DNA of 64,000 nt from contig NZ_PVZV01000006.1 in NCBI RefSeq assembly GCF_002995495.1, positions 620,001 through 684,000 on the forward strand, written 5' to 3'. The stretch is from Actinocorallia populi (lineage in GTDB: Bacteria; Actinomycetota; Actinomycetes; Streptosporangiales; Streptosporangiaceae). Below, piece after piece: positions 1 to 64,000 of this stretch. The translations under genes and the position numbers were made by a program. Below the pieces are notes generated by a model that was not told where the DNA came from, did no database searches, and saw only the letters and a program-made list of their open reading frames with translations. Positions within the stretch are counted from its first letter, which is position 1; each line of letters opens with the position of its first letter.

Positions 1-15
1 GCAACTGATCCCGGT

Positions 16-47
16 GGCGGCGGGCCACCGGCACCAGGCCCGCCGCC
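16..47. terminator. Intercistronic hairpin upstream of sugar ABC ATPase
   Basis: Positions 16-26 (ggcggcgggcc) and 37-47 are perfect inverted repeats of 11 bp with a 10-base loop. No T tract follows, so this may be an intercistronic stem that separates an upstream gene, probably the sugar-binding protein, from the ATPase gene rather than a full terminator. A stop codon at 6-8 (aac tga) could be the end of that upstream gene; this part is inference. Confidence 0.5.
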
Positions 48-83
48 GTCCTCCCATCCCTGACTGAAAGGACGGCACCGACC

Positions 84-1649
84 ATGGCGGACACGGTGAC
101 CGCATCGGCTCCCCCGGCCCCGGTGGTCGAGGCGACCGGCATCTCCAAGCGGTTCGGCGCGACGGTCGCTCTCCGCGAGGCGCGGATCGCCATCGCGCCG
201 GGCGAGTCGCACGCGCTGGTCGGGCGGAACGGCGCCGGCAAGTCCACGCTGGTCTCCATCCTCACCGGCCTGCAGAAGCCCGACACCGGCACGCTGCGCT
301 TCAACGGCGAGCCCGCGCCGGCCTTCGGCGACATCGACGCGTGGCGGTCGCGCGTGGCCTGCGTCTACCAGCGTTCGACGATCCTGCCCGACCTCAGCGT
401 CGCGGAGAACCTCTTCCTGCACCGGCAGAGCAGCTCGGCGCTGCGGCCGATCAGCTGGCGCAGGCTCCGCTCGAGGGCGGCGGAGCTGCTCGCCGAGTAC
501 GGCGTGGACCTCGACCCGACGGCCGCCGCCCGCACGCTCACGGTGGAGCAGCGACAGTTCGTGGAGATCGCGCGGGCCCTGTCCTTCGGCGCCCGGTTCA
601 TCATCCTGGACGAGCCGACCGCCAAACTCGACGCCCGCGGCATCGAGCGGCTCTTCGCCAAGCTGCGCGGGCTGCAGGAGCAGGGGGTGGCGTTCCTGTT
701 CATCTCCCACCACCTGCAGGAGGTCTACGACCTGTGCACCAGCGTCACCGTCTACCGGGACGCCCGCCACATCGTCACGGCGCCCGTCGCGGAGCTGGAC
801 CAGGAGGCGCTCGTCGAGGCGATGACGGGAGAGCGGGCCGAGAGCGCCGCCGCCGAGGGCGCCCCCCGGTCACGGCCGGGACCGCAGGTCCCCGAACTGC
901 TGTCGGTCACCGGGCTGACCCTGCCCGGCGCGTACGAGGACCTCGACCTGGCCGTCCGGGAAGGAGAGGTCGTGGGCCTGGCGGGCGCCGCCGCCAGCGG
1001 CAACGTGCAGCTCGGCGAGACCATCGCGGGCCTGCACAAGGCCTCCGCCGGCGAGATGCGGATCTCCGGACGCGCCCTGCGCAGCGGTGACATCCCCGCC
1101 GCGATCGCCGCGGGCGTGGGTCTCGTCCCCGAGGACAGGCACCTGCAGGGACTGGTCAACGACCGCAGCGTGGCCGAGAACGCCACCCTCACCGTGTCCG
1201 ACCAGCTCGGGCCGTTCGGCACCGTCCTGCCGTCCCGGACCCGTGCCTTCGCCGCCCGGATGATCAAGGATCTCGACATCAAGACCCCCGGCCAGGACAC
1301 CCCCGTCTCCGCCCTGTCCGGCGGCAACCAGCAGAAGGTCGTCGTCGCGCGGGCGCTCGCCACCGACCCGGCGGTCCTCGTCACCATCCGCCCGACCAAC
1401 GGCGTGGACGTGAAGTCCAAGGAGTTCCTGCTCGACAGGATCCGCCAGGTCGCCGACTCCGGCCGCGCCGCCCTGATCGTCTCCGACGAGCTGGACGACC
1501 TGCGGTCGTGCGACCGGGTCGTGGCCATGTTCCACGGCCGGATCGCCGCCGAGTTCGCCCCCGGCTGGAAGGACGAGCAGCTGGTCGCCGCCATGGAGGG
1601 CATGGCCGTCAACAACGAAAGGAAGGACAGCGATGTCCACGAGCACTGA
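84..1649 (+). CDS. Sugar ABC transporter ATP-binding protein (RbsA/XylG type)
   Basis: A 521-residue protein with two fused nucleotide-binding domains, the layout of cytoplasmic ATPases that power monosaccharide importers of the CUT2 class. Domain 1 (about residues 15-250) is complete: Walker A GRNGAGKST, signature-like LTVEQRQFVEIARAL, Walker B FIILDEPTAKLD. Domain 2 (about 270-510) keeps the LSGGNQQKVVVARAL signature. Its Walker A is degenerate (GAAASGNVQLGE) and the Walker B Asp-Glu is replaced (LVTIRPTNGVD), so it probably does not hydrolyse ATP. A degenerate second site is common in this family, but loss of the acidic pair is more extreme. The permease gene overlaps its 3' end by 17 bp, so the two are co-translated. 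The sugar cannot be read from sequence; the binding protein is expected just left of the window. Confidence 0.93.
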   Translation: MADTVTASAPPAPVVEATGISKRFGATVALREARIAIAPGESHALVGRNGAGKSTLVSILTGLQKPDTGTLRFNGEPAPAFGDIDAWRSRVACVYQRSTILPDLSVAENLFLHRQSSSALRPISWRRLRSRAAELLAEYGVDLDPTAAARTLTVEQRQFVEIARALSFGARFIILDEPTAKLDARGIERLFAKLRGLQEQGVAFLFISHHLQEVYDLCTSVTVYRDARHIVTAPVAELDQEALVEAMTGERAESAAAEGAPRSRPGPQVPELLSVTGLTLPGAYEDLDLAVREGEVVGLAGAAASGNVQLGETIAGLHKASAGEMRISGRALRSGDIPAAIAAGVGLVPEDRHLQGLVNDRSVAENATLTVSDQLGPFGTVLPSRTRAFAARMIKDLDIKTPGQDTPVSALSGGNQQKVVVARALATDPAVLVTIRPTNGVDVKSKEFLLDRIRQVADSGRAALIVSDELDDLRSCDRVVAMFHGRIAAEFAPGWKDEQLVAAMEGMAVNNERKDSDVHEH

Positions 1650-2673
1650 CCTGTCCGGCACCGCGGCCGTCGGCGGCGAACCCCCCGCGGCCGCCGGCCG
1701 CGCCCGCCTCTCCTTCGCCAGGTACCGTGACCTGTCCCTGGTGCCGGTCCTGCTGGTGCTGTGCGTCATCGGGTTCATCGTCTCCCCCGCGTTCCTCACC
1801 GCCGACAACCTGCTCGGCGTGGCCCAGCAGTCCACGGAGCTGAGCCTGCTCGTCCTGGCCCAGGCGCTGATCCTCATCTGCGGGCGGATGGACCTGTCCC
1901 TGGAGTCCACGATCGGCGTCGCGCCGGTCATCGCGATCTGGATGGTGCTGCCCGCCGACGGCGGCCGGTTCCAGGGGCTCGGGCTGCTCCCGGAGAGCTT
2001 CTCGGTGCCGCTGTGCCTGCTGGTGGGCGTTCTGATCGGCGCGCTCAACGCCTTCCTGATCCTGAAGCTGCGGCTCAACGGGTTCATCGTGACGCTCGGC
2101 GGGCTGACCATGCTGCGCGGGCTGCAGATCGCCATCTCCGAGGGCCAGTCGATCGTGGACCTGCCCTCCTCCTTCACCTACCTCGGCAGGGCGTCCTGGC
2201 TCGGCGCCCCCGCGGCGATCTGGATCTGCGGCCTGCTGTTCCTCATCGGCGGCGCGGCGCTGGCCTGGCTCAAGCACGGCCGTGCGCTGTACGCGATCGG
2301 CGGCAACGCCGAGGCCGCGCGGACCGCGGGCATCCGGGTCGACCGCATCACCGCGGTGGTGCTGATCCTCGCCGGGCTGCTCGCCGCCTTCGCCGGCATC
2401 CTCTACACCGGCCACTACGGTTCGATCTCCGCCAACCAGGGCAGCGGCTGGATCTTCCAGGTCTTCGCCGCGACCGTCATCGGCGGCGTCAGCCTCAACG
2501 GGGGCAAGGGCACGATCTTCGGCGCGCTGACCGGCGTGCTCACCCTCCAGCTCGTCGTCAACGTGATGACCCTGGGCGGGGTGCCGCCGCTGTGGAACCA
2601 GTTCCTCAACGGCGCGATCATCATCATCGCCCTGACCGTCTCGCGGTTCGCCTCCGGAGAGAAGCAGGAGTGA
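1633..2673 (+). CDS. Sugar ABC transporter permease (RbsC/XylH type)
   Basis: A 346-residue polytopic membrane protein. The first 30 residues are polar, followed by about nine hydrophobic segments. The family block LNGFIVTLGGLTMLRG and the C-terminal block with GSGWIFQVFAATVIGGVSLNGG are typical of BPD_transp_2 permeases in the ribose/xylose/rhamnose class. It would form the membrane channel with the ATPase encoded immediately upstream. The ATG at 1633 lies inside the ATPase gene behind a good ribosome site (aaaggaagg). The stop overlaps the GTG of the following GntR gene (GTGA), so transporter and regulator form one transcription unit. Confidence 0.93.
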   Translation: MSTSTDLSGTAAVGGEPPAAAGRARLSFARYRDLSLVPVLLVLCVIGFIVSPAFLTADNLLGVAQQSTELSLLVLAQALILICGRMDLSLESTIGVAPVIAIWMVLPADGGRFQGLGLLPESFSVPLCLLVGVLIGALNAFLILKLRLNGFIVTLGGLTMLRGLQIAISEGQSIVDLPSSFTYLGRASWLGAPAAIWICGLLFLIGGAALAWLKHGRALYAIGGNAEAARTAGIRVDRITAVVLILAGLLAAFAGILYTGHYGSISANQGSGWIFQVFAATVIGGVSLNGGKGTIFGALTGVLTLQLVVNVMTLGGVPPLWNQFLNGAIIIIALTVSRFASGEKQE

Positions 2674-3338
2674 GCGTCACCGACGAGGCGATCGAGAAGA
2701 TCAAGACGATGATCATCTCCGGTCAGCTCGCCCCCGGGACCCGGCTGCCCCGGGAGGAGGAGCTCGCGGGGCAGCTCGGGTTGTCGCGCAACTCCCTGCG
2801 GGAGGCGGTGCGGGCGCTCACCGCGATGCGGATCCTGGTCACCCGCCAGGGGGACGGGACCTACGTGTCCGGGCTGGAGCCCCATGTCCTCATGGAGGCG
2901 ATGACGTTCGTCTCAGACGTCTCCCAGGGCGACAGTGCCGCCCAGCTGATCGGCGTCCGCAGGCTGCTGGAACCCCAGGTGACCGGCCTGGCCTCGGCGC
3001 GACTGACCGACGGGCAGCTGCTCGTGCTGCGGGAGGCGTTCGAGAAGAGCGTGGCGGCGGAGAGCGTCGAGGAGTTCATCGAGTGGGACATGGCGTTCCA
3101 CCGGACGATCGCGGAGAGCGTGGGGAACCCGCTGCTGACGATGCTCCTCGACGTGCTGTCCACGCGCACGCAGCGCATCCGCATCGTCCGCGGCACCGAA
3201 CTGGCAGGCCGGATGGAATCGGTGCACCGCGAGCACGAGACGATCCTGCACGCGCTGGAGGCCAGGGACGCGCTGCTCGCCGTCTCGGCGGCCACGCTCC
3301 ACCTGTCGGCCGTCGAACGGTGGCTCGAGCGGTCCTGA
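2670..3338 (+). CDS. GntR/FadR-family transcriptional regulator
   Basis: A 222-residue regulator. It has an N-terminal winged helix (about 1-70; LPREEELAGQLGLSRNSLREAVRAL is the recognition region, then GDGTYVS) and a C-terminal all-helical FCD ligand-binding domain with the metal/ligand pattern D-x3-H (WDMAFHRTIAES). The GTG start at 2670 overlaps the permease stop by 4 bp and gives an N-terminus (SVTDEAIEKIK) that matches the convergent paralogue at 3342-4013. It probably senses the imported sugar or a metabolite and controls this transporter operon (inference from operon position). Confidence 0.9.
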   Translation: MSVTDEAIEKIKTMIISGQLAPGTRLPREEELAGQLGLSRNSLREAVRALTAMRILVTRQGDGTYVSGLEPHVLMEAMTFVSDVSQGDSAAQLIGVRRLLEPQVTGLASARLTDGQLLVLREAFEKSVAAESVEEFIEWDMAFHRTIAESVGNPLLTMLLDVLSTRTQRIRIVRGTELAGRMESVHREHETILHALEARDALLAVSAATLHLSAVERWLERS

Positions 3339-3341
3339 CCG

Positions 3342-4013
3342 TCAGAGTGCCTCGTTCAGCCAGCGGGTGACGTTCGAGATGTGCACGGTCGCCCAGGCCC
3401 GTGCCGTCTCGACCTCGCCGAGCGCCAGGGCGTCCAGGATCGCGCGGTGTTCCGCCAGCGTGCGGGACACCGCTTCCTGCTGCGTGACGCCGCGCCAGAT
3501 GCGGGCGCGCACCGTCGGACCGGAGATGGTCTCCAGCAGCGAGCACAGGAGGGGGACGCCCGAGGCGGCCGCGATCCGCCGGTGGAACTCCAGGTCGTTG
3601 GCCACGAGCTCCTCGGCGCCCGGGGCGTCGCCCAGCCCGTCCAGCAGGCTCCGCAGCCCGGCGACCTCCTCCGGGGTGATCCGCTGGGCGGCCAGCGCCG
3701 TCGCCGCGGGCTCGAGGATCGCCCGGACCTGGAACGCCTGCAGGACCGTGTCGTCCTGGTGGAAGTCCAGGATGAACGTGACGGCCTCCAGCAGCTGCTC
3801 CGGCGCGAGGCTGCTCACGTACGTCCCGTCGCCCTGCCTTACGTCGAGGATGTTCAGCAGCGACAGCGCCCGCACCGCCTCGCGCAGGGAGTTGCGCGAC
3901 AACCCCAGCTCGGAGGCGAGGTCCGCCTCCTTCGGCAACCGGTCCCCCGGCCGCAGCGCGCCCGAGACGATCATCTCCTTGATCTTCTCGATGGCCTCAT
4001 CGGTGACCGCCAC
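3342..4013 (-). CDS. GntR/FadR-family transcriptional regulator, paralogue of neighbour
   Basis: A 223-residue FadR-type regulator with a winged helix (LPKEADLASELGLSRNSLREAVRAL) and an FCD domain (NDLEFHRRIAAAS). It aligns nearly end to end with the product of 2670-3338: both begin with VTDEAIEKIK, share GLSRNSLREAVRAL and GDGTYVS, and have the same length. The two genes converge with only 3 bp between stops. The start is GTG at 4013 with gaagg just upstream. It lies 98 bp downstream of the glycoside hydrolase gene on the same strand and may be read from the MFS-hydrolase operon or from its own promoter. Confidence 0.9.
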   Translation of the reverse strand: MAVTDEAIEKIKEMIVSGALRPGDRLPKEADLASELGLSRNSLREAVRALSLLNILDVRQGDGTYVSSLAPEQLLEAVTFILDFHQDDTVLQAFQVRAILEPAATALAAQRITPEEVAGLRSLLDGLGDAPGAEELVANDLEFHRRIAAASGVPLLCSLLETISGPTVRARIWRGVTQQEAVSRTLAEHRAILDALALGEVETARAWATVHISNVTRWLNEAL

Positions 4014-4111
4014 GCGCCTTCACCCCTCAAAGATCCGATGTCCCGCACCAGTATGCAGCCGACCGCGGCCGCCGGGTGCGGCGTGAGGGATCTCCGTCGA
4101 GGACGTGCCGG

Positions 4112-6496
4112 TCACTCCCTCATCCGGCCGGGCAGCCGCAGCAACGCGGCGGCGGCGCGTGCCGGACGGCCGTTGAGCAGGTGCAGCAGGACGTCGATGG
4201 TCGTCCACCGCAGCTTGCCGGCGGAGAAGATGGCGGCCGCACGCAGCGGCAGCTCGTCGAGACCGTGTTCGTACATCGCCATCTCGGCCGGGTCGGCCCT
4301 GGTGGCCTCGTCGAGAGGGGCCGCCCGCCACAGCACGGCCTTCAGCAGCCGTCCCAGCCGGGTCGCGCTGACCTCGCCCAGGGTCGAGTCCCGGGTGAAC
4401 GGCCGCACCGGCCGCGGTCGCGGGACGGGGTGTCCGAGCCGCTGCTCGAACTGCTCGTCGGTGACCGCGACCAGCGGTGAGCCGACGGGCTCGGCCGCCG
4501 TGTCGACGCCTCCGCTGACCACCACCGTCACCGTACCGACCACGTCGGTGCTCGATCGGGCGATCTCCAGATCGAAGGGGCCGGACGGGATCCGCCAGTC
4601 CGCCTCGGACACGTCGTAGAACGCGAACGCGCGGGCCGCGACGGTGATCGCGACGGTCCGGCGTTCCCCCGGCGACAGCCGTACCTTGGCGAAACCGGCC
4701 AGCTGGCGGCGGGGCCGTGCGACCACGCCCGTACGGTCGTGCAGATACACCTGAACGACGTCGCTGCCCGCCCGCCGCCCGGTGTTCTCGACGGTGACGT
4801 TCACGGTGACGTCCTCACCGGCCGGCACATCGGCACGGTCGACTCCGATGCCGCTCCAGGCGATGGTGGTGTAGCCGAGGCCGTGACCGAACGGGAACAG
4901 CGGCTGCCGGTCGATGGTGGTGTGGTAGCGGTAACCGACGTAAAGGCCCTCGCGGTACTGCACCTGGTGCGGCTCACCCGGGAAGTACGGGGCCGCGGCA
5001 TCGTCGTCCTGCGCGGCCGGGAACGTCTCGGCGAGCCTGCCCCCGGGTTCCGCATCGCCGTAGAGGACGTCGACGAGTGCGCCGCCGCCTGCCTGCCCGC
5101 CGAGATAGCACTCCAGGATCGCCGCGGGGAGGTCCTTCCACGGCATCAGCACCGGGGCGCCGTTGGACAACACGACGACGGTCCGCGGGTTGGCGGCGCA
5201 CACCGCCGCGACCAGTTCGTCGTGCTGAGCGGGCAGCCGCAGGTCGGTGCGGTCGAAGCCCTCACTCTCATAGGACGGCGGCAACCCGATCATGACGACT
5301 GCGACGTCGGCGGCGCGGGCGGCCACGACGGCCTCGGCGATCAGTTGGGGATCCTGCCGGGCGTGCGCCGGGTCGTACCCGGGCGCATAGGTCGTGTTCG
5401 CGCCGCGGCGTTCGAGTTCCGCCAGCATGGTGGTGATCCGGGTGGGGGTGACCAGGGAGCTCCCGGCGCCCTGGTAGCGAGGCTGCTCGGCGAACGACCC
5501 GATCACGGCGATCGAATCCTCCGGGACGAGAGGGAGCACTCCGTCGTTGGTGAGCAGCACGGTGCCGTCGGCGGCCACCCGACGGGCCAGGGCGTCGTGG
5601 GCGTCGACGGGGATCTCGCCGTGCGGCGTACGGGCCGAGCGGGCGACGAGGTCGAGGACTCGCTGAGCCGACTCGGCGACCTGCTCCGCCGGCAGCAGCC
5701 CGGACTCGACCGCCCGTACGACGAGCCGGTCGGACAGGCCGCGGCTACCGGGCATCTCCAGGTCCATGCCGGCGGCCACCGCCGCGACCCGGTCGACGGT
5801 CGCGGCCCAGTCGCTCATCACCAGGCCGTCGAATCCCCATTCACCGCGCAGGATCTCGGTGAGCAGCCGGTGGTGCTGGGTGGCGGGATGCCCGTTGACC
5901 TGGTTGTAGGAGGCCATCACGGTCCACGGCCGGGCGGTTTTCACGGCGTACTCGAACCCGGCCAGGTACAGCTCCCGCAGCGTGCGCTCGTCGACGATGG
6001 CGTCGACCACGAACCGGTGGGACTCCTGGTTGTTGACCGCGAAGTGCTTGAGGCACGCGCCGACGCCGTGGCGTTGCAGCCCGTCCACCACCGCCGCCGC
6101 GAACCGGCCGCCGAGCAGCGGGTCCTCCGAGAAGTACTCGAAGTTGCGTCCGCACAGGGGGCTCCGCTTGATGTTCAGGCCCGGTCCGAGCACCACGTCG
6201 ACGCCGAAGGCACGGGCCTCGACGGCGAGGGCCGCACCGACCTCGGCCGCCAGGTCCTCGGCCCAGGTGCCGGCCAGCGTCACGGCCGGGGGGAAGCAGG
6301 TCGCCGGGGCGCTGCCCCCGACCCCCAGGTGATCACCGGCGTCGGCCTGGAATCTCAAGCCGTGCGGCCCGTCGCTGACCACGCACGAGGGCACGCCGGA
6401 CTCGGGCAACGGCTGGGTGCGCCAGTAGCCCTCACCCGACAGCAGTGACACCTGCTGCCTCAGCGTGAGGTCGGCGGCGGTGGGCGGCTTGGTCAT
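4112..6496 (-). CDS. Glycoside hydrolase family 3 (beta-glucosidase/xylosidase type)
   Basis: A 794-residue enzyme with the usual GH3 layout: a TIM-barrel domain (about 10-320), an alpha/beta sandwich domain, then a C-terminal fibronectin-III-like domain (about 650-720). Substrate-binding residues lie in the GPGLNIKRSP and LKHFAVNNQE blocks. The catalytic nucleophile is Asp229 in GFDGLVMSDW, and the likely acid/base Glu is in SYESEGFDRTDL. No signal peptide is seen, so it should act in the cytoplasm on imported oligosaccharides, which fits the MFS transporter 41 bp upstream in the same operon. The open frame continues far upstream, but homology begins at MTKPPTAADLTLRQQ, so ATG 6496 is chosen. 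Exact glycosidic specificity is not predictable. Confidence 0.92.
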   Translation of the reverse strand: MTKPPTAADLTLRQQVSLLSGEGYWRTQPLPESGVPSCVVSDGPHGLRFQADAGDHLGVGGSAPATCFPPAVTLAGTWAEDLAAEVGAALAVEARAFGVDVVLGPGLNIKRSPLCGRNFEYFSEDPLLGGRFAAAVVDGLQRHGVGACLKHFAVNNQESHRFVVDAIVDERTLRELYLAGFEYAVKTARPWTVMASYNQVNGHPATQHHRLLTEILRGEWGFDGLVMSDWAATVDRVAAVAAGMDLEMPGSRGLSDRLVVRAVESGLLPAEQVAESAQRVLDLVARSARTPHGEIPVDAHDALARRVAADGTVLLTNDGVLPLVPEDSIAVIGSFAEQPRYQGAGSSLVTPTRITTMLAELERRGANTTYAPGYDPAHARQDPQLIAEAVVAARAADVAVVMIGLPPSYESEGFDRTDLRLPAQHDELVAAVCAANPRTVVVLSNGAPVLMPWKDLPAAILECYLGGQAGGGALVDVLYGDAEPGGRLAETFPAAQDDDAAAPYFPGEPHQVQYREGLYVGYRYHTTIDRQPLFPFGHGLGYTTIAWSGIGVDRADVPAGEDVTVNVTVENTGRRAGSDVVQVYLHDRTGVVARPRRQLAGFAKVRLSPGERRTVAITVAARAFAFYDVSEADWRIPSGPFDLEIARSSTDVVGTVTVVVSGGVDTAAEPVGSPLVAVTDEQFEQRLGHPVPRPRPVRPFTRDSTLGEVSATRLGRLLKAVLWRAAPLDEATRADPAEMAMYEHGLDELPLRAAAIFSAGKLRWTTIDVLLHLLNGRPARAAAALLRLPGRMRE

Positions 6497-6537
6497 GAGC
6501 GATCCAGACTTCGAGAGGGGAAGGACATCGTTCGGGT

Positions 6538-7860
6538 TCAGCGGACCGACCGGATCGCCAGGACCGCCGCGGCGCCGGCCACGGAGGCCGCCAGCCCGAT
6601 CGGGAACAGGGCGGCGTAGCCCCACGACGTCGCGATCACTCCCGCGACGCCCGGCGCGATCAGCTGAGGCAGGGCGACGGCGATGTTGAGGACGCCGAGA
6701 TCCTTGCCGCTGTCCTGCGCCGAGGGCAGCACTTCCGACAGCAGTGCCTGGTCCACCGACATGTAGGCGCCGAAACCCAGGCCGGCCAACGCGGCGTAGA
6801 CCCCGAAACCCGTCACGGAAGGCAGCATCCAGGGGCCGATGAGCGACAGGCCGATCAGCACACCGGACACGATGACGACGGGCTTGCGCCGGCCGAGCCG
6901 ATCGCTGACGGTGCCGCCCACCACCGTGCTGATCACGGTGGTGACCAGTGCGATCCCGGCGAACAGCGGCACCCAGTCCACGGCGTCGTCGCCGAGCCCG
7001 ATGTAGTCCTGCAACAGGTACAGCTGGTAGCCGTTGACCAGGTAGTAGCCGATGAAGGTGAGCAGCCGGCCGGCGAAGCCGAACGCGAAGTCGGGATGGG
7101 CTCTCGGGCTGACCCAGAAACCGCGCAGGAACGTCGCCCAGGGCAGAGCCGGGCGAGGGTCGTCCTGATTCGGGTGGTCGGGGTTGAACCTGACGAAGCC
7201 CGCGGCGCCGAGCACGACCAGTACGGCCAGCAGGCAGTGTCCGGCGAACGGCGCGTCGGAGAAGGCCGAGCCCACCGCCTGCCCGCCGAGCATGCCCAGC
7301 AGCACACCGAGTCCGCCCGCCGCGGAGAACCGGCCGCGCACGCCGCGCGGCACCCGGTCGGGCAGCACCGCGGCGAACGGGCCGAGCATCAGGTTGAGAC
7401 CGGCGAGAAGCAGCAGGTACGTCACCGCCAGGCCGGTCAGCCCGGCCAGGTCGCCCGCTCCGCGCAGGACCACCAGGCTCGCCGCCCCGAGTGCGGCACC
7501 GGCCAGCAGCCACGGTGCGCGCCGGCCCAGGCGGCTGCGCGTACGGTCCGACAGCACGCCGGCCAGCGGCGGTACGACCAGCCCGGCCACCGCGCCGACG
7601 ACGGTGATCAGCGCGAGGTTGGCCGTCTTGTCCGCCGGGTCGAACTCCTCGACCTGCAGCGGCAGCAGGATCCCGCCGACCGCGCCGATCGCGAGGAACA
7701 CTCCCAGCTGGGCCAGGAAGAACCAGATCAGCAACCGCCGCAGAGGCCCCCTCACGGGATCGCGCTCGGTGCTGTTCGGGTCGTGGCCCTCCGGGCTCAG
7801 CCGCACCGCGCCGCCGTCTTCCGGCGAAGACGGCTCCGGATGGGCGTCAGCTACAGGCAT
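6538..7860 (-). CDS. MFS transporter, likely (oligo)saccharide uptake
   Basis: A 440-residue membrane protein with about twelve hydrophobic segments after a polar 40-residue N-terminus. Two MFS loop motifs are visible after TM2 and TM8: GVLSDRTRSRLGRRAPW and GGTVSDRLGRRKPVV. The form D-R-x-R-S-R-x-G-R-R-x-P-W resembles glycoside/pentoside and sucrose-type MFS carriers. It is the first gene of an operon with the GH3 enzyme and is transcribed away from a LacI regulator, so I infer uptake of the glycoside cleaved by that enzyme. Confidence 0.85.
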   Translation of the reverse strand: MPVADAHPEPSSPEDGGAVRLSPEGHDPNSTERDPVRGPLRRLLIWFFLAQLGVFLAIGAVGGILLPLQVEEFDPADKTANLALITVVGAVAGLVVPPLAGVLSDRTRSRLGRRAPWLLAGAALGAASLVVLRGAGDLAGLTGLAVTYLLLLAGLNLMLGPFAAVLPDRVPRGVRGRFSAAGGLGVLLGMLGGQAVGSAFSDAPFAGHCLLAVLVVLGAAGFVRFNPDHPNQDDPRPALPWATFLRGFWVSPRAHPDFAFGFAGRLLTFIGYYLVNGYQLYLLQDYIGLGDDAVDWVPLFAGIALVTTVISTVVGGTVSDRLGRRKPVVIVSGVLIGLSLIGPWMLPSVTGFGVYAALAGLGFGAYMSVDQALLSEVLPSAQDSGKDLGVLNIAVALPQLIAPGVAGVIATSWGYAALFPIGLAASVAGAAAVLAIRSVR

Positions 7861-7889
7861 TCGGCACCTCTGTGACCGGTCGAAGGAAG

Positions 7890-7903
7890 CTAAATCGATT
7901 TAG
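7890..7903. promoter_or_regulatory. LacI-family operator (perfect palindrome)
   Basis: The sequence ctaaatcgatttag is a perfect 14-bp palindrome with a central CG step, as expected for LacI/GalR operators. It lies between the divergent MFS-GH3 operon (start 7860) and the lacI-type gene (start 7966), so it could control both. Confidence 0.75.
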
Positions 7904-7965
7904 TGATGTGCCGGTAAGGTAAGGCACGTAGGGTTCGGATCACAAGAGCGACGTGGGGAATCTTC

Positions 7966-8973
7966 ATGGCGAGCGAGGGCGCGGCCCGTCGGGGGCGTCG
8001 TACCACCATCGCCGATGTGGCCCAGGCCGCAGGCGTCTCCCGGACCACGGTCAGCTTCGTGCTGAACGGCACCCGGGGGCAGACGATCCCCGAGTCCACC
8101 CGGCAGCGCGTCCTGCAGGCGGCCGAACGGCTGCGCTACGCCCCCTCGGCGGAGGCCCGCGCGCTCAGACGCGGGCGCAGCGACGTGGTCCTGCTCTACC
8201 TGGCGCCCGAGCTGCCCCTCACCACCGACCTCGGGCAGCTCCTGGAGCACCTGGCCGCCATGTTCGCCGCCGCCGGGCTCACCGTGATCGCCCAGCCCTG
8301 GACCCGGTACCCGGACACCGAGGTGTCGAAGGCGATCACACCGGCCGTCGTGCTGGCCTGGCACCTGGACGAGGACTCCGTCACGGCCATGCGCCGCAAC
8401 GGGGTGCAGGTCGTGGTCTCCCTCACCGACGGCTCGGATCCGGTGGCCCGGTGGGTCTGGGGGGCTCGAGAGGAGACCATCGCGCGTCTGCAGGTCGGCA
8501 GGTTGGTCGAAGCCGGTCATCGCAGGCTCGGCTACGCCCTTCCGCACGACCGGCGGCTGGCCGAGGCGAGCCGCAAGCGGCTGGAGGCCCTGCAGCGGGC
8601 CTGCGCCGAGCACGGCCTGCCCGACCCCGTCGCGCTCCCCGTCCCCGCCGACGACGGCGCCCACGCGGCCGTGGCCTCCTGGCGCGCGATGACACCGGCC
8701 GTCACCGGCGTCTGCGCCCATGACGACGTCGCGGCCCTGGCCGTGCTGGCGGGCCTGCGGCGACACGGGCTGTCGGCCCCCGCCGACCTCGCGGTGATCG
8801 GGGTGATCGACTCCCCGGCCGCCCGGCTGGCCTGCCCTCCCCTGACGATGGTGACCGTCGACATGCGGGCCACGGCCCGCTACACCGTCGACGTCGTCAC
8901 CGCGCTCCTCGAGGGAGCACCGCTCCCGCCCGCCCCCGAGGTCGTCGGCCTGATCGAGCGCATGTCGGTCTGA
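7966..8973 (+). CDS. LacI-family transcriptional regulator
   Basis: A 335-residue repressor. The N-terminal LacI helix-turn-helix (TIADVAQAAGVSRTTVSFVLNG, residues about 14-35) is followed by the hinge segment (RLRYAPSAEARALRRGRSD) and a periplasmic-binding-protein-like sensor domain. The ending around DMRATARYTVDVVTALLEG matches the family C-terminus. Divergent from the MFS-GH3 operon with a shared operator, it probably represses that operon until its sugar inducer is present. It is a typical full-length member. Confidence 0.92.
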   Translation: MASEGAARRGRRTTIADVAQAAGVSRTTVSFVLNGTRGQTIPESTRQRVLQAAERLRYAPSAEARALRRGRSDVVLLYLAPELPLTTDLGQLLEHLAAMFAAAGLTVIAQPWTRYPDTEVSKAITPAVVLAWHLDEDSVTAMRRNGVQVVVSLTDGSDPVARWVWGAREETIARLQVGRLVEAGHRRLGYALPHDRRLAEASRKRLEALQRACAEHGLPDPVALPVPADDGAHAAVASWRAMTPAVTGVCAHDDVAALAVLAGLRRHGLSAPADLAVIGVIDSPAARLACPPLTMVTVDMRATARYTVDVVTALLEGAPLPPAPEVVGLIERMSV

Positions 8974-8986
8974 TGACAGATGTCAT
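8973..8986. promoter_or_regulatory. 14-bp inverted repeat after lacI-type gene
   Basis: The sequence atgacagatgtcat has perfect 5-bp arms (atgac/gtcat) around agat. It begins at the last base of the lacI-type stop codon and lies 80 bp upstream of the exporter-two-component operon. It may be an operator for that operon; no clear -35/-10 pair was found beside it. Confidence 0.3.
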
Positions 8987-9065
8987 GGCCGAAAGCTGAC
9001 ACATCCCACCGATTCCATGACGGGGTGTTCTACCGGGAGCTTTCGGGCGCTTCGAGACTGGGGGT

Positions 9066-10040
9066 ATGGAAACGACTTCGAAAGGTCCCGGTGGTGACGG
9101 ACCCTGGGCGATCACCGCTGACGGGGTGCGGCGGACGTACTCGTCCGGGGAAGGCGGCGGGTTCGAGGCCGTCCGGGGAGTCGGCCTCAGGGTGGGGCGC
9201 GGGGAGATGTTCGCGCTGCTGGGCACGAACGGAGCGGGGAAGACGTCCCTGGTGGAGCTCCTGGAAGGGCTCGCCCGGCCTTCGGCGGGCACGATCAAGG
9301 TCCTCGGGCACGATCCCTATGCCGAGCGGACGGTGGTGCGGCCGCGCATCGGCGTCCTGCTGCAGTCCGGCGGCTTCCCCGGCGACCTCACCGTCGCGGA
9401 GACCGCGCGGACGTGGGCCGGTGCCACCACCGGCGCGCGACCGCCGGGCGAGGTCCTGGAGCTGCTGGGGCTCGGCGGCCGGCTCGATGTCAGGGTGAAG
9501 CAGCTCTCCGGCGGCGAGGCGCGCAGGCTCGACCTGGCGATCGCGCTCCTGGGCAGACCGGAGGTGCTGTTCCTCGACGAGCCCACCACCGGCATGGACC
9601 CGGAGGGCAGAAGGGACACCTGGCGGCTGGTGAAGCAGCTCCAGGAGGAAGGCACGACCGTCCTCCTCACCACCCACTACCTGGAGGAGGCCGAGGCACT
9701 CGCGGACCGGCTGGCGATCATCCATGAGGGCCGTGCCATCGCCTCCGGCACTCCGGCGGAGGTCATCGCCGACCACCCGTCGCGGATCCGCTTCAGCCTG
9801 GCCGACGGCCCGGTGGACCTCCCCCACCTCGGTGCGGGGACCCGAGCGAAGTGGACGGGCCGCCTGTGCACCGTCCGCACCGCGCACCTGCAGCCGGCCC
9901 TGTACGCCCTCCTGTCCTGGGCCGAGGAACGCGGCGCCGAACTGGAAGGACTGGACGCGCGGGCCGCCTCCCTCGAAGAGGTCTTCCTCGGCCTGAGCGA
10001 ATCCACCACCGACGACGTCGCCATGGAGGTCGCGTCATGA
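9066..10040 (+). CDS. ABC exporter ATP-binding protein (ABC-2, drug/antibiotic type)
   Basis: A 324-residue ATPase with one nucleotide-binding domain. Motifs are Walker A GTNGAGKTS, Q-loop in IGVLLQSGGFPG, signature LSGGEARRLDLAIAL, Walker B VLFLDEPTTGMD and H-loop LLTTHYLEEAE. A C-terminal extension of about 90 residues (about 230-324) is typical of DrrA/CcmA-like exporters. It overlaps the permease gene by 4 bp (ATGA), and a histidine kinase and response regulator follow in the same direction, the layout of stress-responsive exporters. The exported substrate is unknown. Confidence 0.92.
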   Translation: METTSKGPGGDGPWAITADGVRRTYSSGEGGGFEAVRGVGLRVGRGEMFALLGTNGAGKTSLVELLEGLARPSAGTIKVLGHDPYAERTVVRPRIGVLLQSGGFPGDLTVAETARTWAGATTGARPPGEVLELLGLGGRLDVRVKQLSGGEARRLDLAIALLGRPEVLFLDEPTTGMDPEGRRDTWRLVKQLQEEGTTVLLTTHYLEEAEALADRLAIIHEGRAIASGTPAEVIADHPSRIRFSLADGPVDLPHLGAGTRAKWTGRLCTVRTAHLQPALYALLSWAEERGAELEGLDARAASLEEVFLGLSESTTDDVAMEVAS

Positions 10041-10819
10041 GCATGCTCTCCCCCGTCCGGTCCGCCGCCGTACCCCGCCTCCTCGCGCTGGGCCGCGCGG
10101 AGATGCTGCTGCTGGGACGGAACCGGACCGCGCTCCTGACCTCGGTGGCCTTCCCGGCCATCGCGCTCGCGATGCTCGCCACCTCGGGGATGTTCTCGCC
10201 CGACGACGCGGCCGCCTCCGCGCAACTCATGGCCGGGACGATCGGGATGACCCTCCTCTTCGTCGTCTACACCACCCTGGTGGCGGCGTACGTCGGGCGC
10301 AGGGAGGGGCTCGTCCTGAAACGGCTGCGCGTCGGCGAGCTCCACGACGGGGAGATCCTGCTGGGCACCGCGCTGCCCGCGCTGGCCATCACCGTCGTCC
10401 AGATCCTCATCCTCGCGGGTGTCGGCCTGGTCTTCCTCGACGTCGTCCCGCCGAAGAACCCCGTGCTGCTCCTGGCCGGGCTGGTCCTCGGCATGGTGAT
10501 CACCGGTGCGCTCGCGGCCTGCTCCTCGGCGTTCACCTCGACGGTGGAGACGGCGCAGGTGACCGTGCTGCCGTTCATCCTCCTGTCGGTCGGCGGCGCG
10601 GGGATGTTCGTCCCGCTGAGCGAGCTGCCCGACCCGGTCGCGGAGATCTGCGCGTTCCTGCCGTTCACCCCGGTGATGGAGACGGTCCGCTCCGGCTGGG
10701 CCGGGACCGGCGAAGGCGGTACGCAGGAGGCCGTCCGGCAGGTGGGGATGTCGGCGGTATGGGCGGTCGTTAGTGTGTGGGGCGCACGCCGCTGGTTCCG
10801 CTGGGAACCGCGCCGCTGA
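10037..10819 (+). CDS. ABC-2 type exporter permease
   Basis: A 260-residue membrane protein with six hydrophobic segments: a first helix after LLLGRNRTALL, a pair around 60-85, then helices spanning LAITVVQILILAGVGLVFL, LAGLVLGMVITGALAACSS and the C-terminal AVWAVVSVWGARRWF. This is the ABC2_membrane layout. The ATG at 10037 overlaps the ATPase stop, so the two subunits are made together. The longer reading frame that starts upstream within the ATPase gene is rejected because the overlap gives a natural coupled start. Confidence 0.88.
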   Translation: MSMLSPVRSAAVPRLLALGRAEMLLLGRNRTALLTSVAFPAIALAMLATSGMFSPDDAAASAQLMAGTIGMTLLFVVYTTLVAAYVGRREGLVLKRLRVGELHDGEILLGTALPALAITVVQILILAGVGLVFLDVVPPKNPVLLLAGLVLGMVITGALAACSSAFTSTVETAQVTVLPFILLSVGGAGMFVPLSELPDPVAEICAFLPFTPVMETVRSGWAGTGEGGTQEAVRQVGMSAVWAVVSVWGARRWFRWEPRR

Positions 10820-10848
10820 GCACCGTCCGACCCTCCCGAGGAGCCCCC

Positions 10849-12075
10849 ATGTTCGGCAGAGCGTCGGCCGTCCGGCGGTTGAACAAACCGGACAGGTTCG
10901 ACCTCCACATGAGCCAGACCATGTACGCCACGGCCGCCCTGGAGCCGTTCACGCTGGCGCTCTGGCTCTTCTCCGGCGACATCGACGGGGTCTCCGGCGA
11001 GCTGCGCCTGGCCGTCTGCCTGATCTGGGGCGCCCACACGGTCCTGTGCCTGGCGCTGCTCCGCCGGAGGCTGGCGGCGTTGCGGGAGGGCACCGTTCCG
11101 TCCGCGCGGGAGGCGGTGCCCATGCTGGTGGTCACGGCGGCGGCCGTGTTCCTGGGCCTCGCATTCCACGTGTGGGGAGCGCTGCCCGACGAGGCCACCG
11201 CGCGGATGCTGGCGAACGCGGCGCTGATGTTCGCCGCGGGTCCCCTCGCCGTCGGCTGGACGGCCCGGCGGGCGGCCGGCGCCTACGTGCTGACGGCCCT
11301 GGGCGCGGGCCTCTGCGCCGGCCTCGCGGGCGCCTCACTCGACCTGCTGCTGACCACTGGACTCATCACCCTGTTCAGCGGCTTCCTGATCGGCGGTTCC
11401 TTCACCTTCTCGGCATGGACGATGAAGGTGGTCCGGGAGATCGACCGCGCACGCGAGGTCGAGTCTCGGCTGGCCGTCGCCGAAGAACGCCTCCGCTTCG
11501 CGCGGGACCTGCACGACGTGGTGATGCGCAACCTGTCGGTCATCGCCTTGAAGACCGAGTTGTCGATCGAGCTCTCGCACCGCGGCCGTCCCGACGCCGT
11601 GACGCAGATGGTGGAGGTGCAGCGCATCGCACGGGAGTCCCAGGACGAGGTCAGGGCGGTCGTCAACGGTTACCGGACGATCGATCTGCGCACCGAGCTG
11701 ACGGGCGCGCGCTCGGTCCTGCAGGCCGCGGGAATCGCCTGCCGGATCGACGGGGAGCTCTCTTTGAACGGTGAGCGGCAGACAGTCCTCGCCTGGTCGG
11801 TGCGCGAGGGGACGACGAACGTCATCCGGCACAGCGAGGCGACCGAGTGCTCCATCTCGCTTTCCGGCGCGGACGGTGAGGTGCTGCTGACGATGGAGAA
11901 CGACGGGGTCCCGGTCGGGCGGAACGAGGAGCCGCACGGCAACGGCCTGGCGGGAATCCGCGACAGGCTTTCATCGCTCGGCGGCCGTATGGAGGCGCGA
12001 GTGTTGTCCGGCGGCAGGTTCAGGCTCTCGGTACGCCTGCCCGCGGACGAGCGGCAGCCGACGGAGGTGGGATGA
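10849..12075 (+). CDS. Sensor histidine kinase (NarL/DesK type, HisKA_3)
   Basis: A 408-residue membrane kinase. About six hydrophobic segments occupy residues 20-185 without an evident extracellular sensor domain, so it probably senses membrane state or works with the exporter. A short coiled linker precedes the dimerisation helix with the phosphorylated His222 in RFARDLHDVVMRNLS. The HATPase_c domain follows, with N-box-like REGTTNVIRHSEA and G-box GNGLAGIRDRLSSLGG. ATG 10849 has cgaggag upstream and follows the permease by 29 bp; an in-frame start at 10777 lies inside the permease gene and is less likely. The response regulator overlaps by 4 bp. Confidence 0.9.
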   Translation: MFGRASAVRRLNKPDRFDLHMSQTMYATAALEPFTLALWLFSGDIDGVSGELRLAVCLIWGAHTVLCLALLRRRLAALREGTVPSAREAVPMLVVTAAAVFLGLAFHVWGALPDEATARMLANAALMFAAGPLAVGWTARRAAGAYVLTALGAGLCAGLAGASLDLLLTTGLITLFSGFLIGGSFTFSAWTMKVVREIDRAREVESRLAVAEERLRFARDLHDVVMRNLSVIALKTELSIELSHRGRPDAVTQMVEVQRIARESQDEVRAVVNGYRTIDLRTELTGARSVLQAAGIACRIDGELSLNGERQTVLAWSVREGTTNVIRHSEATECSISLSGADGEVLLTMENDGVPVGRNEEPHGNGLAGIRDRLSSLGGRMEARVLSGGRFRLSVRLPADERQPTEVG

Positions 12076-12686
12076 GCGAGCCGATTCGGGTGCTCCTCGC
12101 GGACGACGAGCACCTCATCCGAGGCGCGCTGGCGGCGCTTCTGGGGCTGGAAGAGGACCTGCTCGTCGTCGCGGAGGCGGCGAGCGGGCCCGAGGCCCTG
12201 TCGATGGCGCTGGCACACCGCCCCGACCTGGTGATCCTCGACTTCCAGATGCCGGGCATGGACGGCATCGCCGTCGCCGAACGGCTCTGCGCCGAACTGC
12301 CCTCCTGTCTGACCATGATCCTCACCGGGCACGGCCGTCCGGGACACCTCAAGCGCGCGCTCGCGGCCGGAGTGCGCGGCTTCGCGCCCAAGACGATGTC
12401 GGCGCGCGAACTCGCCGGGGTCATCCGCCTCCTGCACTCCGGAAAGCGCTACATCGCCTCCGACCTGGCCGCCGAGGCCATCAGCATCGGCGAGAGCCCC
12501 CTGTCCCCCCGCGAACGCGACGTCCTGGAGCTCGCCGCCGACGGCTCCTCCATCGCCGACATCGCCACCCGCGCCCGCCTCTCCCAGGGCACCGTCCGCA
12601 ACTACCTCTCCTCGGCCGTCACCAAGCTGGGCGCCGACAACCGCCACGCCGCCGCCCGCCTCGCCCGTGAGTACGGCTGGATCTGA
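12072..12686 (+). CDS. Response regulator, NarL/FixJ (LuxR-HTH) family
   Basis: A 204-residue two-domain regulator. The receiver domain (about 5-120) has the acidic pair DDE at 11-13, phosphoacceptor Asp57 (LVILDFQMPGMDG), Thr in ILTGHGR and the conserved Lys in FAPKTMSA. The C-terminal LuxR helix-turn-helix reads LSPRERDVLELAADGSS then LSQGTVRNYLSSAVTKL. It is translationally coupled to the kinase (ATGA overlap) and is presumably phosphorylated by it. The likely target is the exporter operon itself, as in BceRS/DesKR-like systems (inference). Confidence 0.93.
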   Translation: MSEPIRVLLADDEHLIRGALAALLGLEEDLLVVAEAASGPEALSMALAHRPDLVILDFQMPGMDGIAVAERLCAELPSCLTMILTGHGRPGHLKRALAAGVRGFAPKTMSARELAGVIRLLHSGKRYIASDLAAEAISIGESPLSPRERDVLELAADGSSIADIATRARLSQGTVRNYLSSAVTKLGADNRHAAARLAREYGWI

Positions 12687-12699
12687 TCTCCCCGAGCGC

Positions 12700-12717
12700 C
12701 GCCCGGTCCTCCGGGCG
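12700..12717. terminator. Hairpin between convergent genes
   Basis: A stem of 7 bp (cgcccgg / ccgggcg) with a tcct loop sits 13 bp after the response-regulator stop and before the convergent TetR gene. No T tract follows. It is a likely terminator for the exporter-two-component operon. Confidence 0.45.
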
Positions 12718-12738
12718 CGTGGCCGGCCTCGCCTACGG

Positions 12739-13329
12739 CTACGCCGGACCTCGGCCGCGCACTGCGGCGAGGCATTGGTCGTAAAGGTCCGCCAGGTCGA
12801 GTTCTCCGCCGTCTCCGACCCATAGCGCGGTCGCGGTGTCGGCGCAGGCGAAGACGGTGGCGATGATCGCTCTGGCCTGCAGGCCGGGGGCCGGATGGGG
12901 ACCGTTGTTCAGCCGTGCCTGGATGATCGGGAGGAGGTCGGCCTGCCAGCGCAGGCGCTTTTCGATGTAGCGGGCGTGCAGCGAGGGGGTGTCGAAGATG
13001 AGGCGCGACAGCTCCAGCGCCCGCTCGGGTGAGTGGTTGGCGGTCAGGAGGACCTCGAAGCCGGCGCGCAGGGCGTCCCAGGCCGACATCTCGGCCGGCT
13101 GCTGCTGGACGGCCTGTTTCAACAGCTCGCCCAGCGCCTCCTGATCCCCGCAGACCAGGTCCTCCTTGGTGCCGAAGTAGCGGAACAGGGAGCGCTGCGA
13201 GATCCCCGCCTCCCGCGCGATCTGCGCGATCGTCGTCTGCTCGTAGCCCTGCTCGGCGAACAGGCGGAGCGCCGTGTCCAGGATCGTCTGGACGGCGGCC
13301 TGCCGTGAACGGTCCCACAAGGTCGTCAT
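12739..13329 (-). CDS. TetR-family transcriptional regulator
   Basis: A 196-residue TetR protein. The N-terminal helix-turn-helix (about 10-55) reads ALRLFAEQGYEQTTIAQIA then GISQRSLFRYFGTKEDLV. The C-terminal ligand domain is unassigned, as is usual. It is divergent from the SDR gene at 13432, and the gap holds a three-copy 18-bp repeat that looks like its operator array. Its likely role is to repress that SDR and itself. Confidence 0.9.
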   Translation of the reverse strand: MTTLWDRSRQAAVQTILDTALRLFAEQGYEQTTIAQIAREAGISQRSLFRYFGTKEDLVCGDQEALGELLKQAVQQQPAEMSAWDALRAGFEVLLTANHSPERALELSRLIFDTPSLHARYIEKRLRWQADLLPIIQARLNNGPHPAPGLQARAIIATVFACADTATALWVGDGGELDLADLYDQCLAAVRGRGPA

Positions 13330-13368
13330 GGAACGTCAGGCTACCCCGACTGGACAGCAGCCGCCTTC

Positions 13369-13422
13369 TTGGCATTTACTGCCAACTAGGCATCTACTGC
13401 CGAATAGGCATTGGCTGAACGA
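13369..13422. repeat. Three tandem 18-bp repeats, probable TetR operator array
   Basis: Three 18-bp units run head to tail at 13369, 13387 and 13405. Unit 1 (ttggcatttactgccaac) contains a perfect inverted repeat ttggca-N5-tgccaa. Unit 2 (taggcatctactgccgaa) keeps most of it. Unit 3 keeps only the left half (taggcattggctgaacga). The array fills the gap between a TetR gene and a divergent SDR gene and ends 9 bp before the SDR start. Confidence 0.7.
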
Positions 13423-13431
13423 AGGGTTGCC

Positions 13432-14235
13432 ATGACGGCCGTCGACTACCACGGACAGACCACCTTGATCACCGGCGCCAGCGCGGGTCTCGGCGCCGAG
13501 TTCGCCCGTCGGCTCGCCGCCCGCGGCTCGGACCTGGTACTGGTCGCCCGCCGCAGACCGCGCCTGGAGGACCTGGCCGCCGAACTGCGCGCACACCACC
13601 GGGTCCAGGTTCATGTGGTGGAGATGGACCTGGCTGCCGACCGCCCCGGGCAGGCGCTGGCCGCGCACGTGGAAGGGCTCGGCCTGAACGTCACCAGCGT
13701 GATCAACAACGCCGGGTTCGCCACCTTCGGCCCCTTCCACCAGACCGACCCGCAACGGCTGCGCCAGGAGATCGCCGTCGATGTGACCGCGGTGGCCGAC
13801 ATCAGCCGCGCCTTCATCGGACAACTGCGTACGGCCGGGTGCGGGGTACTGGTCAACGTGGCGAGCATGGCCGCCTACCAGCCCAACCCCCGCATGGCGC
13901 TCTACGGCGCGACCAAGGCGTTCGTGCTGAGCCTCACCGAGGCGCTGTGGGAGGAGTCGCGCGGTACCGGCCTTCGGGTGATGGCGTTGTCCCCCGGCGC
14001 CACCCGGACCGAGTTCTTCGACGTCGTGGGCACCATGCAGGCCGCCGGAGGGTCCAGGCTCGCCGAGCCCGCCGACGTCGTTCGCACCGCACTGGCCGCC
14101 CTGGACCGCAGGAACCCTCCGCCCAGCGCCGTCGCAGGACGCCTCAACCGGGTGACCGCGGCCCTCGCCCACCGCCTGACCACCCGCCGGCAGATCATCC
14201 GGGCCGTCGGCCGCCTCACCTCCGAGAGGACATGA
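13432..14235 (+). CDS. Short-chain dehydrogenase/reductase (DltE/YqjQ-like)
   Basis: A 267-residue NAD(P)-dependent oxidoreductase of the classical SDR fold. It shows the nucleotide-binding motif TGASAGLGAEFARRL, the NNAG motif (VINNAGFA), catalytic Ser in NVASMAAYQPNP and the active-site Y-x3-K in LYGATKAFVLSL. This variant (AxLVLVARR, P-G-ATRTEFF) resembles the DltE-like group of broad-specificity reductases. ATG 13432 is preferred over the in-frame TTG at 13411 because gaagg lies 6 bp upstream. Regulation by the divergent TetR is inferred from the operator array. Confidence 0.88.
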   Translation: MTAVDYHGQTTLITGASAGLGAEFARRLAARGSDLVLVARRRPRLEDLAAELRAHHRVQVHVVEMDLAADRPGQALAAHVEGLGLNVTSVINNAGFATFGPFHQTDPQRLRQEIAVDVTAVADISRAFIGQLRTAGCGVLVNVASMAAYQPNPRMALYGATKAFVLSLTEALWEESRGTGLRVMALSPGATRTEFFDVVGTMQAAGGSRLAEPADVVRTALAALDRRNPPPSAVAGRLNRVTAALAHRLTTRRQIIRAVGRLTSERT

Positions 14236-14358
14236 CGACGACCGAAAGCCACCGCCTTGGCCGCCGCGACTGCACCGTGGTCGAAAACCGGTCGATCTCC
14301 TCCATGGAAGGGGTCTTCAACCCCCGATGCGCCCTCCCTTCCGCTCGCCACCGCTTCT

Positions 14359-15009
14359 CTACCGCGCGGCCGGTGCCACGCTCTCCAGGTCGTCGATGCT
14401 GCCGGACATGATCGTGCGGATGTGTTCGGTGATGTGCTGGAGCGGCCAGTCCCACCAGGCCAGGGCCACGAGGCGGTCGATGTCCGCATCGCTGTGGCGG
14501 CGGCGGAGCAGCCTGGCCGGGTTGCCGCCGACGATGCCGTAGTCGGGGACGTCGTCGACGACGACGGAACCGGAGGCGATGACCGCTCCGTGGCCGATCC
14601 GGACGCCGGGCATCACCATGGACCGGTAGCCGAACCAGACGTCGCTGCCCACCACGGTGTCGCCCCGCCCGGGCAGGCCGGTGATGAGATCGAAGTGCTC
14701 GGCCCAGGAACCGCCCATGATCGGGAAGGGGAACGTCGAGGGACCGTCCATGCGGTGGTTGGCGCCGTTCATGATGAACCGCACGCCCTCGCCCAGCGCG
14801 CAGAACTTCCCGATGACCAGCTTTTCCGGTCCGTAGTGGTACAGCACGTTGCGGGTCTCGAAGGCGGTCGGATCATCCGGATCGTCGTAGTACGAGAACT
14901 CCCCCACCTCGATCAGCGGTGAGGTGACCAGCGGTTTCAGCAGCACCACACGCGGCTGGCCGGGCATCGGGTGCACCGCGGTCGGGTCCGCGGGAACGGG
15001 AGGCGTCAT
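14359..15009 (-). CDS. Vat/CatB-type xenobiotic O-acetyltransferase (left-handed beta-helix)
   Basis: A 216-residue hexapeptide-repeat acyltransferase. The N-terminal region IEVGEFSYYDDPDDP and block GANHRMDGPSTFPF, followed by VVGSDVWFGYRSMVMPGVRIGHGAVIASGSVV and GNPARLLRRR, match the acetyl-CoA-dependent streptogramin (Vat) and chloramphenicol (CatB) family; the His in GANHRMDG is the usual catalytic base. It may inactivate an antibiotic or another hydroxylated molecule. Start ATG 15009 has aaaggaag upstream; a further in-frame ATG at 15066 lacks this. It is divergent from the TetR gene at 15146, probably its repressor. Confidence 0.85.
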   Translation of the reverse strand: MTPPVPADPTAVHPMPGQPRVVLLKPLVTSPLIEVGEFSYYDDPDDPTAFETRNVLYHYGPEKLVIGKFCALGEGVRFIMNGANHRMDGPSTFPFPIMGGSWAEHFDLITGLPGRGDTVVGSDVWFGYRSMVMPGVRIGHGAVIASGSVVVDDVPDYGIVGGNPARLLRRRHSDADIDRLVALAWWDWPLQHITEHIRTIMSGSIDDLESVAPAAR

Positions 15010-15145
15010 GAACGGCTTCCTTTCTGGAGGGGCGTCCGCAGGTCCACAGGGCCTGTCGGGGGGCATCGATCATTCCACTAGTGCGACAGATGATGCATTA
15101 AGATACTTCCATGATCTCGTTCCCCCGGCAAACGGACCACCATCG

Positions 15146-15790
15146 ATGACTCCGGCGACCGCAGAACCGGAAGGCGCACAGCCGCCGCCCCGGCGGCGCC
15201 CCGGCGGCCGTACCGCGCGCATCCGTGCGCAGGTGCTCGACGCGGTCCTCGCGGAGCTCGGCGAGCACGGTTACGACGGGCTCGCCATGGACGCCGTCGC
15301 GGCCCGCGCCGGCGTGCACCGCGCAACGGTGTACCGGCGCTGGGGAGACGTCGGAGGCCTGCTCGCCGACGTCCTCGACGCGGCGGGCGACGACGACTGG
15401 GGGCCGCCCGACACGGGCTCGCTGGAAGGCGACCTGGCGGCGTTGAACGAAGAGATCCAGGCGGCCATGACCGCACAGCCGCCGATCATGGCGGCTCTGA
15501 TCGCCGCCTCGTTCCGCTCCGAGCAGGCCGCTCACGCCCAGCAGCGGCTCTGGGAGGACCGCTACACCCGCTGCGAGATCGTCGTCGGCCGGGCCGTCCG
15601 GCGCGGTGAGCTCCCACCGCGCACCGACGCCCGGCGACTGCTCATCGCCGCCACCGCGCCGCTGTACCACCAGCTGGTGCTCCTCCGCACGCCGCCCGAC
15701 CCCCTGCTGCCCGGCCATGCGGCCAGGACCGCCGCCCTCGCCGCATCCGTCGGCGCCTTCGCCGCTCCCCCGTCGGCGGACGGCTCCTGA
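15146..15790 (+). CDS. TetR-family transcriptional regulator
   Basis: A 214-residue TetR protein. The helix-turn-helix is ELGEHGYDGLAMDAVA then GVHRATVYRRWGDVGGLL (about residues 35-75), and the C-terminal domain is of the TetR_C_16-like type seen in actinobacteria. The start is uncertain: ATG 15146 places the DNA-binding domain after a short basic tail (PPPRRRPGG), whereas the open frame extends back into the acetyltransferase promoter. The 136-bp divergent gap suggests it controls the Vat-type acetyltransferase. Confidence 0.85.
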   Translation: MTPATAEPEGAQPPPRRRPGGRTARIRAQVLDAVLAELGEHGYDGLAMDAVAARAGVHRATVYRRWGDVGGLLADVLDAAGDDDWGPPDTGSLEGDLAALNEEIQAAMTAQPPIMAALIAASFRSEQAAHAQQRLWEDRYTRCEIVVGRAVRRGELPPRTDARRLLIAATAPLYHQLVLLRTPPDPLLPGHAARTAALAASVGAFAAPPSADGS

Positions 15791-15890
15791 GGGGCCTCAC
15801 CGGTTCCTCGTCCTTGCGGAGGCCCGCGGTGCGCTTCACGACCCGGTCCGCCTTCGGTCCGGTACCGGTGGCTGTGACGGAGCTCTCAGA

Positions 15891-15905
15891 TACCCCTGGG
15901 GGGTA
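15891..15905. promoter_or_regulatory. CsoR-like copper operator 1
   Basis: tacccctggggggta has perfect tacccc/ggggta arms. The TACCCC-GGGGTA form is the known binding pattern of the CsoR copper sensor. It lies 88 bp before the copZ start. Confidence 0.7.
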
Positions 15906-15950
15906 GGGGTTGCGATCCGCGGGGCGGGGTGGCAGCATGGGCGGCGCGAG

Positions 15951-15967
15951 ATACCCCCAGGGGGTAT
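15951..15967. promoter_or_regulatory. CsoR-like copper operator 2
   Basis: atacccccagggggtat is a perfect palindrome with 8-bp arms around a central A, matching CsoR sites known from actinobacterial copper operons. It sits 26 bp upstream of the copZ start, about 61 bp from operator 1. No csoR gene is in the window. Confidence 0.8.
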
Positions 15968-15992
15968 GGGAGAACAGAGGGAGCTGGGTCTG

Positions 15993-16208
15993 ATGAGCAA
16001 CACCGCCACCACCACCTACACCGTCGGCGGCATGACCTGCGGCGGTTGCGCGGGCAAGGTCAAGGGCCTGGTCGGCGGCGTCGCCGGGGTCACCGGGGTC
16101 GAGGTGGACCTGCCCACCGGACGGGTGACCGTGACCGGCTCGGCGCCGATCGACGACGCCGGAGTGCGCGGCGTGGTCGAGAAGGCCGGATACGAGATCA
16201 AGGACTGA
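15993..16208 (+). CDS. copZ: Copper chaperone, heavy-metal-associated domain protein
   Basis: A 71-residue protein made of a single HMA ferredoxin-like domain. The metal-binding motif is GGMTCGGC with Cys16 and Cys19, and the domain ends with the usual AGYEIKD. It should carry Cu(I) in the cytosol and deliver it to the P-type ATPase encoded 77 bp downstream. The start follows gaggga with suitable spacing and lies just after two CsoR-like operators, so copper induction of both genes is likely. Confidence 0.93.
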
Positions 16209-16285
16209 CCGGGCGCGGACCGGCGGCCAGGCCGCCGGTCCGCGCTCCGGCCGACATTCCCCCCGACGACTCCGAAGGAGGAGCG

Positions 16286-18589
16286 ATGACTTCCGGCGCC
16301 GCACCCGGGCAGATCGAGCTGGCGATCGGTGGCATGACCTGCGCGTCGTGCGCCGCCCGCATCGAGCGGAAGCTCAACAAGATCGAAGGCGTGACCGCGA
16401 CGGTCAACTACGCCACCGAGAAGGCCAAGGTCGCCTACCCCCAGGGGGTGACCGTCGAGGAGCTGATCGCCTCGGTCGAGAAGGCCGGATACACCGCCGA
16501 GCCGCCGGCGCCCCCCGCGGCGGAGTCCGGTTCCGGGCGCGAGGAGGACGACGGGCTGAGCCCGCTGCGCCAGCGGCTGCTGACCTCGCTGGTCCTGGCC
16601 GTCCCGGTGATCGCCATGGCGATGGTGCCCGCGCTGCAGTTCGACAACTGGCAGTGGCTGTCCCTCACCCTGGCCGCCCCCGTGGTGGTGTACGGCGGGT
16701 GGCCGTTCCACAAGGCCGCCTGGACCAACCTGCGGCACGGGGCCGCGACCATGGACACGCTGGTCTCGGTCGGCACGCTGGCGGCGTTCGGCTGGTCGTT
16801 GTGGGCGCTGTTCTTCGGCACGGCGGGACAGCCGGGGATGCGGCACGGCTTCGAGTTCTCGATGACGCGGGGCGACGGCTCCATGAACATCTACCTGGAG
16901 GCCGCGGCCGGGGTCATCGCCTTCATCCTGGCCGGCCGCTACTTCGAGGCGCGCTCCAAGCGCCGCGCCGGCGCCGCCCTGAAGGCGCTGCTGGAACTGG
17001 GCGCCAAGGACGTCGCGGTGCTGCGGGACGGACGCGAGGAGCGCATCCCGGTCGAGCGGCTCGCGGCGGGCGACCTCTTCGTGGTCCGTCCCGGCGAGAA
17101 GATCGCCACCGACGGGGTGGTCGAGGAGGGCTCGTCCGCCGTGGACGCCTCCCTGCTCACCGGCGAGTCGGTCCCGGTCGAGGTCGGTCCGGGCGACGCC
17201 GTGGCGGGCGCGACCGTGAACGCCGGCGGCAGGCTGGTCGTCAGGGCGACCCGGGTGGGCGCCGACACCCAGCTCGCCCAGATGGCGCGGCTGGTGGAGG
17301 AAGCACAGACCGGCAAGGCGGAGGTGCAGCGGCTGGCCGACCGGATCTCCGGCGTGTTCGTCCCGATCGTGATCACCCTGGCCGTGGCCACCCTCGGCTT
17401 CTGGCTGGGCAGCGGAGCCGGCGGCGCGGCGGCGTTCACCGCGGCGGTGGCCGTGCTGATCATCGCCTGCCCGTGCGCCCTCGGCCTGGCCACCCCCACC
17501 GCGCTGATGGTCGGTACGGGCAGGGGCGCCCAGCTCGGCATCCTCATCAAGGGCCCGGAGGTGCTGGAGTCCACCCGTGGGATCGACACCATCGTGCTGG
17601 ACAAGACCGGCACCGTCACCACCGGCAGGATGGCGCTGGTCGACGTGGTCACGGCCGAGGGCGTGGCGGCCGACGAGGTGCTCCGGCTGGCGGGCGCGCT
17701 GGAGGACGCCTCCGAGCACCCGATCGCGCAGGCCATCGCCCGGGGCGCCGTCGAACGCGTCGGCACGCTGGGCACCGTGGAGGACTTCGCCAACGTCGAG
17801 GGCCTCGGCGTCCAGGGCATCGTGGACGGCCGCGGCGTCCTGGTGGGCCGCCCGCAGCTGCTGGCCGAGTGGGCCCAGCACCTGACCCCCGAGCTGGAAC
17901 GGGCGATGGCCCAGGCCCAGGCGCTCGGCCGCACCGCGGTCGCGGTCGGCTGGGACGGCGAGGCCCGTGCGGTCATCACCGTCGCCGACCAGGTCAAGCC
18001 CACCTCGGCGGAGGCCGTCACCCGCTTCCGCGAGCTGGGGCTGCGCCCCGTCCTGCTGACCGGTGACAACGAGACGGTGGCGCGGACGGTCGCCGAGGCG
18101 GTCGGCATCACCGAGGTGATCGCCGAGGTGCTGCCCGCCGACAAGGTGGACGTGGTCAAGCGCCTTCAGGCCGAGGGCCGCACCGTCGCGATGGTCGGCG
18201 ACGGCGTGAACGACGCCGCCGCCCTCGCCCAGGCCGATCTGGGCCTGGCCATGGGCACCGGCACCGACGCGGCCATCGAGGCCTCCGACCTCACCCTGGT
18301 GCGCGGCGACCTGCGGGCGGCGGCCGACGCCATCCGCCTGTCGCGGCGCACCCTGGCCACCATCAAGGGCAACCTGTTCTGGGCCTTCGCCTACAACGTG
18401 GCGGCCCTGCCGCTGGCGGCCACCGGCCTGCTCAACCCGATGATCGCCGGAGCCGCGATGGCCTTCTCCTCGGTCTTCGTGGTCGGCAACAGCCTCCGCC
18501 TCCGCCGCTTCGCCTCCCTCACCGACGGCGAGCCGGCCCCGGCGCCCTCACCGAACGCCCCCCAGGCCGTCACGAAGGTGTCAGCCTGA
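16286..18589 (+). CDS. copA: Copper-exporting P1B-type ATPase
   Basis: A 767-residue copper pump. There is one N-terminal HMA domain (GGMTCASC, Cys19 and Cys22), then eight membrane segments, the actuator motif LTGESVPVE, the transmembrane metal site CPC (Cys395-Pro-Cys397 in [16 protein letters not shown]), phosphorylated Asp439 in DKTGTVTTG, the class-defining SEHPIAQAI, and hinge motif [14 protein letters not shown]. These are the Cu(I) class P1B-1 signatures (family knowledge). The ATG follows a strong gaaggaggag site. It works with the upstream chaperone to expel Cu(I) across the membrane. Confidence 0.95.
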
Positions 18590-18598
18590 CCCCTTGGC

Positions 18599-18648
18599 GA
18601 ACCCCTGGTGATCAAGGTCCCCCTCAGGACCGCGACCACCAGGGGTTC
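18599..18648. terminator. Bidirectional terminator hairpin
   Basis: A perfect 12-bp stem (gaacccctggtg at 18599 and caccaggggttc at 18637) with a 26-base loop sits 10 bp after the copper ATPase stop and 90 bp before the end of the convergent antiporter gene. No clear T tract follows. Confidence 0.6.
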
Positions 18649-18738
18649 CTCGGTGCATCACCCGGGCGATCGCGGTGATCCCGGCCGTCCACCGCGCCGG
18701 CTCGCCGCTTGGACCGTGAACGGCTTCGCCGCCGGGGG

Positions 18739-20343
18739 TCATCCGGACGGCGGGCGCCGGGACAGGCGGATCTCCTCGAGGTCGAGCGCGGCCTGGATCT
18801 GGCGCAGCACGGTGTCGTCGATGCGGCGCTCGTCGCGGAGGCGGAGCACCGCGGCGCGTTTGCGGGCGATCAGGGCCAGGCGCAGCGCGGTGTCGTCCTG
18901 CCTGAGCCGCAGGGCCAGACCGGCGTCGGCGCCGTCATCCGCGTCGGAGTCGGCGTCGGTGGAGCGCAGGATCAGCAGGTGGGTCTCGTACTCGCGGCGG
19001 AGCCGCTCGAGGACCTCCGGGTCGGTGCCGAGATCCTGCGCGATCCAGGGCATCGCGGTGAGCGCCTCCTCGACGGCGAGGGTCTCGGCGAGATGGCGTT
19101 CCGCGGCGACGGAGGTGTCGTGCGGCAGGCGGGCCCAGCGCACCACGCCCGGCAGCAGGAGGCCCTGCACCACCAGCGTCGCCACGATGACCCCGGCCGC
19201 CACGAAGACGATCACGTCGCGTCCGGGGAACGGCGCGCCCGAGGCCAGGGTGCTCGGAACGGCGAGCGCGGCGGCGAGGGTGACGGCGCCCCGGAATCCG
19301 GAGATCCCGCTGACCACCCGGGCGCGGTCGCGGACGCGGCGCGGCCGCCGCCGGGGACGGCGGTCGAGCAGGCGGGCCAGGAAGGCGGAGCCGAAGAGGA
19401 AGGCGAAGCGCACGCCCACCAGCACCGCGAAGACGACGCCGACGGCGACCGACGCCTGGACGAGGGCGAGGCTGGTCAGGCCGCGCACGGCCGACTGCCA
19501 CTCCATCCCCACCAGGACGAACAGGGAGCCGTTGAGCAGGAACGCCGACAACGAGAAGAACTCCACCGTCTGCAGGCGCGCGTCGGCCTGCCCCACGCGC
19601 GGACCGGCCTGGCTCATGATGAGCCCGCACACCACGACGGCCAGCACGCCGGAGGCCTCGATCGCCTCGGCGAGCAGGAACGCGGTGAAGGGGATCAGGA
19701 GCATGGCCGCGCTTCCCAGCAGCGGGTCGTCCAACCGTCGGCGCACCCGGACCCCGGCCCAGGCGGTGAGCGCCCCTGCCGCGGCCCCGCCGAGGTAGGC
19801 CACCAGGAACAACCAGGTGACGTGCGCGACGCCCAGCCGCTCCTGGCCGACGGTGATGCCGACGGCCAGGCCGTAGACGACCAGGGCGGTGCCGTCGTTG
19901 ACCAGGCTCTCCCCGCGCAGCATCGTGACGTCGTGGCGCGGCAGCATCCGGGCCAGCACCCCCACCGCCGTCGCGTCGGTCGGCGCCACCGCCGCTCCCA
20001 GCACCCACGCCGGGCCCCACGGAAGGCCCAGAGCGTGCGCCGCCACCGCCACGGCCCCGGCCGTGAGGATGACGAGCACGGTGCCCATCAGGGCGATACC
20101 GCGCAACCCCCTGCGGATCTCCCGCGGTGAGGTGGTCAGGCTCTCCCAGTACAGCAGGGCGGGCAGGAACAGCAGCAGCACCGCATCAGGAGGCAGATGC
20201 ACCTGCCGCAGCGCGGGAACGAACCCGAACACCACGCCGCAGACCAGCAGCAGCACCGGCGGGGCGATGCGAAAACGCCGCCCGGCGACGTTGCACGCCA
20301 GCACCGCGACGCCCAGGACCACGACGAGCTCCAGGCCGAGCAA
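18739..20343 (-). CDS. Na+/H+ antiporter, CPA1 (NhaP/NHE) family
   Basis: A 534-residue membrane protein with about twelve hydrophobic segments (residues 1-400), then a cytoplasmic tail of about 130 residues rich in charged and helical sequence. The ion-binding TM5 motif is the Asp pair region GAAVAPTDATAV followed by RGESLVNDGTALVV, both diagnostic of CPA1 exchangers. It would exchange Na+ or K+ for H+ across the plasma membrane. The start is a TTG at 20343 with ggaggt 6 bp upstream. The gene is alone on its strand and converges with the copper operon. Confidence 0.9.
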   Translation of the reverse strand: MLGLELVVVLGVAVLACNVAGRRFRIAPPVLLLVCGVVFGFVPALRQVHLPPDAVLLLFLPALLYWESLTTSPREIRRGLRGIALMGTVLVILTAGAVAVAAHALGLPWGPAWVLGAAVAPTDATAVGVLARMLPRHDVTMLRGESLVNDGTALVVYGLAVGITVGQERLGVAHVTWLFLVAYLGGAAAGALTAWAGVRVRRRLDDPLLGSAAMLLIPFTAFLLAEAIEASGVLAVVVCGLIMSQAGPRVGQADARLQTVEFFSLSAFLLNGSLFVLVGMEWQSAVRGLTSLALVQASVAVGVVFAVLVGVRFAFLFGSAFLARLLDRRPRRRPRRVRDRARVVSGISGFRGAVTLAAALAVPSTLASGAPFPGRDVIVFVAAGVIVATLVVQGLLLPGVVRWARLPHDTSVAAERHLAETLAVEEALTAMPWIAQDLGTDPEVLERLRREYETHLLILRSTDADSDADDGADAGLALRLRQDDTALRLALIARKRAAVLRLRDERRIDDTVLRQIQAALDLEEIRLSRRPPSG

Positions 20344-20651
20344 GGTGCACCTCCCAGGCAGGCGGCCACGGCCGGTCGGGCGGGCGCCGGACCGCGCGGA
20401 TCGGGACCGGCTCGCCGGACGTCACGGCCGGCTGCCGTATCCGGTGTCGAAGCAGTGACATAACTCTGACCGGTATCACCTCGCGTAAAGCTACGGGTGC
20501 TCACTTTGGGTGAGCTATGTTTCTCTCATCGCGCCAAGGTTCGGTCATGAACCCGGATGGATACGGGCCGTCCGGTTGCGTCTTGCGCGTGAACCGGCCT
20601 TCGGCGGCGCGCGAAGGTCTCGGGCATCTGCCGGTAGGAGGCTGTGACACG
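20344..20651. other. Intergenic promoter region, antiporter / prenyltransferase
   Basis: This 308-bp gap holds no convincing gene. It contains an inverted repeat gctcac-tttgg-gtgagc at 20499-20515 that could be an operator or part of a promoter. A strong ribosome site aggagg at 20636-20641 sets the prenyltransferase start at GTG 20652. The open frame beginning at 20517 is read as leader rather than protein because it shows no family homology before that point. Confidence 0.5.
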
Positions 20652-21371
20652 GTGTTGGGCTTGCCGCGCCATGTGGCGTGCGTGATGGACGGGAACGGGC
20701 GGTGGGCGGCGCAGCGGTCGCTCCCCCGGACGGCGGGGCACAAGGCCGCGGAGACCGCGGTGATCGACGTCATCGAGGCCGCCTACGCGGCCGGTATCCC
20801 CTGGCTCAGCCTCTTCGCCTTCTCCACGGAGAACTGGCTCCGTCCCGACGGCGAGGTCGACTTCCTGATGGGGCTGGTGCGGCGGACCATCCGCAAGCAC
20901 GCCCTGGCGCTGCACGCGCGAGGCATCCGGTGCCGGTTCCTCGGCGACTCCGACATCAGGATCCCCCCGGACCTGGCGCAGGACATCGCCGACCTGACGA
21001 CGCTGACCCGCGACAACGGGCGGATGACGCTGACCGTGGCGTTCGACCACGGCGGCCGCCGCGACATCGTGCGGGCCGCACGCTCCCTCATCCGCAACCG
21101 GGTGCCCGCCGAGCAGGTCACCGAGGAGAGCTTCGCCCACCACCTGCCCTATCCCGACACCCCGGACGTGGACCTGGTCATCCGCACGTCGGGAGAGCAC
21201 CGCATCTCCAACTTCATGCTCTGGCAGGTGGCCTACGCCGAATGGACCTTCCCCCAGGTGCTCTGGCCCGACTTCCGGGCCACCCACTTCTGGGAGTGCC
21301 TGGACTCCTACCGGGGGCGCGAACGCCGTTTCGGCGCCGTCCGGATACCGACCCCGACGGGAAAGAGCTGA
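20652..21371 (+). CDS. uppS: cis-prenyltransferase (isoprenyl/undecaprenyl diphosphate synthase family)
   Basis: A 239-residue member of the UPP synthase family, which adds isoprene units in Z geometry to an allylic diphosphate. Catalytic Asp13 lies in the motif HVACVMDGNGRWA. FSTENWLRP and the distal RTSGEHRISNFMLWQVAYAEW, with the conserved Arg-x-Ser-x-Glu, are also present. The GTG at 20652 is chosen from the aggagg site 10 bp upstream. The next gene begins 1 bp after the stop, so they are co-transcribed. Because this copy is paired with an oxygenase-like gene and is not in a cell-wall cluster, it may be a secondary enzyme making shorter polyprenyl or terpenoid precursors (inference). Confidence 0.88.
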   Translation: MLGLPRHVACVMDGNGRWAAQRSLPRTAGHKAAETAVIDVIEAAYAAGIPWLSLFAFSTENWLRPDGEVDFLMGLVRRTIRKHALALHARGIRCRFLGDSDIRIPPDLAQDIADLTTLTRDNGRMTLTVAFDHGGRRDIVRAARSLIRNRVPAEQVTEESFAHHLPYPDTPDVDLVIRTSGEHRISNFMLWQVAYAEWTFPQVLWPDFRATHFWECLDSYRGRERRFGAVRIPTPTGKS

Positions 21372-21372
21372 C

Positions 21373-22815
21373 ATGACCGATGCGACCGACACCACGGCCG
21401 GAGACTTCACCCCGGGTGAGGGCTCCCTCCTGCAGCGGCTCTGCAACGAGGCGCGGTGGGGGCTCGCGGCGACCCGCGCCAGCATCCTGGAGGCCGCCCA
21501 TCCGCAGATCGGCGCGGCCCTGGTCGATCATTCGACGTTCGTGGCGCACCCGTGGCGCCGGCTGCGCAACACCGTGGTCAGCACCCAGCGCATCGTCGGC
21601 GGCGACGAGCGGGTCCGCGACAAGGAGACCGCCCGGCTCAACCGGCTGCACTCCCGCATCTCCGGCACCGACTCCCGGGGGCGCCCCTACGACGCGATGG
21701 ACCCCGAGGCGCGGGCCTGGGTGGTGGCGACGCTCTTCGAGTCCACCGTCATGATGTGCCGGCTGGGCGGGGAGCCCCTCGACCAGGCCGCGCAGGAGCG
21801 GCTGTACGCCGAGTTCCGCGCCCTCCTCGGCCATCTGGGCGACGCGGGCGGCGGTCGGCTCCCGGCCACCCTCGCGGAGTTCTGGCCCTACTACGAGAAG
21901 ACGATCACCGAGGGCCTGGAGAACACCGAGGCGGTCCACGCCGTGCTCTACCGGCTGTTCGCCGAGGTGCCCGCGCCGCCGCTGCTGCGCGACCACCCCG
22001 CGACGTGGGCGGCGGTCCGCGCCCTGGCCGGTCCGCTGGCGACCGCGATCACCGTCGCGTCGCTTCCCGAGTCCTACCGGCGGCAGGCCTACCTCACCGC
22101 GCTGCCGGGCGCGCGGGTGCTGATGCACGGCGCCTACCTGACGGCCGGGCTGGCGACCCGCTGGCTGCCGTCGTCCTGGACCAGGACCGAGGTGCTGCTG
22201 GACGTGCTGAACCTCGGCCCCGGGCCGGGGCAGGGCTCGCCGGTGGTGGATTCCCTGCGCGACCACGCCGGGAAGGTCGGCGCCCTGCTCCGCCTCGTCA
22301 CCCCCGTCCCCACCCGTCCCGGGACCGGCGGTTCCGCCCGGCGGTCCGCCGAACGCTTCTTCGCCGAGGTGCTGGACCAGACCGGGGACGGATACCTCGA
22401 CTGGCCCGACCTCGCCGCCATGGCCAGGGAGATCGCCTCCCGCCTCGATCTGGACGAGCAGGCCGAAAACCGGCTCTTCACCGCCTACGCCGCCTGGTGG
22501 GAGGAGCTGCGCACCGCCATGGACGCCGACGGCGACGGCCGCATCGACGGGCAGGAGTACGCCACCGCCACCACCCTGGCCGGACGCGCCCTGATCGAGA
22601 TCGCCGAGATCCTCTTCGACGCCACCGACACCGACGGCGACCAGGCCATCAGCCCCGAGGAGTACCGCGTCCTCTTCCGCACCACCTTCGACCACGACTC
22701 CGCGGCCGGTGCCCCGGTCCCCCTGTCCCGCAGCGCCTTCGTCCGGGAGTTCCTGGCCTTCATGGCGGGCCGCCACCACTCGGCCGCCTACGAGAACCTC
22801 CTCACCCAGACCTGA
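21373..22815 (+). CDS. MpaB/DUF2236-family oxygenase-like protein with C-terminal EF-hands
   Basis: A 480-residue two-domain protein. Residues about 15-300 match the ER-bound oxygenase MpaB/DUF2236 family (RWGLAATRASILEAAHPQIGAAL, then VDHSTFVAHPWRRLRNT, and FESTVMM), a family related to the b-type haem latex-clearing oxygenases. Residues about 330-470 form a calerythrin-like calcium-binding domain with loops DQTGDGYLDWPD (335), DADGDGRIDGQE (383) and DTDGDQAISPEE (418). There is no signal peptide. It starts 1 bp after the cis-prenyltransferase stop. An oxygenase acting on a prenyl product under calcium control is an inference; the reaction is unknown. Confidence 0.78.
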   Translation: MTDATDTTAGDFTPGEGSLLQRLCNEARWGLAATRASILEAAHPQIGAALVDHSTFVAHPWRRLRNTVVSTQRIVGGDERVRDKETARLNRLHSRISGTDSRGRPYDAMDPEARAWVVATLFESTVMMCRLGGEPLDQAAQERLYAEFRALLGHLGDAGGGRLPATLAEFWPYYEKTITEGLENTEAVHAVLYRLFAEVPAPPLLRDHPATWAAVRALAGPLATAITVASLPESYRRQAYLTALPGARVLMHGAYLTAGLATRWLPSSWTRTEVLLDVLNLGPGPGQGSPVVDSLRDHAGKVGALLRLVTPVPTRPGTGGSARRSAERFFAEVLDQTGDGYLDWPDLAAMAREIASRLDLDEQAENRLFTAYAAWWEELRTAMDADGDGRIDGQEYATATTLAGRALIEIAEILFDATDTDGDQAISPEEYRVLFRTTFDHDSAAGAPVPLSRSAFVREFLAFMAGRHHSAAYENLLTQT

Positions 22816-22828
22816 ACCGGCACGCCCT

Positions 22829-22854
22829 GCCGCCCGGACGGACGTCCGGGCGGC
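22829..22854. terminator. Terminator-type hairpin after prenyltransferase operon
   Basis: A perfect 11-bp stem (gccgcccggac / gtccgggcggc) with a 4-base loop starts 14 bp after the operon's last stop. No T tract is seen. The remaining 129 bp up to 22983 hold nothing recognisable. Confidence 0.6.
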
Positions 22855-22983
22855 CGCTCGAGGGCGCCACCGGTTCGCGTGGACCTTCGCGGTCGTACAG
22901 CACGTCCAAGCCGTGCAGCAGGTCGCGCGGCATCCCGGCCACGACCGGGCCCCGGGCTCGCGAAGACGAACGCCGGGCGGTTC

Positions 22984-23592
22984 TCAGGAGAGCGGCCAGT
23001 TGCGCAGGGCGGCGTCTGCCGTCTCCTGGAGTTCGTCGCGGCCGACACCACTCGCGGCCTGCACGGCGATGCCGAACGTCAAGGTGGTGATGTAGCGGGC
23101 CAGGAGTCCCGCGTCGGTCTCCGGAGGCAGGTCGCCGTCGTCGACGGCTCGTTGGAACCGCTCCCGGACGCGGGAGCAGCCGTCGTCACGCCAGGCCACG
23201 AGAAGATCGCGAACTCCGTTCCCGGAGTCACCGGCGACCAGGGCGCCCTGGACGCCCAGGCACCCCCGGGGGTGTGTCGGGAGAGTGGTGGTTCGGACGG
23301 AGCCGGCCAGGATCGCGGTGGCGACGCCGAGGGCGGTCGGCTCCTCCAGTGCCCGGGTCAGGTATGCGCCAGGGCCTTCGGTGTAGCGCTCCAGGGCCTT
23401 GCGGAACAGTTCCTCCTTGTTGCCGAAGGCCGCGTACATGCTGGTGGTGGAGATGCCCATCGCCTCGGTCAGTTTGGCCAGGCTGGCCCCCTCGTAGCCG
23501 TGCTCCCAGAAGACCAGCAGGGCGCGCTCGAGAGCTTCGTCGGCGTCGAATCCCCGCGGTCGGCCGATGGGGCCTTTCTGTTCGGTCTCCAC
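22984..23592 (-). CDS. TetR-family transcriptional regulator
   Basis: A 202-residue TetR protein of the AcrR-like group common in actinobacteria. It begins GRPRGFDADEALERALLVFWEHGYEGAS, then the recognition helix MGISTTSMYAAFGNKEELF. The C-terminal domain has a conserved CLGVQGAL segment typical of TetR_C_6-like regulators of redox or quinone-responsive SDRs. It is divergent from the SDR gene at 23687 with two near-identical operator-like repeats between them. Confidence 0.9.
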   Translation of the reverse strand: METEQKGPIGRPRGFDADEALERALLVFWEHGYEGASLAKLTEAMGISTTSMYAAFGNKEELFRKALERYTEGPGAYLTRALEEPTALGVATAILAGSVRTTTLPTHPRGCLGVQGALVAGDSGNGVRDLLVAWRDDGCSRVRERFQRAVDDGDLPPETDAGLLARYITTLTFGIAVQAASGVGRDELQETADAALRNWPLS

Positions 23593-23611
23593 TCTCGCAG
23601 CCTACCACTTT

Positions 23612-23630
23612 TGCATCGATCGATACAGAA
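23612..23630. promoter_or_regulatory. TetR operator copy 1
   Basis: tgcatcgatcgatacagaa is a near-palindrome around atcgatcgat. It repeats almost exactly 37 bp downstream and lies 19 bp from the tetR start. Confidence 0.65.
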
Positions 23631-23648
23631 CGTGCTAACGTCGAGTTC

Positions 23649-23667
23649 TGCATTGATCGATACAGAA
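23649..23667. promoter_or_regulatory. TetR operator copy 2
   Basis: tgcattgatcgatacagaa differs from copy 1 by one base. It ends 19 bp before the SDR start and overlaps the space where its -10 region should lie. Confidence 0.65.
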
Positions 23668-23686
23668 ATCGACGGAGGTCGTTCCC

Positions 23687-24433
23687 ATGGGACTACTTGA
23701 GGGCAAGACCGCTCTCGTCACCGGAGGCAGCATCGGAATCGGCCTGGCCAGTGCCGTACGGCTGGCCGCCGAGGGCGCACACGTGTTCATCACCGGCCGG
23801 CGCAGGACCGAACTCGACGCGGCCGTCGAGATGATCGGTTCAGCGGCCACCGCGGTGACCGGCGACATCTCGAGCCCGGCCGATCTGGACCGGCTCTACG
23901 AGACGATCCGCAGCCGGGGACGGGGCCTGGACGTACTGTTCGCCAACGCCTCCATCGCCGAGTTCGCGACGCTCGAACAGGTCACCGAGGAGCACTTCGA
24001 CAGGGTCTTCGGCATCAACGTCCGGGGCATGCTGTTCACCGTTCAGAAGGCGCTGCCACTGCTCAACGACGGTGCCTCGGTGATTTTGAACGGCTCTACC
24101 AACGCTGACGTCGGTGATGACGCGTTCGGCGTGTACGCGGCGTCCAAGGCCGCCACCCGATCGTTCTCCCGGACCTGGGCCAACGAACTCAAGGGACGCG
24201 GCATCCGGGTCAACACCGTCACGCCCGGCCCGACCGACACCCCTGGTCTGACGGGACTCGCCGCCCCGGAGCAGGTCGCCGACTTCAAGTCGGAACTGGC
24301 AGCGCAGGTACCGATGGGCCGGCTCGGACGCTCGGAGGAGATCGCCGCAGCCGTGGCCTTCCTCGCCTCCGAGCAGAGCAGCTTCATGACCGGTTCGAGC
24401 CTGTACGTCGACGGCGGCCTGAACCAGATCTGA
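23687..24433 (+). CDS. Short-chain dehydrogenase/reductase (classical)
   Basis: A 248-residue classical SDR. The cofactor motif TGGSIGIGLASAVRL and Arg residues after beta-2 (TGRRRTEL) suggest NADP(H). It also shows the FANASIAEF block (replacing NNAG), NGSTNADVG with the catalytic Ser region, active-site Tyr and Lys in VYAASKAATRSF, and the C-terminal SSFMTGSSLYVDGGLNQ. The start has ggaggt upstream. It is typically induced by loss of binding of the divergent TetR. The substrate cannot be deduced; this group often reduces quinones or carbonyls. Confidence 0.9.
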   Translation: MGLLEGKTALVTGGSIGIGLASAVRLAAEGAHVFITGRRRTELDAAVEMIGSAATAVTGDISSPADLDRLYETIRSRGRGLDVLFANASIAEFATLEQVTEEHFDRVFGINVRGMLFTVQKALPLLNDGASVILNGSTNADVGDDAFGVYAASKAATRSFSRTWANELKGRGIRVNTVTPGPTDTPGLTGLAAPEQVADFKSELAAQVPMGRLGRSEEIAAAVAFLASEQSSFMTGSSLYVDGGLNQI

Positions 24434-24501
24434 GTTCCACGATCGCGCATGCGGCCAGGACGGCGGCGTCCGGCCGCCGGCGCGGTTGATTTTGTCGCAA
24501 G

Positions 24502-24539
24502 CTTTGACGCAAGATGTTGCTACAAGCCTTGCGTCAAAG
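24502..24539. promoter_or_regulatory. 12-bp inverted repeat overlapping the ribosome site
   Basis: ctttgacgcaag at 24502 and cttgcgtcaaag at 24528 are perfect inverted repeats with a 14-base loop. The right arm ends in the ribosome site aaaggagg (24536-24543) of the membrane-protein gene at 24548. It could be the operator of the YtrA-type GntR encoded in the same operon, or an RNA hairpin that hides the ribosome site. Confidence 0.6.
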
Positions 24540-24547
24540 GAGGAAGC

Positions 24548-25351
24548 ATGGCGAACGACTCCATGCCGGACGCCGGACTGCGACCGACATACGTCCGCTA
24601 CGCGAAGCTCTGGCTGCGGCAGCACGGCCTCGGCGACGGTCCGCCGACGCCGTTGCTGACCGCGCGGCTGGCAGTGCGGTGGCGGGCGCGGACCCTCGAC
24701 AGCGTCCTGCAGGCGGTGCTGATCATCGGGGCGGCGCTGGTGCTGGTGTCCGGCGGTCTCGGATCGCGCAGGCCGGCGCCGGTGCTGGCCCTGGGCGCGT
24801 TGATCGCCGCCCTGGTGCTGGCCCGGACGCTGCTGGACGCCTGGATACGGCGCGTCGACCGGCAGGTCGGGGCGGCGCTGGCACGGCGAGCCGCCCACGC
24901 GGTGCAACCCGGCTGGCGGGCCCTGCTCGGATGGCCGTACGCCGCCCTGGTGGCCGGCACCTTCGCCGGCGCGTTCGCGCTGGGGGCGGGCGCACTGGCC
25001 GTCGGCGAGGACACCGCGCGGTATGCGGCCGTCGTGGTACTGGTCGCCGTGGTCGGGGTCGGCCTCGGCGAGGCCCTGCAACTGCGCGAGTTGCTGGCCC
25101 GGCCGGTCGTGGCCGAGGACGAGGTCTCGCTGATGGCCGACGTCATCATGCGCATCGAGGACGTGCGCGAGGGCACCACGCCCACCGTGCTGTGGACGCT
25201 GCCGATGGTGTTGCTGGTCGGGTTTTCGCCCGGCTGGCTGAACGCCGCCTGCTTCGGTTTCGTGGTGCTGGGCGCGGCCGCCTACATCGCCGTCCGGTTC
25301 AGGATGCCGGGTGCCGCGGCCGTGGCGCGAGAGGTGGTGGGCGCCCGTTGA
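24548..25351 (+). CDS. Membrane protein of unknown function, GntR-coupled
   Basis: A 267-residue protein with an N-terminal cytoplasmic stretch of about 50 residues and about six hydrophobic segments: LQAVLIIGAALVLVSGG, VLALGALIAALVLART, two around 140-185, and two near the C-terminus. I do not recognise a named family. Genes like this commonly accompany YtrA-type GntR repressors. The ATG at 24548 follows a strong aaaggaggaa site. The downstream GntR starts inside its stop codon (TTGA overlap), so the two are one unit. The inverted repeat at the ribosome site suggests autoregulation. Confidence 0.75.
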   Translation: MANDSMPDAGLRPTYVRYAKLWLRQHGLGDGPPTPLLTARLAVRWRARTLDSVLQAVLIIGAALVLVSGGLGSRRPAPVLALGALIAALVLARTLLDAWIRRVDRQVGAALARRAAHAVQPGWRALLGWPYAALVAGTFAGAFALGAGALAVGEDTARYAAVVVLVAVVGVGLGEALQLRELLARPVVAEDEVSLMADVIMRIEDVREGTTPTVLWTLPMVLLVGFSPGWLNAACFGFVVLGAAAYIAVRFRMPGAAAVAREVVGAR

Positions 25352-25728
25352 TCGTCATCGACACGGACTCGCCGGTACCGCCGTTCGAGCAGCTGCGGGC
25401 CCAGCTGGCCCGGCAGATCCAGGAACGCACGCTGGCCGTCGGCTCCCGGCTGCCGACCATCCGCCGGCTCGCGGCCGACCTCGGCCTGGCCGTCAACACG
25501 GTCGGCCGGGCCTACCGGGAACTCGAGGAAGCCGGGCTGATCGAGACCCGGGGGCGGGCGGGCTCATTCGTGTCAGCGGCCGGAGAGCAGGCCCGCGAAC
25601 GAGCCCTCCAGGCCGCCGCCGACTATGCCGCCGTCGTGGCCAGCGTCGGCATCGACAACGACGAGGCGCTCCGCATCGTCGAGGCCGCCCTGAGATCCTG
25701 CGACGCGGCGGCCCCCGCCACAGGATGA
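25348..25728 (+). CDS. GntR-family regulator, YtrA subfamily
   Basis: A 126-residue short GntR protein: a winged helix (PPFEQLRAQLARQIQERTLAVGSRLPTIR is the entry region, then LAVNTVGRAYRELEEAGLIETRGRAGSFV) followed by only about 45 residues. This is the YtrA layout, without a ligand domain. The start is TTG at 25348, overlapping the stop of the membrane-protein gene by 4 bp. YtrA regulators usually repress the transport or membrane operon that contains them, which fits here. Confidence 0.88.
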   Translation: MIVIDTDSPVPPFEQLRAQLARQIQERTLAVGSRLPTIRRLAADLGLAVNTVGRAYRELEEAGLIETRGRAGSFVSAAGEQARERALQAAADYAAVVASVGIDNDEALRIVEAALRSCDAAAPATG

Positions 25729-25770
25729 CCGGCCTGCATCCACCCGCACGCGGACACGGCCGACCATTCT

Positions 25771-25790
25771 CGTTATCGATAATGATAACG
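25771..25790. promoter_or_regulatory. Operator/-10 overlap before ArsR-like regulator
   Basis: cgttatcgataatgataacg has perfect 7-bp arms (cgttatc/gataacg) around gataat. The gataac in the right arm could serve as a -10 box, only 8 bp before the ATG at 25798. The transcript would then be leaderless and the operator would cover the promoter. Confidence 0.6.
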
Positions 25791-25797
25791 TTGGGGC

Positions 25798-26382
25798 ATG
25801 AAAGATCCCCAGAAGCGCTGGGCGGAGCTGGCCCTGCATCCGGTGCGGATCCGGGCGCTGCGGGCGGTGAGCGGCGGGCGGCGCACCACCCGCGAGATCG
25901 CCGCTCTGCTGCCGGACGTGCCGCAGGCGACGCTCTACCGGCATCTTGCCGCGCTCGCCCAAGGCGGCCTGCTCGAGGTGGTCGAGGAACGCAGGATCGG
26001 CGGGACGAACGAGCGCGTCTACGCGCTGCCGCCCGGCGGGGCGACGCTCAGCGGTGAGGCGCTGGCCGAGGCGACGAGCGAGGACCACGGGCGCTACTTC
26101 ACCGCGTTCGTCTCCAGCCTCCTCGCGGAGTTCTCCCGCTACCTGGCGCGCGAGCAGATCGACCTGGTGGCCGACGGCGTCGGCTACCAGCAGCTGGTCC
26201 TGCACCTGGACGACGAGGAGTTCGCCGAGTTCGCCCGGGGTTTCACCGAACTCGTCCAGCCGCTGATCGGCAACGAACCGCGGCCGGGACGGACGCCACG
26301 GCTGATGGCGACCGTGTTCATGCCCGTGGATCCGCCGCCCGCGGACAAGGACGGCATGACTCCCCCGAAGGAAAGGCGATGA
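25798..26382 (+). CDS. ArsR/HTH_20-type winged-helix regulator
   Basis: A 194-residue regulator. The N-terminal winged helix (about 10-75) shows ALHPVRIRALRAV, then the recognition helix DVPQATLYRHLAALAQGGLLEVVEERR and the wing GGTNERVYALP. A helical C-terminal domain of about 100 residues follows (ARYLAREQIDLVADG-like), the type found in regulators that sit ahead of ABC exporters. It is first in an operon with the ATPase and permease that follow and carries its own palindromic operator, so it is probably an autorepressor of the exporter. Confidence 0.85.
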   Translation: MKDPQKRWAELALHPVRIRALRAVSGGRRTTREIAALLPDVPQATLYRHLAALAQGGLLEVVEERRIGGTNERVYALPPGGATLSGEALAEATSEDHGRYFTAFVSSLLAEFSRYLAREQIDLVADGVGYQQLVLHLDDEEFAEFARGFTELVQPLIGNEPRPGRTPRLMATVFMPVDPPPADKDGMTPPKERR

Positions 26383-26383
26383 C

Positions 26384-26419
26384 ATGACAGAGACCACGAC
26401 GACCCGGGAGCGGACATGA
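26384..26419 (+). CDS. Possible 11-residue leader or junction peptide
   Basis: A very short open frame (MTETTTTRERT) begins 1 bp after the regulator stop and overlaps the ABC ATPase start by 4 bp (ATGA). It could pass ribosomes from the regulator gene to the ATPase gene. It has no recognisable function and could be chance. Confidence 0.25.
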   Translation: MTETTTTRERT

Positions 26420-27330
26420 CCGGCGGGCGGCTCCGGATCGAGGCGAGGCACCTGACCAAGCGCTTCGGCGACGTCACCGCCGTGGACGACCTCGGCTTCA
26501 CCGTGGAGCCCGGCCGGATCACCGGATTCCTGGGGCCCAACGGCGCGGGCAAGACGACGACGATGCGCATGGTGATCGGTCACATCGCCCCCACCTCGGG
26601 GTCGGTCACCATCGGCGGAAAGTCGTACCGCGAGTTCGCCGACCCGTCGGCCACCGTCGGCGCCGTCTTCGACGCCGCCTCCTTCCACCCCGGCCACTCG
26701 GCTCGCAACCACCTGCGCGTGTACGCCGCGATGGGCGGCCACCCCGATCAGCGCGTCGACGAGCTGCTGTCGCTGATGGACCTCACCGGAGCCGCGCACC
26801 GCAGGACGCACGGCTTCTCCACCGGCATGCGCCAGCGGCTCAACCTGGCGACCGCGCTGCTGGGCGACCCCCGGGTCCTGCTGCTGGACGAGCCGAGCAA
26901 CGGCCTGGATCCCGCCGGCACGGCCTGGCTCCGCTCGTTCCTGCGGTACCTCGCCGGGGAGGGCCGTACGGTCCTGGTCTCCAGCCATGTGCTCGGCGAA
27001 GTCCAGCAGATCGCCGACGACGTCGTGGTGATCCGCCAGGGGCGGCTGGTCGCCGCGGCGCCGCTGGCGGAACTGTCCGGCGCGGCGCCGGCGATCCTGG
27101 TCCGCTCCCCCGACGCGGAGGCGTTGGCCCAGGTGCTCGTCCGGCGGCCGTCCGCCGGTCCCATCCCGCGCGTGGAGCGGATCGGTCCGGAGCAGCTGCG
27201 CGTGTGGGGACCGGATCAGGCGGGCCTCGCCGACCTGGCCGCCGCGCACGGCATCCGCGTCCACGGCCTGACCACCGAGGAGCCCGATCTGGAACGGCTC
27301 TTCCTCGACCTGACAGGGAGCACGCGGTGA
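26416..27330 (+). CDS. ABC exporter ATP-binding protein (ABC-2 type)
   Basis: A 304-residue single-domain ATPase. Motifs are Walker A GPNGAGKTT, Q-loop replaced by VGAVFDAASFHPG, the signature region THGFSTGMRQRLNLATALL, Walker B VLLLDEPSNGLDPAG and H-loop VLVSSHVLGEV. The C-terminal 80 residues form the regulatory tail seen in BcrA/YxlF-like exporters. It lacks the usual Gln in the Q-loop position, which is frequent in this clade. The GTGA overlap with the next gene marks it as the partner of that permease. Confidence 0.92.
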   Translation: MTGGRLRIEARHLTKRFGDVTAVDDLGFTVEPGRITGFLGPNGAGKTTTMRMVIGHIAPTSGSVTIGGKSYREFADPSATVGAVFDAASFHPGHSARNHLRVYAAMGGHPDQRVDELLSLMDLTGAAHRRTHGFSTGMRQRLNLATALLGDPRVLLLDEPSNGLDPAGTAWLRSFLRYLAGEGRTVLVSSHVLGEVQQIADDVVVIRQGRLVAAAPLAELSGAAPAILVRSPDAEALAQVLVRRPSAGPIPRVERIGPEQLRVWGPDQAGLADLAAAHGIRVHGLTTEEPDLERLFLDLTGSTR

Positions 27331-28124
27331 ACCGTCTGATCAGAGCCGAGTTCCGCAGGCTGCTGGCCACCCGGATGTGGTGGGGCGCACTGCTGGCCGG
27401 CGGGCTCCTGGGCGGCGGGCTGATCGGCATGCTGACCCTGGTCGGCCCCGAGAACTTCGACCCCCCGATGCCGGGCCTGCACACCGAGCAGGGGGTGCGG
27501 ACGGTCGTGGGGTTCCTCGGATACACCGCGTTCGTCCCCGCCGCGGTCGGCACCCTGGCGGTGACGTCGGAGTACCGGCACCGGACGATCAACTTCACGT
27601 TCCTGTTCGCGCCGCGCCGCTGGCAGGTGCTGGTGGCCAAGATCGTCGCCCACGGCGCGGCGGGCGCCTGCTACGGGCTGGTCCTCGCCACGACCGCCGC
27701 CATGGCCTTCTTCGGCGCCGCCGCGGTGAAGGGCGTGGCGCTGGGCATGCCCGCCGCGGGCATCATCGAGCTGCTGGCCAGGACGGGCCTGGCGATGGTG
27801 GCCTACACGGTGCTCGGGATCGGTGTGGGCGCCCTGATCCGCAACCAGGTCGCGGCCCTCGCCGTGGTGATCGGGTACCTGTACGCGGGCGAAACGCTCC
27901 TGATGATGATCCCCGGCGTCCGGCACCTCTACCCGTGGCTGCCCGGCGGCGCCGCCGCGGCGCTGACCGACTTCACCGCGATCTCCGACGCCCTCTCGCA
28001 GCAGCTGTCCACCGATCCCGTCCACCTGCTCTCCCCGGTGGCGGGCCTGCTCGTCCTCCTGGCGTACACCGCCCTGTTCGGCGTCGCCGCCGTACTCAGC
28101 CCGATGCGCCGCGACGTCGTCTGA
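27327..28124 (+). CDS. ABC-2 type exporter permease
   Basis: A 265-residue membrane protein with about six hydrophobic segments. It begins MNRLIRAEFRRLLATRMWWG, typical of ABC-2 permeases. It has the extracellular-loop region after TM1 and the conserved TSEYRHRTINFTFL segment that matches the family's E-x2-x-G/T-T motif. The GTG start at 27327 overlaps the ATPase stop. Together with the ATPase it would export a hydrophobic compound or peptide, and the ArsR-like regulator upstream probably controls it. Confidence 0.88.
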   Translation: MNRLIRAEFRRLLATRMWWGALLAGGLLGGGLIGMLTLVGPENFDPPMPGLHTEQGVRTVVGFLGYTAFVPAAVGTLAVTSEYRHRTINFTFLFAPRRWQVLVAKIVAHGAAGACYGLVLATTAAMAFFGAAAVKGVALGMPAAGIIELLARTGLAMVAYTVLGIGVGALIRNQVAALAVVIGYLYAGETLLMMIPGVRHLYPWLPGGAAAALTDFTAISDALSQQLSTDPVHLLSPVAGLLVLLAYTALFGVAAVLSPMRRDVV

Positions 28125-28164
28125 CCGTGAGTCCCGTCGCCGGGTGCGCCCCGGGATACGAAGA

Positions 28165-28195
28165 CGCCCCGCTGATCGTGGGACCTTGCGGGGCG
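28165..28195. terminator. Hairpin after ABC exporter operon
   Basis: A stem of 8 bp (cgccccgc / gcggggcg) with a 15-base loop lies 40 bp after the permease stop. No T tract is seen; it is probably accessory to the stronger terminator at 28247. Confidence 0.35.
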
Positions 28196-28246
28196 GTTCG
28201 CGGGAGGGCGGCGGGCGTACGACGTGAACTCCACGCCCACCGCGTG

Positions 28247-28290
28247 GCCGGACGGCCCTGACGCTTCCACGTCGGGGCCGTCCGGCTTTT
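28247..28290. terminator. Rho-independent terminator with T tract
   Basis: A perfect 12-bp stem (gccggacggccc / gggccgtccggc) with a 16-base loop is followed directly by tttt at 28287. This is the best classical terminator in the window. It lies between the exporter operon and the convergent peptidase gene. Confidence 0.8.
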
Positions 28291-28329
28291 CTGCGTCCTT
28301 CGGTGACCCCGCCCGGGGGAACGGGTCAC

Positions 28330-30606
28330 TCAGGCGAACATTGCGGCGATCGTCTCGGGGCCGATGGCGATGGGGGCGGGGCGGTAGGCGGGAGGCCGCA
28401 CGCCCATCAGTTCGCGTACCAGGAAGTCCCAGCAGCGCGTGCGGACGTAGGCCAGGCAGTCGATGAGCGTGTGCTCGGCGCCGGGCACGATGAGCAGCTC
28501 GAAGTCCTTGCCCGCGGCGACGAGCCGGTCGGCCAGCCGCAGCGTCTGGTCCGGGTGGACCTGGTCGTCCATTTCGCCGTGGACGAGCAGCAACCTGCCC
28601 GCCAGGCGGTCCGCGAGCTCGGTGTTGGCGGAACGGGCCCAGGCCTCGGGGTCGTCCGCGCCGTCGTAGGACTCCACGAAGCCGGCGTTGAAGTAGCGGA
28701 CGTCGTGCGAGCCGGAGAGGGCGACCCCGGCCTTGTAGGTGTCGGGGAAGTCCAGCATCGCCCGCGCCGCGGCGAACCCGCCTCCGGAGTGGCCGAACGC
28801 GCCCACCCGGTCCAGGTCCATCCAGGGCCGGGTCTCGGCCAGCTGCCGCAGCGCGGCGACGTGGTCGTCCAGACCGCCCGCGTCGGCCAGGCGGCCGTAG
28901 GAGGCGTCGTGGAAGGCCTTGCTCCGGCCCGGGGTGCCGCGCCCGTCCAGCGCCACCACCACGAAGCCCAGTGCCGCGATGGGTTCGGCGTCCAGGCCCA
29001 TCCCGCCGGGGTCGAAGCACGGTTCGACCCGGTTGACCTGCGGGCCGGGGTAGAGGCTGTCCACCACCGGGTAGCGCTGGGAGGGGTCGAAGCCCAGCGG
29101 CCGGTACAGCACGCCGTAGACGTCCGTCACCCCGTCGGCCGCCTTGACGCGGAAACGTTCCGGCGGCGTCCAGCCGGTGGCGGCGAGCTTGCTGACGTCG
29201 GCGCGCTCCAGCTCGACCAGCACCCGTCCGGACCAGTCGCGGGCCGTCGTCACCGGCGGGGTGTCGACGGTGGAGGCGGAGTCGATGAAGTACTCCTGGC
29301 CTTCCGGCAGGGTGACGATGTGGTCCAGCTCGTCGTCGGTGAGCTTGGCGAAGCCCGAGCCGTCCAGGCCGGCCCGGCACACCGTGCGCCGGTACGGGTC
29401 CTCCTCGACCAGGCCGGAGGCGGTGAAGTACACCATGCGCTCGGTCTCGTCGACGCGCAGGATCTGCCGCACCGCCCACGGTCCGGACGTGACCTGCCCG
29501 AGCAGCTCGCCGGTGCGCAGGTCGTACCGGTACAGGTGGCCCCAGCCGTCCCGCTGCGAGTACCACAGCACCTCGTCGGCCAGCACCCGCACGATCGGCG
29601 GCTCGTACGTCCACTGGTTGGGCTCCACGCGGGTGGCCCCGGTCTCGCTGAGCACGGTGGTGACCTCGCCGGTGGCCGGATCCAGCCGGTGCAGGGTGAG
29701 CGTGCGCAGGTCGCGCGGACGGCTGAGGTAGTACACCGCCGAGCCGTCCGGCGCCCACCACGCCCACTGGATCATGATCGGCGACATCTGCGGCATGAGC
29801 AGCGGCTCGGCCTGCGCGCGGACCACCGTGCCCTCGGCCACGTTCAGCACGACCAGCTCGGCCCGGGGAAGGCGCTCGTCTCCGGGGTAGGCGTACCGCT
29901 GGGTGTGCAGGAGAGGCGCGCTTCCGTCGGCGGGCCGGGCCTCCACCAGGTGGGTCTGCCGGACGTCGCGCTCGTCGGTCCGGTGCGTCAGCACCTTCGT
30001 GGAGTCGGGTGACCAGGCCACCGCGGGCGGCAGGTGCGGCAGGCCGATCTTGCGCAACAGGGTGGCGTTGCCCGTGCATTCCGGGCCGGAACCGTACCGG
30101 TGGCCGGGCTCGCCGTCGGTGGTCAGCGCCCACTCGCCGCCGTCGGACAGCGACCGCGCCCACAGGTCGTGGCCCCGCAGGGACACCGCGAACTTCCCGT
30201 CGGGCGAGGGCACCTCCAGCGGATTGCCCGGCGGCGTGAACTCGGCCCGCTCGCAGACGCGGTCGTCCAGACGGCAGCGCCAGTACTCGCCGAACGCGTC
30301 GAACTCCACGGCGTTCCCGGCCAGGACGATGGCCGTGAACGGCAGGGACCCGGGGTCGACCTCCTGTCCGGAGGCCGCGGTCAGCGCGGCGGCGACCAGG
30401 GCGTGGTCGAAGGCGGGCTCGCGGACGCCGGCCGCCGGGTCGACCAGCACGAACCTCTTGCCCGCGCCGTTGTTCACCGCGTACCAGAACCGGGTGCCCC
30501 CGTCGATCCACTGCGGACGGATCTTGTCGCCGACGACGAACTCGCCGGGACTGGCGGACCGGCGCAGGAGCTGCTCCGCGACCTGGTAGTTCTGGGTGGT
30601 GCTCAT
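28330..30606 (-). CDS. S9-family prolyl oligopeptidase / dipeptidyl peptidase IV-like
   Basis: A 758-residue serine peptidase. The N-terminal part (about 60-480) is a DPP_IV beta-propeller, and the C-terminal part (about 500-758) an alpha/beta-hydrolase. The triad is visible: Ser in FGHSGGGFAAAR, Asp in GEMDDQVHP and His in GAEHTLIDC. It should remove dipeptides or cleave after Pro/Ala in small peptides. There is no signal peptide, so it is likely cytoplasmic. ATG 30606 is preferred over 30615 because agaagg then lies 9 bp upstream. It stands between two convergent terminators as a single gene, with the DUF4097 gene upstream on the same strand. Confidence 0.9.
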   Translation of the reverse strand: MSTTQNYQVAEQLLRRSASPGEFVVGDKIRPQWIDGGTRFWYAVNNGAGKRFVLVDPAAGVREPAFDHALVAAALTAASGQEVDPGSLPFTAIVLAGNAVEFDAFGEYWRCRLDDRVCERAEFTPPGNPLEVPSPDGKFAVSLRGHDLWARSLSDGGEWALTTDGEPGHRYGSGPECTGNATLLRKIGLPHLPPAVAWSPDSTKVLTHRTDERDVRQTHLVEARPADGSAPLLHTQRYAYPGDERLPRAELVVLNVAEGTVVRAQAEPLLMPQMSPIMIQWAWWAPDGSAVYYLSRPRDLRTLTLHRLDPATGEVTTVLSETGATRVEPNQWTYEPPIVRVLADEVLWYSQRDGWGHLYRYDLRTGELLGQVTSGPWAVRQILRVDETERMVYFTASGLVEEDPYRRTVCRAGLDGSGFAKLTDDELDHIVTLPEGQEYFIDSASTVDTPPVTTARDWSGRVLVELERADVSKLAATGWTPPERFRVKAADGVTDVYGVLYRPLGFDPSQRYPVVDSLYPGPQVNRVEPCFDPGGMGLDAEPIAALGFVVVALDGRGTPGRSKAFHDASYGRLADAGGLDDHVAALRQLAETRPWMDLDRVGAFGHSGGGFAAARAMLDFPDTYKAGVALSGSHDVRYFNAGFVESYDGADDPEAWARSANTELADRLAGRLLLVHGEMDDQVHPDQTLRLADRLVAAGKDFELLIVPGAEHTLIDCLAYVRTRCWDFLVRELMGVRPPAYRPAPIAIGPETIAAMFA

Positions 30607-30655
30607 CCTCTTCATCCTTCTCTGGTATCGGCTTCGGGCATGACGGTGCCGCGGG

Positions 30656-31318
30656 TCAGAGGCTGCGGGCGGTGATGTCGCCGTGGGCGGTGGTGGCCTG
30701 GATGGCCAGGTCGGCGGTGCCGTCGTTCTTGAGGGCGTTGGTGATGCGGCCGTGGGAGGTGCCGGCGTCCAGGGAGGCCGAGACGCCGGGGGCGGCGCCG
30801 ACGGTGATCTGGCCGGCCTGGGTGCGCAGGACGACCGTGCCGCGTACGGCCTCGGTGATGGTGATGTCGCCCTTGGCGGTGGTGATGTCGGCGGAGCCGC
30901 TCAGGCGGCCGATTCGGACGTCGCCGGCGTCGGTGGCGAGGCGGACGCCTGCGGCCTCCTCGATTTCGACCGGGCCGTGTGCGCCCTCGAGGGCGACCTC
31001 GCCCAGGCGCCCGGCGGCCTGGAGCTCCAGGCTGGCGGTCTTGGCCTCGACTCCGGATCCGGCGGGCAGGTGGACGGTGATCTCGACCGAGCCGGACGGG
31101 CCGAGGATCTGGCCGCCGGACGGGGCGGTGATCCGCAGGACGCCGTCGCCGTACTCGACGCGGGTCTGCTCGGCGGCCTTGGCGTCACGGCCCTTGGCGG
31201 CGTCGGCGGGCAGCACCTCGACCGTGGTGTCGGCCCGGTCGGCGGCGACGAGGCGCACCCGCCCGGCGGGAACGTCCAGGACGACGGAGATCGGGGCGGA
31301 GGTGGGGAAGGTGGTCAT
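30656..31318 (-). CDS. DUF4097-type beta-helical adhesin-like protein
   Basis: A 220-residue protein without membrane segments. It is made of short repeated strands with patterns such as DITTAKGDITITEAVRG, GQITVGAAPG and TAHGDITARSL, which fit the right-handed beta-solenoid of DUF4097/putative auto-transporter adhesin domains. Such proteins are often linked to ABC transporters and regulators in actinobacteria; their function is not established. ATG 31318 has ggagag upstream; the open frame running further back shows no homology. The 5' region carries an unusual set of TTGCRATG repeats. Confidence 0.78.
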   Translation of the reverse strand: MTTFPTSAPISVVLDVPAGRVRLVAADRADTTVEVLPADAAKGRDAKAAEQTRVEYGDGVLRITAPSGGQILGPSGSVEITVHLPAGSGVEAKTASLELQAAGRLGEVALEGAHGPVEIEEAAGVRLATDAGDVRIGRLSGSADITTAKGDITITEAVRGTVVLRTQAGQITVGAAPGVSASLDAGTSHGRITNALKNDGTADLAIQATTAHGDITARSL

Positions 31319-31550
31319 CGTGCTCTCCCTTAACGGCTGCGGCTCTTCGTTTCTGACATCGCAAACGCTACGTTGCATTCCAGATTCACACAACAAGAAT
31401 ATTGCGATGGATTTGCATTTGGGCAGGTAGCTGCATGGAAATCGTTGCGATGATCTCTCGATTAACGCAACGACGATCGCCCTGAGTGTTGCAATGACAT
31501 GGGAGTGAATGCCGAGCTTGAAAACCAGCTCGGCGCTCTCGGCCTGGTCC
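31319..31550. promoter_or_regulatory. Repeat-rich promoter region of the DUF4097 gene
   Basis: This AT-richer 232-bp gap has no convincing gene. The motif TTGCRATG recurs at 31402-31409 (ttgcgatg), 31445-31452 (ttgcgatg), 31489-31496 (ttgcaatg) and on the complement at 31357-31364 (catcgcaa), with related ttgcat at 31373 and 31413. An inverted repeat cgttgcg/cgcaacg spans 31443-31472. It is probably a multi-site operator/promoter for the downstream minus-strand gene. Confidence 0.55.
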
Positions 31551-33434
31551 TCAGCCGCGCGTCCCGGACGCCACCAAGGGCGCGGCCCGGAGTCTGTTCT
31601 TCTCGGTCCGGTACACCAGGTAGGCACCCCAGGAGCCCGCGAGGCCGATCACGATCATGACGGCGATCACCGGCCACTGCCATGGCTCGGGCACGTGGAG
31701 GGCGAGGAACCAGACCTTGTCAGGCGATCCGCTGAGCTTGATGCCCAGCGGCGCCAGGCCCTGCGGGAACAGTCCGAGGATGCCCACGGCCATGGCGGAC
31801 CACATGAGGGTCTGGCGTTTGCCCGACATCGTCGTGAACGGGGACGTGTCGGCGTCCTCGCCCGTTCCCTCGGTGGTGGACGTCGGCTTGCCCGACCGCA
31901 TCAGGTGCAGCAGCTCGGGACCCTTGTCTCTCAGCGTCCTGGCCGCCACCGAGCCGAGCTTCACATGGCAGAGCACACCGGTGAGCAGGGCCACCGGGAC
32001 GCTCGCCCACAGCAGGGCGGGCAGTTCCAGTGCGTGGCCCGCCCAGGCGACCCCGAGCGCGGGGCACATCACGAGGGCGACCAGGAAGGACATCAGGAAC
32101 GACTGGCCGGTGACGTCACCGTGGTCCATCGGCGAGTTCTTGCTCTTGTGCGGATCGGGGCCGGGCACCAGCGCGTTGACGGAGACCCACGCCAGCAGAC
32201 CGGAACCGCCGCCGAGCGCGGCGAGGGTGCCGGCCAGCGCCCACGGCACCAGGGAGGCGTCGCCGTGCAGCAGGCATCCGAGGATCGTCAGCGCCAGCGT
32301 CAGCGGGCCGAAGACGGTCAGCCAGGCCAACTGGCGGGCACGGACGTCGGCCTTCTCCTTGCCCGGTATCGTCAGGGTCAGCCAGAGCGCCGTGCCGTCC
32401 TGCCCGTAGAGGTTGGCGCAGGTCGCGGCGGCCATCAACGCGCTGGCCGCGCCGACGAACGGGAACCCGGCGGTGAAGCCGAAGATCAGCGGGAACAGCA
32501 CGGTGATGATGGAGAAGGCCGGGCCCATCACGATGCCCTGGGTGCGCACCGGATCGCGCCACCAGGTGCGCAGTTCCTTGAGGTAGACCGCCCCTTGGTC
32601 GCCGCGGAACAGCGGGCCCCGCCGGGCGGCCTTGTGCGCGGAGGAGCCGCGGACCACCGGGCGGGCGGTCCGCTGCGGTCCGAGCAGGGCGCTCCATGCC
32701 AGGAACAGCGCGACCACCACGGCGGCCAGGGCGACCAGTGGCCCCACGGCCCACGGCCAGTCGCCGCGGCCGGCCGCCTCGACGGCGAGCAGGCCCCAGC
32801 TGGTCGGCAGCGCCCGCACCACCGTGGAGAACGCGGGCGGGAAGCCGTACTCCAGCAGCAGGGAGACCCCGATGATCAGAACCCAAGAGAACGAGGACAG
32901 CGAGACCATCGCAGCGGTGACGGTCGCGGTGACGACTCCGCCGAGGCGGGACCTGGCCAGGCTGCGAAACAGCAGCGTGACCACTCGGGACAGCAGCACC
33001 ACCAGCAGCAGGAGCAGTACCACCGCGGGCACCGACACCACGACGGCCGCCCGGCTCAGCCGTGCGGCGAAGACGATCAGCGCGCAGAACGCCAGCAGCG
33101 TGATGGCGGTGGTGACGGCGACCAGAGCGGCGGCGAGCAGGCCCATGGCCAGGGTGCGGCGTGGGATCGGCTGGCGGTGGAAGTGCTCCCCGTTGAGCGC
33201 CGGTTCGCCCGCGAAGATCGGACCGACCATCCAGCCGAGCGCCCACAGCGCGAAGGTCACCGCGAGCAGATCCATCAGCAGCCGCGGATGGGAGAAGTCG
33301 AGGCACGCCAGGACGAGGGTGGTGACGGCGAGGCAGATTCCAACGGTCCGGCCCAGGCCGCTGAGGGCCATCTTGGCGTCCGTCGTGCTGTGGCGCAGCA
33401 CCGCCAGTTTCATCCGGATCAGGACGCCAACCAC
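31551..33434 (-). CDS. Large ABC exporter permease (unassigned family)
   Basis: A 627-residue membrane protein with about fourteen hydrophobic segments and two long polar loops. It is the partner of the ATPase encoded upstream, which its GTG start overlaps by 16 bp; a ggggagg site lies 7 bp before that GTG. The gene ends near a conserved-looking TM pair (WPVIAVMIVIGLAGSWGAYLVYR). Size and topology match the large permeases of Streptomyces exporters whose substrate is unknown. I do not recognise a named subfamily. Confidence 0.8.
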   Translation of the reverse strand: MVGVLIRMKLAVLRHSTTDAKMALSGLGRTVGICLAVTTLVLACLDFSHPRLLMDLLAVTFALWALGWMVGPIFAGEPALNGEHFHRQPIPRRTLAMGLLAAALVAVTTAITLLAFCALIVFAARLSRAAVVVSVPAVVLLLLLVVLLSRVVTLLFRSLARSRLGGVVTATVTAAMVSLSSFSWVLIIGVSLLLEYGFPPAFSTVVRALPTSWGLLAVEAAGRGDWPWAVGPLVALAAVVVALFLAWSALLGPQRTARPVVRGSSAHKAARRGPLFRGDQGAVYLKELRTWWRDPVRTQGIVMGPAFSIITVLFPLIFGFTAGFPFVGAASALMAAATCANLYGQDGTALWLTLTIPGKEKADVRARQLAWLTVFGPLTLALTILGCLLHGDASLVPWALAGTLAALGGGSGLLAWVSVNALVPGPDPHKSKNSPMDHGDVTGQSFLMSFLVALVMCPALGVAWAGHALELPALLWASVPVALLTGVLCHVKLGSVAARTLRDKGPELLHLMRSGKPTSTTEGTGEDADTSPFTTMSGKRQTLMWSAMAVGILGLFPQGLAPLGIKLSGSPDKVWFLALHVPEPWQWPVIAVMIVIGLAGSWGAYLVYRTEKNRLRAAPLVASGTRG

Positions 33435-34177
33435 GACAACCCCTCCCCGCCGCCGATCGTGACGCCGACCAGGTCGACAAAGGTCTCTTCCAGCGAGCGG
33501 CCGCCGCGGACCTCGTCGAGAGGGCCCTGCGCGACGACGCGTCCCCGGGCCATCACCCCGACGGTGTCGCAGAGCTCCTCGACGAGCGCCATGACGTGGC
33601 TGGAGATCAGCACCGAGCCGCCGCCTTCCACGAACCTCTTGAGGATTCTCTTGATGGTCGCGGCGGAGACCGGGTCGACGGCCTCCAGGGGTTCGTCGAG
33701 CACCAGGACCTTGGGGGCGTGGAGCAGCGTGGTCGCCAGGCCGATCTTCTTGCGCATACCGGTGGAGTAGTCCACGACCAGGGTGCGTTCGGCGGAACCG
33801 TCGAGTTCCATGACGGCGAGCAGTTCGTCCGCCCGGCCGTCGACCTCCTCGGCGCTCAGGCCGTGCAACTGTCCAAGGTAGGTGAGGAGTTCACGGCCGG
33901 TGAGCCGCTCCGGCATGGCCAGCCCATCGGGCAGGACGCCCATCAGGCGGCGCGCCCGCAGCGGCTCCTCCCACACGTCGACCCCGTGGACCAGGGCGCG
34001 CCCCCCGTCCGGTCTGAGCAGCCCGACGGCCATGGACAGCGCGGTGGTCTTGCCCGCACCGTTCGGCCCGACCAGGCCGTAGAAGGATCCTTGCGGGACG
34101 TTGAGATCGATGTGGTCGACGGCGGTCTTGTCGCCGAACCTCTTGACGAGGCCGGCGATCTCGAGTGAGGGCGCCAT
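33419..34177 (-). CDS. ABC exporter ATP-binding protein
   Basis: A 252-residue ATPase with Walker A GPNGAGKTT, Q-loop-like MGVLPDGLAMPE, the signature equivalent DYSTGMRKKIGLATTLL, Walker B VLVLDEPLEAVD and H-loop VLISSHVMALV. The signature is STGMRKK instead of LSGGQ, common in ABC-2/CcmA-like exporters. It is the first gene of a two-gene unit with the large permease. The 5' region carries an 18-bp inverted repeat (34208-34279). Confidence 0.9.
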   Translation of the reverse strand: MAPSLEIAGLVKRFGDKTAVDHIDLNVPQGSFYGLVGPNGAGKTTALSMAVGLLRPDGGRALVHGVDVWEEPLRARRLMGVLPDGLAMPERLTGRELLTYLGQLHGLSAEEVDGRADELLAVMELDGSAERTLVVDYSTGMRKKIGLATTLLHAPKVLVLDEPLEAVDPVSAATIKRILKRFVEGGGSVLISSHVMALVEELCDTVGVMARGRVVAQGPLDEVRGGRSLEETFVDLVGVTIGGGEGLSWLAS

Positions 34178-34207
34178 GGTGTCTTTCTGGTCGCAACGGT
34201 GAAGACT

Positions 34208-34279
34208 AACGAAACGGCACTCACCGGACTGCCGGCCTCGGATCAGGACCTGCTCAAGGTCGGTGAGTGCCGTTTCGTT
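34208..34279. repeat. 18-bp perfect inverted repeat
   Basis: aacgaaacggcactcacc at 34208-34225 pairs perfectly with ggtgagtgccgtttcgtt at 34262-34279; the 36-base loop is GC-rich. It lies between the SDR gene end (34384, minus strand) and the ABC operon start (34177, minus strand). It could end SDR transcription or act as a paired operator for the ABC promoter. Confidence 0.7.
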
Positions 34280-34383
34280 CTGCTTTATCTAACGGAACTT
34301 CGATGGAACGGACGGATGAAGGCTGTTGGGAGGTGCTGACGGGCCGGTGTCGACCGTTGGCGGCGGCCGGTGCGGCCGTCGGC

Positions 34384-35154
34384 TCAGATCCGGGGGCCGA
34401 GGAAGCAGCCGCCGGAGGCGTCGATGACCTGACCGGTCACCCAGCGGCCCGCGTCGGAGGCCAGGAAGGCCACCACGTCGGCGATGTCGGCGGGCCGCCC
34501 GGCCCTGGGGACGGCGTTGCCGCTGCCCACCATCTGCTGGACCTCGGGATCGTCGAGCATCCACGGGTTCCTGTCGGTGACCGTCGGCCCGGGCGCCACG
34601 GCGTTGACCGTGATGCCCCGTACGCCGACCACCTGGGCGAGGGAGCTGCTGAGTACCTCGATGGCGGCCTTGCTCATCGCGTACGGCTGTTCGGGCATCG
34701 CGATCCTGGTCGCCGCCGCGGACAGGTTGACGATGCGGCCGCCGTCGTTCAGCAGGCCCAGGGCTCGCTGGATGATGAACAGCGGCGCCTTGGTGTTGAC
34801 CGCGATCAACCGGTCGAACGCCTCGGGAGTGATCGTCTCGATCGAGTCGGCGGTGATGGCGGCGTTGTTGACCAGGATGTCCAGCCGCACCTGGCCGGCC
34901 TGCGCGAGCAGACCCGCCTCCAGGGCGGCGAACAGGGTGTCCACGTCCCCGGGCACGCCCAGCTCGGCGCGGATCGAAAAGGCACGGCCGCCGTCCTTCT
35001 CGATCAGCCGCACGGCCTCCCGTGCGGCCGCCTCGTTGCTGCCGTAGTGCACGGCCACCAGCGCCCCGTCGGCCGCCAGCCGCCGCGCGATCGCCCGGCC
35101 GATCCCACGCGAGGCCCCGGTCACCAGCGCCGTTCTGCCCATCAGAGGCGTCAT
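34384..35154 (-). CDS. Short-chain dehydrogenase/reductase (FabG-like)
   Basis: A 256-residue classical SDR. Motifs are TGASRGIGRAIARRL (cofactor), VNNAAITADSIE, catalytic Ser in NLSAAATRI, Tyr/Lys in PYAMSKAAIEVLS, and C-terminal GRWVTGQVIDASGG. It is divergent from the LysR gene at 35277, which is a usual arrangement for a reductase and its activator. The substrate is unknown; 3-oxoacyl reduction or a related reaction is the family default. Confidence 0.9.
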   Translation of the reverse strand: MTPLMGRTALVTGASRGIGRAIARRLAADGALVAVHYGSNEAAAREAVRLIEKDGGRAFSIRAELGVPGDVDTLFAALEAGLLAQAGQVRLDILVNNAAITADSIETITPEAFDRLIAVNTKAPLFIIQRALGLLNDGGRIVNLSAAATRIAMPEQPYAMSKAAIEVLSSSLAQVVGVRGITVNAVAPGPTVTDRNPWMLDDPEVQQMVGSGNAVPRAGRPADIADVVAFLASDAGRWVTGQVIDASGGCFLGPRI

Positions 35155-35244
35155 CCCGTCACTCCAGAAGTGGTCTTACTCTTCTGGCAACTAGGATCAA
35201 TGCCGTCCACAAGCCCGAACAATGGCAAAGTCTGCAAGGCCGTA

Positions 35245-35260
35245 TTAACCCCTGAGTTAA
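35245..35260. promoter_or_regulatory. LysR-type operator candidate
   Basis: ttaac-N6-gttaa is a small inverted repeat of the LysR T-N11-A type. It lies 16 bp upstream of the lysR GTG and within the divergent promoter region of the SDR. Confidence 0.5.
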
Positions 35261-35276
35261 CGCGAGAGAGAGTGTC

Positions 35277-36164
35277 GTGGAACTTCGCGACATCGAGATT
35301 TTCCTGACTCTGGCCGAAGAGCTGCATTTCGGCCGGACCGCCGAACGGCTGCGCGTGTCCCCCGCCCGCATCACCCAGGCCGTCAAGAAGCAGGAACGCC
35401 AGATCGGCGCCCTGCTGTTCGAGCGCACCAACCGCACGGTCCGGCTGACCCCGCTCGGCCGGCAGCTCCGCGACGACCTCTGGCCCGTCTACACCGGGCT
35501 GCAGGACGGCATGCGCCGTGCCAGGCTCGCCGCCCAGGGCGTCACCGCCGTGCTGCGCGTCGGCACGCTCTCCCTCAACGTCCAGGACCTGCGTCCTTAC
35601 TGGGACACCTTCCGCACCCGGCATCCGCAGTGGAAGCTGCGGATCCAGCAGGCCTCCTTCGTCGATCCGTTCGCCGGGTTGCGCCGCGGCGACCTCGACA
35701 TCCTGATCTGCTGGCTGCCGGTCGAAGAACCCGACCTGACGGTGGGGCCGGTCCTGTTCGCCGAGCCGCGGGTGCTGGCCGTGGCCGCAGACCACGAACT
35801 CACCCGGCACACCTCGGTCTCGTTGGAGATGCTCGCCGACTTCCAGCACGCAAGATCCTCGGTGTGGCCGGACTACTGGGCCGACGGCTACATCCCGTCC
35901 CACACCCGCAAGGGCCGCCCCATCGAACGCGGCCCCGTGGTGGGCAACGCCGAGGAGGTCCTCACCCTGGCCAGCGTCGGGGAGATCGTCAACCTCTTCC
36001 CCGCCCACATGAGGCGCTACTGGAGCCGGCCCGACATCGCCTACCTGCCCGTCCGGGACATCGACGTCCTGCCGTACGCCCTGGTGTGGCGTACCGAGAC
36101 CGAGGACGACCCCATCCGGGCCTTCGCCCGGATCGCCGCCGAAATCGGCACTCTCCCCACCTGA
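35277..36164 (+). CDS. LysR-family transcriptional regulator
   Basis: A 295-residue LTTR. The N-terminal winged helix (MELRDIEIFLTLAEELHFGRTAERLRVSPARITQ is the opening; the recognition helix contains VSPARITQAVKKQE) is followed by a periplasmic-binding-like effector domain with the two-lobed pattern starting AVLRVGTLS. The start is GTG at 35277. It probably regulates the divergent SDR gene, binding near ttaac-N6-gttaa. Confidence 0.9.
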   Translation: MELRDIEIFLTLAEELHFGRTAERLRVSPARITQAVKKQERQIGALLFERTNRTVRLTPLGRQLRDDLWPVYTGLQDGMRRARLAAQGVTAVLRVGTLSLNVQDLRPYWDTFRTRHPQWKLRIQQASFVDPFAGLRRGDLDILICWLPVEEPDLTVGPVLFAEPRVLAVAADHELTRHTSVSLEMLADFQHARSSVWPDYWADGYIPSHTRKGRPIERGPVVGNAEEVLTLASVGEIVNLFPAHMRRYWSRPDIAYLPVRDIDVLPYALVWRTETEDDPIRAFARIAAEIGTLPT

Positions 36165-36270
36165 GCCGCCCATTCCTAGCACGTCGCGCCGAGGTCCGTC
36201 CATCGCGGGTTCTGGACCCATGCGGACCGGCCCCCTTCCCTGGTGAACACTGCGGGTGAGTGGATAAACG

Positions 36271-36283
36271 ACACGTACCGTGT
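36271..36283. promoter_or_regulatory. TetR operator candidate, copy 1
   Basis: acacgtaccgtgt is a palindrome with acacg/cgtgt arms around tac, in the context cgACACGTACCGTGTtg. It is 75 bp upstream of the tetR start. Confidence 0.5.
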
Positions 36284-36327
36284 TGTCGGTCGGAGTATGT
36301 CCCGCACCCGTTCCCCCTGTCAACACG

Positions 36328-36340
36328 ACACGTTCCGTTT
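36328..36340. promoter_or_regulatory. TetR operator candidate, copy 2
   Basis: acacgttccgttt matches copy 1 at ten of thirteen positions. It lies just before a TAGGCT -10-like element (36346-36351) and 18 bp before the GTG at 36358. Confidence 0.45.
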
Positions 36341-36357
36341 CTGGTAGGCTCCGGGAC

Positions 36358-36942
36358 GTGCAGGAGACGCCGAACCCGCAACGCCGCAGTGAGAGAAGCC
36401 ACCGCGCCACGCTCAAAGCCGCCCTCGACCTGTGTGCCGAACTCGGATACGCCCAGGTGACCGTGGAGGGCATCGCCGCCCGCGCGGGCGTGAGCAAGAA
36501 AACGATCTACCGCTGGTGGCCGTCCAAGGGCGCGGTCGTCCTGGAGGCCATCGACGACGCAGCACTCCAGGCCACCGACTTCCCCAACACCGGCGACCTG
36601 GCCGCAGACCTGCACCGGCAACTGACCGGAACCCTCGGCCTGTTCACCCACGACAGCACCCGGTCGGCCATCTTCGGAGTCTTCGCCGAAGGCCTGCAGG
36701 ACCCGGGCTTCGGCGAACAGATGCACGACACCCTCTTCCGGCCGCGCATCAAGGCGTTCGAAGAACGCCTGCGCAAGGCCCAACGGCAGGGCGAACTGGC
36801 CGCCGAAGCCGATCCGGCCCTGGTGATGGACCTGCTGTACGGGCCGGTCTTCCACCGCCTCGTGGCCCACATCCCCCCGCCCGACGAGACCTATCTCCGC
36901 AAGATCACCGACGCCGCCCTCATCGCGGTGAACACACGATGA
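36358..36942 (+). CDS. TetR-family transcriptional regulator
   Basis: A 194-residue TetR protein with helix-turn-helix AALDLCAELGYAQVTVEGIA then GVSKKTIYRWWPSKGAVVLEA. The TIYRWWPSKGAV segment is shared with the TetR encoded at 41259. The GTG at 36358 is 6 bp after a possible -10 (taggct), so the mRNA may be leaderless; upstream in-frame sequence lacks homology. Two imperfect palindromes in the promoter suggest autoregulation. No obvious target gene adjoins it other than the convergent UvrA-like gene. Confidence 0.85.
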   Translation: MQETPNPQRRSERSHRATLKAALDLCAELGYAQVTVEGIAARAGVSKKTIYRWWPSKGAVVLEAIDDAALQATDFPNTGDLAADLHRQLTGTLGLFTHDSTRSAIFGVFAEGLQDPGFGEQMHDTLFRPRIKAFEERLRKAQRQGELAAEADPALVMDLLYGPVFHRLVAHIPPPDETYLRKITDAALIAVNTR

Positions 36943-37034
36943 CCTCGGCGGACCCGATCCGGCCCAGGTAGCGCTCGACTGCGGCCGCGAGGGCCGTAGC
37001 GGCTCGGACCATCACCGGCACCAGGTCCGGCCGT

Positions 37035-39233
37035 TCACCGGTGGAACTCACCGGGGGCGCCCTCGAAGACGAGGTGCCCGCCGTCCTGGCCGGCTTCCGG
37101 GCCGATGTCGATGCGCCAGTCGGCTCTGCGGATGACGTCCAGGTGGTGTTCGACGACGATGACGGTGTTCCCCGCGTCGACGAGGCGCTGCAGGTTCTCG
37201 ACGAGGACGTCCACGTCGCTGAGGTGCAGGCCGGTGGTCGGCTCGTCGAGGACGTACAGGCTGGCGTTCGCCCCGTTGCGGAGCTCGGTGGCGATTTTGA
37301 GTCGCTGGTTCTCGCCGCCGGAAAGGGTGGGCAGGGTCTGGCCGAGCCGGAGATAGCCCAGGCCGACGTCGATGATCCCGGTCAGGGCCGCGGTGATCTG
37401 AGGGTCCTCGAAAGCGTCGGCCGCTTCGATGACGGTGAGGTCCTCGACGTCGGCGATGGTGCGTCCATGGACTTTGTGAGCCAGGGCCTGCGGGGAGTAG
37501 CGCCGGCCTTGACAGGCTTCGCAGACGACGGTGTGGTCGTCCATGAAGGCCAGGTCGGTGCGGATGCTCCCGGTGCCGTTGCACTCGGGGCAGGCGCCTG
37601 CGGAGTTGGAGCTGAACAAGGCGGCGGGCGCGTTGCCGGCACGGGCGTAGATCGAGCGGAGGCGGGGGCCCATGCCGCTGTAGGTGAGCAGTGTGGAACG
37701 GCCGTTGGCGGCGATCGCGCGCTGGTCGATGCCGGTCGCCGGGTGCTGGTCGAGGAGTTCGGCCATCAGGCTCGACTTGCCCGAACCGGCGACACCGGTG
37801 ACGACGGTGAGCACACCGAGGGGGATGCCGACGGTGATGTCCTTGAGGTTGTTGCGTCGCGCGTGTTCGATGATGAGCCGTTCACGTACTGGCCGTCGGC
37901 GGGATTCGCCGGAGGAAACGCGGGTAAGGGCACGGCCTGTGGGGGTGTCGGCGGTGAGGAGTTCGGCGAACGGACCGTGGAAGACGAGTTCGCCGCCGTG
38001 TTCGCCCGCTCCCGGGCCGATCTCGATGATGGCGTCGGCCTCCCGCATGACGTCGGGGTCGTGTTCGACGACCAGGACGGTGTTTCCCTTGTCGCGCAGC
38101 CTTTTCAGCAGGACCGTCATGTCGCCGACGTCTCGGGGGTGGAGCCCGACGGTGGGTTCGTCGAACACGTAGAGCACTTCGGTGAGACTGCTGCCGAGGT
38201 GGCGGACGGTCTTGACGCGCTGGGATTCTCCCCCGGAGAGGGTCGTGGTCCCGCGATCGAGGCTGAGGTAGCCGAGGCCGATGTCTTCCAGGGCGGTGAG
38301 CCTGGCGTGCAGGCTCTCGGTGACCGGTGCCACGCGTGCGTCGTTGATCGTGGCGACGAGCGCGGCCAGGTCGCGGATCTCCATGCGGCTCATCTGGCTG
38401 ATGGTGTGCCCGGCGACCTGAACGGAGCGGGCCTGCTCGTTCAGCCGCGCCCCGTCGCACTCCGGGCAGGTCTTCGAGCGGGTGAATCTCTCCAGCACCG
38501 CCTGCTTGCGGTCCGACAGCGCGTCGGAAGTACGCAGATAGATGCGCTCGAATCGTTCTGCGACGCCCTCGTAGTCCTTCGGGGGTCTGGTGCCGAGCCG
38601 AGCCGCCGCTTCACCGCCGTAGAGCAGCGCCCGGCGTTGTTCCTCGCTCCATTCGCGCAACGGCGTGGTCGCATCGAACGAGCCGATGTCCGCGTACTGC
38701 CGGTACCAGTACTGGCCGTCCCCGAATCCGGGCAGCAGGATCGCCCCTTCCTTCAGGGACTTGTCCAGGTCGAGCATCCGCCGGACATCGCTGGTGAGCA
38801 CCTGTCCGATGCCGTCGCAGGCCGGGCACATGCCTTTGGGGTCGTTGAAGGAGAACCGGTTCGACTCGCCGATCCAGGGGGATCCGATCCGGGAGAACAG
38901 CAACCGCAGGTACGTCCAGGTGTCGGTGATGGTGCCCACGGTGGAGCGGGCGTTTCCGCCCAGCCTGCGCTGGTCGACGATCACCACCGGGGAGAGGCCC
39001 TCCACCGAGTCCGCCTCCGGCCGGGAGTAGCGGGGCAGGCGATTGCGCAGGAACGGCGGATAGGTCTCGTTCCACTGGAATGAAGCCTCCGCGGCCACGG
39101 TGTCGAACACGAGCGACGACTTGCCCGATCCGGACACGCCCACGACCACCGTCAACGTGTTCCGGGGGATGTCGAGGTCGAGGTTCTTCAGATTGTTGGT
39201 CCGCGCGCCTCTGATCTTGATCGTGTTCGCCAT
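37035..39233 (-). CDS. UvrA-like ABC ATPase, shortened (drug-resistance/DNA-binding type)
   Basis: A 732-residue protein with the UvrA double-ATPase layout: Walker A motifs GVSGSGKSS and GVAGSGKSS, signature motifs LSGGESQRVKT and LSGGENQRLKIATEL, Walker B VFDEPTVGLHP and VLDEPTTGLHL. Zinc-type CxxC pairs are present (CPECDGARL, and CPECNGTGSI with CEACQGRRY). It is about 200 residues shorter than canonical UvrA (about 940), so the UvrB-binding/insertion part is probably absent. Similar UvrA-like proteins act in resistance to DNA-binding drugs such as daunorubicin (DrrC; family knowledge). ATG 39233 has ggaagggagg upstream. It is divergent from a WYL regulator 63 bp away. Confidence 0.85.
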   Translation of the reverse strand: MANTIKIRGARTNNLKNLDLDIPRNTLTVVVGVSGSGKSSLVFDTVAAEASFQWNETYPPFLRNRLPRYSRPEADSVEGLSPVVIVDQRRLGGNARSTVGTITDTWTYLRLLFSRIGSPWIGESNRFSFNDPKGMCPACDGIGQVLTSDVRRMLDLDKSLKEGAILLPGFGDGQYWYRQYADIGSFDATTPLREWSEEQRRALLYGGEAAARLGTRPPKDYEGVAERFERIYLRTSDALSDRKQAVLERFTRSKTCPECDGARLNEQARSVQVAGHTISQMSRMEIRDLAALVATINDARVAPVTESLHARLTALEDIGLGYLSLDRGTTTLSGGESQRVKTVRHLGSSLTEVLYVFDEPTVGLHPRDVGDMTVLLKRLRDKGNTVLVVEHDPDVMREADAIIEIGPGAGEHGGELVFHGPFAELLTADTPTGRALTRVSSGESRRRPVRERLIIEHARRNNLKDITVGIPLGVLTVVTGVAGSGKSSLMAELLDQHPATGIDQRAIAANGRSTLLTYSGMGPRLRSIYARAGNAPAALFSSNSAGACPECNGTGSIRTDLAFMDDHTVVCEACQGRRYSPQALAHKVHGRTIADVEDLTVIEAADAFEDPQITAALTGIIDVGLGYLRLGQTLPTLSGGENQRLKIATELRNGANASLYVLDEPTTGLHLSDVDVLVENLQRLVDAGNTVIVVEHHLDVIRRADWRIDIGPEAGQDGGHLVFEGAPGEFHR

Positions 39234-39296
39234 GCCTCCCTTCCTATGCGGAGATGCGGCCGGAACCTGACCGTGATTCACCTATCCTCGACAGTG

Positions 39297-40298
39297 ATGG
39301 CCGATGTGACCAAGCGGATGCTGGACCTCCTGGCGGTGCTGCAGACCGGGCGCAGGTTCTCCGGGGCCGAACTCGCCCGGAGCCTGGAGACCAGCCCCCG
39401 CACGCTGCGCCGCGACGTCGAGCGGCTGCGCGAGTACGGCTACCCGGTCACGACCCGGCCGGGGCCGAGCGGCTTCTATCAGCTGGGTCCGGGCACGAGG
39501 CTCCCCCCGCTGATCTTCGAGGACGACGAGGCGGTCGCCGTCCTGATCGGGCTTGCGATGGCCGCCTCCGCGGCTCGAGCGCCCGAAAGCCCGCAGGACG
39601 GCGGCCACCGGGAGTCCCCCGCCGGGATCGGTGCCTCCGCCGACCGCGCCTACGGCAAGGTCGACCAGCTGCTCCCGGCGCGCCTTCGCTCCAGGGTGCG
39701 GCTCGTCCGGGCGTCGATGGAGGTCTCCCCCACTTCCTCGCCGGTGGTCGACACCGCCGTGTTCACCGCCATCGGCGAGGCCTGCACCCGCCGCGAGCGG
39801 ATCAGGTTCGGCTACCGCGGCCCGGACGGGACGCTCACGTCCCGCAAGGCGGAGCCGTTCCGGCAGATCCTGGCGCGCCAGCGCTGGTACCTCCTGGCCT
39901 GGGACCTCGACAGGGACGACTGGCGAACGTTCCGCATCGACCGCATCCACGACCTGATCCCCACCGGGGAGCACTTCGCCCCCCGCCCGATACCCGCCGA
40001 CGACGGCCGCGCCTACCTGCGCGACGCGCTCACCCGAGCCCGGTACAGAGCCGTCGTCACCGTCGATGCTCCGGCCGAGACGGTCGCGGACAAGGTCAAG
40101 TTCGCCGACTGCTCGATCGAGCCCCTGGACGGCGGACGATGCCGCGTCACCGCGTCCGTCGACTCGTTCCACTGGCTCATCATCAACATCGGCCTCATCG
40201 GAGCCGAGTTCCGCATCCACTCCCCCGCGGAGTTCGCCGACCTCAGCCGGGAACTGGCCGGGCGCCTGATGCGAGCGGGCCGCCACCAAGGCCCCTGA
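39297..40298 (+). CDS. DeoR/YafY-type HTH regulator with WYL domain
   Basis: A 333-residue regulator. The N-terminal winged helix (VTKRMLDLLAVLQTGRRFSG, with the recognition helix LETSPRTLRRDVERLREYGYPV) is followed by a WYL effector domain (RQRWYLLAWDLDRDDWRTFRIDRI contains the W-Y-L motif) and a WCX C-terminal extension. WYL domains are proposed to bind nucleic acid or ligands and are often found near DNA-damage or defence genes. The divergent short UvrA-like gene makes a damage- or drug-responsive pair plausible. ATG 39297 is chosen; V at 39294 also fits. Confidence 0.88.
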   Translation: MADVTKRMLDLLAVLQTGRRFSGAELARSLETSPRTLRRDVERLREYGYPVTTRPGPSGFYQLGPGTRLPPLIFEDDEAVAVLIGLAMAASAARAPESPQDGGHRESPAGIGASADRAYGKVDQLLPARLRSRVRLVRASMEVSPTSSPVVDTAVFTAIGEACTRRERIRFGYRGPDGTLTSRKAEPFRQILARQRWYLLAWDLDRDDWRTFRIDRIHDLIPTGEHFAPRPIPADDGRAYLRDALTRARYRAVVTVDAPAETVADKVKFADCSIEPLDGGRCRVTASVDSFHWLIINIGLIGAEFRIHSPAEFADLSRELAGRLMRAGRHQGP

Positions 40299-40322
40299 CC
40301 CGGCTCGGCAGGTGCGTTTCGG

Positions 40323-41144
40323 TCAGCCTGGAGCCTTGCGGCTGAGTTCTTCCCACGCCTGGTAGAGCTCGGCTCTGGCCCGGTCCAGTTCCTGGACCTG
40401 GTCATAGGAACGGCCGCCGATGATGAGCCGCCGGGGCGGTTCCGGCAGCGCGGCCAGTTCCATGATGACGGGGGCGGCCGTGTCCGGGGCCGGTCCGGTC
40501 TCCTCGCCCCACATCTCGGCCAGCTCGGCGCGCAGGGAATCGTAGTGCGGGAGGGCCTTGGTCTCCGTGGTCCCCTGGGTGAACAGGCCGGTGTCGTAAC
40601 CGCCCATCTCCACGATGGTGACCTTGATGCCGAACCGCTCGACCTCCATCGCCAGCGCCTCGCTGACCGAGTCGAGCGCCACCTTGCCCGCGCCGTAGAA
40701 GCCGACGGACGCCATGCCGCCGGCGGCGCCCATCGACGTGACCTGCAGGATGCGTCCGGAGCCCTGCGCGCGCAGGTGGGGCAGGACGGCCTGTGCCACC
40801 CAGACGGCGCCGAAGAAGTTGACGTCCAGGTGCGCCCGGATCTGGTCTTCCGTGGCCTCCTCCACCATCCCGTAGAGCATTCCGCCGGCGTTGTTGACCA
40901 CGATGTCGAGCCGGCCGAAGGCGGCTGCCGCGCGGTCCACGCCGTCGAACACGGCCCGGCGGTCGGAGACGTCCAGCGGGAGCCGGACGAGGGCGCCCGG
41001 GTGCTCCTCGGCAAGGACCGCGAGCGGCTCGATGTTGCGGGCCGCAGCCACGACGCGGTCCCCGGCGGCCAGGGCCGCCTCGGTGAACGCCCTGCCCAGA
41101 CCGCGTGAAGCGCCGGTGATGAACCAGACTCTGGCTGTCGTCAT
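40323..41144 (-). CDS. Short-chain dehydrogenase/reductase
   Basis: A 273-residue SDR. It has the cofactor motif TGASRGLGRAFTEAAL, NNAGGMLYG, catalytic Ser in VTSMGAAGG, and Tyr/Lys in FYGAGKVALDSVS. The C-terminal region VTIVEMGGYDTGLFTQ is typical of the SDR subgroup that carries no tetramer tail, common beside TetR genes in actinobacteria. It is divergent from the TetR gene at 41259 with a perfect palindrome just upstream of its start. The substrate is unknown. Confidence 0.88.
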   Translation of the reverse strand: MTTARVWFITGASRGLGRAFTEAALAAGDRVVAAARNIEPLAVLAEEHPGALVRLPLDVSDRRAVFDGVDRAAAAFGRLDIVVNNAGGMLYGMVEEATEDQIRAHLDVNFFGAVWVAQAVLPHLRAQGSGRILQVTSMGAAGGMASVGFYGAGKVALDSVSEALAMEVERFGIKVTIVEMGGYDTGLFTQGTTETKALPHYDSLRAELAEMWGEETGPAPDTAAPVIMELAALPEPPRRLIIGGRSYDQVQELDRARAELYQAWEELSRKAPG

Positions 41145-41164
41145 GGAAATCCCACCCCTAAAGC

Positions 41165-41179
41165 GAGACGGTGCGTCTC
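41165..41179. promoter_or_regulatory. TetR operator, SDR side
   Basis: gagacggtgcgtctc is a palindrome with perfect gagac/gtctc arms. It lies 21 bp upstream of the SDR start and resembles the site at 41222. Confidence 0.65.
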
Positions 41180-41221
41180 ATCTGGCCCCATCCTGCAAAA
41201 TGGCGGCGACCTTGTCAAAAC

Positions 41222-41236
41222 GAACCGGCTCGTCTC
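41222..41236. promoter_or_regulatory. TetR operator, TetR side
   Basis: gaaccggctcgtctc matches the 41165 site at 11 of 15 positions. It overlaps the -35 position of a promoter whose -10 is TAGCCT (41247-41252). The ATG at 41259 follows 6 bp later, so the transcript is probably leaderless. Confidence 0.55.
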
Positions 41237-41258
41237 GTTGGGGTGCTAGCCTGGGCGC

Positions 41259-41858
41259 ATGTCCCAGGACAGGAAGCCGGATCGTTCCCGGCGCAGCGAA
41301 CGTTCACGGCAGGCGATCCTCGAGGCGACCCGCGCGCTGGTCTCCGAGGTCGGGTACGGCAAGGTGGCGATCGAGACCATCGCCGCCCGGGCCGGTGTCG
41401 GCAAGCAGACGATCTACCGCTGGTGGCCGTCCAAGGGCGCCGTGATCTTCGACGCCTTCCTGGCGCTCAGCGAGGACGCCGAGGGCCAGGGCACGGCGCT
41501 GCCGGACACCGGCGACATCGAGGCCGACCTCAAGGCGGTCATGCGCGCGACGGTGGCCGAGTTCGCCGACCCGGAGTTCGAGAAGCCGATCCGGGCGCTC
41601 AACAACGAGATCATCAACGATCCCGACCTCGCCGCGCAGTACCGCGAGAAGCTGGCGCTGCCCGTGGACGCCGCCAAGAAGGAGCGGTTGCGCAGCGCGC
41701 AGCGGGCCGGCCAGCTGGCCGCGGACGCCGACCTCGACCTGGTCCTGGAGGTGCTCTACGCACCCCTCTTCCAGCGCTGGCTGCACCGCTCGGGCCCGCT
41801 GACCCCCGAGTACGCCGACGCGCTCGTCGACATCACGCTCAGGGCCTTCCGGCCCTGA
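41259..41858 (+). CDS. TetR-family transcriptional regulator
   Basis: A 199-residue TetR protein. The helix-turn-helix reads LVSEVGYGKVAIETIA then GVGKQTIYRWWPSKGAVIFDA; it belongs to the same sub-group as the TetR at 36358 (identical TIYRWWPSKGAV). Its C-terminal domain is TetR_C_16-like. It is divergent from an SDR with two matching palindromes between them, so it most likely represses both. The stop lies 93 bp before the end of the convergent P450 gene. Confidence 0.9.
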   Translation: MSQDRKPDRSRRSERSRQAILEATRALVSEVGYGKVAIETIAARAGVGKQTIYRWWPSKGAVIFDAFLALSEDAEGQGTALPDTGDIEADLKAVMRATVAEFADPEFEKPIRALNNEIINDPDLAAQYREKLALPVDAAKKERLRSAQRAGQLAADADLDLVLEVLYAPLFQRWLHRSGPLTPEYADALVDITLRAFRP

Positions 41859-41888
41859 GCGCCCGCGGGGCGGACGGCTCGAAGGGCT

Positions 41889-41909
41889 CCGGACCCGGTG
41901 GCGGTCCGG
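41889..41909. terminator. Hairpin between TetR and P450 genes
   Basis: A 7-bp stem (ccggacc / ggtccgg) with a 7-base loop lies between the convergent genes and could end both transcripts. No T tract is seen. Confidence 0.4.
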
Positions 41910-41951
41910 CCCGCCGCGGCGGACGTGTTCGCGGACCGGACCGGATGACGG

Positions 41952-43151
41952 CTACGGCGTGCGCACCGGAAGCGAGTCCCAGCCGCGGACCGCGGCCATC
42001 GGGTTGAACTCGGCGTTGTCCTGGTCGACCTCCCACTCGGGGAAGCGCTTGAGGATCTCCTCCAGGGCGATGCGGCCTTCCATGCGGGCCAGCGCCGCGC
42101 CGAGGCAGAAGTGGATGCCGCGGCCGAAGGTGAGGAGCTGTCCGCCGGCCTTGCGGTGGATGTCGAAGCGGTCGCCGTCGGGGTAGCGCCGGTCGTCGCG
42201 GTTGGCGGAGCCGTTGAGGAACATCATGACGCCGCCCTCGGGCACCACCTGGCCGTGGAGCCGCACGTCCTTGGCCACGTACCTGGCGATCTGGTGGGAG
42301 GGCGACTCGTAGCGCAGGAGCTCTTCGATGGCGCCCGGGATGAGAGAGGGGTCGGCGACCAGTTCGCGGCGTTGGTCGGGGTGGTCGGCCAGGATCTTCC
42401 CGATCCAGCCGATCAGCCGGTTGGTGGTCTCGTTGCCGGCGCCCGTGATGACGTTGACGTAGAGGAGGATCTCCTCGCGGGTCAGCCTCCGGCGGGTGCC
42501 GGTCTCGTCCTCGAACTCGGCACGCAGCAGGTCGGTCATGATGTCGTCGGAGGGGTGCTCGGCACGCCAGTCGATGTACCGGGCGAACATGTCGCTGTCG
42601 GCGAAGAACTTCGAGGTGTCCATGGGCTGCCCGGCCTCGGGGCGCAGGCCCTCGTCGACGCGGTCGCGGATCCACTCCTGGTCGTCCTCGGGGATGCCCA
42701 GCAGCATGCCGATCGTGCGCATCGGCACCTGCGCGCCGAGGTCGGCGACGAAGTCGAAGCCGCCGGCTCCGACCAGGGGGTCCAGGCTGCGCGCGCAGAA
42801 GGCGCGGATCTTGGGCTCCAGGGCCGCCACCTTCTTGGGCGTGAAGACACCCGACATCAGCCTTCGGTGGGTGGCGTGCATCGGCGGGTCCTCGAAGATG
42901 ACCACGCCCGGCGGGATCTCCATGTCGATCTTGATCAGCTCAAGGATGTTGCCGCGCCCCGAGATGTACGTCGCCGGGTCGGTCAGACCCCGGTCGACGT
43001 CCTCGAAGCGGCTGACGGCGTAGAAGTCGTGCTGCTCGTTGTAGTAGAGCGGCGCCTCCTCGCGCAGCCGGCGGTACACCGGATAGGGGTCGGCGTTGAT
43101 GCCGACGTCGTAAGGGTCGTAGTAGACGTCGCTCGCGTCGGTAACCGGCAT
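41952..43151 (-). CDS. Cytochrome P450 monooxygenase
   Basis: A 399-residue bacterial class I P450. The I-helix oxygen-activation motif is GAGNETT, the K-helix ExxR is in EELLRYESP, and the haem-binding loop FGRGIHFCLGAALARME holds ligand Cys349. Its close family is the soluble actinobacterial CYPs that need ferredoxin partners; none is encoded here. ATG 43151 follows gggagg. Two copies of the palindromic operator (43220, 43244) lie in its promoter region, so it belongs to the regulon of the TetR at 43304. It probably hydroxylates the cluster's substrate or an intermediate. Confidence 0.92.
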   Translation of the reverse strand: MPVTDASDVYYDPYDVGINADPYPVYRRLREEAPLYYNEQHDFYAVSRFEDVDRGLTDPATYISGRGNILELIKIDMEIPPGVVIFEDPPMHATHRRLMSGVFTPKKVAALEPKIRAFCARSLDPLVGAGGFDFVADLGAQVPMRTIGMLLGIPEDDQEWIRDRVDEGLRPEAGQPMDTSKFFADSDMFARYIDWRAEHPSDDIMTDLLRAEFEDETGTRRRLTREEILLYVNVITGAGNETTNRLIGWIGKILADHPDQRRELVADPSLIPGAIEELLRYESPSHQIARYVAKDVRLHGQVVPEGGVMMFLNGSANRDDRRYPDGDRFDIHRKAGGQLLTFGRGIHFCLGAALARMEGRIALEEILKRFPEWEVDQDNAEFNPMAAVRGWDSLPVRTP

Positions 43152-43219
43152 CACGGGCCCTCCCTCGGAACGGCGACCGTCCCCGACTCCGCACAACGAT
43201 GCTGAGCGGTCGCACAGCT

Positions 43220-43256
43220 GACACTCGGTGCCTCGCAAACTATGACACTCGGTGCC
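43220..43256. promoter_or_regulatory. Regulon operators A and B upstream of P450
   Basis: Two 13-bp palindrome-type sites, both gacactcggtgcc, are at 43220-43232 and 43244-43256. They are exactly 24 bp apart. They lie 68 bp and more upstream of the P450 ATG. Confidence 0.85.
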
Positions 43257-43303
43257 AGGGGTCAATACCCGCACCGGCGCCGGCATCGGCGAGGAGTGCG
43301 GCC

Positions 43304-43924
43304 TCAGGTGCGGGTGTCGGCAGGCCGCATGCGGCGGCTGTTCCGCACCGACTCCTCCAGACCGGGGAGCATCTGGGCCATGCTGAACGCGCGGTAGACG
43401 AGCTCGACGAGATTGCTCGACTCGTCGCGCAGCCATTGGTCGTACGCGGCGTTCGCGGCGCCGAGGGCGATGTGCGCGGCGAGCTGCGGGCCGAGATCCT
43501 CGACCGGCGCGTCCATGCGGCGCGCCGCGAACCGTGCCACGACCGCCTGCCAGTCGGCGTGCCGGAGCGCGGCGTTGGCCCGCAGCGCGGGCGTCTGCAG
43601 GATGAGCTTCATCCGCGCGCGGTGCGCGACGGGACCGTCGCTGTGCACGCGGTTGAACCACAACACCCCGTCCGCGATCACCTCGAACATCGGACGGTCG
43701 TCCGGTACGGACGTGAACCATTCATCGAGGTTGCGGAGGAGGGTCTCGAAATCTCCGAACAGGATGTTGTTCTTCGACTCGAAGTAGCGGAAGAAGGTGC
43801 GTCGCGCTATACCGGCCGCGGCGGCGATGTCGTCCACCGATGTCTCACGGAACCCCCGCTCCTCGAACAGTTCGAGCGCCACCTTCTCGACGGCCTCGAT
43901 CGGCACCTGCTGCGGCTTCTTCAC
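43304..43924 (-). CDS. TetR-family regulator, mycofactocin-system (MftR)-like; likely cluster regulator
   Basis: A 206-residue TetR protein. The helix-turn-helix is ALELFEERGFRETSVDDIA then GIARRTFFRYFESKNNILFGD. That RRTFFRYF-SKN pattern and the C-terminal ARMKLILQTPALRANA and ALGAANAAYDQWL resemble the MftR-type regulators of mycofactocin loci (from memory, not a search); no mft genes are here. The GTG start at 43924 has agggagag upstream. It is divergent from the VOC gene with operator C between them, and six copies of that operator dot the cluster. It is the best candidate for the protein that binds them. Confidence 0.88.
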   Translation of the reverse strand: MKKPQQVPIEAVEKVALELFEERGFRETSVDDIAAAAGIARRTFFRYFESKNNILFGDFETLLRNLDEWFTSVPDDRPMFEVIADGVLWFNRVHSDGPVAHRARMKLILQTPALRANAALRHADWQAVVARFAARRMDAPVEDLGPQLAAHIALGAANAAYDQWLRDESSNLVELVYRAFSMAQMLPGLEESVRNSRRMRPADTRT

Positions 43925-44052
43925 ACACCTCTCCCTTGCTGCAAGGCGGCACCGCTCTGCGGCGCGAGTGCGGGGCGGCGGGTGTCCGACACCGCTGACC
44001 GACCGTGCTCTCCCATCGCTTCGAGGAGGCCGCCCGTGTACCCGACAGCCTA

Positions 44053-44081
44053 TGGCACTCGGTGCCTCGCTGGAGTAGCCT
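44053..44081 (+). promoter_or_regulatory. Promoter with operator C before the VOC gene
   Basis: The palindromic operator ggcactcggtgcc (44054-44066) overlaps a -35-like tggcac (44053-44058). After 17 bp comes a -10-like tagcct (44076-44081). The same layout recurs at 45581-45609. The VOC ATG is at 44118, and the divergent tetR start is 129 bp to the left of the operator. Confidence 0.7.
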
Positions 44082-44117
44082 CAGGCGACCGAGCCGATCA
44101 CGGCAGAGGGGATCGAC

Positions 44118-44528
44118 ATGCATCGCAACCTGTTGAGCACCATCGTCATCGATGTTCCTTCCGATGTCCGGGACCAGACCATCGCCTTCTGGTCGGCGGC
44201 ACTCGGCGCGACGCCCGCGGCCACGCGCATGCCGAACTACCACATCCTCCAGGACGCCTCCCCGGGCAACCGGATCGTCGTCCAGGACGTCGGCTCGGGC
44301 TCGGCCGGCATCCACTTCGACATCCACACCGACGACCTCGACGCGGAGGTCGAACGGCTCGCGGCATGCGGCGCGACCGTGGTCGACCGCACCTGGGCCG
44401 ACCACCCCGGCCGCTGGATCATCATGCGGGACCCGGCGGGCATGGAGTTCTGCGTCGTGGAGGCGCTCACCGAGCTGCGCCGCGCCGACCACGCCGATTT
44501 CGAGCGCCGGGCCAGGCCGACGGGCTGA
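44118..44528 (+). CDS. VOC-superfamily (glyoxalase/bleomycin-resistance fold) protein
   Basis: A 136-residue protein made of paired beta-alpha-beta-beta-beta modules. Conserved blocks are GIHFDIHTDDLDAEVERLAACGATVV and WIIMRDPAGMEFCVVEA. In this fold a His and Glu/Gln from each module bind a metal; here the His in HFDIH and the Glu in MEFCVV fit the pattern. Family roles include lyases, dioxygenases and binding proteins, so the reaction is open. It is the first rightward gene of the catabolic cluster, behind operator C, and is followed by an NTF2-like gene 41 bp downstream. Confidence 0.85.
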   Translation: MHRNLLSTIVIDVPSDVRDQTIAFWSAALGATPAATRMPNYHILQDASPGNRIVVQDVGSGSAGIHFDIHTDDLDAEVERLAACGATVVDRTWADHPGRWIIMRDPAGMEFCVVEALTELRRADHADFERRARPTG

Positions 44529-44569
44529 GGCCCCTCGACGACGCCCGGTCCACAGGAGGGCCGACGACA

Positions 44570-45010
44570 ATGAACCTGCCGGTCGAGGACGTGATCGAAC
44601 TGGAGCAGCTCTGCGCCGCCTACGCGCTGAAGATGACCCAGGGCGACATCGGCTACATCATCGAGCACATCTGCACGGACGACGGCACCTACAGCGCCTT
44701 CGGCGAGACGTACGGCCTGGAGGACTGGCCGAGGCTGGTGGAGGCCGCCCCGAAGGGCCTGTTCCTCACCGGCAGGCCCGTTCTCGAGCTCGACGGGGAC
44801 ACGGGCTCGGGCGAGGTGCCGCTGCTCTTCATCGACCAGACGAACCACCACATGCGCATGGGGTGGTACAGCGACACCTACCGGCGCACGGAGAACGGCT
44901 GGCGCCTGAGGACCCGCAGGATGACGTTCCTCCGCCGCAACGGCGGCGCCGACTCCGGAAAACCGCATGACCCCCGCCGTCCGAAGCCCTCGGCCGGACG
45001 TCCCGGCTGA
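44570..45010 (+). CDS. SnoaL/NTF2-like domain protein
   Basis: A 146-residue small cone-shaped domain protein (SnoaL_4 type). It opens with the N-terminal helix VEDVIELEQLCAAYALKMTQGD, then YIIEHICTDDGTYSAFG, and closes with NHHMRMGWYSDTYRRTENGWRLRTRRMTFLR. Family members act as hydratases, isomerases or small subunits of ring oxygenases, and the paired His in TNHHMRMG may be functional. It follows the VOC gene by 41 bp with acaggagg before its ATG, so both are in one operon. About 607 bp without a clear gene follow. Confidence 0.82.
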   Translation: MNLPVEDVIELEQLCAAYALKMTQGDIGYIIEHICTDDGTYSAFGETYGLEDWPRLVEAAPKGLFLTGRPVLELDGDTGSGEVPLLFIDQTNHHMRMGWYSDTYRRTENGWRLRTRRMTFLRRNGGADSGKPHDPRRPKPSAGRPG

Positions 45011-45616
45011 CGGCCTTCCGGCCGTGCGAGCGGGCCGCACCCGGGGCGGTCCGCGGACGCGCGTGGTGATCAGGTCCTTCTGGACCCGGGCGATACCGCC
45101 CATCCCGCTCCGCGCCCGGCCGTACGGGTGGGCGCGGAGCGGCGCCACGCCGACGGCCGCCGCGTTGCTCTCCCGGTGCGGCGAGGCCGAATAGATCGAC
45201 ACTCAGTGCCACCTCCCCTCGTGCGCGGCTCGCGGACGCCCTCGCTTGCCGCCGCGAGCACCGGCCCCGGAAAGGCGACATCGGCCGATCGCAGTGCCGG
45301 TGCATCGGCGACGATCGCCACCTCGACTCCCCGCACCCGAGACGCACCGGCGTCGTCGGCCGTGTGCAGCTCATCCCAGCCGGAACCGGCCACGGAGGTG
45401 TCGAATCCGGCCGTCCGCCCGGCGTTCTCGAGGCGTCCGACGGCGCGCCCGCCCACACGGTCCACGACCTGCGCGATCGCCTCGCACCGGTCGTGCCCCT
45501 CCAGGGGCAGCGGACGTCCACGGGTGCCCGATCGGCATGAAACGCTTGAAATTAACTGGCACTCAGTGCCTGGCGGGCTCTGGCACTGAGTGCCTCGCTC
45601 GGGTAGCGTCCCGGCC
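45011..45616. other. Gene-poor gap with operators D, E and F
   Basis: This 606-bp stretch has no convincing gene. A minus-strand frame between about 45215 and 45535 has protein-like content (for example GRTAGFDTSVAGSGWDELH) with GC-rich third positions, but less so than neighbours, and no good start. It may be a decayed gene. Operator D (gacactcagtgcc, 45198-45210) lies here although no gene begins close by; E and F precede the acyl-CoA ligase. Confidence 0.4.
45558..45609 (+). promoter_or_regulatory. Operators E and F with the acyl-CoA ligase promoter
   Basis: Operators ggcactcagtgcc (45558-45570) and ggcactgagtgcc (45582-45594), both perfect palindromes, are exactly 24 bp apart. F overlaps the -35-like tggcac (45581-45586); after 17 bp comes the -10-like tagcgt (45604-45609). 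The start codon at 45617 is only 7 bp downstream, so the mRNA is probably leaderless. This arrangement implies repression by blocking RNA polymerase. Confidence 0.8.
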
Positions 45617-47302
45617 ATGAGCGAATGTGAGACGCTCGCGGGGCCCCCGCTGCACGAGGCCACAGGCATCGGCGGCCGCACCCTCGGCGCCCTCCTGACC
45701 GAACTCTGCGCACGGGTCCCCGACCACGAGGCACTCGTCTTCGACGACCCGTTCCTGTGCGGCGCGACCGTACGGTGGACCTACGGCGACCTCGAACGGC
45801 AGGCCCGGCGCGTCGCGAAGGCGCTCCTGGCGGCGGGCATCGGCAAGGGAGCCCGGGTGGGCGTGCTCATGGGGAACCGGCCCGAGGCGGTCGCGTCCCT
45901 CTTCGGCGGCGCGCTCGCCGGCGCGGTCGTGGTGCCGCTGTCGACCTTCTCCCCGAAACCGGAGCTCTCCCACCTGCTCGCGCACGCCGACCTGAGCGTG
46001 CTCCTGCTCCAGACGACGATGGGCGCCCACCGGTTCGCCGCCGACGTCACCGAGCTGTGCCCGGCCGCCGCGAGCCCCGGGTCCATCGCCGACGCCGCAT
46101 ACCCCTACCTGCGCCATGCCGCGGCTCTCGGCCCGGTGGAGTACACGTGCGGGATCGAACCGTGGGAGCGGTTCCTGCAGCGCGGCGACACGATCGACGA
46201 CGAGCTGCTGGACGCCGCCGCCGCCCAGGTCCACGCCTCCGACCCCGCGGTCATCATCTACAGCTCGGGTACGACCGACCGGCCGAAGGGCGTGCTGCAC
46301 CACCACGAGGCGGTCGCGTTGCAGTGCTGGACGCAGGCCGGTCTGTTCGGCCGCGACGAGTCGACGCGGCTGTGGTGCGCGCTCCCGATCTTCTGGACCG
46401 CCGGCCTGAACGCGGCGATGGGGGCCACGCTCGCCGCCGGCGGCACCTGGGTGATGCAGGAGGTGTTCGAGCCCGGTCACGCGCTGCGGCTCATGGAGCG
46501 GGAGCGCGTGACCGAACCGCACACGCTCCCGCACCAGGCCCGCGCCCTGGAGGAGCACCCGGACTGGCCTTCGACCGACCTCTCGTCGTGCACGAGGGTC
46601 TTCGGCAAGTCGGTGTTCACCCGTCATCCGAGCGTCACCGGGGACACGAGCTGGAACATGCCGGTCGGCTACGGCTCGTCCGAGACGTGCTCGTTCTTCA
46701 CCGCCCATCCGTCCGGCACGCCGCGCGAGCTGCTGAGGCGGCGAGGCTACGGGCGGCTTCTCGCCGGAAACGAGCTCCGGGTCGTCGACCCCGAGACCGG
46801 CCGGGTGCTCGGCCCGGACGAGGAGGGCGAGCTCGCCGTGCGCGGGCCGACCCTCATGGACCACTACGTCAAGCGCACGCGCGCCGAGTGCTTCGACGCC
46901 GACGGCTTCTACCGCACCGGCGACCTCGGCTCGTACGACGAGGACGGGTACGTGTACTTCAGCGGACGCCGCACGGAAGTGATCAAGACCGCGGGCGCCA
47001 CCGTGTCACCGGCCGAGATCGAGGTCCGGTTGCAGGCGTACGAGCCGGTCAAGCTGGCGCGCGCCGTCGGCGTCCCGGACGACCGGCGCGCGGAGATCGT
47101 CGTGCTCTGCGTCGAGCTGAAAGCCGGTGCCACCGCGACCGAGGACGACATCAAGTCCTTCCTGCGCGAACGGCTGGCCGCCTACAAGGTGCCCAAACGA
47201 GTGCTCTTCTTCCCCGAAGGCGAGGTCCCGATGAACCGCAGCGGCATGAAGGTGAAGGACGAGGCACTCGTGGCCCTGGCGCGGGAACGGCTCAGCCGGT
47301 GA
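45617..47302 (+). CDS. Acyl-CoA synthetase / AMP-dependent ligase
   Basis: A 561-residue adenylate-forming enzyme that activates a carboxylic acid to its CoA thioester. The phosphate-loop motif is VIIYSSGTTDRPKGVLHHH, followed by GYGSSETCSF, the GELAVRGPTLMDHY block, hinge YRTGDLGSYDEDGYVYFSGR and C-terminal YKVPKRVLFFPEGEVPMNRSGMKVK with the catalytic Lys. Specificity is unknown; long acyl or cyclic acids are usual for this clade. The ATG at 45617 follows its promoter so closely that the transcript is probably leaderless. A GTGA overlap joins it to the next VOC gene. It starts the main eastward operon of the cluster. Confidence 0.92.
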   Translation: MSECETLAGPPLHEATGIGGRTLGALLTELCARVPDHEALVFDDPFLCGATVRWTYGDLERQARRVAKALLAAGIGKGARVGVLMGNRPEAVASLFGGALAGAVVVPLSTFSPKPELSHLLAHADLSVLLLQTTMGAHRFAADVTELCPAAASPGSIADAAYPYLRHAAALGPVEYTCGIEPWERFLQRGDTIDDELLDAAAAQVHASDPAVIIYSSGTTDRPKGVLHHHEAVALQCWTQAGLFGRDESTRLWCALPIFWTAGLNAAMGATLAAGGTWVMQEVFEPGHALRLMERERVTEPHTLPHQARALEEHPDWPSTDLSSCTRVFGKSVFTRHPSVTGDTSWNMPVGYGSSETCSFFTAHPSGTPRELLRRRGYGRLLAGNELRVVDPETGRVLGPDEEGELAVRGPTLMDHYVKRTRAECFDADGFYRTGDLGSYDEDGYVYFSGRRTEVIKTAGATVSPAEIEVRLQAYEPVKLARAVGVPDDRRAEIVVLCVELKAGATATEDDIKSFLRERLAAYKVPKRVLFFPEGEVPMNRSGMKVKDEALVALARERLSR

Positions 47303-47763
47303 ACGGCGACGAGCAGGGCCCGCTGCGGCACTCCGCCCTCTTCCACACCGGCGTCGTCGTCGACGACCTCGCCTCCGCCAAGGAGGAGCTCGGCGGCAGC
47401 CTCGGCGTCACGTGGCACGCCGGCGGCGCCGACGTGCGGCTGATCACCGACGACGGCGCGCGAACCGTGCGGACGGCCTACGCGCTCTCCCGAGAGGGCC
47501 CGCACCACGTCGAGCTGTGCCAGTCGGTCGAGGGGACGTTGTGGACGGCGACCGCGCAGGGCGGCGCCCACCACCTCGGCTACTGGGTCGACGACGTGGC
47601 ATCGGCCTCCGCGGCGCTGGAACGGCTCGGCTCGCGCAGGATCGCGAGCATCGCCGTCAACGACGACGCATCGCCGTTCTGCGCCTACCACCGGACCGGC
47701 AACGGGCTCTTCGTCGAGATCGTCGCTCTGGCCTTCCGGCCGCTGCTCTTGCCCGCGAAGTGA
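47299..47763 (+). CDS. VOC-superfamily protein
   Basis: A 154-residue two-module VOC protein. It starts LRHSALFHTGVVVDDLASAKEEL and has HHVELCQSVEGTLW and AHHLGYWVDDVASASAALERLG, then the C-terminal GNGLFVEIVAL with the likely metal-binding Glu. The pattern H...E...H...E is compatible with a glyoxalase/dioxygenase metal site. The GTG at 47299 overlaps the ligase stop by 4 bp. Its job in the pathway is unknown; isomerisation or ring opening of a CoA ester is possible. Confidence 0.82.
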   Translation: MNGDEQGPLRHSALFHTGVVVDDLASAKEELGGSLGVTWHAGGADVRLITDDGARTVRTAYALSREGPHHVELCQSVEGTLWTATAQGGAHHLGYWVDDVASASAALERLGSRRIASIAVNDDASPFCAYHRTGNGLFVEIVALAFRPLLLPAK

Positions 47764-47806
47764 TGTGGCACCGCCACGCGCTCGTATCCGAGACCGGAGG
47801 TTCGAC

Positions 47807-49186
47807 ATGACCACTGCCGACATGGGGCCGCGTCCCGGGGAGGTCGACGACGTCCCGCGCGGCGAACGCTTCTACCAGCGGCTGCTCGACGAGGACACCC
47901 GGCCGGTTCCCGCGAGCCTGCGCGCGACGTCGGCCGGCCCGCCGGACGGTGCGGGCATCGCACCCTCCCGCTACTTCGACCCCGAGATCCACCGGCTCGA
48001 GGTCGAACGGGTGTGGAACCGGGTCTGGCAGATGGCGTGCCGCGAGGAGCAGATCCCCGAGGTCGGCGACTCCGTCGTCTACGAGATCGCCGACACCTCG
48101 CTCATCGTCGTGCGTACCGCGCCGGACGAGATCCGCGCCTTCCACAACTCGTGCCTCCATCGGGGCACGCAGCTCCGGACCCGGGCCGGCCACGTCAAGC
48201 GGTTCCGCTGCCCCTACCACGGGTTCACCTGGAACCTCGACGGGAGCCTCCACGAGATCCCCTGCGCGTGGGACTTCCCGCAGGTCGATCCGGCCACGTT
48301 CCGGCTCCCCGAAGCACGGGTCGGAACGTGGGGCGGGTTCGTGTTCGTGAACACCGATCCGAACGCCGGACCGCTGGAGGAGCACCTGGAGGACCTGCCG
48401 GCGCACTTCACCGCGTGGCCGCTGGAGGAGCGGCGCCTCACCGCACACATCGTGCGGACGATGCCGTGCAACTGGAAGGTGGCGCTCGAGGCGTTCATCG
48501 AGGCCTACCACACGATGACGGTGCACCCTCAGCTGCTGCGCACGGCGGCGGACACGCTGACCCAGTACGACGTCTACGGCCCGCATGTCAGCCGCATGCT
48601 CACCGCGGTCGGCATCAGCAGCGAGCACCTCGACCGCCCGCTCGACGACGCAGAGATCGTCAAGGCCATGCTCGGCTCCACCGAGGAGGAGATCGTCCTC
48701 GAACCGGGATCGACGGCCCGCAGGGTGCTGGCGGACCGGGTGCGCGCCTCGCTGCACCGGCGCACGGGCCGCGACCACGCGCACATCACCGATGCCGAGG
48801 CGCTCGACGGCATCGAATACTTCCTCTTCCCGAACTTCATGCCGTGGGGCGGGTACCTGACCTCGTTCGCCTACCGGTTCCGTCCGGACGGCAACGATCC
48901 CGGCTCGTGCGTGATCGACATCATGGTGCTCGAGCCGGTCCCGCAAGACGGCCCCCGCCCGCCCGCCGCCAAGACCCGCTACCTCGGCCCGGACGAGAGC
49001 TGGACCGACGCCCCCGAGCTCGGCGTCTTCGGCCGGGTGTTCAACCAGGACGGCGCCCGGTTCGCGCGCGTCCAACGCGGCCTGCGCGCCTCGGTGCGGA
49101 CGAGCGGCACGCTGGCGCGCTACCAGGAGAGCCGGATCCGCCATTTCCACGCGACGCTCGACGCCTATTTCACCCGGTCCGACTGA
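47807..49186 (+). CDS. Rieske-type ring-hydroxylating oxygenase, large subunit
   Basis: A 459-residue oxygenase alpha subunit. The Rieske [2Fe-2S] cluster is bound by Cys116-x-His118 and Cys135-x2-His138 (NSCLHRG and RCPYHGFTW). The mononuclear iron site is in the C-terminal catalytic domain, visible as EAFIEAYHTMTVHPQLL with the usual two His. It would insert oxygen into an aromatic or alicyclic ring; electron-transfer partners are not encoded nearby. cggagg precedes ATG 47807. No beta subunit gene is seen, so it is likely a homomeric (three-component or ketosteroid-hydroxylase-like) type. Confidence 0.92.
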   Translation: MTTADMGPRPGEVDDVPRGERFYQRLLDEDTRPVPASLRATSAGPPDGAGIAPSRYFDPEIHRLEVERVWNRVWQMACREEQIPEVGDSVVYEIADTSLIVVRTAPDEIRAFHNSCLHRGTQLRTRAGHVKRFRCPYHGFTWNLDGSLHEIPCAWDFPQVDPATFRLPEARVGTWGGFVFVNTDPNAGPLEEHLEDLPAHFTAWPLEERRLTAHIVRTMPCNWKVALEAFIEAYHTMTVHPQLLRTAADTLTQYDVYGPHVSRMLTAVGISSEHLDRPLDDAEIVKAMLGSTEEEIVLEPGSTARRVLADRVRASLHRRTGRDHAHITDAEALDGIEYFLFPNFMPWGGYLTSFAYRFRPDGNDPGSCVIDIMVLEPVPQDGPRPPAAKTRYLGPDESWTDAPELGVFGRVFNQDGARFARVQRGLRASVRTSGTLARYQESRIRHFHATLDAYFTRSD

Positions 49187-49221
49187 ACGGTCCTGAACGC
49201 CGACGAAGAGAAAGGGACGCC

Positions 49222-50592
49222 ATGCCACAGACACGTGACGAGGCCACGGGCGGTCAGCCCGCCGACGACGAGCGCTACACCGTGGTCTCGACCGACAGCC
49301 ATGTAGGGCCGTCCGTCAAGGAGCAGCTGCGGGAGTACTGCGACTCCAGGCACCTCGCGGACTTCGACCGCTTCGTGGAGCAGATGGAAGGGCACGGCCT
49401 GCTCTCCTACCGCTCCTCCGAGGCCGCCAAGCCTGGTGCGGACGAGAGCTGGTCGCTCGGACGCTCCCAGGCCGAGCGGTTCGGCAAGAGCGCGGGGATC
49501 CGCAACGCCGACCAGGTCGGCCTCCGCTTCCTGCAGCGCAGCTACGAGCACAGCCTGATGCCGGGGCTCCAGGACCACGCGGCCCGCATCGCCGACATGG
49601 ACAAGTCTGGCGTCGCCGCGGACGTCATCTTCCACGGTGGGCTGAACGGACAGTCGATCCCGTTCTCGACCACCGGTCTCATCGCGTGGGGCGACTCGAC
49701 GTACAACCACCTCGAACCCGCCGGAGTCCGCATCTACAACCGCTGGCTGGCGGACTTCGTGTCCCAGGCCCCGCAACGCCACGCAGGCATCGCCCACATC
49801 CCGATCTCCGATCCCGAGGCGTGCGTCCGCGAGGTCGAGTGGGCGGCCGCCGCCGGCTTGAAGGGCATCAACCTTCCCGCGCCGCGCGGTGACTTCCCGA
49901 TGCTCAACGACCCCGTGTGGGAGCCGCTGTGGGCGGCGTGCGAGGACACCGGCCTGTCGCTCAACACCCATGGCGGCGGTGGAGAGCACTACCCGTACCA
50001 GGGCCAGGGCGCGCTGACGATGTACATGATGGAGACGGCGTGGCGGACCCGCCGCGGCCTCTGGGTGATGATCCTCGGCGGGGTCTTCGCCCGCCACCCG
50101 CGCCTGAAGCTGGTGCTCACCGAGCAGTGGCTGGACTGGGCGCCCGGCGTGATCGACGACATGGACGGGCTCTACAAGAGCCCGGCGAGCTCCGCGGTCC
50201 GGGCCGCCCTGCCCGAACCGCCGTCGGAGTACTTCATGCGCAACTGCTACATCGGCGCGAGCTTCATGGCGAACTGGGAGGCGAAGTTCGGGATCGAGCA
50301 CGACCTCGCGCTCAACATCATGTGGGGCGACGACTACCCCCACGCCGAGGGGACCTGGCCGCACACGCGGCAGGCGATGCAGTACACCTTCCACGACATC
50401 GAGCCGAAGTACACCCGGCAGCTCATCGGCGGCACGGCGATCGACGTGTACGGGCTCGACCCGGTCGAGCTGAAGAAGATCGCCGCGAGGATCGGCCCGA
50501 CGGCGGCGGAGCTCTCGACACCCTGCTCGCCGCCCGAGGACGAGGTGGTCGGCCTCTATGCGTTCCGCACCGGTCCGGGAATCTTCATCTGA
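49222..50592 (+). CDS. Amidohydrolase-related (PF04909-type) protein
   Basis: A 456-residue TIM-barrel amidohydrolase-2-family enzyme. The N-terminus VVSTDSHVGPSVKEQLREY has the D-x-H variant of the metal motif instead of H-x-H. Later blocks are FHGGLNGQSIP, SLNTHGGGGEHY, LVLTEQWLDWAPGVIDDM and IMWGDDYPHAEGTWPHT, which supply likely His and Asp metal ligands. The family covers decarboxylases and C-C or C-N hydrolases. Such actinobacterial proteins often accompany Rieske oxygenases and CoA ligases in cyclic-compound degradation. The start has agaaaggga upstream and the gene follows the oxygenase by 35 bp. Confidence 0.85.
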   Translation: MPQTRDEATGGQPADDERYTVVSTDSHVGPSVKEQLREYCDSRHLADFDRFVEQMEGHGLLSYRSSEAAKPGADESWSLGRSQAERFGKSAGIRNADQVGLRFLQRSYEHSLMPGLQDHAARIADMDKSGVAADVIFHGGLNGQSIPFSTTGLIAWGDSTYNHLEPAGVRIYNRWLADFVSQAPQRHAGIAHIPISDPEACVREVEWAAAAGLKGINLPAPRGDFPMLNDPVWEPLWAACEDTGLSLNTHGGGGEHYPYQGQGALTMYMMETAWRTRRGLWVMILGGVFARHPRLKLVLTEQWLDWAPGVIDDMDGLYKSPASSAVRAALPEPPSEYFMRNCYIGASFMANWEAKFGIEHDLALNIMWGDDYPHAEGTWPHTRQAMQYTFHDIEPKYTRQLIGGTAIDVYGLDPVELKKIAARIGPTAAELSTPCSPPEDEVVGLYAFRTGPGIFI

Positions 50593-50608
50593 GGGGACGG
50601 TGATCATC

Positions 50609-51463
50609 ATGAAAGCGGAGAGAACGCCGCGGACGGGCGTGTGCAGGCCCGTGACCGCCGAGGAAGTCGATCATTTCCACGAGTTCGGCTGGGTGAAGCT
50701 CCCAGGGTTCGTCGACCCCGATGTCCTGCGCGCCATGCTCGGCGACGCACGCGAGAAGATGGGCGACGACGCCGACAGCAACCCGCTGTCCCCCGGTCTC
50801 GCCGCCGCGGTGGCGGAGGGGCGGACGGGGTTGTCCTACTTCAACGCCCAGCGCAGCTCGGGCCTCTCCCACCCCGTGATACGGCCTCTGATCCATGACG
50901 CGGGCGGCAACGCGAAGCGGCTGCAGCGGCGTACCACCGCCGGCGGCGCGGACGTCGGCGTCCGGTACTACTCGGACTTCTTCGTACCGAAGCTGCCCGC
51001 CGCGAAGGAGTCGCGGCACGGAGGCAACGGTCCCACGGCCTTCCACCAGGACTTCATCACCTTCAGCGTCGACCGGTCCGGGGGCATGACCTTCTGGATC
51101 CCCCTGGAGTCCTACGGTCCGGAGGCCGGGACGATGTCGTTCGTGAACGGGTCGCACCGCGCCGGGGTGCTCGGCGACTACACGACCTACGGGGACGGCG
51201 ACGCCCTCGACGCCTTCCCCGAGCTCCGCGAGCTGCCGATGTCCGAGCCGATGACGTACGAGCTGGGCGACGTCACGGTGCACACCCACCTCACCATCCA
51301 CGGCGCCGGCGCGAACACGATGGACCGGCCCCGCTGGGCCTACCTCCTCGTGACGCAGCCGGCCGACGTCCGCTGGAACGGCTCGCCGTGCCCGAACTTC
51401 GACTCGACCGCCATGAAGCCCTGGGAGCCGTTCGGCGACGAGCGCTTCCCGCTGATCGGCTGA
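50609..51463 (+). CDS. Phytanoyl-CoA dioxygenase (PhyH)-family protein
   Basis: A 284-residue Fe(II)/2-oxoglutarate-dependent dioxygenase. The iron ligands are the H-x-D in TAFHQDFITFSV and the distal His in THLTIHGAG; the C-terminal Arg in DRPRWAYLL probably binds 2-oxoglutarate. PhyH enzymes hydroxylate acyl-CoAs or other small molecules. ATG 50609 is preferred over GTG 50600 because gagggga then sits 11 bp away. It lies 17 bp after the amidohydrolase stop, in the same operon. Confidence 0.88.
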   Translation: MKAERTPRTGVCRPVTAEEVDHFHEFGWVKLPGFVDPDVLRAMLGDAREKMGDDADSNPLSPGLAAAVAEGRTGLSYFNAQRSSGLSHPVIRPLIHDAGGNAKRLQRRTTAGGADVGVRYYSDFFVPKLPAAKESRHGGNGPTAFHQDFITFSVDRSGGMTFWIPLESYGPEAGTMSFVNGSHRAGVLGDYTTYGDGDALDAFPELRELPMSEPMTYELGDVTVHTHLTIHGAGANTMDRPRWAYLLVTQPADVRWNGSPCPNFDSTAMKPWEPFGDERFPLIG

Positions 51464-51515
51464 CGGAGACAAGCCCCCGCCTGACGCATCCCCTGGCGCG
51501 AAGGACACGACAACG

Positions 51516-52049
51516 ATGGTCACCCTGCCCTTTCCGAACCGGAACTTCATGCAGATGTGCTGGGTGGTGCCCGATCTGCGGGCCGCCATCGACTCCTGGG
51601 TGCGGGCCGCCGGCGTCGGGCCGTTCTTCTGGTTCGACGGCGTCCCCTGCACCGACGGCCGTTACCGCGGGCGGCCCGCCGAGTTCCCGGCGGTCACGGC
51701 CGCCATCGCCTACGCAGGCGATCTGCAGATCGAGCTCGTCTGCCAGGACGACGACGAACCGTCGATCTTCTCCGAGCTCGTCCCCCGCGGGCGGTCCGGG
51801 CTCCACCACGCCGGACTGGTCTGCCGCGACTACGAAACCGAGCGCGACACCTACATCGAAGCGGGCGCGACGCTCGCGTTCGAGGGCGTCATCGGCACCA
51901 GCCGCACCTGCTGGCTCGACACGTCCCCCACGCTCGGATTCATGATCGAGCTGCTGGAGCCCAGCGCGACGCGAGACGCGGGCTTCGCCGCCATGCGCAA
52001 GGCCGCCGACATCTGGGACGGCACCGACCCGATCGTCGGCCTCTCCTGA
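51516..52049 (+). CDS. VOC-superfamily protein (methylmalonyl-CoA-epimerase-like)
   Basis: A 177-residue VOC protein. Its N-terminal FMQMCWVVPDLRAAIDSWVRAAGVGPFFWFDGVP and the block SGLHHAGLVCRDYETERDTYIEAGATLAFEG resemble the Glyoxalase_4 type. Conserved HH and the C-terminal GFMIELLEPS (Glu) fit a metal site. It is the third VOC protein of the cluster and sits 29 bp ahead of the second acyl-CoA ligase. Function is open; epimerase or dioxygenase activity is possible. Confidence 0.82.
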   Translation: MVTLPFPNRNFMQMCWVVPDLRAAIDSWVRAAGVGPFFWFDGVPCTDGRYRGRPAEFPAVTAAIAYAGDLQIELVCQDDDEPSIFSELVPRGRSGLHHAGLVCRDYETERDTYIEAGATLAFEGVIGTSRTCWLDTSPTLGFMIELLEPSATRDAGFAAMRKAADIWDGTDPIVGLS

Positions 52050-52078
52050 AAGTCATGGCCCAGGCTGAAAGGAGCCCG

Positions 52079-53716
52079 ATGGACGAGACCGAACCGGCGT
52101 CGACGTTTCCGGCGCTGTTCGCAGAGATCGTCGCGGCACGCGGCGACCATGACGCGCTCATCCTCGCGCACGAGACGCTGACCTATCGGGAGCTCGACCG
52201 CAGGTCCGCCAGGATGGCACGGGCGCTACTGGCCGCAGGCGTGGGCAAGGGGACGCGGATCGGACTGCTGGCGCCCGACGGAGCGCTCTGGCTGACGACC
52301 TTCTACGCGGCCCTGCGGATCGGCGCCCTCATCACGCCCATCAGCACGCTGGCGACACCACCCGAACTGGCGCACATCATCCGCACGAGCGACGCCCAGA
52401 TCCTCATCGGGACACGCTGCTTCCTCCGTCACGACTACGCCGAGAAACTCGTCACGGCCCTGCCCGGACTGGGCGAGGGCAAAGCGGCGGCGCTGCGGCT
52501 CCCCGGCGCTCCTCATCTGCGGTCCGTCTGGCTCGACGGTGCCGACGGACTGCCGTGGGCGCGGCCGGTCGGCGACCTCCTCGCCAAGGCCGACGCCCCC
52601 GACGCGCCCGATGCCGTGCTGCTCGCCGCCGCGGAGCAGGAGGTGTCACCGGGCGACGACGCGTTCGTCGTCTATACCTCGGGAAGCACGGCGACCCCGA
52701 AAGCGGTGGTGCACGGGCAGTGGGCGGTCGCCCGCCAGCCGCGGGCGCTCGCCGCGTACTTCCTCCTGACCGGCGACGACCGCACCATGCCGTTGCTGCC
52801 CGCGTTCTGGATGGGCGGCATCGCCGCCGCTCTCCAGGTCCTGAGCACGGGCGGAACGCTGGTGTACCCGCCCTCCCCCGACCTCGAAGACGCGCTCGAC
52901 ATGATCGAGCGGCACGACGTCACCTACGTGGTCGTCTGGCATGTCCTGGCGAAGCTCCGGGCGGCGGCGATCGCGCGGGGCATCGACGTCGACGGCATCC
53001 GCGGCATGGGGGGCCCGTCACGCGACGAACGGGGAGAGGCAGTCCCGCCACCGCTCCGGGCCAACCTGCTCGGAATGTCGGAGAGCTTCTCCGCGCACAG
53101 CGCCGAGCCGGTCAACCGGCGCATGCCGGACGGCAAGGCGGGCGCCTCGGGCCGGGCGGTGAACGGCATCGAACGGCGCGCGGTGGATCCGGAGACCGGG
53201 GCGGAGGTGCCGCCCGGCGAGATCGGTGAGCTCCAGCTCCGCGGCGGCGCGCTGATGACCGGTTTCTACAAGGTCGACCGGCGCAGGGTGTTCACGCCGG
53301 ACGGCTTCTACCCCACGAACGATCTGGTGCGCATCGACGCCGACGGCTACGCCTTCTTCGTCGGCCGGACCGGCGACATGATCAAGACCAGCTCCGCCAA
53401 CGTGTCACGGCTGGAGGTCGAGGCCGCCCTGAACTCGCTGCCGGAGGTGGCGCTGTCGCTCGTCACCGCGCTGCCCCATCCGGAGTCCGGGGAGATCGTC
53501 GCGGCGGCGGTGGTCCCGGCGCCGGGCGCCGCCCCGACCGAGGACGGCCTGCGGACGGCGCTGCGCGACCGCCTGTCGAGCTTCAAGATCCCCCGCCGCA
53601 TCGTGTTCGTCACGCACGACGACGTCCCGAGGACGGCGACGGGGAAGGTGAGGCTCTTCGACCTGGCCGAACTGATCGCATCCCGCACCTCGACACCCGC
53701 AGGAGAGCACGTATGA
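52079..53716 (+). CDS. Acyl-CoA synthetase / AMP-dependent ligase (second)
   Basis: A 545-residue adenylate-forming ligase with phosphate loop VVYTSGSTATPKAVVHG, NLLGMSESFSAH, GELQLRGGALMTGFYK, hinge YPTNDLVRIDADGYAFFVGR and C-terminal FKIPRRIVFVTHDDVPRTATGKVR with the catalytic Lys. It differs from the ligase at 45617 in every block, so the two probably activate different intermediates of one pathway. ATG 52079 has gaaaggagc upstream; an earlier in-frame ATG at 52055 lacks it. It overlaps the following crotonase gene by 4 bp. Confidence 0.92.
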   Translation: MDETEPASTFPALFAEIVAARGDHDALILAHETLTYRELDRRSARMARALLAAGVGKGTRIGLLAPDGALWLTTFYAALRIGALITPISTLATPPELAHIIRTSDAQILIGTRCFLRHDYAEKLVTALPGLGEGKAAALRLPGAPHLRSVWLDGADGLPWARPVGDLLAKADAPDAPDAVLLAAAEQEVSPGDDAFVVYTSGSTATPKAVVHGQWAVARQPRALAAYFLLTGDDRTMPLLPAFWMGGIAAALQVLSTGGTLVYPPSPDLEDALDMIERHDVTYVVVWHVLAKLRAAAIARGIDVDGIRGMGGPSRDERGEAVPPPLRANLLGMSESFSAHSAEPVNRRMPDGKAGASGRAVNGIERRAVDPETGAEVPPGEIGELQLRGGALMTGFYKVDRRRVFTPDGFYPTNDLVRIDADGYAFFVGRTGDMIKTSSANVSRLEVEAALNSLPEVALSLVTALPHPESGEIVAAAVVPAPGAAPTEDGLRTALRDRLSSFKIPRRIVFVTHDDVPRTATGKVRLFDLAELIASRTSTPAGEHV

Positions 53717-54705
53717 CGGAGAAGGACAGCCGCCCCACGGCGGAGGAGATCGTCCTGTACGAGAAGGACCCGAAGACCAAGATCGCGACGATCACGCTCG
53801 ACCGCGCCGACGATCTCAACGCCATGACGATCGACGCCCAGCACCGCTACGCCGACCTCGTCCGGATGGCCGGCGTCGACGACGACGTCAAGGTGCTGGT
53901 GATCCGGGCGAACGGCCGACACCTCGGCAGCGGCGCCGACCTCCCCGAACTGCTGGACATCATGGCCGGCCGGGGCGACGTCCCCATGAAGCACATCGTC
54001 CGGGTCCCCGACGACGCGGACGTCGTGTACCCCCCGAAGGGCTCGTACCGCTACGGCGCGACGAACGTCCAGTCCTACACCGACCCGAGCGCCGGGATGC
54101 GGAGCCTGCAGGACTTCAAGAAGATCAGCATCCTCGAAGTGCGGGGCTACTGCTACGGCTGGCACTTCTACCAGGCGGCCGACGCCGACATCGTCATCTC
54201 CTCCGACGACGCCCTGTTCGGGCATGCCGCGTTCCGCTACGCCGGTTACGCGGCGCGGCAGTGGCAGTGGTGCACGATGATGGGCCTCCGCAAGTTCATG
54301 GAGATGGTGTTCACCGGTCGGCCGTTCACCGCCAAGGAGATGTACGACTGCGACTTCGTCAACGCGGTCGTTCCCTTCGAGGAGCTCGAAGCGATGACGG
54401 AGAAGTACGCGCTCGCCTGCTCCCGCTCCCGGCCGACGGACACGGTCTTCGTCCAGAAGACGTTCTTCGAGATCTACAAGCAGCATCAGGGCGAGTACAT
54501 GGGCAGCATCCTCGCCGGCCTGCTCGAGTCGACCGGACGGCTGCTCCGGCCCGACGGCACGTCGCTGGAGCTCGACCGGGAGATGCTCGACCGCGGCCTG
54601 ACGAGCTCCGTCCGGGACAACGACGAGCGTTTTCCCCCCGACTGGCGCCTCAGCCAGCGGGGCCGGGCCGCCGAACACTCCAGCCGAAACCCAGAGGAAG
54701 GATGA
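53713..54705 (+). CDS. Enoyl-CoA hydratase/isomerase (crotonase) family, long form
   Basis: A 330-residue crotonase-fold protein, about 70 residues longer than usual; the extra part is an insertion of about 50 residues (110-160) after the GSGADLPEL oxyanion-hole block. Core features are TITLDRADDLNAMT, RANGRHLGSGADLPELL and YGWHFYQAADADIVISSDDALFGHAAF. It acts on CoA esters: hydration, isomerisation or C-C cleavage. The canonical catalytic Glu positions are not obvious, so it could be a hydrolase-like or non-standard crotonase. It overlaps both neighbours by 4 bp (ATGA). Confidence 0.85.
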   Translation: MTEKDSRPTAEEIVLYEKDPKTKIATITLDRADDLNAMTIDAQHRYADLVRMAGVDDDVKVLVIRANGRHLGSGADLPELLDIMAGRGDVPMKHIVRVPDDADVVYPPKGSYRYGATNVQSYTDPSAGMRSLQDFKKISILEVRGYCYGWHFYQAADADIVISSDDALFGHAAFRYAGYAARQWQWCTMMGLRKFMEMVFTGRPFTAKEMYDCDFVNAVVPFEELEAMTEKYALACSRSRPTDTVFVQKTFFEIYKQHQGEYMGSILAGLLESTGRLLRPDGTSLELDREMLDRGLTSSVRDNDERFPPDWRLSQRGRAAEHSSRNPEEG

Positions 54706-55976
54706 CGATGTTGATCCTGACGAACGCGAGAGTCTTCGACGGCAGGCAGATGCTCCCCGACAAGCACGACGTGCTCCTCGACGGAGACCGGATCAAGGCC
54801 ATCGACGCGCCCGGCACGGTGTCCGGCGAGGTCGTCGACGTGGGCGGCATGACGCTGATGCCCGGCCTCATCACCTGCCACCTGCACCCGGACTTCTACA
54901 AGTTCGACGTCTTCTCCGGCGAGAAGCCCGGCAAGGAGCTCCCGCCCGGCGTCATGATGGCGATCGGCGTCCGCACCTGCCGGGTCCTGCTGGAGAGCGG
55001 CTTCACCGGCTACGCCGGCGCGGCCTGCGCGCACGACATCGACGCCCAGCTCAAGATCGCCATCGAACAGGACATCATCCCCGGTCCCCGCATCCGCGCG
55101 TGCGGCCATCACCTCGGCACCACCGGCGACATGAACAACAAGTCGCGGTGGTGGAAGCGCTACGAGACGCCCGGCCTCGACCTCCTCGCCGACGGCCCCG
55201 ACGCCCTGCGCAAGCTGGTCCGCGAGGAGATCAGCCGCGGCGTCGAGACGATCAAGATCTTCGCCGGCTCCGGGCACGGCATCCCCAACCGCACGACGCG
55301 CAACATGTCACGCGACGAGATCGCCTCGGTCGTGAACACCGCCCACGAACGCGGCGCCAAGGTGCGCGCCCACGTCGCCGACAAGCAGATGATCCTCGAG
55401 TGCGTCGAGCTCGGAGTCGACATCGTCGACCACGGCGACGAGGTCGACGAGGAGTGCGTCCGGGCCATGGTGGAGGCGGGGACCTTCTGGGTCCCCAGCC
55501 TCGTCTACCTCTGGAGCCTGTTCGAGGTCGGCTACGCCGCGCAGTTCGGCGTGACGCGGGCCCAGTACGACCATGTGCGGGCGATGCTCCCGGTCGCCCA
55601 GAAGGCGGGCGTCCGGATCCTGATCGGAGACGACTACAGCGGCGTGTTCCGCACCATGCTCGAGAACGACCCGCTCGACCACCAGGTCGGCAACTACGGC
55701 CGTGAGTTCGCCTTCTACGGCCAGATCGACGGGCTGTCACCGGCCGAGATCCTGAGCTGGGGCACCAGTAACGCCGGCCAGCTGCTGGTGGACCCGCCGG
55801 CGAGGGTCGGCGTGATCGAGCCGGACGCCATGGCCGACCTCATCATCGTCGACGGCGACCCGCTCGCCGACCTGTCGCTGCTCGCCCGACCCGACGAGGC
55901 ACTCAAGGCGGTCATCCGAGACGGCGCCTTCGTGATCGACCGGCTCGCTTCACGCAAGGACCACGCTGCGGCCTGA
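54702..55976 (+). CDS. Amidohydrolase / imidazolonepropionase-like metal hydrolase
   Basis: A 424-residue amidohydrolase-1-family protein. It opens LILTNARVFDGRQML with the usual small N-terminal beta domain, then GLITCHLHPDFYKF with the H-x-H metal pair, a possible Lys in VETIKIFAGSGHGIP, His in VRAHVADKQM and VDIVDHGDEVDEE, and Asp in ILIGDDYSGVF. The C-terminal beta domain returns with ADLIIVDGDPLADLSLL. It is unlike the amidohydrolase at 49222 and probably opens a ring or cleaves an amide or lactam. It overlaps the crotonase stop by 4 bp. Confidence 0.87.
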   Translation: MTMLILTNARVFDGRQMLPDKHDVLLDGDRIKAIDAPGTVSGEVVDVGGMTLMPGLITCHLHPDFYKFDVFSGEKPGKELPPGVMMAIGVRTCRVLLESGFTGYAGAACAHDIDAQLKIAIEQDIIPGPRIRACGHHLGTTGDMNNKSRWWKRYETPGLDLLADGPDALRKLVREEISRGVETIKIFAGSGHGIPNRTTRNMSRDEIASVVNTAHERGAKVRAHVADKQMILECVELGVDIVDHGDEVDEECVRAMVEAGTFWVPSLVYLWSLFEVGYAAQFGVTRAQYDHVRAMLPVAQKAGVRILIGDDYSGVFRTMLENDPLDHQVGNYGREFAFYGQIDGLSPAEILSWGTSNAGQLLVDPPARVGVIEPDAMADLIIVDGDPLADLSLLARPDEALKAVIRDGAFVIDRLASRKDHAAA

Positions 55977-56031
55977 CCCCGACGCACGGTCATCGTGACC
56001 GGCGGGCCGGACGACCGGGAGCTGAGGAGCA

Positions 56032-56784
56032 ATGGGAAGAACCGAACAACGCAAGGTCGTCTTCGTGACCGGCGCCGCTTCGGGCATCGGTCGTGCCGCG
56101 GCGGAGTCCTTCGTCCGCCGCGGCTACGCGACGGTGCTCGCCGACCTGAACGAGGAGGCCGGACTCGGCGTGGCGGCCGAGCTGGGCCGACTGGGCGAAT
56201 GCAGCTTCTTCCGCTGCGACGTGACCGACGACGACACCGTCCGCGAGGCGGTGGCCGGGGCCGTCGCGACCTACGGCCGCCTGGACGCCGCGTTCAACGC
56301 CGCCGGCATCGACGGCGAGCACGGCAGGCCCACCGCCGAGTGCACCATGGAGAACTGGAACCGGGTGATCGCCGTCGACCTGACCGGCACCTGGTCCTGC
56401 ATGCGCTATGAGCTGCCCGAGATCGTCAGGGCCGGTGGCGGCTCCATCGTGAACTGCGCGTCGGTGGCCGGGCTCCGGGCGGCGCCCACGGTGCCGGCCT
56501 ACACCGCCGCCAAGCACGGCGTGGTCGGCCTGACCAGGGTCGCGGCGCGCGAGTACGCCGGTTCCGGCGTGCGGGTGAACGTCATCTGCCCCGGGACCGT
56601 GGACACGCCGATGTTCCGCCGGTCGATGCCGCCCGAGACCGTCGAGCGCCTCGTGTCGGGCAATCCGGTGGGGCGCCTGGCCGAGGCGAACGAGATCGCG
56701 GACGTCGCGCTGTGGCTGTGCGACGAGGCCCCCGGCTACCTCACCGGCCAGGCGATCGCGGTGGACGGCGGCACGGGCGCATGA
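56032..56784 (+). CDS. Short-chain dehydrogenase/reductase (classical)
   Basis: A 250-residue SDR with TGAASGIGRAAAESF, Asp-containing VLADLNEEAG (suggesting NAD+), FNAAGIDGEHG, catalytic Ser in NCASVAGLRAAP, Tyr/Lys in AYTAAKHGVVGLT, and C-terminal GYLTGQAIAVDGGTGA. NAD+-linked oxidation of a hydroxylated intermediate is the likely direction (inference). It has gaggagca upstream and lies in the same eastward run, 55 bp after the amidohydrolase. Confidence 0.9.
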   Translation: MGRTEQRKVVFVTGAASGIGRAAAESFVRRGYATVLADLNEEAGLGVAAELGRLGECSFFRCDVTDDDTVREAVAGAVATYGRLDAAFNAAGIDGEHGRPTAECTMENWNRVIAVDLTGTWSCMRYELPEIVRAGGGSIVNCASVAGLRAAPTVPAYTAAKHGVVGLTRVAAREYAGSGVRVNVICPGTVDTPMFRRSMPPETVERLVSGNPVGRLAEANEIADVALWLCDEAPGYLTGQAIAVDGGTGA

Positions 56785-56834
56785 CGCGCACCCGATCTGA
56801 CGGGACCGCCCGGTCCCAGGACGGAGACAGGACC

Positions 56835-57629
56835 ATGGCGACCCCGTCGTCACTCGGCGATCCCCGAACGGCGCCCGGCGAACGGCCGGGCGCCCGGCCG
56901 GAGCGGACCGTCGAGCAGGAGCGCCTGCACCGCAGACAGCGCCTGGCGGGCGCGTACCGGATCTTCGCCCGGCTCGGCCTGCACGAGGGGCTGGCCGGTC
57001 ACATCACGGCCCGCGACCCCGAGCGGCCCGACCATTTCTGGGTCAACCGGTTCGGCGTCGACTTCAGCCGGATCACCGTCTCGAACCTGCTGCTGGTGGA
57101 CGCGGAGGGCGAGATCGTCGAGGGCCGGGGGCCGCTGAACACGGCGGCGTTCGCCATCCACTCCCGCATCCACGAGGCGCGCCCGGACGTCGTCGCCGCG
57201 GCGCACAGCCACTCGGTCTACGGCAAGGCGCTGTCGGCCATCGGCGAGCCCCTGCATCCCGTCAACCAGGACGCGTGCGCCTTCTACGAGGACCACGTGA
57301 TCTTCGATGACTACGCCGGCGTCGTGCTGAGCACCGACGAGGGCGACCGGATCGCCGCCGCGCTCGGCCGGTGCAAGCTGGCCCTGCTGGCCAACCACGG
57401 GCTGCTGTCGGTCGGGAGGTCGGTCGAGTCGGCCGCGTACTGGTACATCGCGGCAGAGCGCGCGGCGAAGGCCCAGCTCATCGCGGCCGCCGCCGGCACG
57501 TTGAAGCACATCGACCACGACACGGCCAGGCTGACCGCCGGCCAGATCGGCGGCGAGTCCCTGGCGCGCCGGTCGTTCGAGGCGCTGTACCAGGTCGTCA
57601 TCGAGGAAGAGCCCGGCTTCCTCGACTGA
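56835..57629 (+). CDS. Class II aldolase/adducin-family protein
   Basis: A 264-residue aldolase-class-II-fold protein. The zinc site is AAHSHSVYGKALSAIGE with the H-x-H, a third His in LLANHGLLSVG and probable Glu nearby. The N-terminal block ARLGLHEGLAGHITARDPER is typical of the fuculose-aldolase/adducin family, which cleaves C-C bonds or decarboxylates hydroxy-acids. Two starts fit: ATG 56835 with ggagacagg upstream, and ATG 56781, which overlaps the SDR stop (ATGA). I chose the shorter because the extra 18 residues look non-homologous. Confidence 0.85.
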   Translation: MATPSSLGDPRTAPGERPGARPERTVEQERLHRRQRLAGAYRIFARLGLHEGLAGHITARDPERPDHFWVNRFGVDFSRITVSNLLLVDAEGEIVEGRGPLNTAAFAIHSRIHEARPDVVAAAHSHSVYGKALSAIGEPLHPVNQDACAFYEDHVIFDDYAGVVLSTDEGDRIAAALGRCKLALLANHGLLSVGRSVESAAYWYIAAERAAKAQLIAAAAGTLKHIDHDTARLTAGQIGGESLARRSFEALYQVVIEEEPGFLD

Positions 57630-57683
57630 CACCGCTCGAGCGGGCCGGTTCGAACAGCACGCCAAGCCCCGTGAGGAGGGGAG

Positions 57684-58460
57684 ATGGTCGTTCTCAGTGA
57701 GCACGTCGGCGACGGCGTGCTCGTCCTGACCCTCAACCGGCCCGACCACCACAACGCGTGGACGCTGGAGATGGAACTGCTCTACAACGAGTCGTTCGAC
57801 CGCGCCGAGAAGGATCCGGACGTGCGGGCGGTGGTGCTGACCGGGGCGGGGCGCAGTTTCTGCCCGGGAATGGACATGGCCGTGCTCGAGGCCTCCTCCT
57901 CCGGGGCCGATCCCTATCCCGCGGACCGGCTGCCGCCGCGCGTCCGTCCCCTCATGTTCCCCAAGCCGGTGATCGCGGCGGTGAACGGGGCGTGCGCGGG
58001 GATCGGGTTCAACCAGGCGCTCATGTGCGATCTGCGGTTCGCCGCGCCCGGTGCCAAGTTCTCCGCCGCGTTCAGCCGACGTGGCCTCATCGCCGAGGAC
58101 GGCGTCTCGTGGCTGCTGCCGCGCGTCGTCGGCTTCGGCCGGGCGAGCGACCTGCTGCTGTCCTCCCGGCCGGCCACCGCCGTCGAAGCGCTGGAGATGG
58201 GTCTGGTCAACCGGCTGGTGGACTCCGAGGACCTGCTGGCGGCGGCGGTCGACCACGCGGGTGAGATCGCGCGCCTGTGCAGCCCGCACGCCATGTCGGT
58301 GATCAAACGGCAGCTGCTGGAAGACCAGGCCCGCACCTTCGGCGAGGCCGCTGCGAACGCCCGCTCCCTGCTGGCGGAGGCGAGGAGGTCCCCCGACTAC
58401 CGGGAGGGCGTGCGCAGTTTCGTCGAGCGCCGTACGCCGCGTTTTCCCGGCCTGAGCTGA
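57684..58460 (+). CDS. Enoyl-CoA hydratase/isomerase (crotonase)
   Basis: A 258-residue classic-length crotonase. It shows LTLNRPDHHNAW, the oxyanion-hole block GAGRSFCPGMDM, AVNGACAGIGFNQALMCDLRFA, and FSRRGLIAEDGVSWLLPRVVGFG with the catalytic Glu and Asp region. It should hydrate or isomerise an enoyl-CoA of the pathway. It is the last gene of the eastward cluster, with ggaggggag upstream. It differs from the long-form crotonase at 53713. Confidence 0.9.
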   Translation: MVVLSEHVGDGVLVLTLNRPDHHNAWTLEMELLYNESFDRAEKDPDVRAVVLTGAGRSFCPGMDMAVLEASSSGADPYPADRLPPRVRPLMFPKPVIAAVNGACAGIGFNQALMCDLRFAAPGAKFSAAFSRRGLIAEDGVSWLLPRVVGFGRASDLLLSSRPATAVEALEMGLVNRLVDSEDLLAAAVDHAGEIARLCSPHAMSVIKRQLLEDQARTFGEAAANARSLLAEARRSPDYREGVRSFVERRTPRFPGLS

Positions 58461-58502
58461 CGCGCGGCCACGTGGGCACCCGTCCGGTCGGCGGACCCGG
58501 GT

Positions 58503-59774
58503 TCACAGGGCGCTGGGGAAGGTCTCGGGTTCGGTCTCGCCCGGCGGCTCGCCGTGGAGGGGGTGCAGGGCCGTGGTCTCGTCCAGCCAGAGGAAGGCGT
58601 CGTAGCGGCGGCCGGGAACGGTGGTGACGTAGTTGCGCAGGCGGTCGCGTTCGGGGTGGTAGACCACCCCGATGGCGCGGTGCTTCACCGGGGCGTCGTA
58701 CCAGGCGGGGCGGTCGGCGCCCGGAGGCGGGACGACGAAGAGCGCGCGGTTCGGAGCCGCGGTGTGCAGCAGGTCCTCCAAGGAGCCCGGACGGGCGGAG
58801 GGCACCGGCATGATCTCGGCGGGGGCGTCCCATGCGTGGCCGGCGATCACCGTGCCCCGGTGGGTGCCGAAGCCGACCAGGACGACGGTGTCCTCGCCGT
58901 GGCGTTCCCGGGCCAGTTGCCCCAGGTTGGTCATCCCGGCGGCGGCCATGTCGGTGGCGCGGGCGTCGCCGATGTGGGTGTTGTGCGCCCAGACGACGCT
59001 CTTGGCGCCGTCGTAGAAGCCGGTCAGCCGGTCGAGGGTGTCGGCCATGTGGATGTCGCGCAGGTTCCACGAGTCGGGGCCGCCGCGCATCATGGCCCGG
59101 TAGTACTCCTCGGCTCCGGCCACGACCTCGGCGTTCTGGCGGGCGGCGAAGCCCTCCTCGTCGCCGGGCGCCTCCCGGCGGAGGGCCGTCAGCATGCCGA
59201 CGACCTCGTCCTCGCAGGTGTCCGGGAGCAGCCGGGTGGCCAGGCCGTACCGCTGCGGGTCGTGCCCGTAGGCCTCGAAGCAGTGCAGCGCGCGCAGCAC
59301 GGTGTCGGCCTGCTCGGGCAGGTGGTGCTGCGCGTAGCTGCGCACGGCCAGCAGCGAGTCCCACAGGCTGTAGACGTCCAGGCCGTGGAAGCCGACGCGC
59401 CGCTGCGGCGGCAGGGCGTCGTTCCAGTCGCGCAGCCACCGGCAGAACTCCTTGACCTCCTGGTTGGCCCACATGAACGTGGGCCAGCGGGAGAAGGCGT
59501 ACACGGCCTCGTCGGGCGGGCCGTCTCCGGTGACGGCCCGGTGGATCCGGTCGCAGTCGGGCCAGTCGCCCTCGACGCCGACGAACCGGAAGTCCTTCTC
59601 GGCGATCAGGCGGCGGGTGAGTTCGGCCCGCCAGGCGTAGAAGTCGTGCGTGCCGTGGCTGGCCTCGCCGATCAGGACGTGGCGGGCGTCGCCGATCCGC
59701 GCCAGCAGCGGGTCGAGGTCGCCGGACGCCTCCAGCGGCAGCGCCGAACGCCTGATCTCCTGTGCGACCGCCAT
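58503..59774 (-). CDS. Erythromycin-esterase-family protein
   Basis: A 423-residue protein of the Ere family. Blocks are VLIGEASHGTHDFYAWRAELT, GVEGDWPDCDRIHRAV, AHNTHIGDARATDM and VVYHPERDRLRNYVTT. The His in EASHGTH and the conserved Glu residues are the catalytic region in EreA/EreC, which open macrolide lactones; most chromosomal homologues have unproven substrates. ATG 59774 has gggagg upstream. It converges with the catabolic cluster's last gene. Confidence 0.88.
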   Translation of the reverse strand: MAVAQEIRRSALPLEASGDLDPLLARIGDARHVLIGEASHGTHDFYAWRAELTRRLIAEKDFRFVGVEGDWPDCDRIHRAVTGDGPPDEAVYAFSRWPTFMWANQEVKEFCRWLRDWNDALPPQRRVGFHGLDVYSLWDSLLAVRSYAQHHLPEQADTVLRALHCFEAYGHDPQRYGLATRLLPDTCEDEVVGMLTALRREAPGDEEGFAARQNAEVVAGAEEYYRAMMRGGPDSWNLRDIHMADTLDRLTGFYDGAKSVVWAHNTHIGDARATDMAAAGMTNLGQLARERHGEDTVVLVGFGTHRGTVIAGHAWDAPAEIMPVPSARPGSLEDLLHTAAPNRALFVVPPPGADRPAWYDAPVKHRAIGVVYHPERDRLRNYVTTVPGRRYDAFLWLDETTALHPLHGEPPGETEPETFPSAL

Positions 59775-59811
59775 GATCCCCCGAACGCCTCCCTGTCGAC
59801 GAAACCGGTAT

Positions 59812-59837
59812 GCCCGTTCAAGCGGGAGATAACGGGC
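59812..59837. promoter_or_regulatory. Inverted repeat in the Ere/kinase divergent region
   Basis: gcccgtt (59812-59818) and aacgggc (59831-59837) are perfect 7-bp arms with a 12-base loop, 38 bp from the esterase start. It is an operator or leader hairpin candidate. The remaining divergent gap up to 60019 shows no other clear element. Confidence 0.35.
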
Positions 59838-60019
59838 TTATCCCCCTTCTTGCCCCGGGTTTTCCGCCCGGATGAAGCCACACCGGACGCGGCCGGACCG
59901 CGGGACCGGCCCCGGGCGTGTCCTCAAACGGCCAGAACCGGGGTTCGCATAGCGCAAGATCGTCGCCTTGGATCAGGTTTCTGTATGGCGTTTTCCCCGA
60001 GCTGCGAAGGCGGGCGCGG

Positions 60020-61501
60020 ATGATCTCCGGTCGCTACAGAGTGCTGGAAGAACTCGGACGCGGCGGGATGGGAGTCGTACTGCGCGCCGAGGACGAGATG
60101 CTGGGCCGCGAAGTGGCGATCAAGCAGATCCTCGTGCCGGAGGGCCTGCCGGCGGAGGCGGCCGAGGACCGCAGGCAGCGGATGGTGCGGGAGGCGCGGG
60201 CCGCGGCGCGGATCCGGCACGGCAACGTCGTGACCGTCTACGACGTGCTGACCGAGGACGGCGTCGTCCACATCGTCATGGAGTACGTTCCCGGCCGCTC
60301 CCTCGCCGAACTGGTGGCACGGGAGGGGCCCCTCACCCCCGCTCGGACCGCGCGAATCGGGCTGGCGCTCCTGGACGTCCTGGCCGCCGCGCACGCCCTG
60401 GGCATCGTGCACCGCGACGTGAAACCCGCCAACGTGCTGGTCCTGGCCGACGACGAGGTCAAGCTCGCCGACTTCGGCATCGCGTTCCTGGAGGGCGACC
60501 CGACCATCACCTCCGAGCAGTCCCTGATCGGCTCGCCCGCCTACATGTCACCCGAACAGGCACGCGGCCGGTCGGTCTCACCCGCCACCGACCTGTGGTC
60601 GCTCGCCGCCACCCTCTACTTCGCCCTCGAAGGCCGCGGCCCGTTCGACGCGAACACGGTCACCGCCGTCATCGCCGCCGTCATCGGAGACACGCCCCGG
60701 CCGCCCCGCGACCCCGGCCCCGAACTCGACGAACTGCTTTTCAAGCTGCTCACCAAGGACCCCGCGGAACGGCCCGGCGCGGCCTGGGCCCACTCCCTGC
60801 TGGCCCGTGCCGCGGGCACGCCGGACCTCCCGATGCCGGCCACCCTGGTCGTCCCCCCGGCGGCGGAGCCCCGCTTCGCGGAGAACGGGCAGGTCCGGAT
60901 GGAACCGCCCGCCGAGGCCTTCGTCGCCCGGATCAAGGCGGGCACCGTCGTGCGCAGGGGCAAGGGCGGGAGACTGGGCTGGGTCCTGACCCTCATCGTG
61001 TTCGTGGTCTGGCTCACCAGCCAGCGGCAGGGCGACACGTCGGGATCCGGGGACGAGTTCGGCGTCGGCCTGATCATCTCGGGGTTGGTCGGCTGGTCCC
61101 TCGCCGCTCTGCTGCACACCGTCCACGCCATCTGGATGTTCGTGTTCGAGCTGGCCACGCCCCGGCACCTGCGCATCTCGGCCGAGGGCATCGAGCTCGT
61201 CCGCGGCCTGCGCCGCGTGCGCTTCGACTGGCCGCGCATCGCCGCCGTCGGCATCGTCCCGGGCACGGGCGCCAAGCCGCGCGCCGCCCTGGTCCTGCGT
61301 CCCGTCTTCGACTACACCAACGAGGACCCGTTCGCCGGGCAGCGTCTGTCCTGGACGAACCACCGTTCCCCCTGGCGGGAGAAGGCCACCGACACCATCG
61401 GCCTGTGCTGCCTCGACGAGCTGAGAACCAGCCCGGGCCGCCTCGAATCAGCTCTGCGCCATTTCGCGCCCCGGATCGTCCCCCCGTCCTTCGGCGGATG
61501 A
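60020..61501 (+). CDS. Membrane Ser/Thr protein kinase (PknB type) with C-terminal domain
   Basis: A 493-residue protein. The kinase domain (about 1-265) has the glycine loop LGRGGMGVV, Lys35 in REVAIKQI, catalytic Asp133 in HRDVKPANV, DFG in KLADFGIAF and SPEQARG as the P+1 motif. After a Pro-rich linker come two membrane segments (WVLTLIVFVVWLTSQ and LIISGLVGWSLAALLH, continuing to WMFVFELA). A C-terminal PH-like region follows: LRISAEGIELVRGLRRVRFDWPRIAAVGI. No PASTA repeats are seen. ATG 60020 is chosen because homology begins at ISGRYRVLEELGRGG; a GTG at 59918 also fits. Confidence 0.9.
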   Translation: MISGRYRVLEELGRGGMGVVLRAEDEMLGREVAIKQILVPEGLPAEAAEDRRQRMVREARAAARIRHGNVVTVYDVLTEDGVVHIVMEYVPGRSLAELVAREGPLTPARTARIGLALLDVLAAAHALGIVHRDVKPANVLVLADDEVKLADFGIAFLEGDPTITSEQSLIGSPAYMSPEQARGRSVSPATDLWSLAATLYFALEGRGPFDANTVTAVIAAVIGDTPRPPRDPGPELDELLFKLLTKDPAERPGAAWAHSLLARAAGTPDLPMPATLVVPPAAEPRFAENGQVRMEPPAEAFVARIKAGTVVRRGKGGRLGWVLTLIVFVVWLTSQRQGDTSGSGDEFGVGLIISGLVGWSLAALLHTVHAIWMFVFELATPRHLRISAEGIELVRGLRRVRFDWPRIAAVGIVPGTGAKPRAALVLRPVFDYTNEDPFAGQRLSWTNHRSPWREKATDTIGLCCLDELRTSPGRLESALRHFAPRIVPPSFGG

Positions 61502-61584
61502 GCGCGCCTCGCATCACGGCCTTCCGGCCGGAGTGCCGGAGGAGCTCGGCGGACGGCCGGCGCGTTTCCTCGACGCGGGCCGGA

Positions 61585-62157
61585 TCAGGGGGTGCGGGAA
61601 TCGCAGGAGGTGCGGGCGACGAGCAGACGTGCCAGGGCGGCGTAGGCGGCCGAGTCGTCCAGACCGGTGCTCGCCTTGATCTCGCCGCTGTGGACGGCCT
61701 CCATGACCAGGCCCGCCACGGCTCCGGCGAACGCGGCGTCCTGGCCGGGTGAGGCCTCCAGGACCAGTTGCTTGACGCGGGCCGCGGCGAAGCGGGTGTT
61801 CCGGCGGTAGATCTCCCGGGCGGGGGCGAAGGCCGTCAGATCGGCGAAGAAGGCCGGGGAGGCCGCCGCGAGCTCGGTGGAGATCGCGCGCAGGTAGGTC
61901 TCGATGCGCTCGCGCGGGCCGGTCTCCTCCTCGAGCCCGGCCTCGACGCGGGCGGTGGCGCGGCGGAAGAACGCCTTGACCACCGTGACGATGATCTGCT
62001 CCTTGCTGCCCGCCACGGTGTAGAGCGTCGACTTCGAGCAGCGCAGCAGCGCGGCGAGGTCGGCCACGCCCAGCTCGGCGAAGCCCCGGTCCAGGAAGAT
62101 CTCGATGAGCCGGCCGACCAGCTCCTCCCGCCGCCGTGTCCGGGCTCCCGTCTCCAT
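61585..62157 (-). CDS. TetR-family transcriptional regulator
   Basis: A 190-residue TetR protein with the helix-turn-helix LIEIFLDRGFAELGVADLA then LLRCSKSTLYTVAGSKEQII. It is divergent from an acyl-CoA dehydrogenase gene and the shared 94-bp gap holds paired gtacc/ggtac repeats. This arrangement matches TetR repressors that sense acyl-CoA esters (inference). Confidence 0.9.
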   Translation of the reverse strand: METGARTRRREELVGRLIEIFLDRGFAELGVADLAALLRCSKSTLYTVAGSKEQIIVTVVKAFFRRATARVEAGLEEETGPRERIETYLRAISTELAAASPAFFADLTAFAPAREIYRRNTRFAAARVKQLVLEASPGQDAAFAGAVAGLVMEAVHSGEIKASTGLDDSAAYAALARLLVARTSCDSRTP

Positions 62158-62210
62158 GGACCGGACGCTACCAGCCTTTCCCCCGGTTCAGTACCAGACG
62201 GGGTTCTGGA

Positions 62211-62226
62211 GTACCGTGATTGGTAC
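62211..62226. promoter_or_regulatory. TetR operator candidate at acyl-CoA dehydrogenase
   Basis: gtacc-gtgatt-ggtac is an inverted repeat with 5-bp arms. A related gtaccag/ttctgg element precedes it at 62191. Both lie between the divergent TetR and dehydrogenase genes, near the expected promoters. Confidence 0.5.
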
Positions 62227-62251
62227 CATCCGGGCAGTGAAAGGAGCACCG

Positions 62252-63388
62252 ATGCCCGCTGTACGCCTGCTTCCCTCGCCCGAGGCCGAGGACCTGCTCG
62301 CCCTGACCCGCGACCTGTGCGCCAAGGAGCTCCTGCCCCGGGTGGGGCGGGCCGAACGCGACGAGGAGTTCCCCCGCGAGGTCTTCGCCCTCCTGGGCCG
62401 GGCCGGGCTCCTGACGCTGCCCTACCCCGAGGAGTTCGGCGGCGGGGGCCAGCCGTACGAGATCTACCTGCAGGCGCTGGAGGAGATCGGCGGCGCCTGG
62501 GCCAGCGTCGGCGTGGGCGTCAGCGTGCACGCCCTGTCGTGCTTCCCGGTCTTCGCCTTCGGCAGCGACTCCCAGCGCCGCCGCTGGCTGCCGGACATGC
62601 TCTCGGGCGAGAGGCTCGGCGCCTACTGCTTGTCGGAGGCCCACGCGGGTTCCGACCCGGCCGCCATGCGCGCCCGTGCCGTCCGCGACGGCGACGCCTA
62701 CGTGCTCAACGGCGCCAAGGCCTGGACGACCCACGGCGGCCGCGCCGACTTCTACACCGTCATGGCCCGCACCTCCGACGACGGCGCCCGCGGCATCTCC
62801 TGCTTCCACGTCCCCGCCGGCACCCCGGGCCTGGAGTTCGACAAGCCCGAGGAGAAGATGGGCCTGACCGGCTCCACCACCGCCACCGTCCGGCTGGAGA
62901 ACGTGCGCGTCCCGGCCGACCACCTCATCGGCGCCGAGGGCCAGGGCCTGGCCATCGCGCTGGCCTCCCTGGACGCCGGACGGCTCGGCATCGCCGCGGT
63001 GGCCACCGGGCTGGCCCAGCGCGCGCTGGACGACGCGATCGCCTACGCCAAGGACCGCGAGGCCTTCGGCAAGCCGATCATCGCCCACCAGGGACTCGGC
63101 TTCCTGCTCGCCGACATGGCCGCCGCCGTCGAGTCCGCCCGCGCCACCTACCTGTCCGCCGCCCGCTTCAAGGACGCCGGGCTCCCCTACGGCCGCCAGG
63201 CGTCCATCGCCAAGCTCGTCGCCACCGACAACGCCATGAAGGTCACCACCGACGCCGTCCAGGTCCTCGGCGGCGCCGGCTACACCCGCGACTTCCCCGT
63301 CGAACGCTTCATGCGCGAGGCCAAGGTCATGCAGATCTTCGAGGGCACCAACCAGATCCAGCGCCTGGTCATCAGCCGCGGCCTCTGA
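62252..63388 (+). CDS. Acyl-CoA dehydrogenase
   Basis: A 378-residue FAD enzyme for the first oxidation step of acyl-CoA degradation. It has YCLSEAHAGSDPAAM (FAD/substrate block), the ENVRVPADHLIG and GRLGIAAVATGLAQRALDDAIAYAKDREAFGKPI blocks, YTRDFPVERFMREAKVMQ, and the catalytic Glu in IFEGTNQIQRLVISR. aaaggagc precedes ATG 62252. The preferred acyl length is unknown. It is controlled, by position, by the divergent TetR. Confidence 0.93.
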   Translation: MPAVRLLPSPEAEDLLALTRDLCAKELLPRVGRAERDEEFPREVFALLGRAGLLTLPYPEEFGGGGQPYEIYLQALEEIGGAWASVGVGVSVHALSCFPVFAFGSDSQRRRWLPDMLSGERLGAYCLSEAHAGSDPAAMRARAVRDGDAYVLNGAKAWTTHGGRADFYTVMARTSDDGARGISCFHVPAGTPGLEFDKPEEKMGLTGSTTATVRLENVRVPADHLIGAEGQGLAIALASLDAGRLGIAAVATGLAQRALDDAIAYAKDREAFGKPIIAHQGLGFLLADMAAAVESARATYLSAARFKDAGLPYGRQASIAKLVATDNAMKVTTDAVQVLGGAGYTRDFPVERFMREAKVMQIFEGTNQIQRLVISRGL

Positions 63389-63414
63389 GGGTGTTCCGCC
63401 CGGCCCCCATGTAG

Positions 63415-63427
63415 TTCGTCTCACGAA
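63415..63427. promoter_or_regulatory. MarR operator upstream of its gene
   Basis: ttcgtctcacgaa has perfect ttcgt/acgaa arms around ctc. It lies 31 bp before the MarR ATG and matches the site after the gene. Confidence 0.75.
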
Positions 63428-63457
63428 TCATGGGCAGGGCGAATGTACCATGACCGA

Positions 63458-63940
63458 ATGGCTAAAGATGATGACGGCCGGATCGGGATCGTCGCCGCGC
63501 TGGTGCGGTCGACGTTCCTGGTGAACGCCGTGTACGCCGATTCCGCCCGGGAGTACGGCCTCACCTCGCAGCAGGGCCAGCTGCTGTGCGTGCTGATGGC
63601 GCAGCCGTACGGGATGGGCGAGCTGGGCGCGATGCTGAAACTGGCGAAGTCGAGCCTGACCGGACTGGTGGACCGCACCGAGCGCAACGGCCTGGTCGAA
63701 CGCAGGCCCGACCCGCAGGACTCGCGCGCGGTGCGGGTCGCGCTCACCCCCCGGGGCGGCGAGCTCGCGGAGGAGTTCTACACCGAGACCTGCCGCCGCG
63801 TCGAGCGGCTGGCGGAGGGGCTCACCGCCGCCGAACGCGACACCCTCGCCGGGCTGCTCGGCGGCGTCGTGCGGGACAACGAGGTCCCGGTGGTCTTCCT
63901 GGAGTCCGACAGGGGGACCGCCGCCGAACGCGGGCGCTGA
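63458..63940 (+). CDS. MarR-family transcriptional regulator
   Basis: A 160-residue winged-helix regulator. Recognition elements are SREYG-type entry (SAREYGLTSQQGQLLCVLM), the helix AKSSLTGLVDRTERNGLVERRPDPQDSRAVRVALTPRG with the wing, and a C-terminal helix LAGLLGGVVRD. ATG 63458 or 63443 are both possible; 63458 is preferred for the family N-terminus. It is flanked by two TTCGT-N3-ACGAA palindromes, and a third is cut by the edge, so it probably represses itself and the gene beyond 64000. Confidence 0.9.
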   Translation: MAKDDDGRIGIVAALVRSTFLVNAVYADSAREYGLTSQQGQLLCVLMAQPYGMGELGAMLKLAKSSLTGLVDRTERNGLVERRPDPQDSRAVRVALTPRGGELAEEFYTETCRRVERLAEGLTAAERDTLAGLLGGVVRDNEVPVVFLESDRGTAAERGR

Positions 63941-63967
63941 GGCCGTTCCGCTCCCGGGAGGGTTGCA

Positions 63968-64000
63968 GTTCGTGCCACGAACTAATATTGTTCGTGGAAC
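63968..64000. promoter_or_regulatory. MarR operators before a gene outside the window
   Basis: gttcgtgccacgaac (63968-63982) is a perfect palindrome with 6-bp arms. A third site begins at 63991 (ttcgt-gga-ac, cut by the window end), 22 bp from the second. Between them lies taatat (63983-63988), a good -10 element. A MarR-controlled gene probably starts just right of the window. Confidence 0.75.

Follow-up and report, generated by a model that had tools for sequence, protein, structure and literature searches.

The closest described systems to this locus are the dit abietane cluster and the proteins PtmU3, DitZ, AibH2 and SfbO. The dit cluster carries a two-subunit ring-hydroxylating dioxygenase with a ferredoxin, plus an extradiol dioxygenase and a CoA ligase. 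In Pseudomonas and Burkholderia, its P450 and Rieske dioxygenase serve diterpenoid catabolism (accessible part of PMC6891630), and both families also occur here. Our cluster differs from it in having no Rieske beta subunit, ferredoxin or extradiol dioxygenase, and has instead a PhyH protein, an Amidohydro_1 protein and a probable amidohydrolase-related dinuclear oxygenase (ARO). PtmU3, from the platensimycin/platencin pathway (PDB 6OMP), acts as a beta-hydroxylase in the biosynthesis of diterpenoids and can use CoA-ligated substrates, according to the accessible part of PMC7782822. The name of DitZ of Rhodococcus rhodochrous (PDB 8UYR, Mn-substituted) suggests a role in diterpenoid catabolism. 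AibH2 and SfbO are Mn/Fe or Fe2 AROs; the former has the same six ligands and acidic marker as the cluster protein (PMC7782822, accessible part) and the latter the same kind of site (PMC10811679). The papers on these two link AROs to a gene for a small Rieske protein (PMC7782822, in its accessible part, and PMC10811679), which is absent from our cluster, and their substrates differ.

The window is a 64,000-nucleotide stretch of Actinocorallia populi DNA. Gene calling and Pfam placed 16 genes at 41952-58460. They are given below with the operator copies and one gene remnant; occurrence refers to 12 related loci from Actinomadura, the Frankia group, mycobacteria and one Acidimicrobiales MAG.

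41952-43151, minus strand: cytochrome P450, divergent from the main operon (PF00067, 91 bits)
43220-43232 and 43244-43256, no strand: two operator copies, GACACTCGGTGCC, upstream of the P450
43304-43924, minus strand: TetR (MftR-like) regulator (TetR_N and TetR_C_14)
44054-44066, no strand: operator copy upstream of VOC1
44118-44528, plus strand: VOC1, Glyoxalase_6 (6 of 12 loci at 59-83%)
44570-45010, plus strand: SnoaL_4 / NTF2-like protein (5 of 12 loci at 75-88%)
45041-45154, minus strand: remnant of an acyl-CoA dehydrogenase subunit (C-terminus), within the 606-bp gap 45011-45616
45198-45210, no strand: operator copy within the decayed gap
45558-45570 and 45582-45594, no strand: two palindromic operator copies upstream of CoA ligase 1
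45617-47302, plus strand: CoA ligase 1, AMP-binding (5 of 12 loci, together with VOC2 and Rieske)
47299-47763, plus strand: VOC2, Glyoxalase_4 (Pfam)
47807-49186, plus strand: Rieske oxygenase alpha subunit (Rieske and Ring_hydroxyl_A)
49222-50592, plus strand: probable ARO, Amidohydro_2 (D25, H27, H250, E301, D371, H374, E376)
50600-51463, plus strand: PhyH-type Fe/2-oxoglutarate dioxygenase (H149-x-D151 invariant)
51516-52049, plus strand: VOC3, Glyoxalase_4 (12 of 12 loci)
52079-53716, plus strand: CoA ligase 2, AMP-binding (10 of 12 loci)
53713-54705, plus strand: crotonase of 330 aa lacking both hydratase Glu (10 of 12 loci)
54702-55976, plus strand: true amidohydrolase, Amidohydro_1, prolidase-like (12 of 12 loci)
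56032-56784, plus strand: SDR oxidoreductase (10 of 12 loci at 73-86%)
56835-57629, plus strand: class II aldolase (69-74% in four Frankia-group clusters)
57684-58460, plus strand: second crotonase, 258 aa, ECH258 (PRK06210, 310 bits; cut-off 341)

Every family listed in the preliminary description was recovered. Its interval, 43151-58460, was right in gene set but not in its start: the start codon of the P450 lies at 43151, which leaves the body of that gene outside. Pfam found no ferredoxin, thiolase, extradiol dioxygenase or Rieske beta subunit among the 16 genes, which agrees with the earlier report that ferredoxin and thiolase are missing. The cluster contains no ferredoxin or reductase to feed the P450, the Rieske oxygenase or the ARO, and this counts against our main reading. 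Predictions gave 0 sigma-70 promoters and three terminators, neither above shuffles; one predicted terminator is a copy of the operator palindrome.

The protein at 49222-50592, labelled a hydrolase, is probably a metal-dependent dinuclear oxygenase, judging by its residues. It matches the PF04909 domain at 78.7 bits (cut-off 26.4), and all seven ARO signature residues are present, matching those reported for AibH2 and PtmU3 in the accessible part of PMC7782822. The six AibH2-type ligands (D-x-H, H, E, D-x-x-H) correspond to D25, H27, H250, E301, D371 and H374 and are invariant in a 16-row alignment. In a 30-row alignment, three rows of which are calls of one gene of Actinomadura 7K507, D25 and H27 are found in 25 rows (the other five are gapped by short gene calls) and the remaining four ligands in all 30. 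E376, two residues after the last His and equivalent to PtmU3 E313, is Glu in every one of these 30 rows; according to PMC7782822 (accessible part), only binuclear enzymes conserve an acidic residue at this position.

PtmU3 is the best sequence, profile and VIA-align match, with the seven metal-site residues aligned, and DitZ is second best and first in Foldseek, with D-x-H, H, E and D-x-x-H aligned. Profile scores are 204.8 bits for PtmU3, 176.6 for DitZ and 89.6 for the next solved protein; by fold, an amidohydrolase TIM barrel, PtmU3 reaches Z 29.4 (rmsd 3.4, 321 aligned) and DitZ Z 27.8. DitZ is 21% identical and its last acidic residue is Asp, where the cluster protein has Glu. PtmU3 is a weak pointer to the substrate because it is only 26% identical over 321 aligned residues and is itself biosynthetic. 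No terpene synthase occurs among the 16 genes of the cluster. The structural model has a mean pLDDT of 65.6; in its site loops (26-32, 251-276 and 370-380) values fall below 50, and the metal site is therefore read at residue level, its geometry being predicted. The fold comparison also counts against the ARO assignment in two respects: it is compatible with decarboxylases from this superfamily, at Z about 25, and it places among the AROs an M. avium amidohydrolase (Z 26.5) that is uncharacterised. Pfam detected no small Rieske protein gene among the 16 genes, the 459-aa Rieske oxygenase being the only such protein nearby; that neighbour is a heuristic for ARO discovery and not a defining feature (PMC10811679). 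The description of PtmU3 predates the heuristic.

Because the Amidohydro_2 protein has the complete set of ARO metal-site residues, the cluster probably contains four oxygenase chemistries and not the three first counted. Likewise, only one of the "two different amidohydrolases" is a true amidohydrolase, the other being the probable dinuclear oxygenase. The view of a coherent, probably co-regulated, CoA-linked oxidative cluster is otherwise upheld.

Rieske ring-hydroxylating oxygenases have a CxH...CxxH motif and a catalytic YH...H, with an Asp bridge in dioxygenases. Both the Rieske motif and YHxxxxH are present in the cluster enzyme, and in an alignment with three cluster sequences the Asp of the templates falls on Glu232 of EAYH. 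Its identity is 86% in Actinomadura 7K507; in four Frankia-group genomes it is 70-71%. Other matches across the 11 genomes do not exceed 40%, save one at 48% and two partial matches at 42-44%. PhyH dioxygenases bind iron through HxD...H, and here H149, D151 and a candidate distal His (H228, H230 or H234) are invariant in 14 sequences. Orthologues of the P450 (59-81%) occur in 10 of the 12 related loci, and relatives at 62-67% in 7 of 18 loci having a homologue of the 330-aa crotonase.

Enoyl-CoA hydratases use two catalytic Glu (rat E144 and E164). The 330-aa crotonase scores 57.4 bits against PF00378 (cut-off 27) and was also aligned to 9qwv, annotated as a hydratase. Both Glu are replaced, by Tyr153 and Ala/Ser173, in 26 of 26 aligned family sequences, and classical hydration is for this reason unlikely. 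Its relatives share 54-64% identity. A single-sequence fold was discarded (mean pLDDT 35.7). ECH258 has no orthologue in the 12 related loci over the extent read (best 35%), so that it belongs to the cluster by position only.

Seven genes (ARO, PhyH, VOC3, CoA ligase 2, 330-aa crotonase, Amidohydro_1 and SDR) form a core kept in one order in 10 of the 12 loci. Ten of the 12 were found only with the ARO as query, and its presence in those ten is therefore by selection; the first route to Actinomadura 7K507 was the Rieske gene and that to M. branderi the crotonase, in neither case the ARO. The blocks are rearranged, not inverted, in 7K507. The Rieske gene, CoA ligase 1 and VOC2 accompany the core in five of the 12 loci, in differing block orders. 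Over the extent read, the mycobacterial and Acidimicrobiales loci lack this set and the aldolase; since the set occurs in 5/12 loci and the aldolase in 4/12, they may not be central.

A second, mycobacterial type of locus (type-2; L047-L057 and L059), for which no characterisation was found, resembles the cluster in combining a homologue of the 330-aa crotonase (57-64%) with an ARO, and five of these 12 type-2 loci also have the cluster's P450 subfamily. These loci differ in that their ARO is another one (21-23% identical to ours), and M24 peptidases and a double CoA transferase replace PhyH, CoA ligase 2 and Amidohydro_1. Synteny, which the preliminary description had proposed to seek with a characterised degradation cluster, thus exists only with loci lacking any characterisation that we found, and its statement that the cluster matches no recognised pathway holds, no characterised counterpart having been found. 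Judged by titles and the openings of abstracts, and by the accessible parts of PMC6891630 and PMC12105684, none of the papers listed in the literature searched, mostly outside subscription papers, describes this gene set. The gromomycin cluster was rejected as a counterpart, groA-groI (three Rieske genes, polyprenyl synthase, P450 and others) lacking the core families in the part of the source available, and work on saxitoxin was set aside on its title.

Three Frankia-group relatives (L066, L067 and L070) have an intact acyl-CoA dehydrogenase pair, which has decayed in the Actinocorallia cluster. The remnant matches at 50% over 38 aa (tblastn, E 1.7e-7, two short stretches searched), and the surrounding gap aligns with the 7K507 gap that holds a broken pair (blastn, 68% over 608 aligned bases, the last 84 inside CoA ligase 1). 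A simple move of the pair to contig C10 was rejected: the copy there is 82% identical to an M. setense gene and 62% to the Frankia-cluster gene. This copy may nevertheless substitute for the lost pair. The cluster shows that the dehydrogenase pair can vanish while the oxygenase core stays.

The operator GRCACTSRGTGCC occurs at six distinct sites (43220, 43244, 44054, 45198, 45558 and 45582; span 43220-45594), bearing out the earlier claim of one operator type. Allowing at most one mismatch on both strands gave 10 matches, against a mean of 1.69 and a maximum of 6 in shuffles. Only three exact sites lie elsewhere in the 8.25-Mb genome; we count the operator in favour of our main reading because six of the nine exact sites fall in the cluster. 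The TetR protein scores 217 bits against TIGR03968, slightly below the cut-off of 224.9. Six of the 12 related loci have an orthologue of it (60-80%), and it is these six that contain the palindrome GGCAC-N3-GTGCC, whose middle varies so that the 13-mer is not identical. The six mycobacterial loci contain no exact copy, and another TetR was seen in five of them. These patterns suggest that the cluster is probably co-regulated through the shared operator.

We consider, with a probability of roughly one half, that the locus is a rare, horizontally spread actinobacterial catabolic regulon directed at a carboxylic acid of bulky, branched or cyclic structure, most likely isoprenoid-derived. We infer the catabolic direction, the substrate class and the order of steps; "ring opening" and "side-chain removal" in the preliminary description were likewise inferred. 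TetR, presumed to bind GRCACTSRGTGCC, would probably repress the cluster until an acyl or acyl-CoA ligand appears. The P450 would carry out an early oxidation and the two CoA ligases would activate acids, after which the core enzymes would act on CoA thioesters. The ARO may hydroxylate an unactivated carbon; by analogy with PtmU3, this would probably be the beta carbon or one close to it. PhyH may hydroxylate a position adjacent to the thioester. The 330-aa crotonase would cleave or rearrange a C-C bond with no hydration, Amidohydro_1 would hydrolyse a product that is cyclic or an amide, and the last steps would fall to the SDR and class II aldolase. Rieske, CoA ligase 1 and VOC2 would be an add-on confined to Actinomadura/Frankia-type clusters.

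It is unlikely that the genes instead form a secondary-metabolite branch that tailors or degrades a terpenoid or polyketide, for biosynthesis or self-resistance, and does not feed growth. P450, SnoaL and PhyH proteins are common tailoring enzymes, PtmU3 as the closest ARO has a biosynthetic role, and the solved PhyH relatives found were limited to SnoK, SnoN and EvdO2, whose roles we take to be biosynthetic. However, none of the 16 genes encodes a terpene synthase, PKS or NRPS according to Pfam, and the mycobacterial and Frankia-group loci are flanked by acyl-CoA dehydrogenases, with thiolase, CoA transferase and ECH genes adjoining single ones. An ordinary hydrolytic or beta-oxidation cluster, with mononuclear decarboxylase or hydratase activity in the Amidohydro_2 protein and normal hydratase activity in the 330-aa crotonase, seems decidedly improbable. 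PF04909 does include many non-oxygenases, and decarboxylases match the fold, but the six AibH2 ligands and the acidic marker of binuclear enzymes are invariant, 5-carboxyvanillate decarboxylase (4icm) has His at the E301 position and no DxxHx[DE] end, and neither hydratase Glu is present in the crotonase. Two or three independent small pathways sharing an operator (Rieske set, ARO core, aldolase/ECH tail) would fit the mycobacterial and Acidimicrobiales loci, which as far as read lack the Rieske set and aldolase, and the orphan ECH258, yet the single operator, the contiguous strand and the joining of Rieske set and core in five of 12 loci despite differing block orders make this quite improbable.

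Returning to the catabolic regulon, few members of the AROs, a recent class of oxygenases, have been characterised, and the label "amidohydrolase" masks them. The cluster sets an ARO in a fixed enzymatic context, with a CoA ligase, a PhyH dioxygenase and an active-site-altered crotonase under one operator. The role of orphan PF04909 proteins thereby becomes a defined question, namely how soil actinomycetes, Frankia and mycobacteria degrade hindered natural acids by CoA-linked routes. Tentatively, the cluster may represent an as yet unrecognised aerobic route for breaking hindered (quaternary or tertiary) skeletons on CoA thioesters, in which an ARO hydroxylates where acyl-CoA dehydrogenation is impossible and a dedicated non-hydratase crotonase cleaves the C-C bond, the pairing having arisen at least twice (in type-1 loci such as this cluster and in mycobacterial type-2 loci, AROs 21-23% identical). 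If true, the pairing of ARO and crotonase would be a general alternative to beta-oxidation for terpenoid-like acids.

A codon-position gene caller placed 16 genes at 41952-58460, and searches with Pfam and NCBIfam recovered among them every family listed in the preliminary description. That description had the cluster begin at 43151, which is the start codon of the P450, but the body of this gene lies to the left of it; the cluster was rightly called unusual, but a probable fourth oxygenase, the ARO, was missing from the oxygenase count. The cluster is real, rare and conserved, and it is probably co-regulated. We read it as a CoA-linked oxygenative catabolic cluster, which is a known kind, and its notable feature is the ARO-crotonase core. 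No characterised counterpart was found in the literature and sequence searches made. The features are as follows.

2670-3338 (+) and 3342-4013 (-), convergent, regulator-like gene pair with 3 bases between and very similar N-termini
43304-43924, TetR regulator
45011-45616, gap of 606 bp
49222-50592, probable ARO, annotated as amidohydrolase (PF04909)
53713-54705, crotonase of 330 aa (crotonase-330)
57684-58460, second crotonase of 258 aa (ECH258)
58503-59774 (-), gene of the erythromycin-esterase family (395 bits to PF05139), immediately past the cluster end on the opposite strand, only weakly similar to EreB

Judged from its sequence, the "amidohydrolase" at 49222-50592 is a probable oxygenase. 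In a phmmer search of the PDB, the diterpenoid-CoA hydroxylase PtmU3 ranked first (E 8e-36) and DitZ from Rhodococcus rhodochrous second. PMC10811679 and PMC10401708 place PtmU3 and AibH2 in a class of amidohydrolase-related dinuclear oxygenases. According to PMC7782822, AibH2 binds its metals through Asp25, His27, His211, Glu265, Asp337 and His340. The same paper describes an acidic residue two positions past the last His (Glu313 in PtmU3) that only binuclear enzymes conserve. The window ARO has D25, H27, H250, E301, D371, H374 and E376 at these sites. We aligned 30 rows comprising orthologues and two further ARO groups, three rows being calls of one gene of Actinomadura sp. 7K507. The last five residues were kept in all 30, and D25 and H27 in 25, with gaps in the other five where gene calls were short or contigs cut. 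A second alignment, of 16 rows, shows all seven without variation, and its profile scored PtmU3 at 204.8 bits, DitZ at 176.6 and 5-carboxyvanillate decarboxylase at 89.6; in this decarboxylase the E301 position is occupied by His and the DxxHx[DE] end is missing. The quality of the AF2 model is no more than fair (mean pLDDT 65.6, pTM 0.74), with poor site loops. Fold comparison of this model ranked PtmU3 (Z 29.4) and DitZ (27.8) first; an uncharacterised amidohydrolase from M. avium reached 26.5, within the range of the other AROs (26-27.5), and decarboxylases about 25. Foldseek placed DitZ before PtmU3.

Crotonase-330 belongs to PF00378. Both hydratase glutamates are absent from it and from all 26 aligned family sequences (hydratase GGGCELA aligns with GWHFYQA, and FGQPE with FGHAA), so canonical hydration is unlikely; cleavage of a C-C bond or another enolate reaction would be the natural alternative. 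Relatives at 54-64% identity occur in 12 of 396 genomes of the phylum, the window's included (E 1e-40). We read 18 loci around such relatives (L047-L064), which are mutually related and do not represent independent events. Twelve contain another ARO (group c7, 21-23% identical to the window ARO over the rows aligned); in 11 of these loci it lies three genes away from the crotonase, and in L057 farther off. In the other six of the 18 it is absent from the stretch read. A P450 of the window's subfamily is present in seven of the 18 at 62-67%. The c7 ARO was found in all five named Mycobacterium or Mycolicibacterium genomes tested (72-91%) and in an Acidimicrobiales MAG (62%), with no match at E 1e-60 in 7K507 or four Frankia-group genomes. 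Because of this distribution we read most genomes of the 18 loci as mycobacteria; L047 is from a genome of another family.

Among 297 genomes of the order, the Rieske gene had matches at E 1e-60 or better in seven. The cluster gene itself occurs only in the window genome and 7K507 (86%), the next-best match being 51%; five further loci (36-51%), from four genomes read at ≥20 kb, have no such cluster around them. PhyH matched in 2 of 294 genomes at E 1e-60, and in the phylum sample of 396 the ARO profile matched only the window itself at E 1e-100. Two ARO peptide patterns retrieved 11 relatives from a collection of 84,980 species, and a twelfth locus lies on a megaplasmid of Mycobacterium branderi. 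7K507 was reached via the Rieske gene, M. branderi via the crotonase, and the other ten only via the ARO. The order ARO-PhyH-VOC3-CoA ligase 2-crotonase-Amidohydro_1-SDR is kept in 10 of the 12 loci (the ARO of L075 is cut by a contig end); L072 and L074 are without CoA ligase 2, crotonase and SDR. Within the stretches seen, the P450 is present in ten loci (partial in L073), TetR and VOC1 in six each, SnoaL in five, the Rieske, VOC2 and CoA ligase 1 set in five, the aldolase in four and an ECH258 orthologue in none. In 7K507 the block order differs from the window, and neither the aldolase nor ECH258 was found in the stretch read. The occurrence on a plasmid, the rarity of the cluster and its scattered distribution suggest that it spread horizontally. 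The M. branderi plasmid (NZ_AP022607.1, 559730-564772 and 694000-706000) carries a c7-type locus, with P450, ferredoxin, M24 and amidohydrolase genes, together with the core on one megaplasmid. AveC-like spirocyclase genes lie near the cluster in Parafrankia EUN1f (L128:7897-9069) and M. branderi (L046:25379-26449).

The motif GRCACTSRGTGCC occurs at 43220, 43244, 44054, 45198, 45558 and 45582. At ≤1 mismatch on both strands there were 10 matches, compared with a mean of 1.69 and a maximum of 6 in shuffles. Of the nine distinct sites that match exactly in the 8.25 Mb genome, six lie in the cluster; the reversed control pattern matched once. Exact copies of the palindrome GGCAC-N3-GTGCC, variable in the middle, accompany the same TetR (60-80%) in six related clusters (L065, L066, L067, L069, L070, L071), whereas the six mycobacterial loci (L046, L068, L072-L075) have no exact copy and 0-4 scattered one-mismatch matches each; a different TetR was seen in five of these six. 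The single operator type that was originally proposed thus holds up, and it probably belongs to the cluster TetR.

Three Frankia-group clusters (L066, L067, L070) encode a two-subunit acyl-CoA dehydrogenase between SnoaL and Rieske; its best NCBIfam matches, PimC and IpdE2, fall well short of the cut-off. The pair is absent at this place in Pseudofrankia (L069) and in pieces in 7K507. The window gap 45011-45616 aligns to its 7K507 counterpart (68% over 608 bases, the final 84 of them within CoA ligase 1). A 38-aa C-terminal dehydrogenase remnant persists there on the expected strand (E 1.7e-7 when two short stretches were searched). Elsewhere in the genome, paralogues (best 62%) could substitute for the lost pair. 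A second catabolic island of the same genome (contig C10, 13405-40171; L139, L140, L142) has orthologues (64-82%) of the genes flanking an M. setense ARO module (CoA ligase, dehydrogenase pair, ECH, SDR, thiolase, MeaB), relatives of genes adjacent to c7-type loci (51-73%), and a B12 acyl-CoA mutase encoded by two genes. By comparative adjacency, this island may hold the lower pathway.

In the pathway we propose, oxidation by the P450 would be followed by CoA activation. The ARO would then hydroxylate an unactivated carbon and PhyH the position next to the thioester, crotonase-330 would cleave a C-C bond, Amidohydro_1 would act by hydrolysis, and the SDR and aldolase would come last. Amidohydro_1 retains the His, Lys and Asp residues that are typical of its superfamily, and the Rieske enzyme has Glu at the position of the bridging Asp in dioxygenase templates. 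Ferredoxin, reductase, thiolase, Rieske beta subunit and extradiol dioxygenase were not found among the 16 genes with Pfam and NCBIfam, and electron donors for the P450, Rieske enzyme and ARO must come from outside the cluster. We infer the substrate class by analogy with PtmU3, DitZ and the Frankia-cluster dehydrogenase pair; pairs of this type are known from bulky ring substrates.

Of the genome's 21 PF04909 genes (L085-L105), the ARO profile matched 17. The six ARO ligands are present in 11 of these, and nine of the 11, the window's included, also have the seventh acidic residue. The organism has a rich set of orphan AROs.
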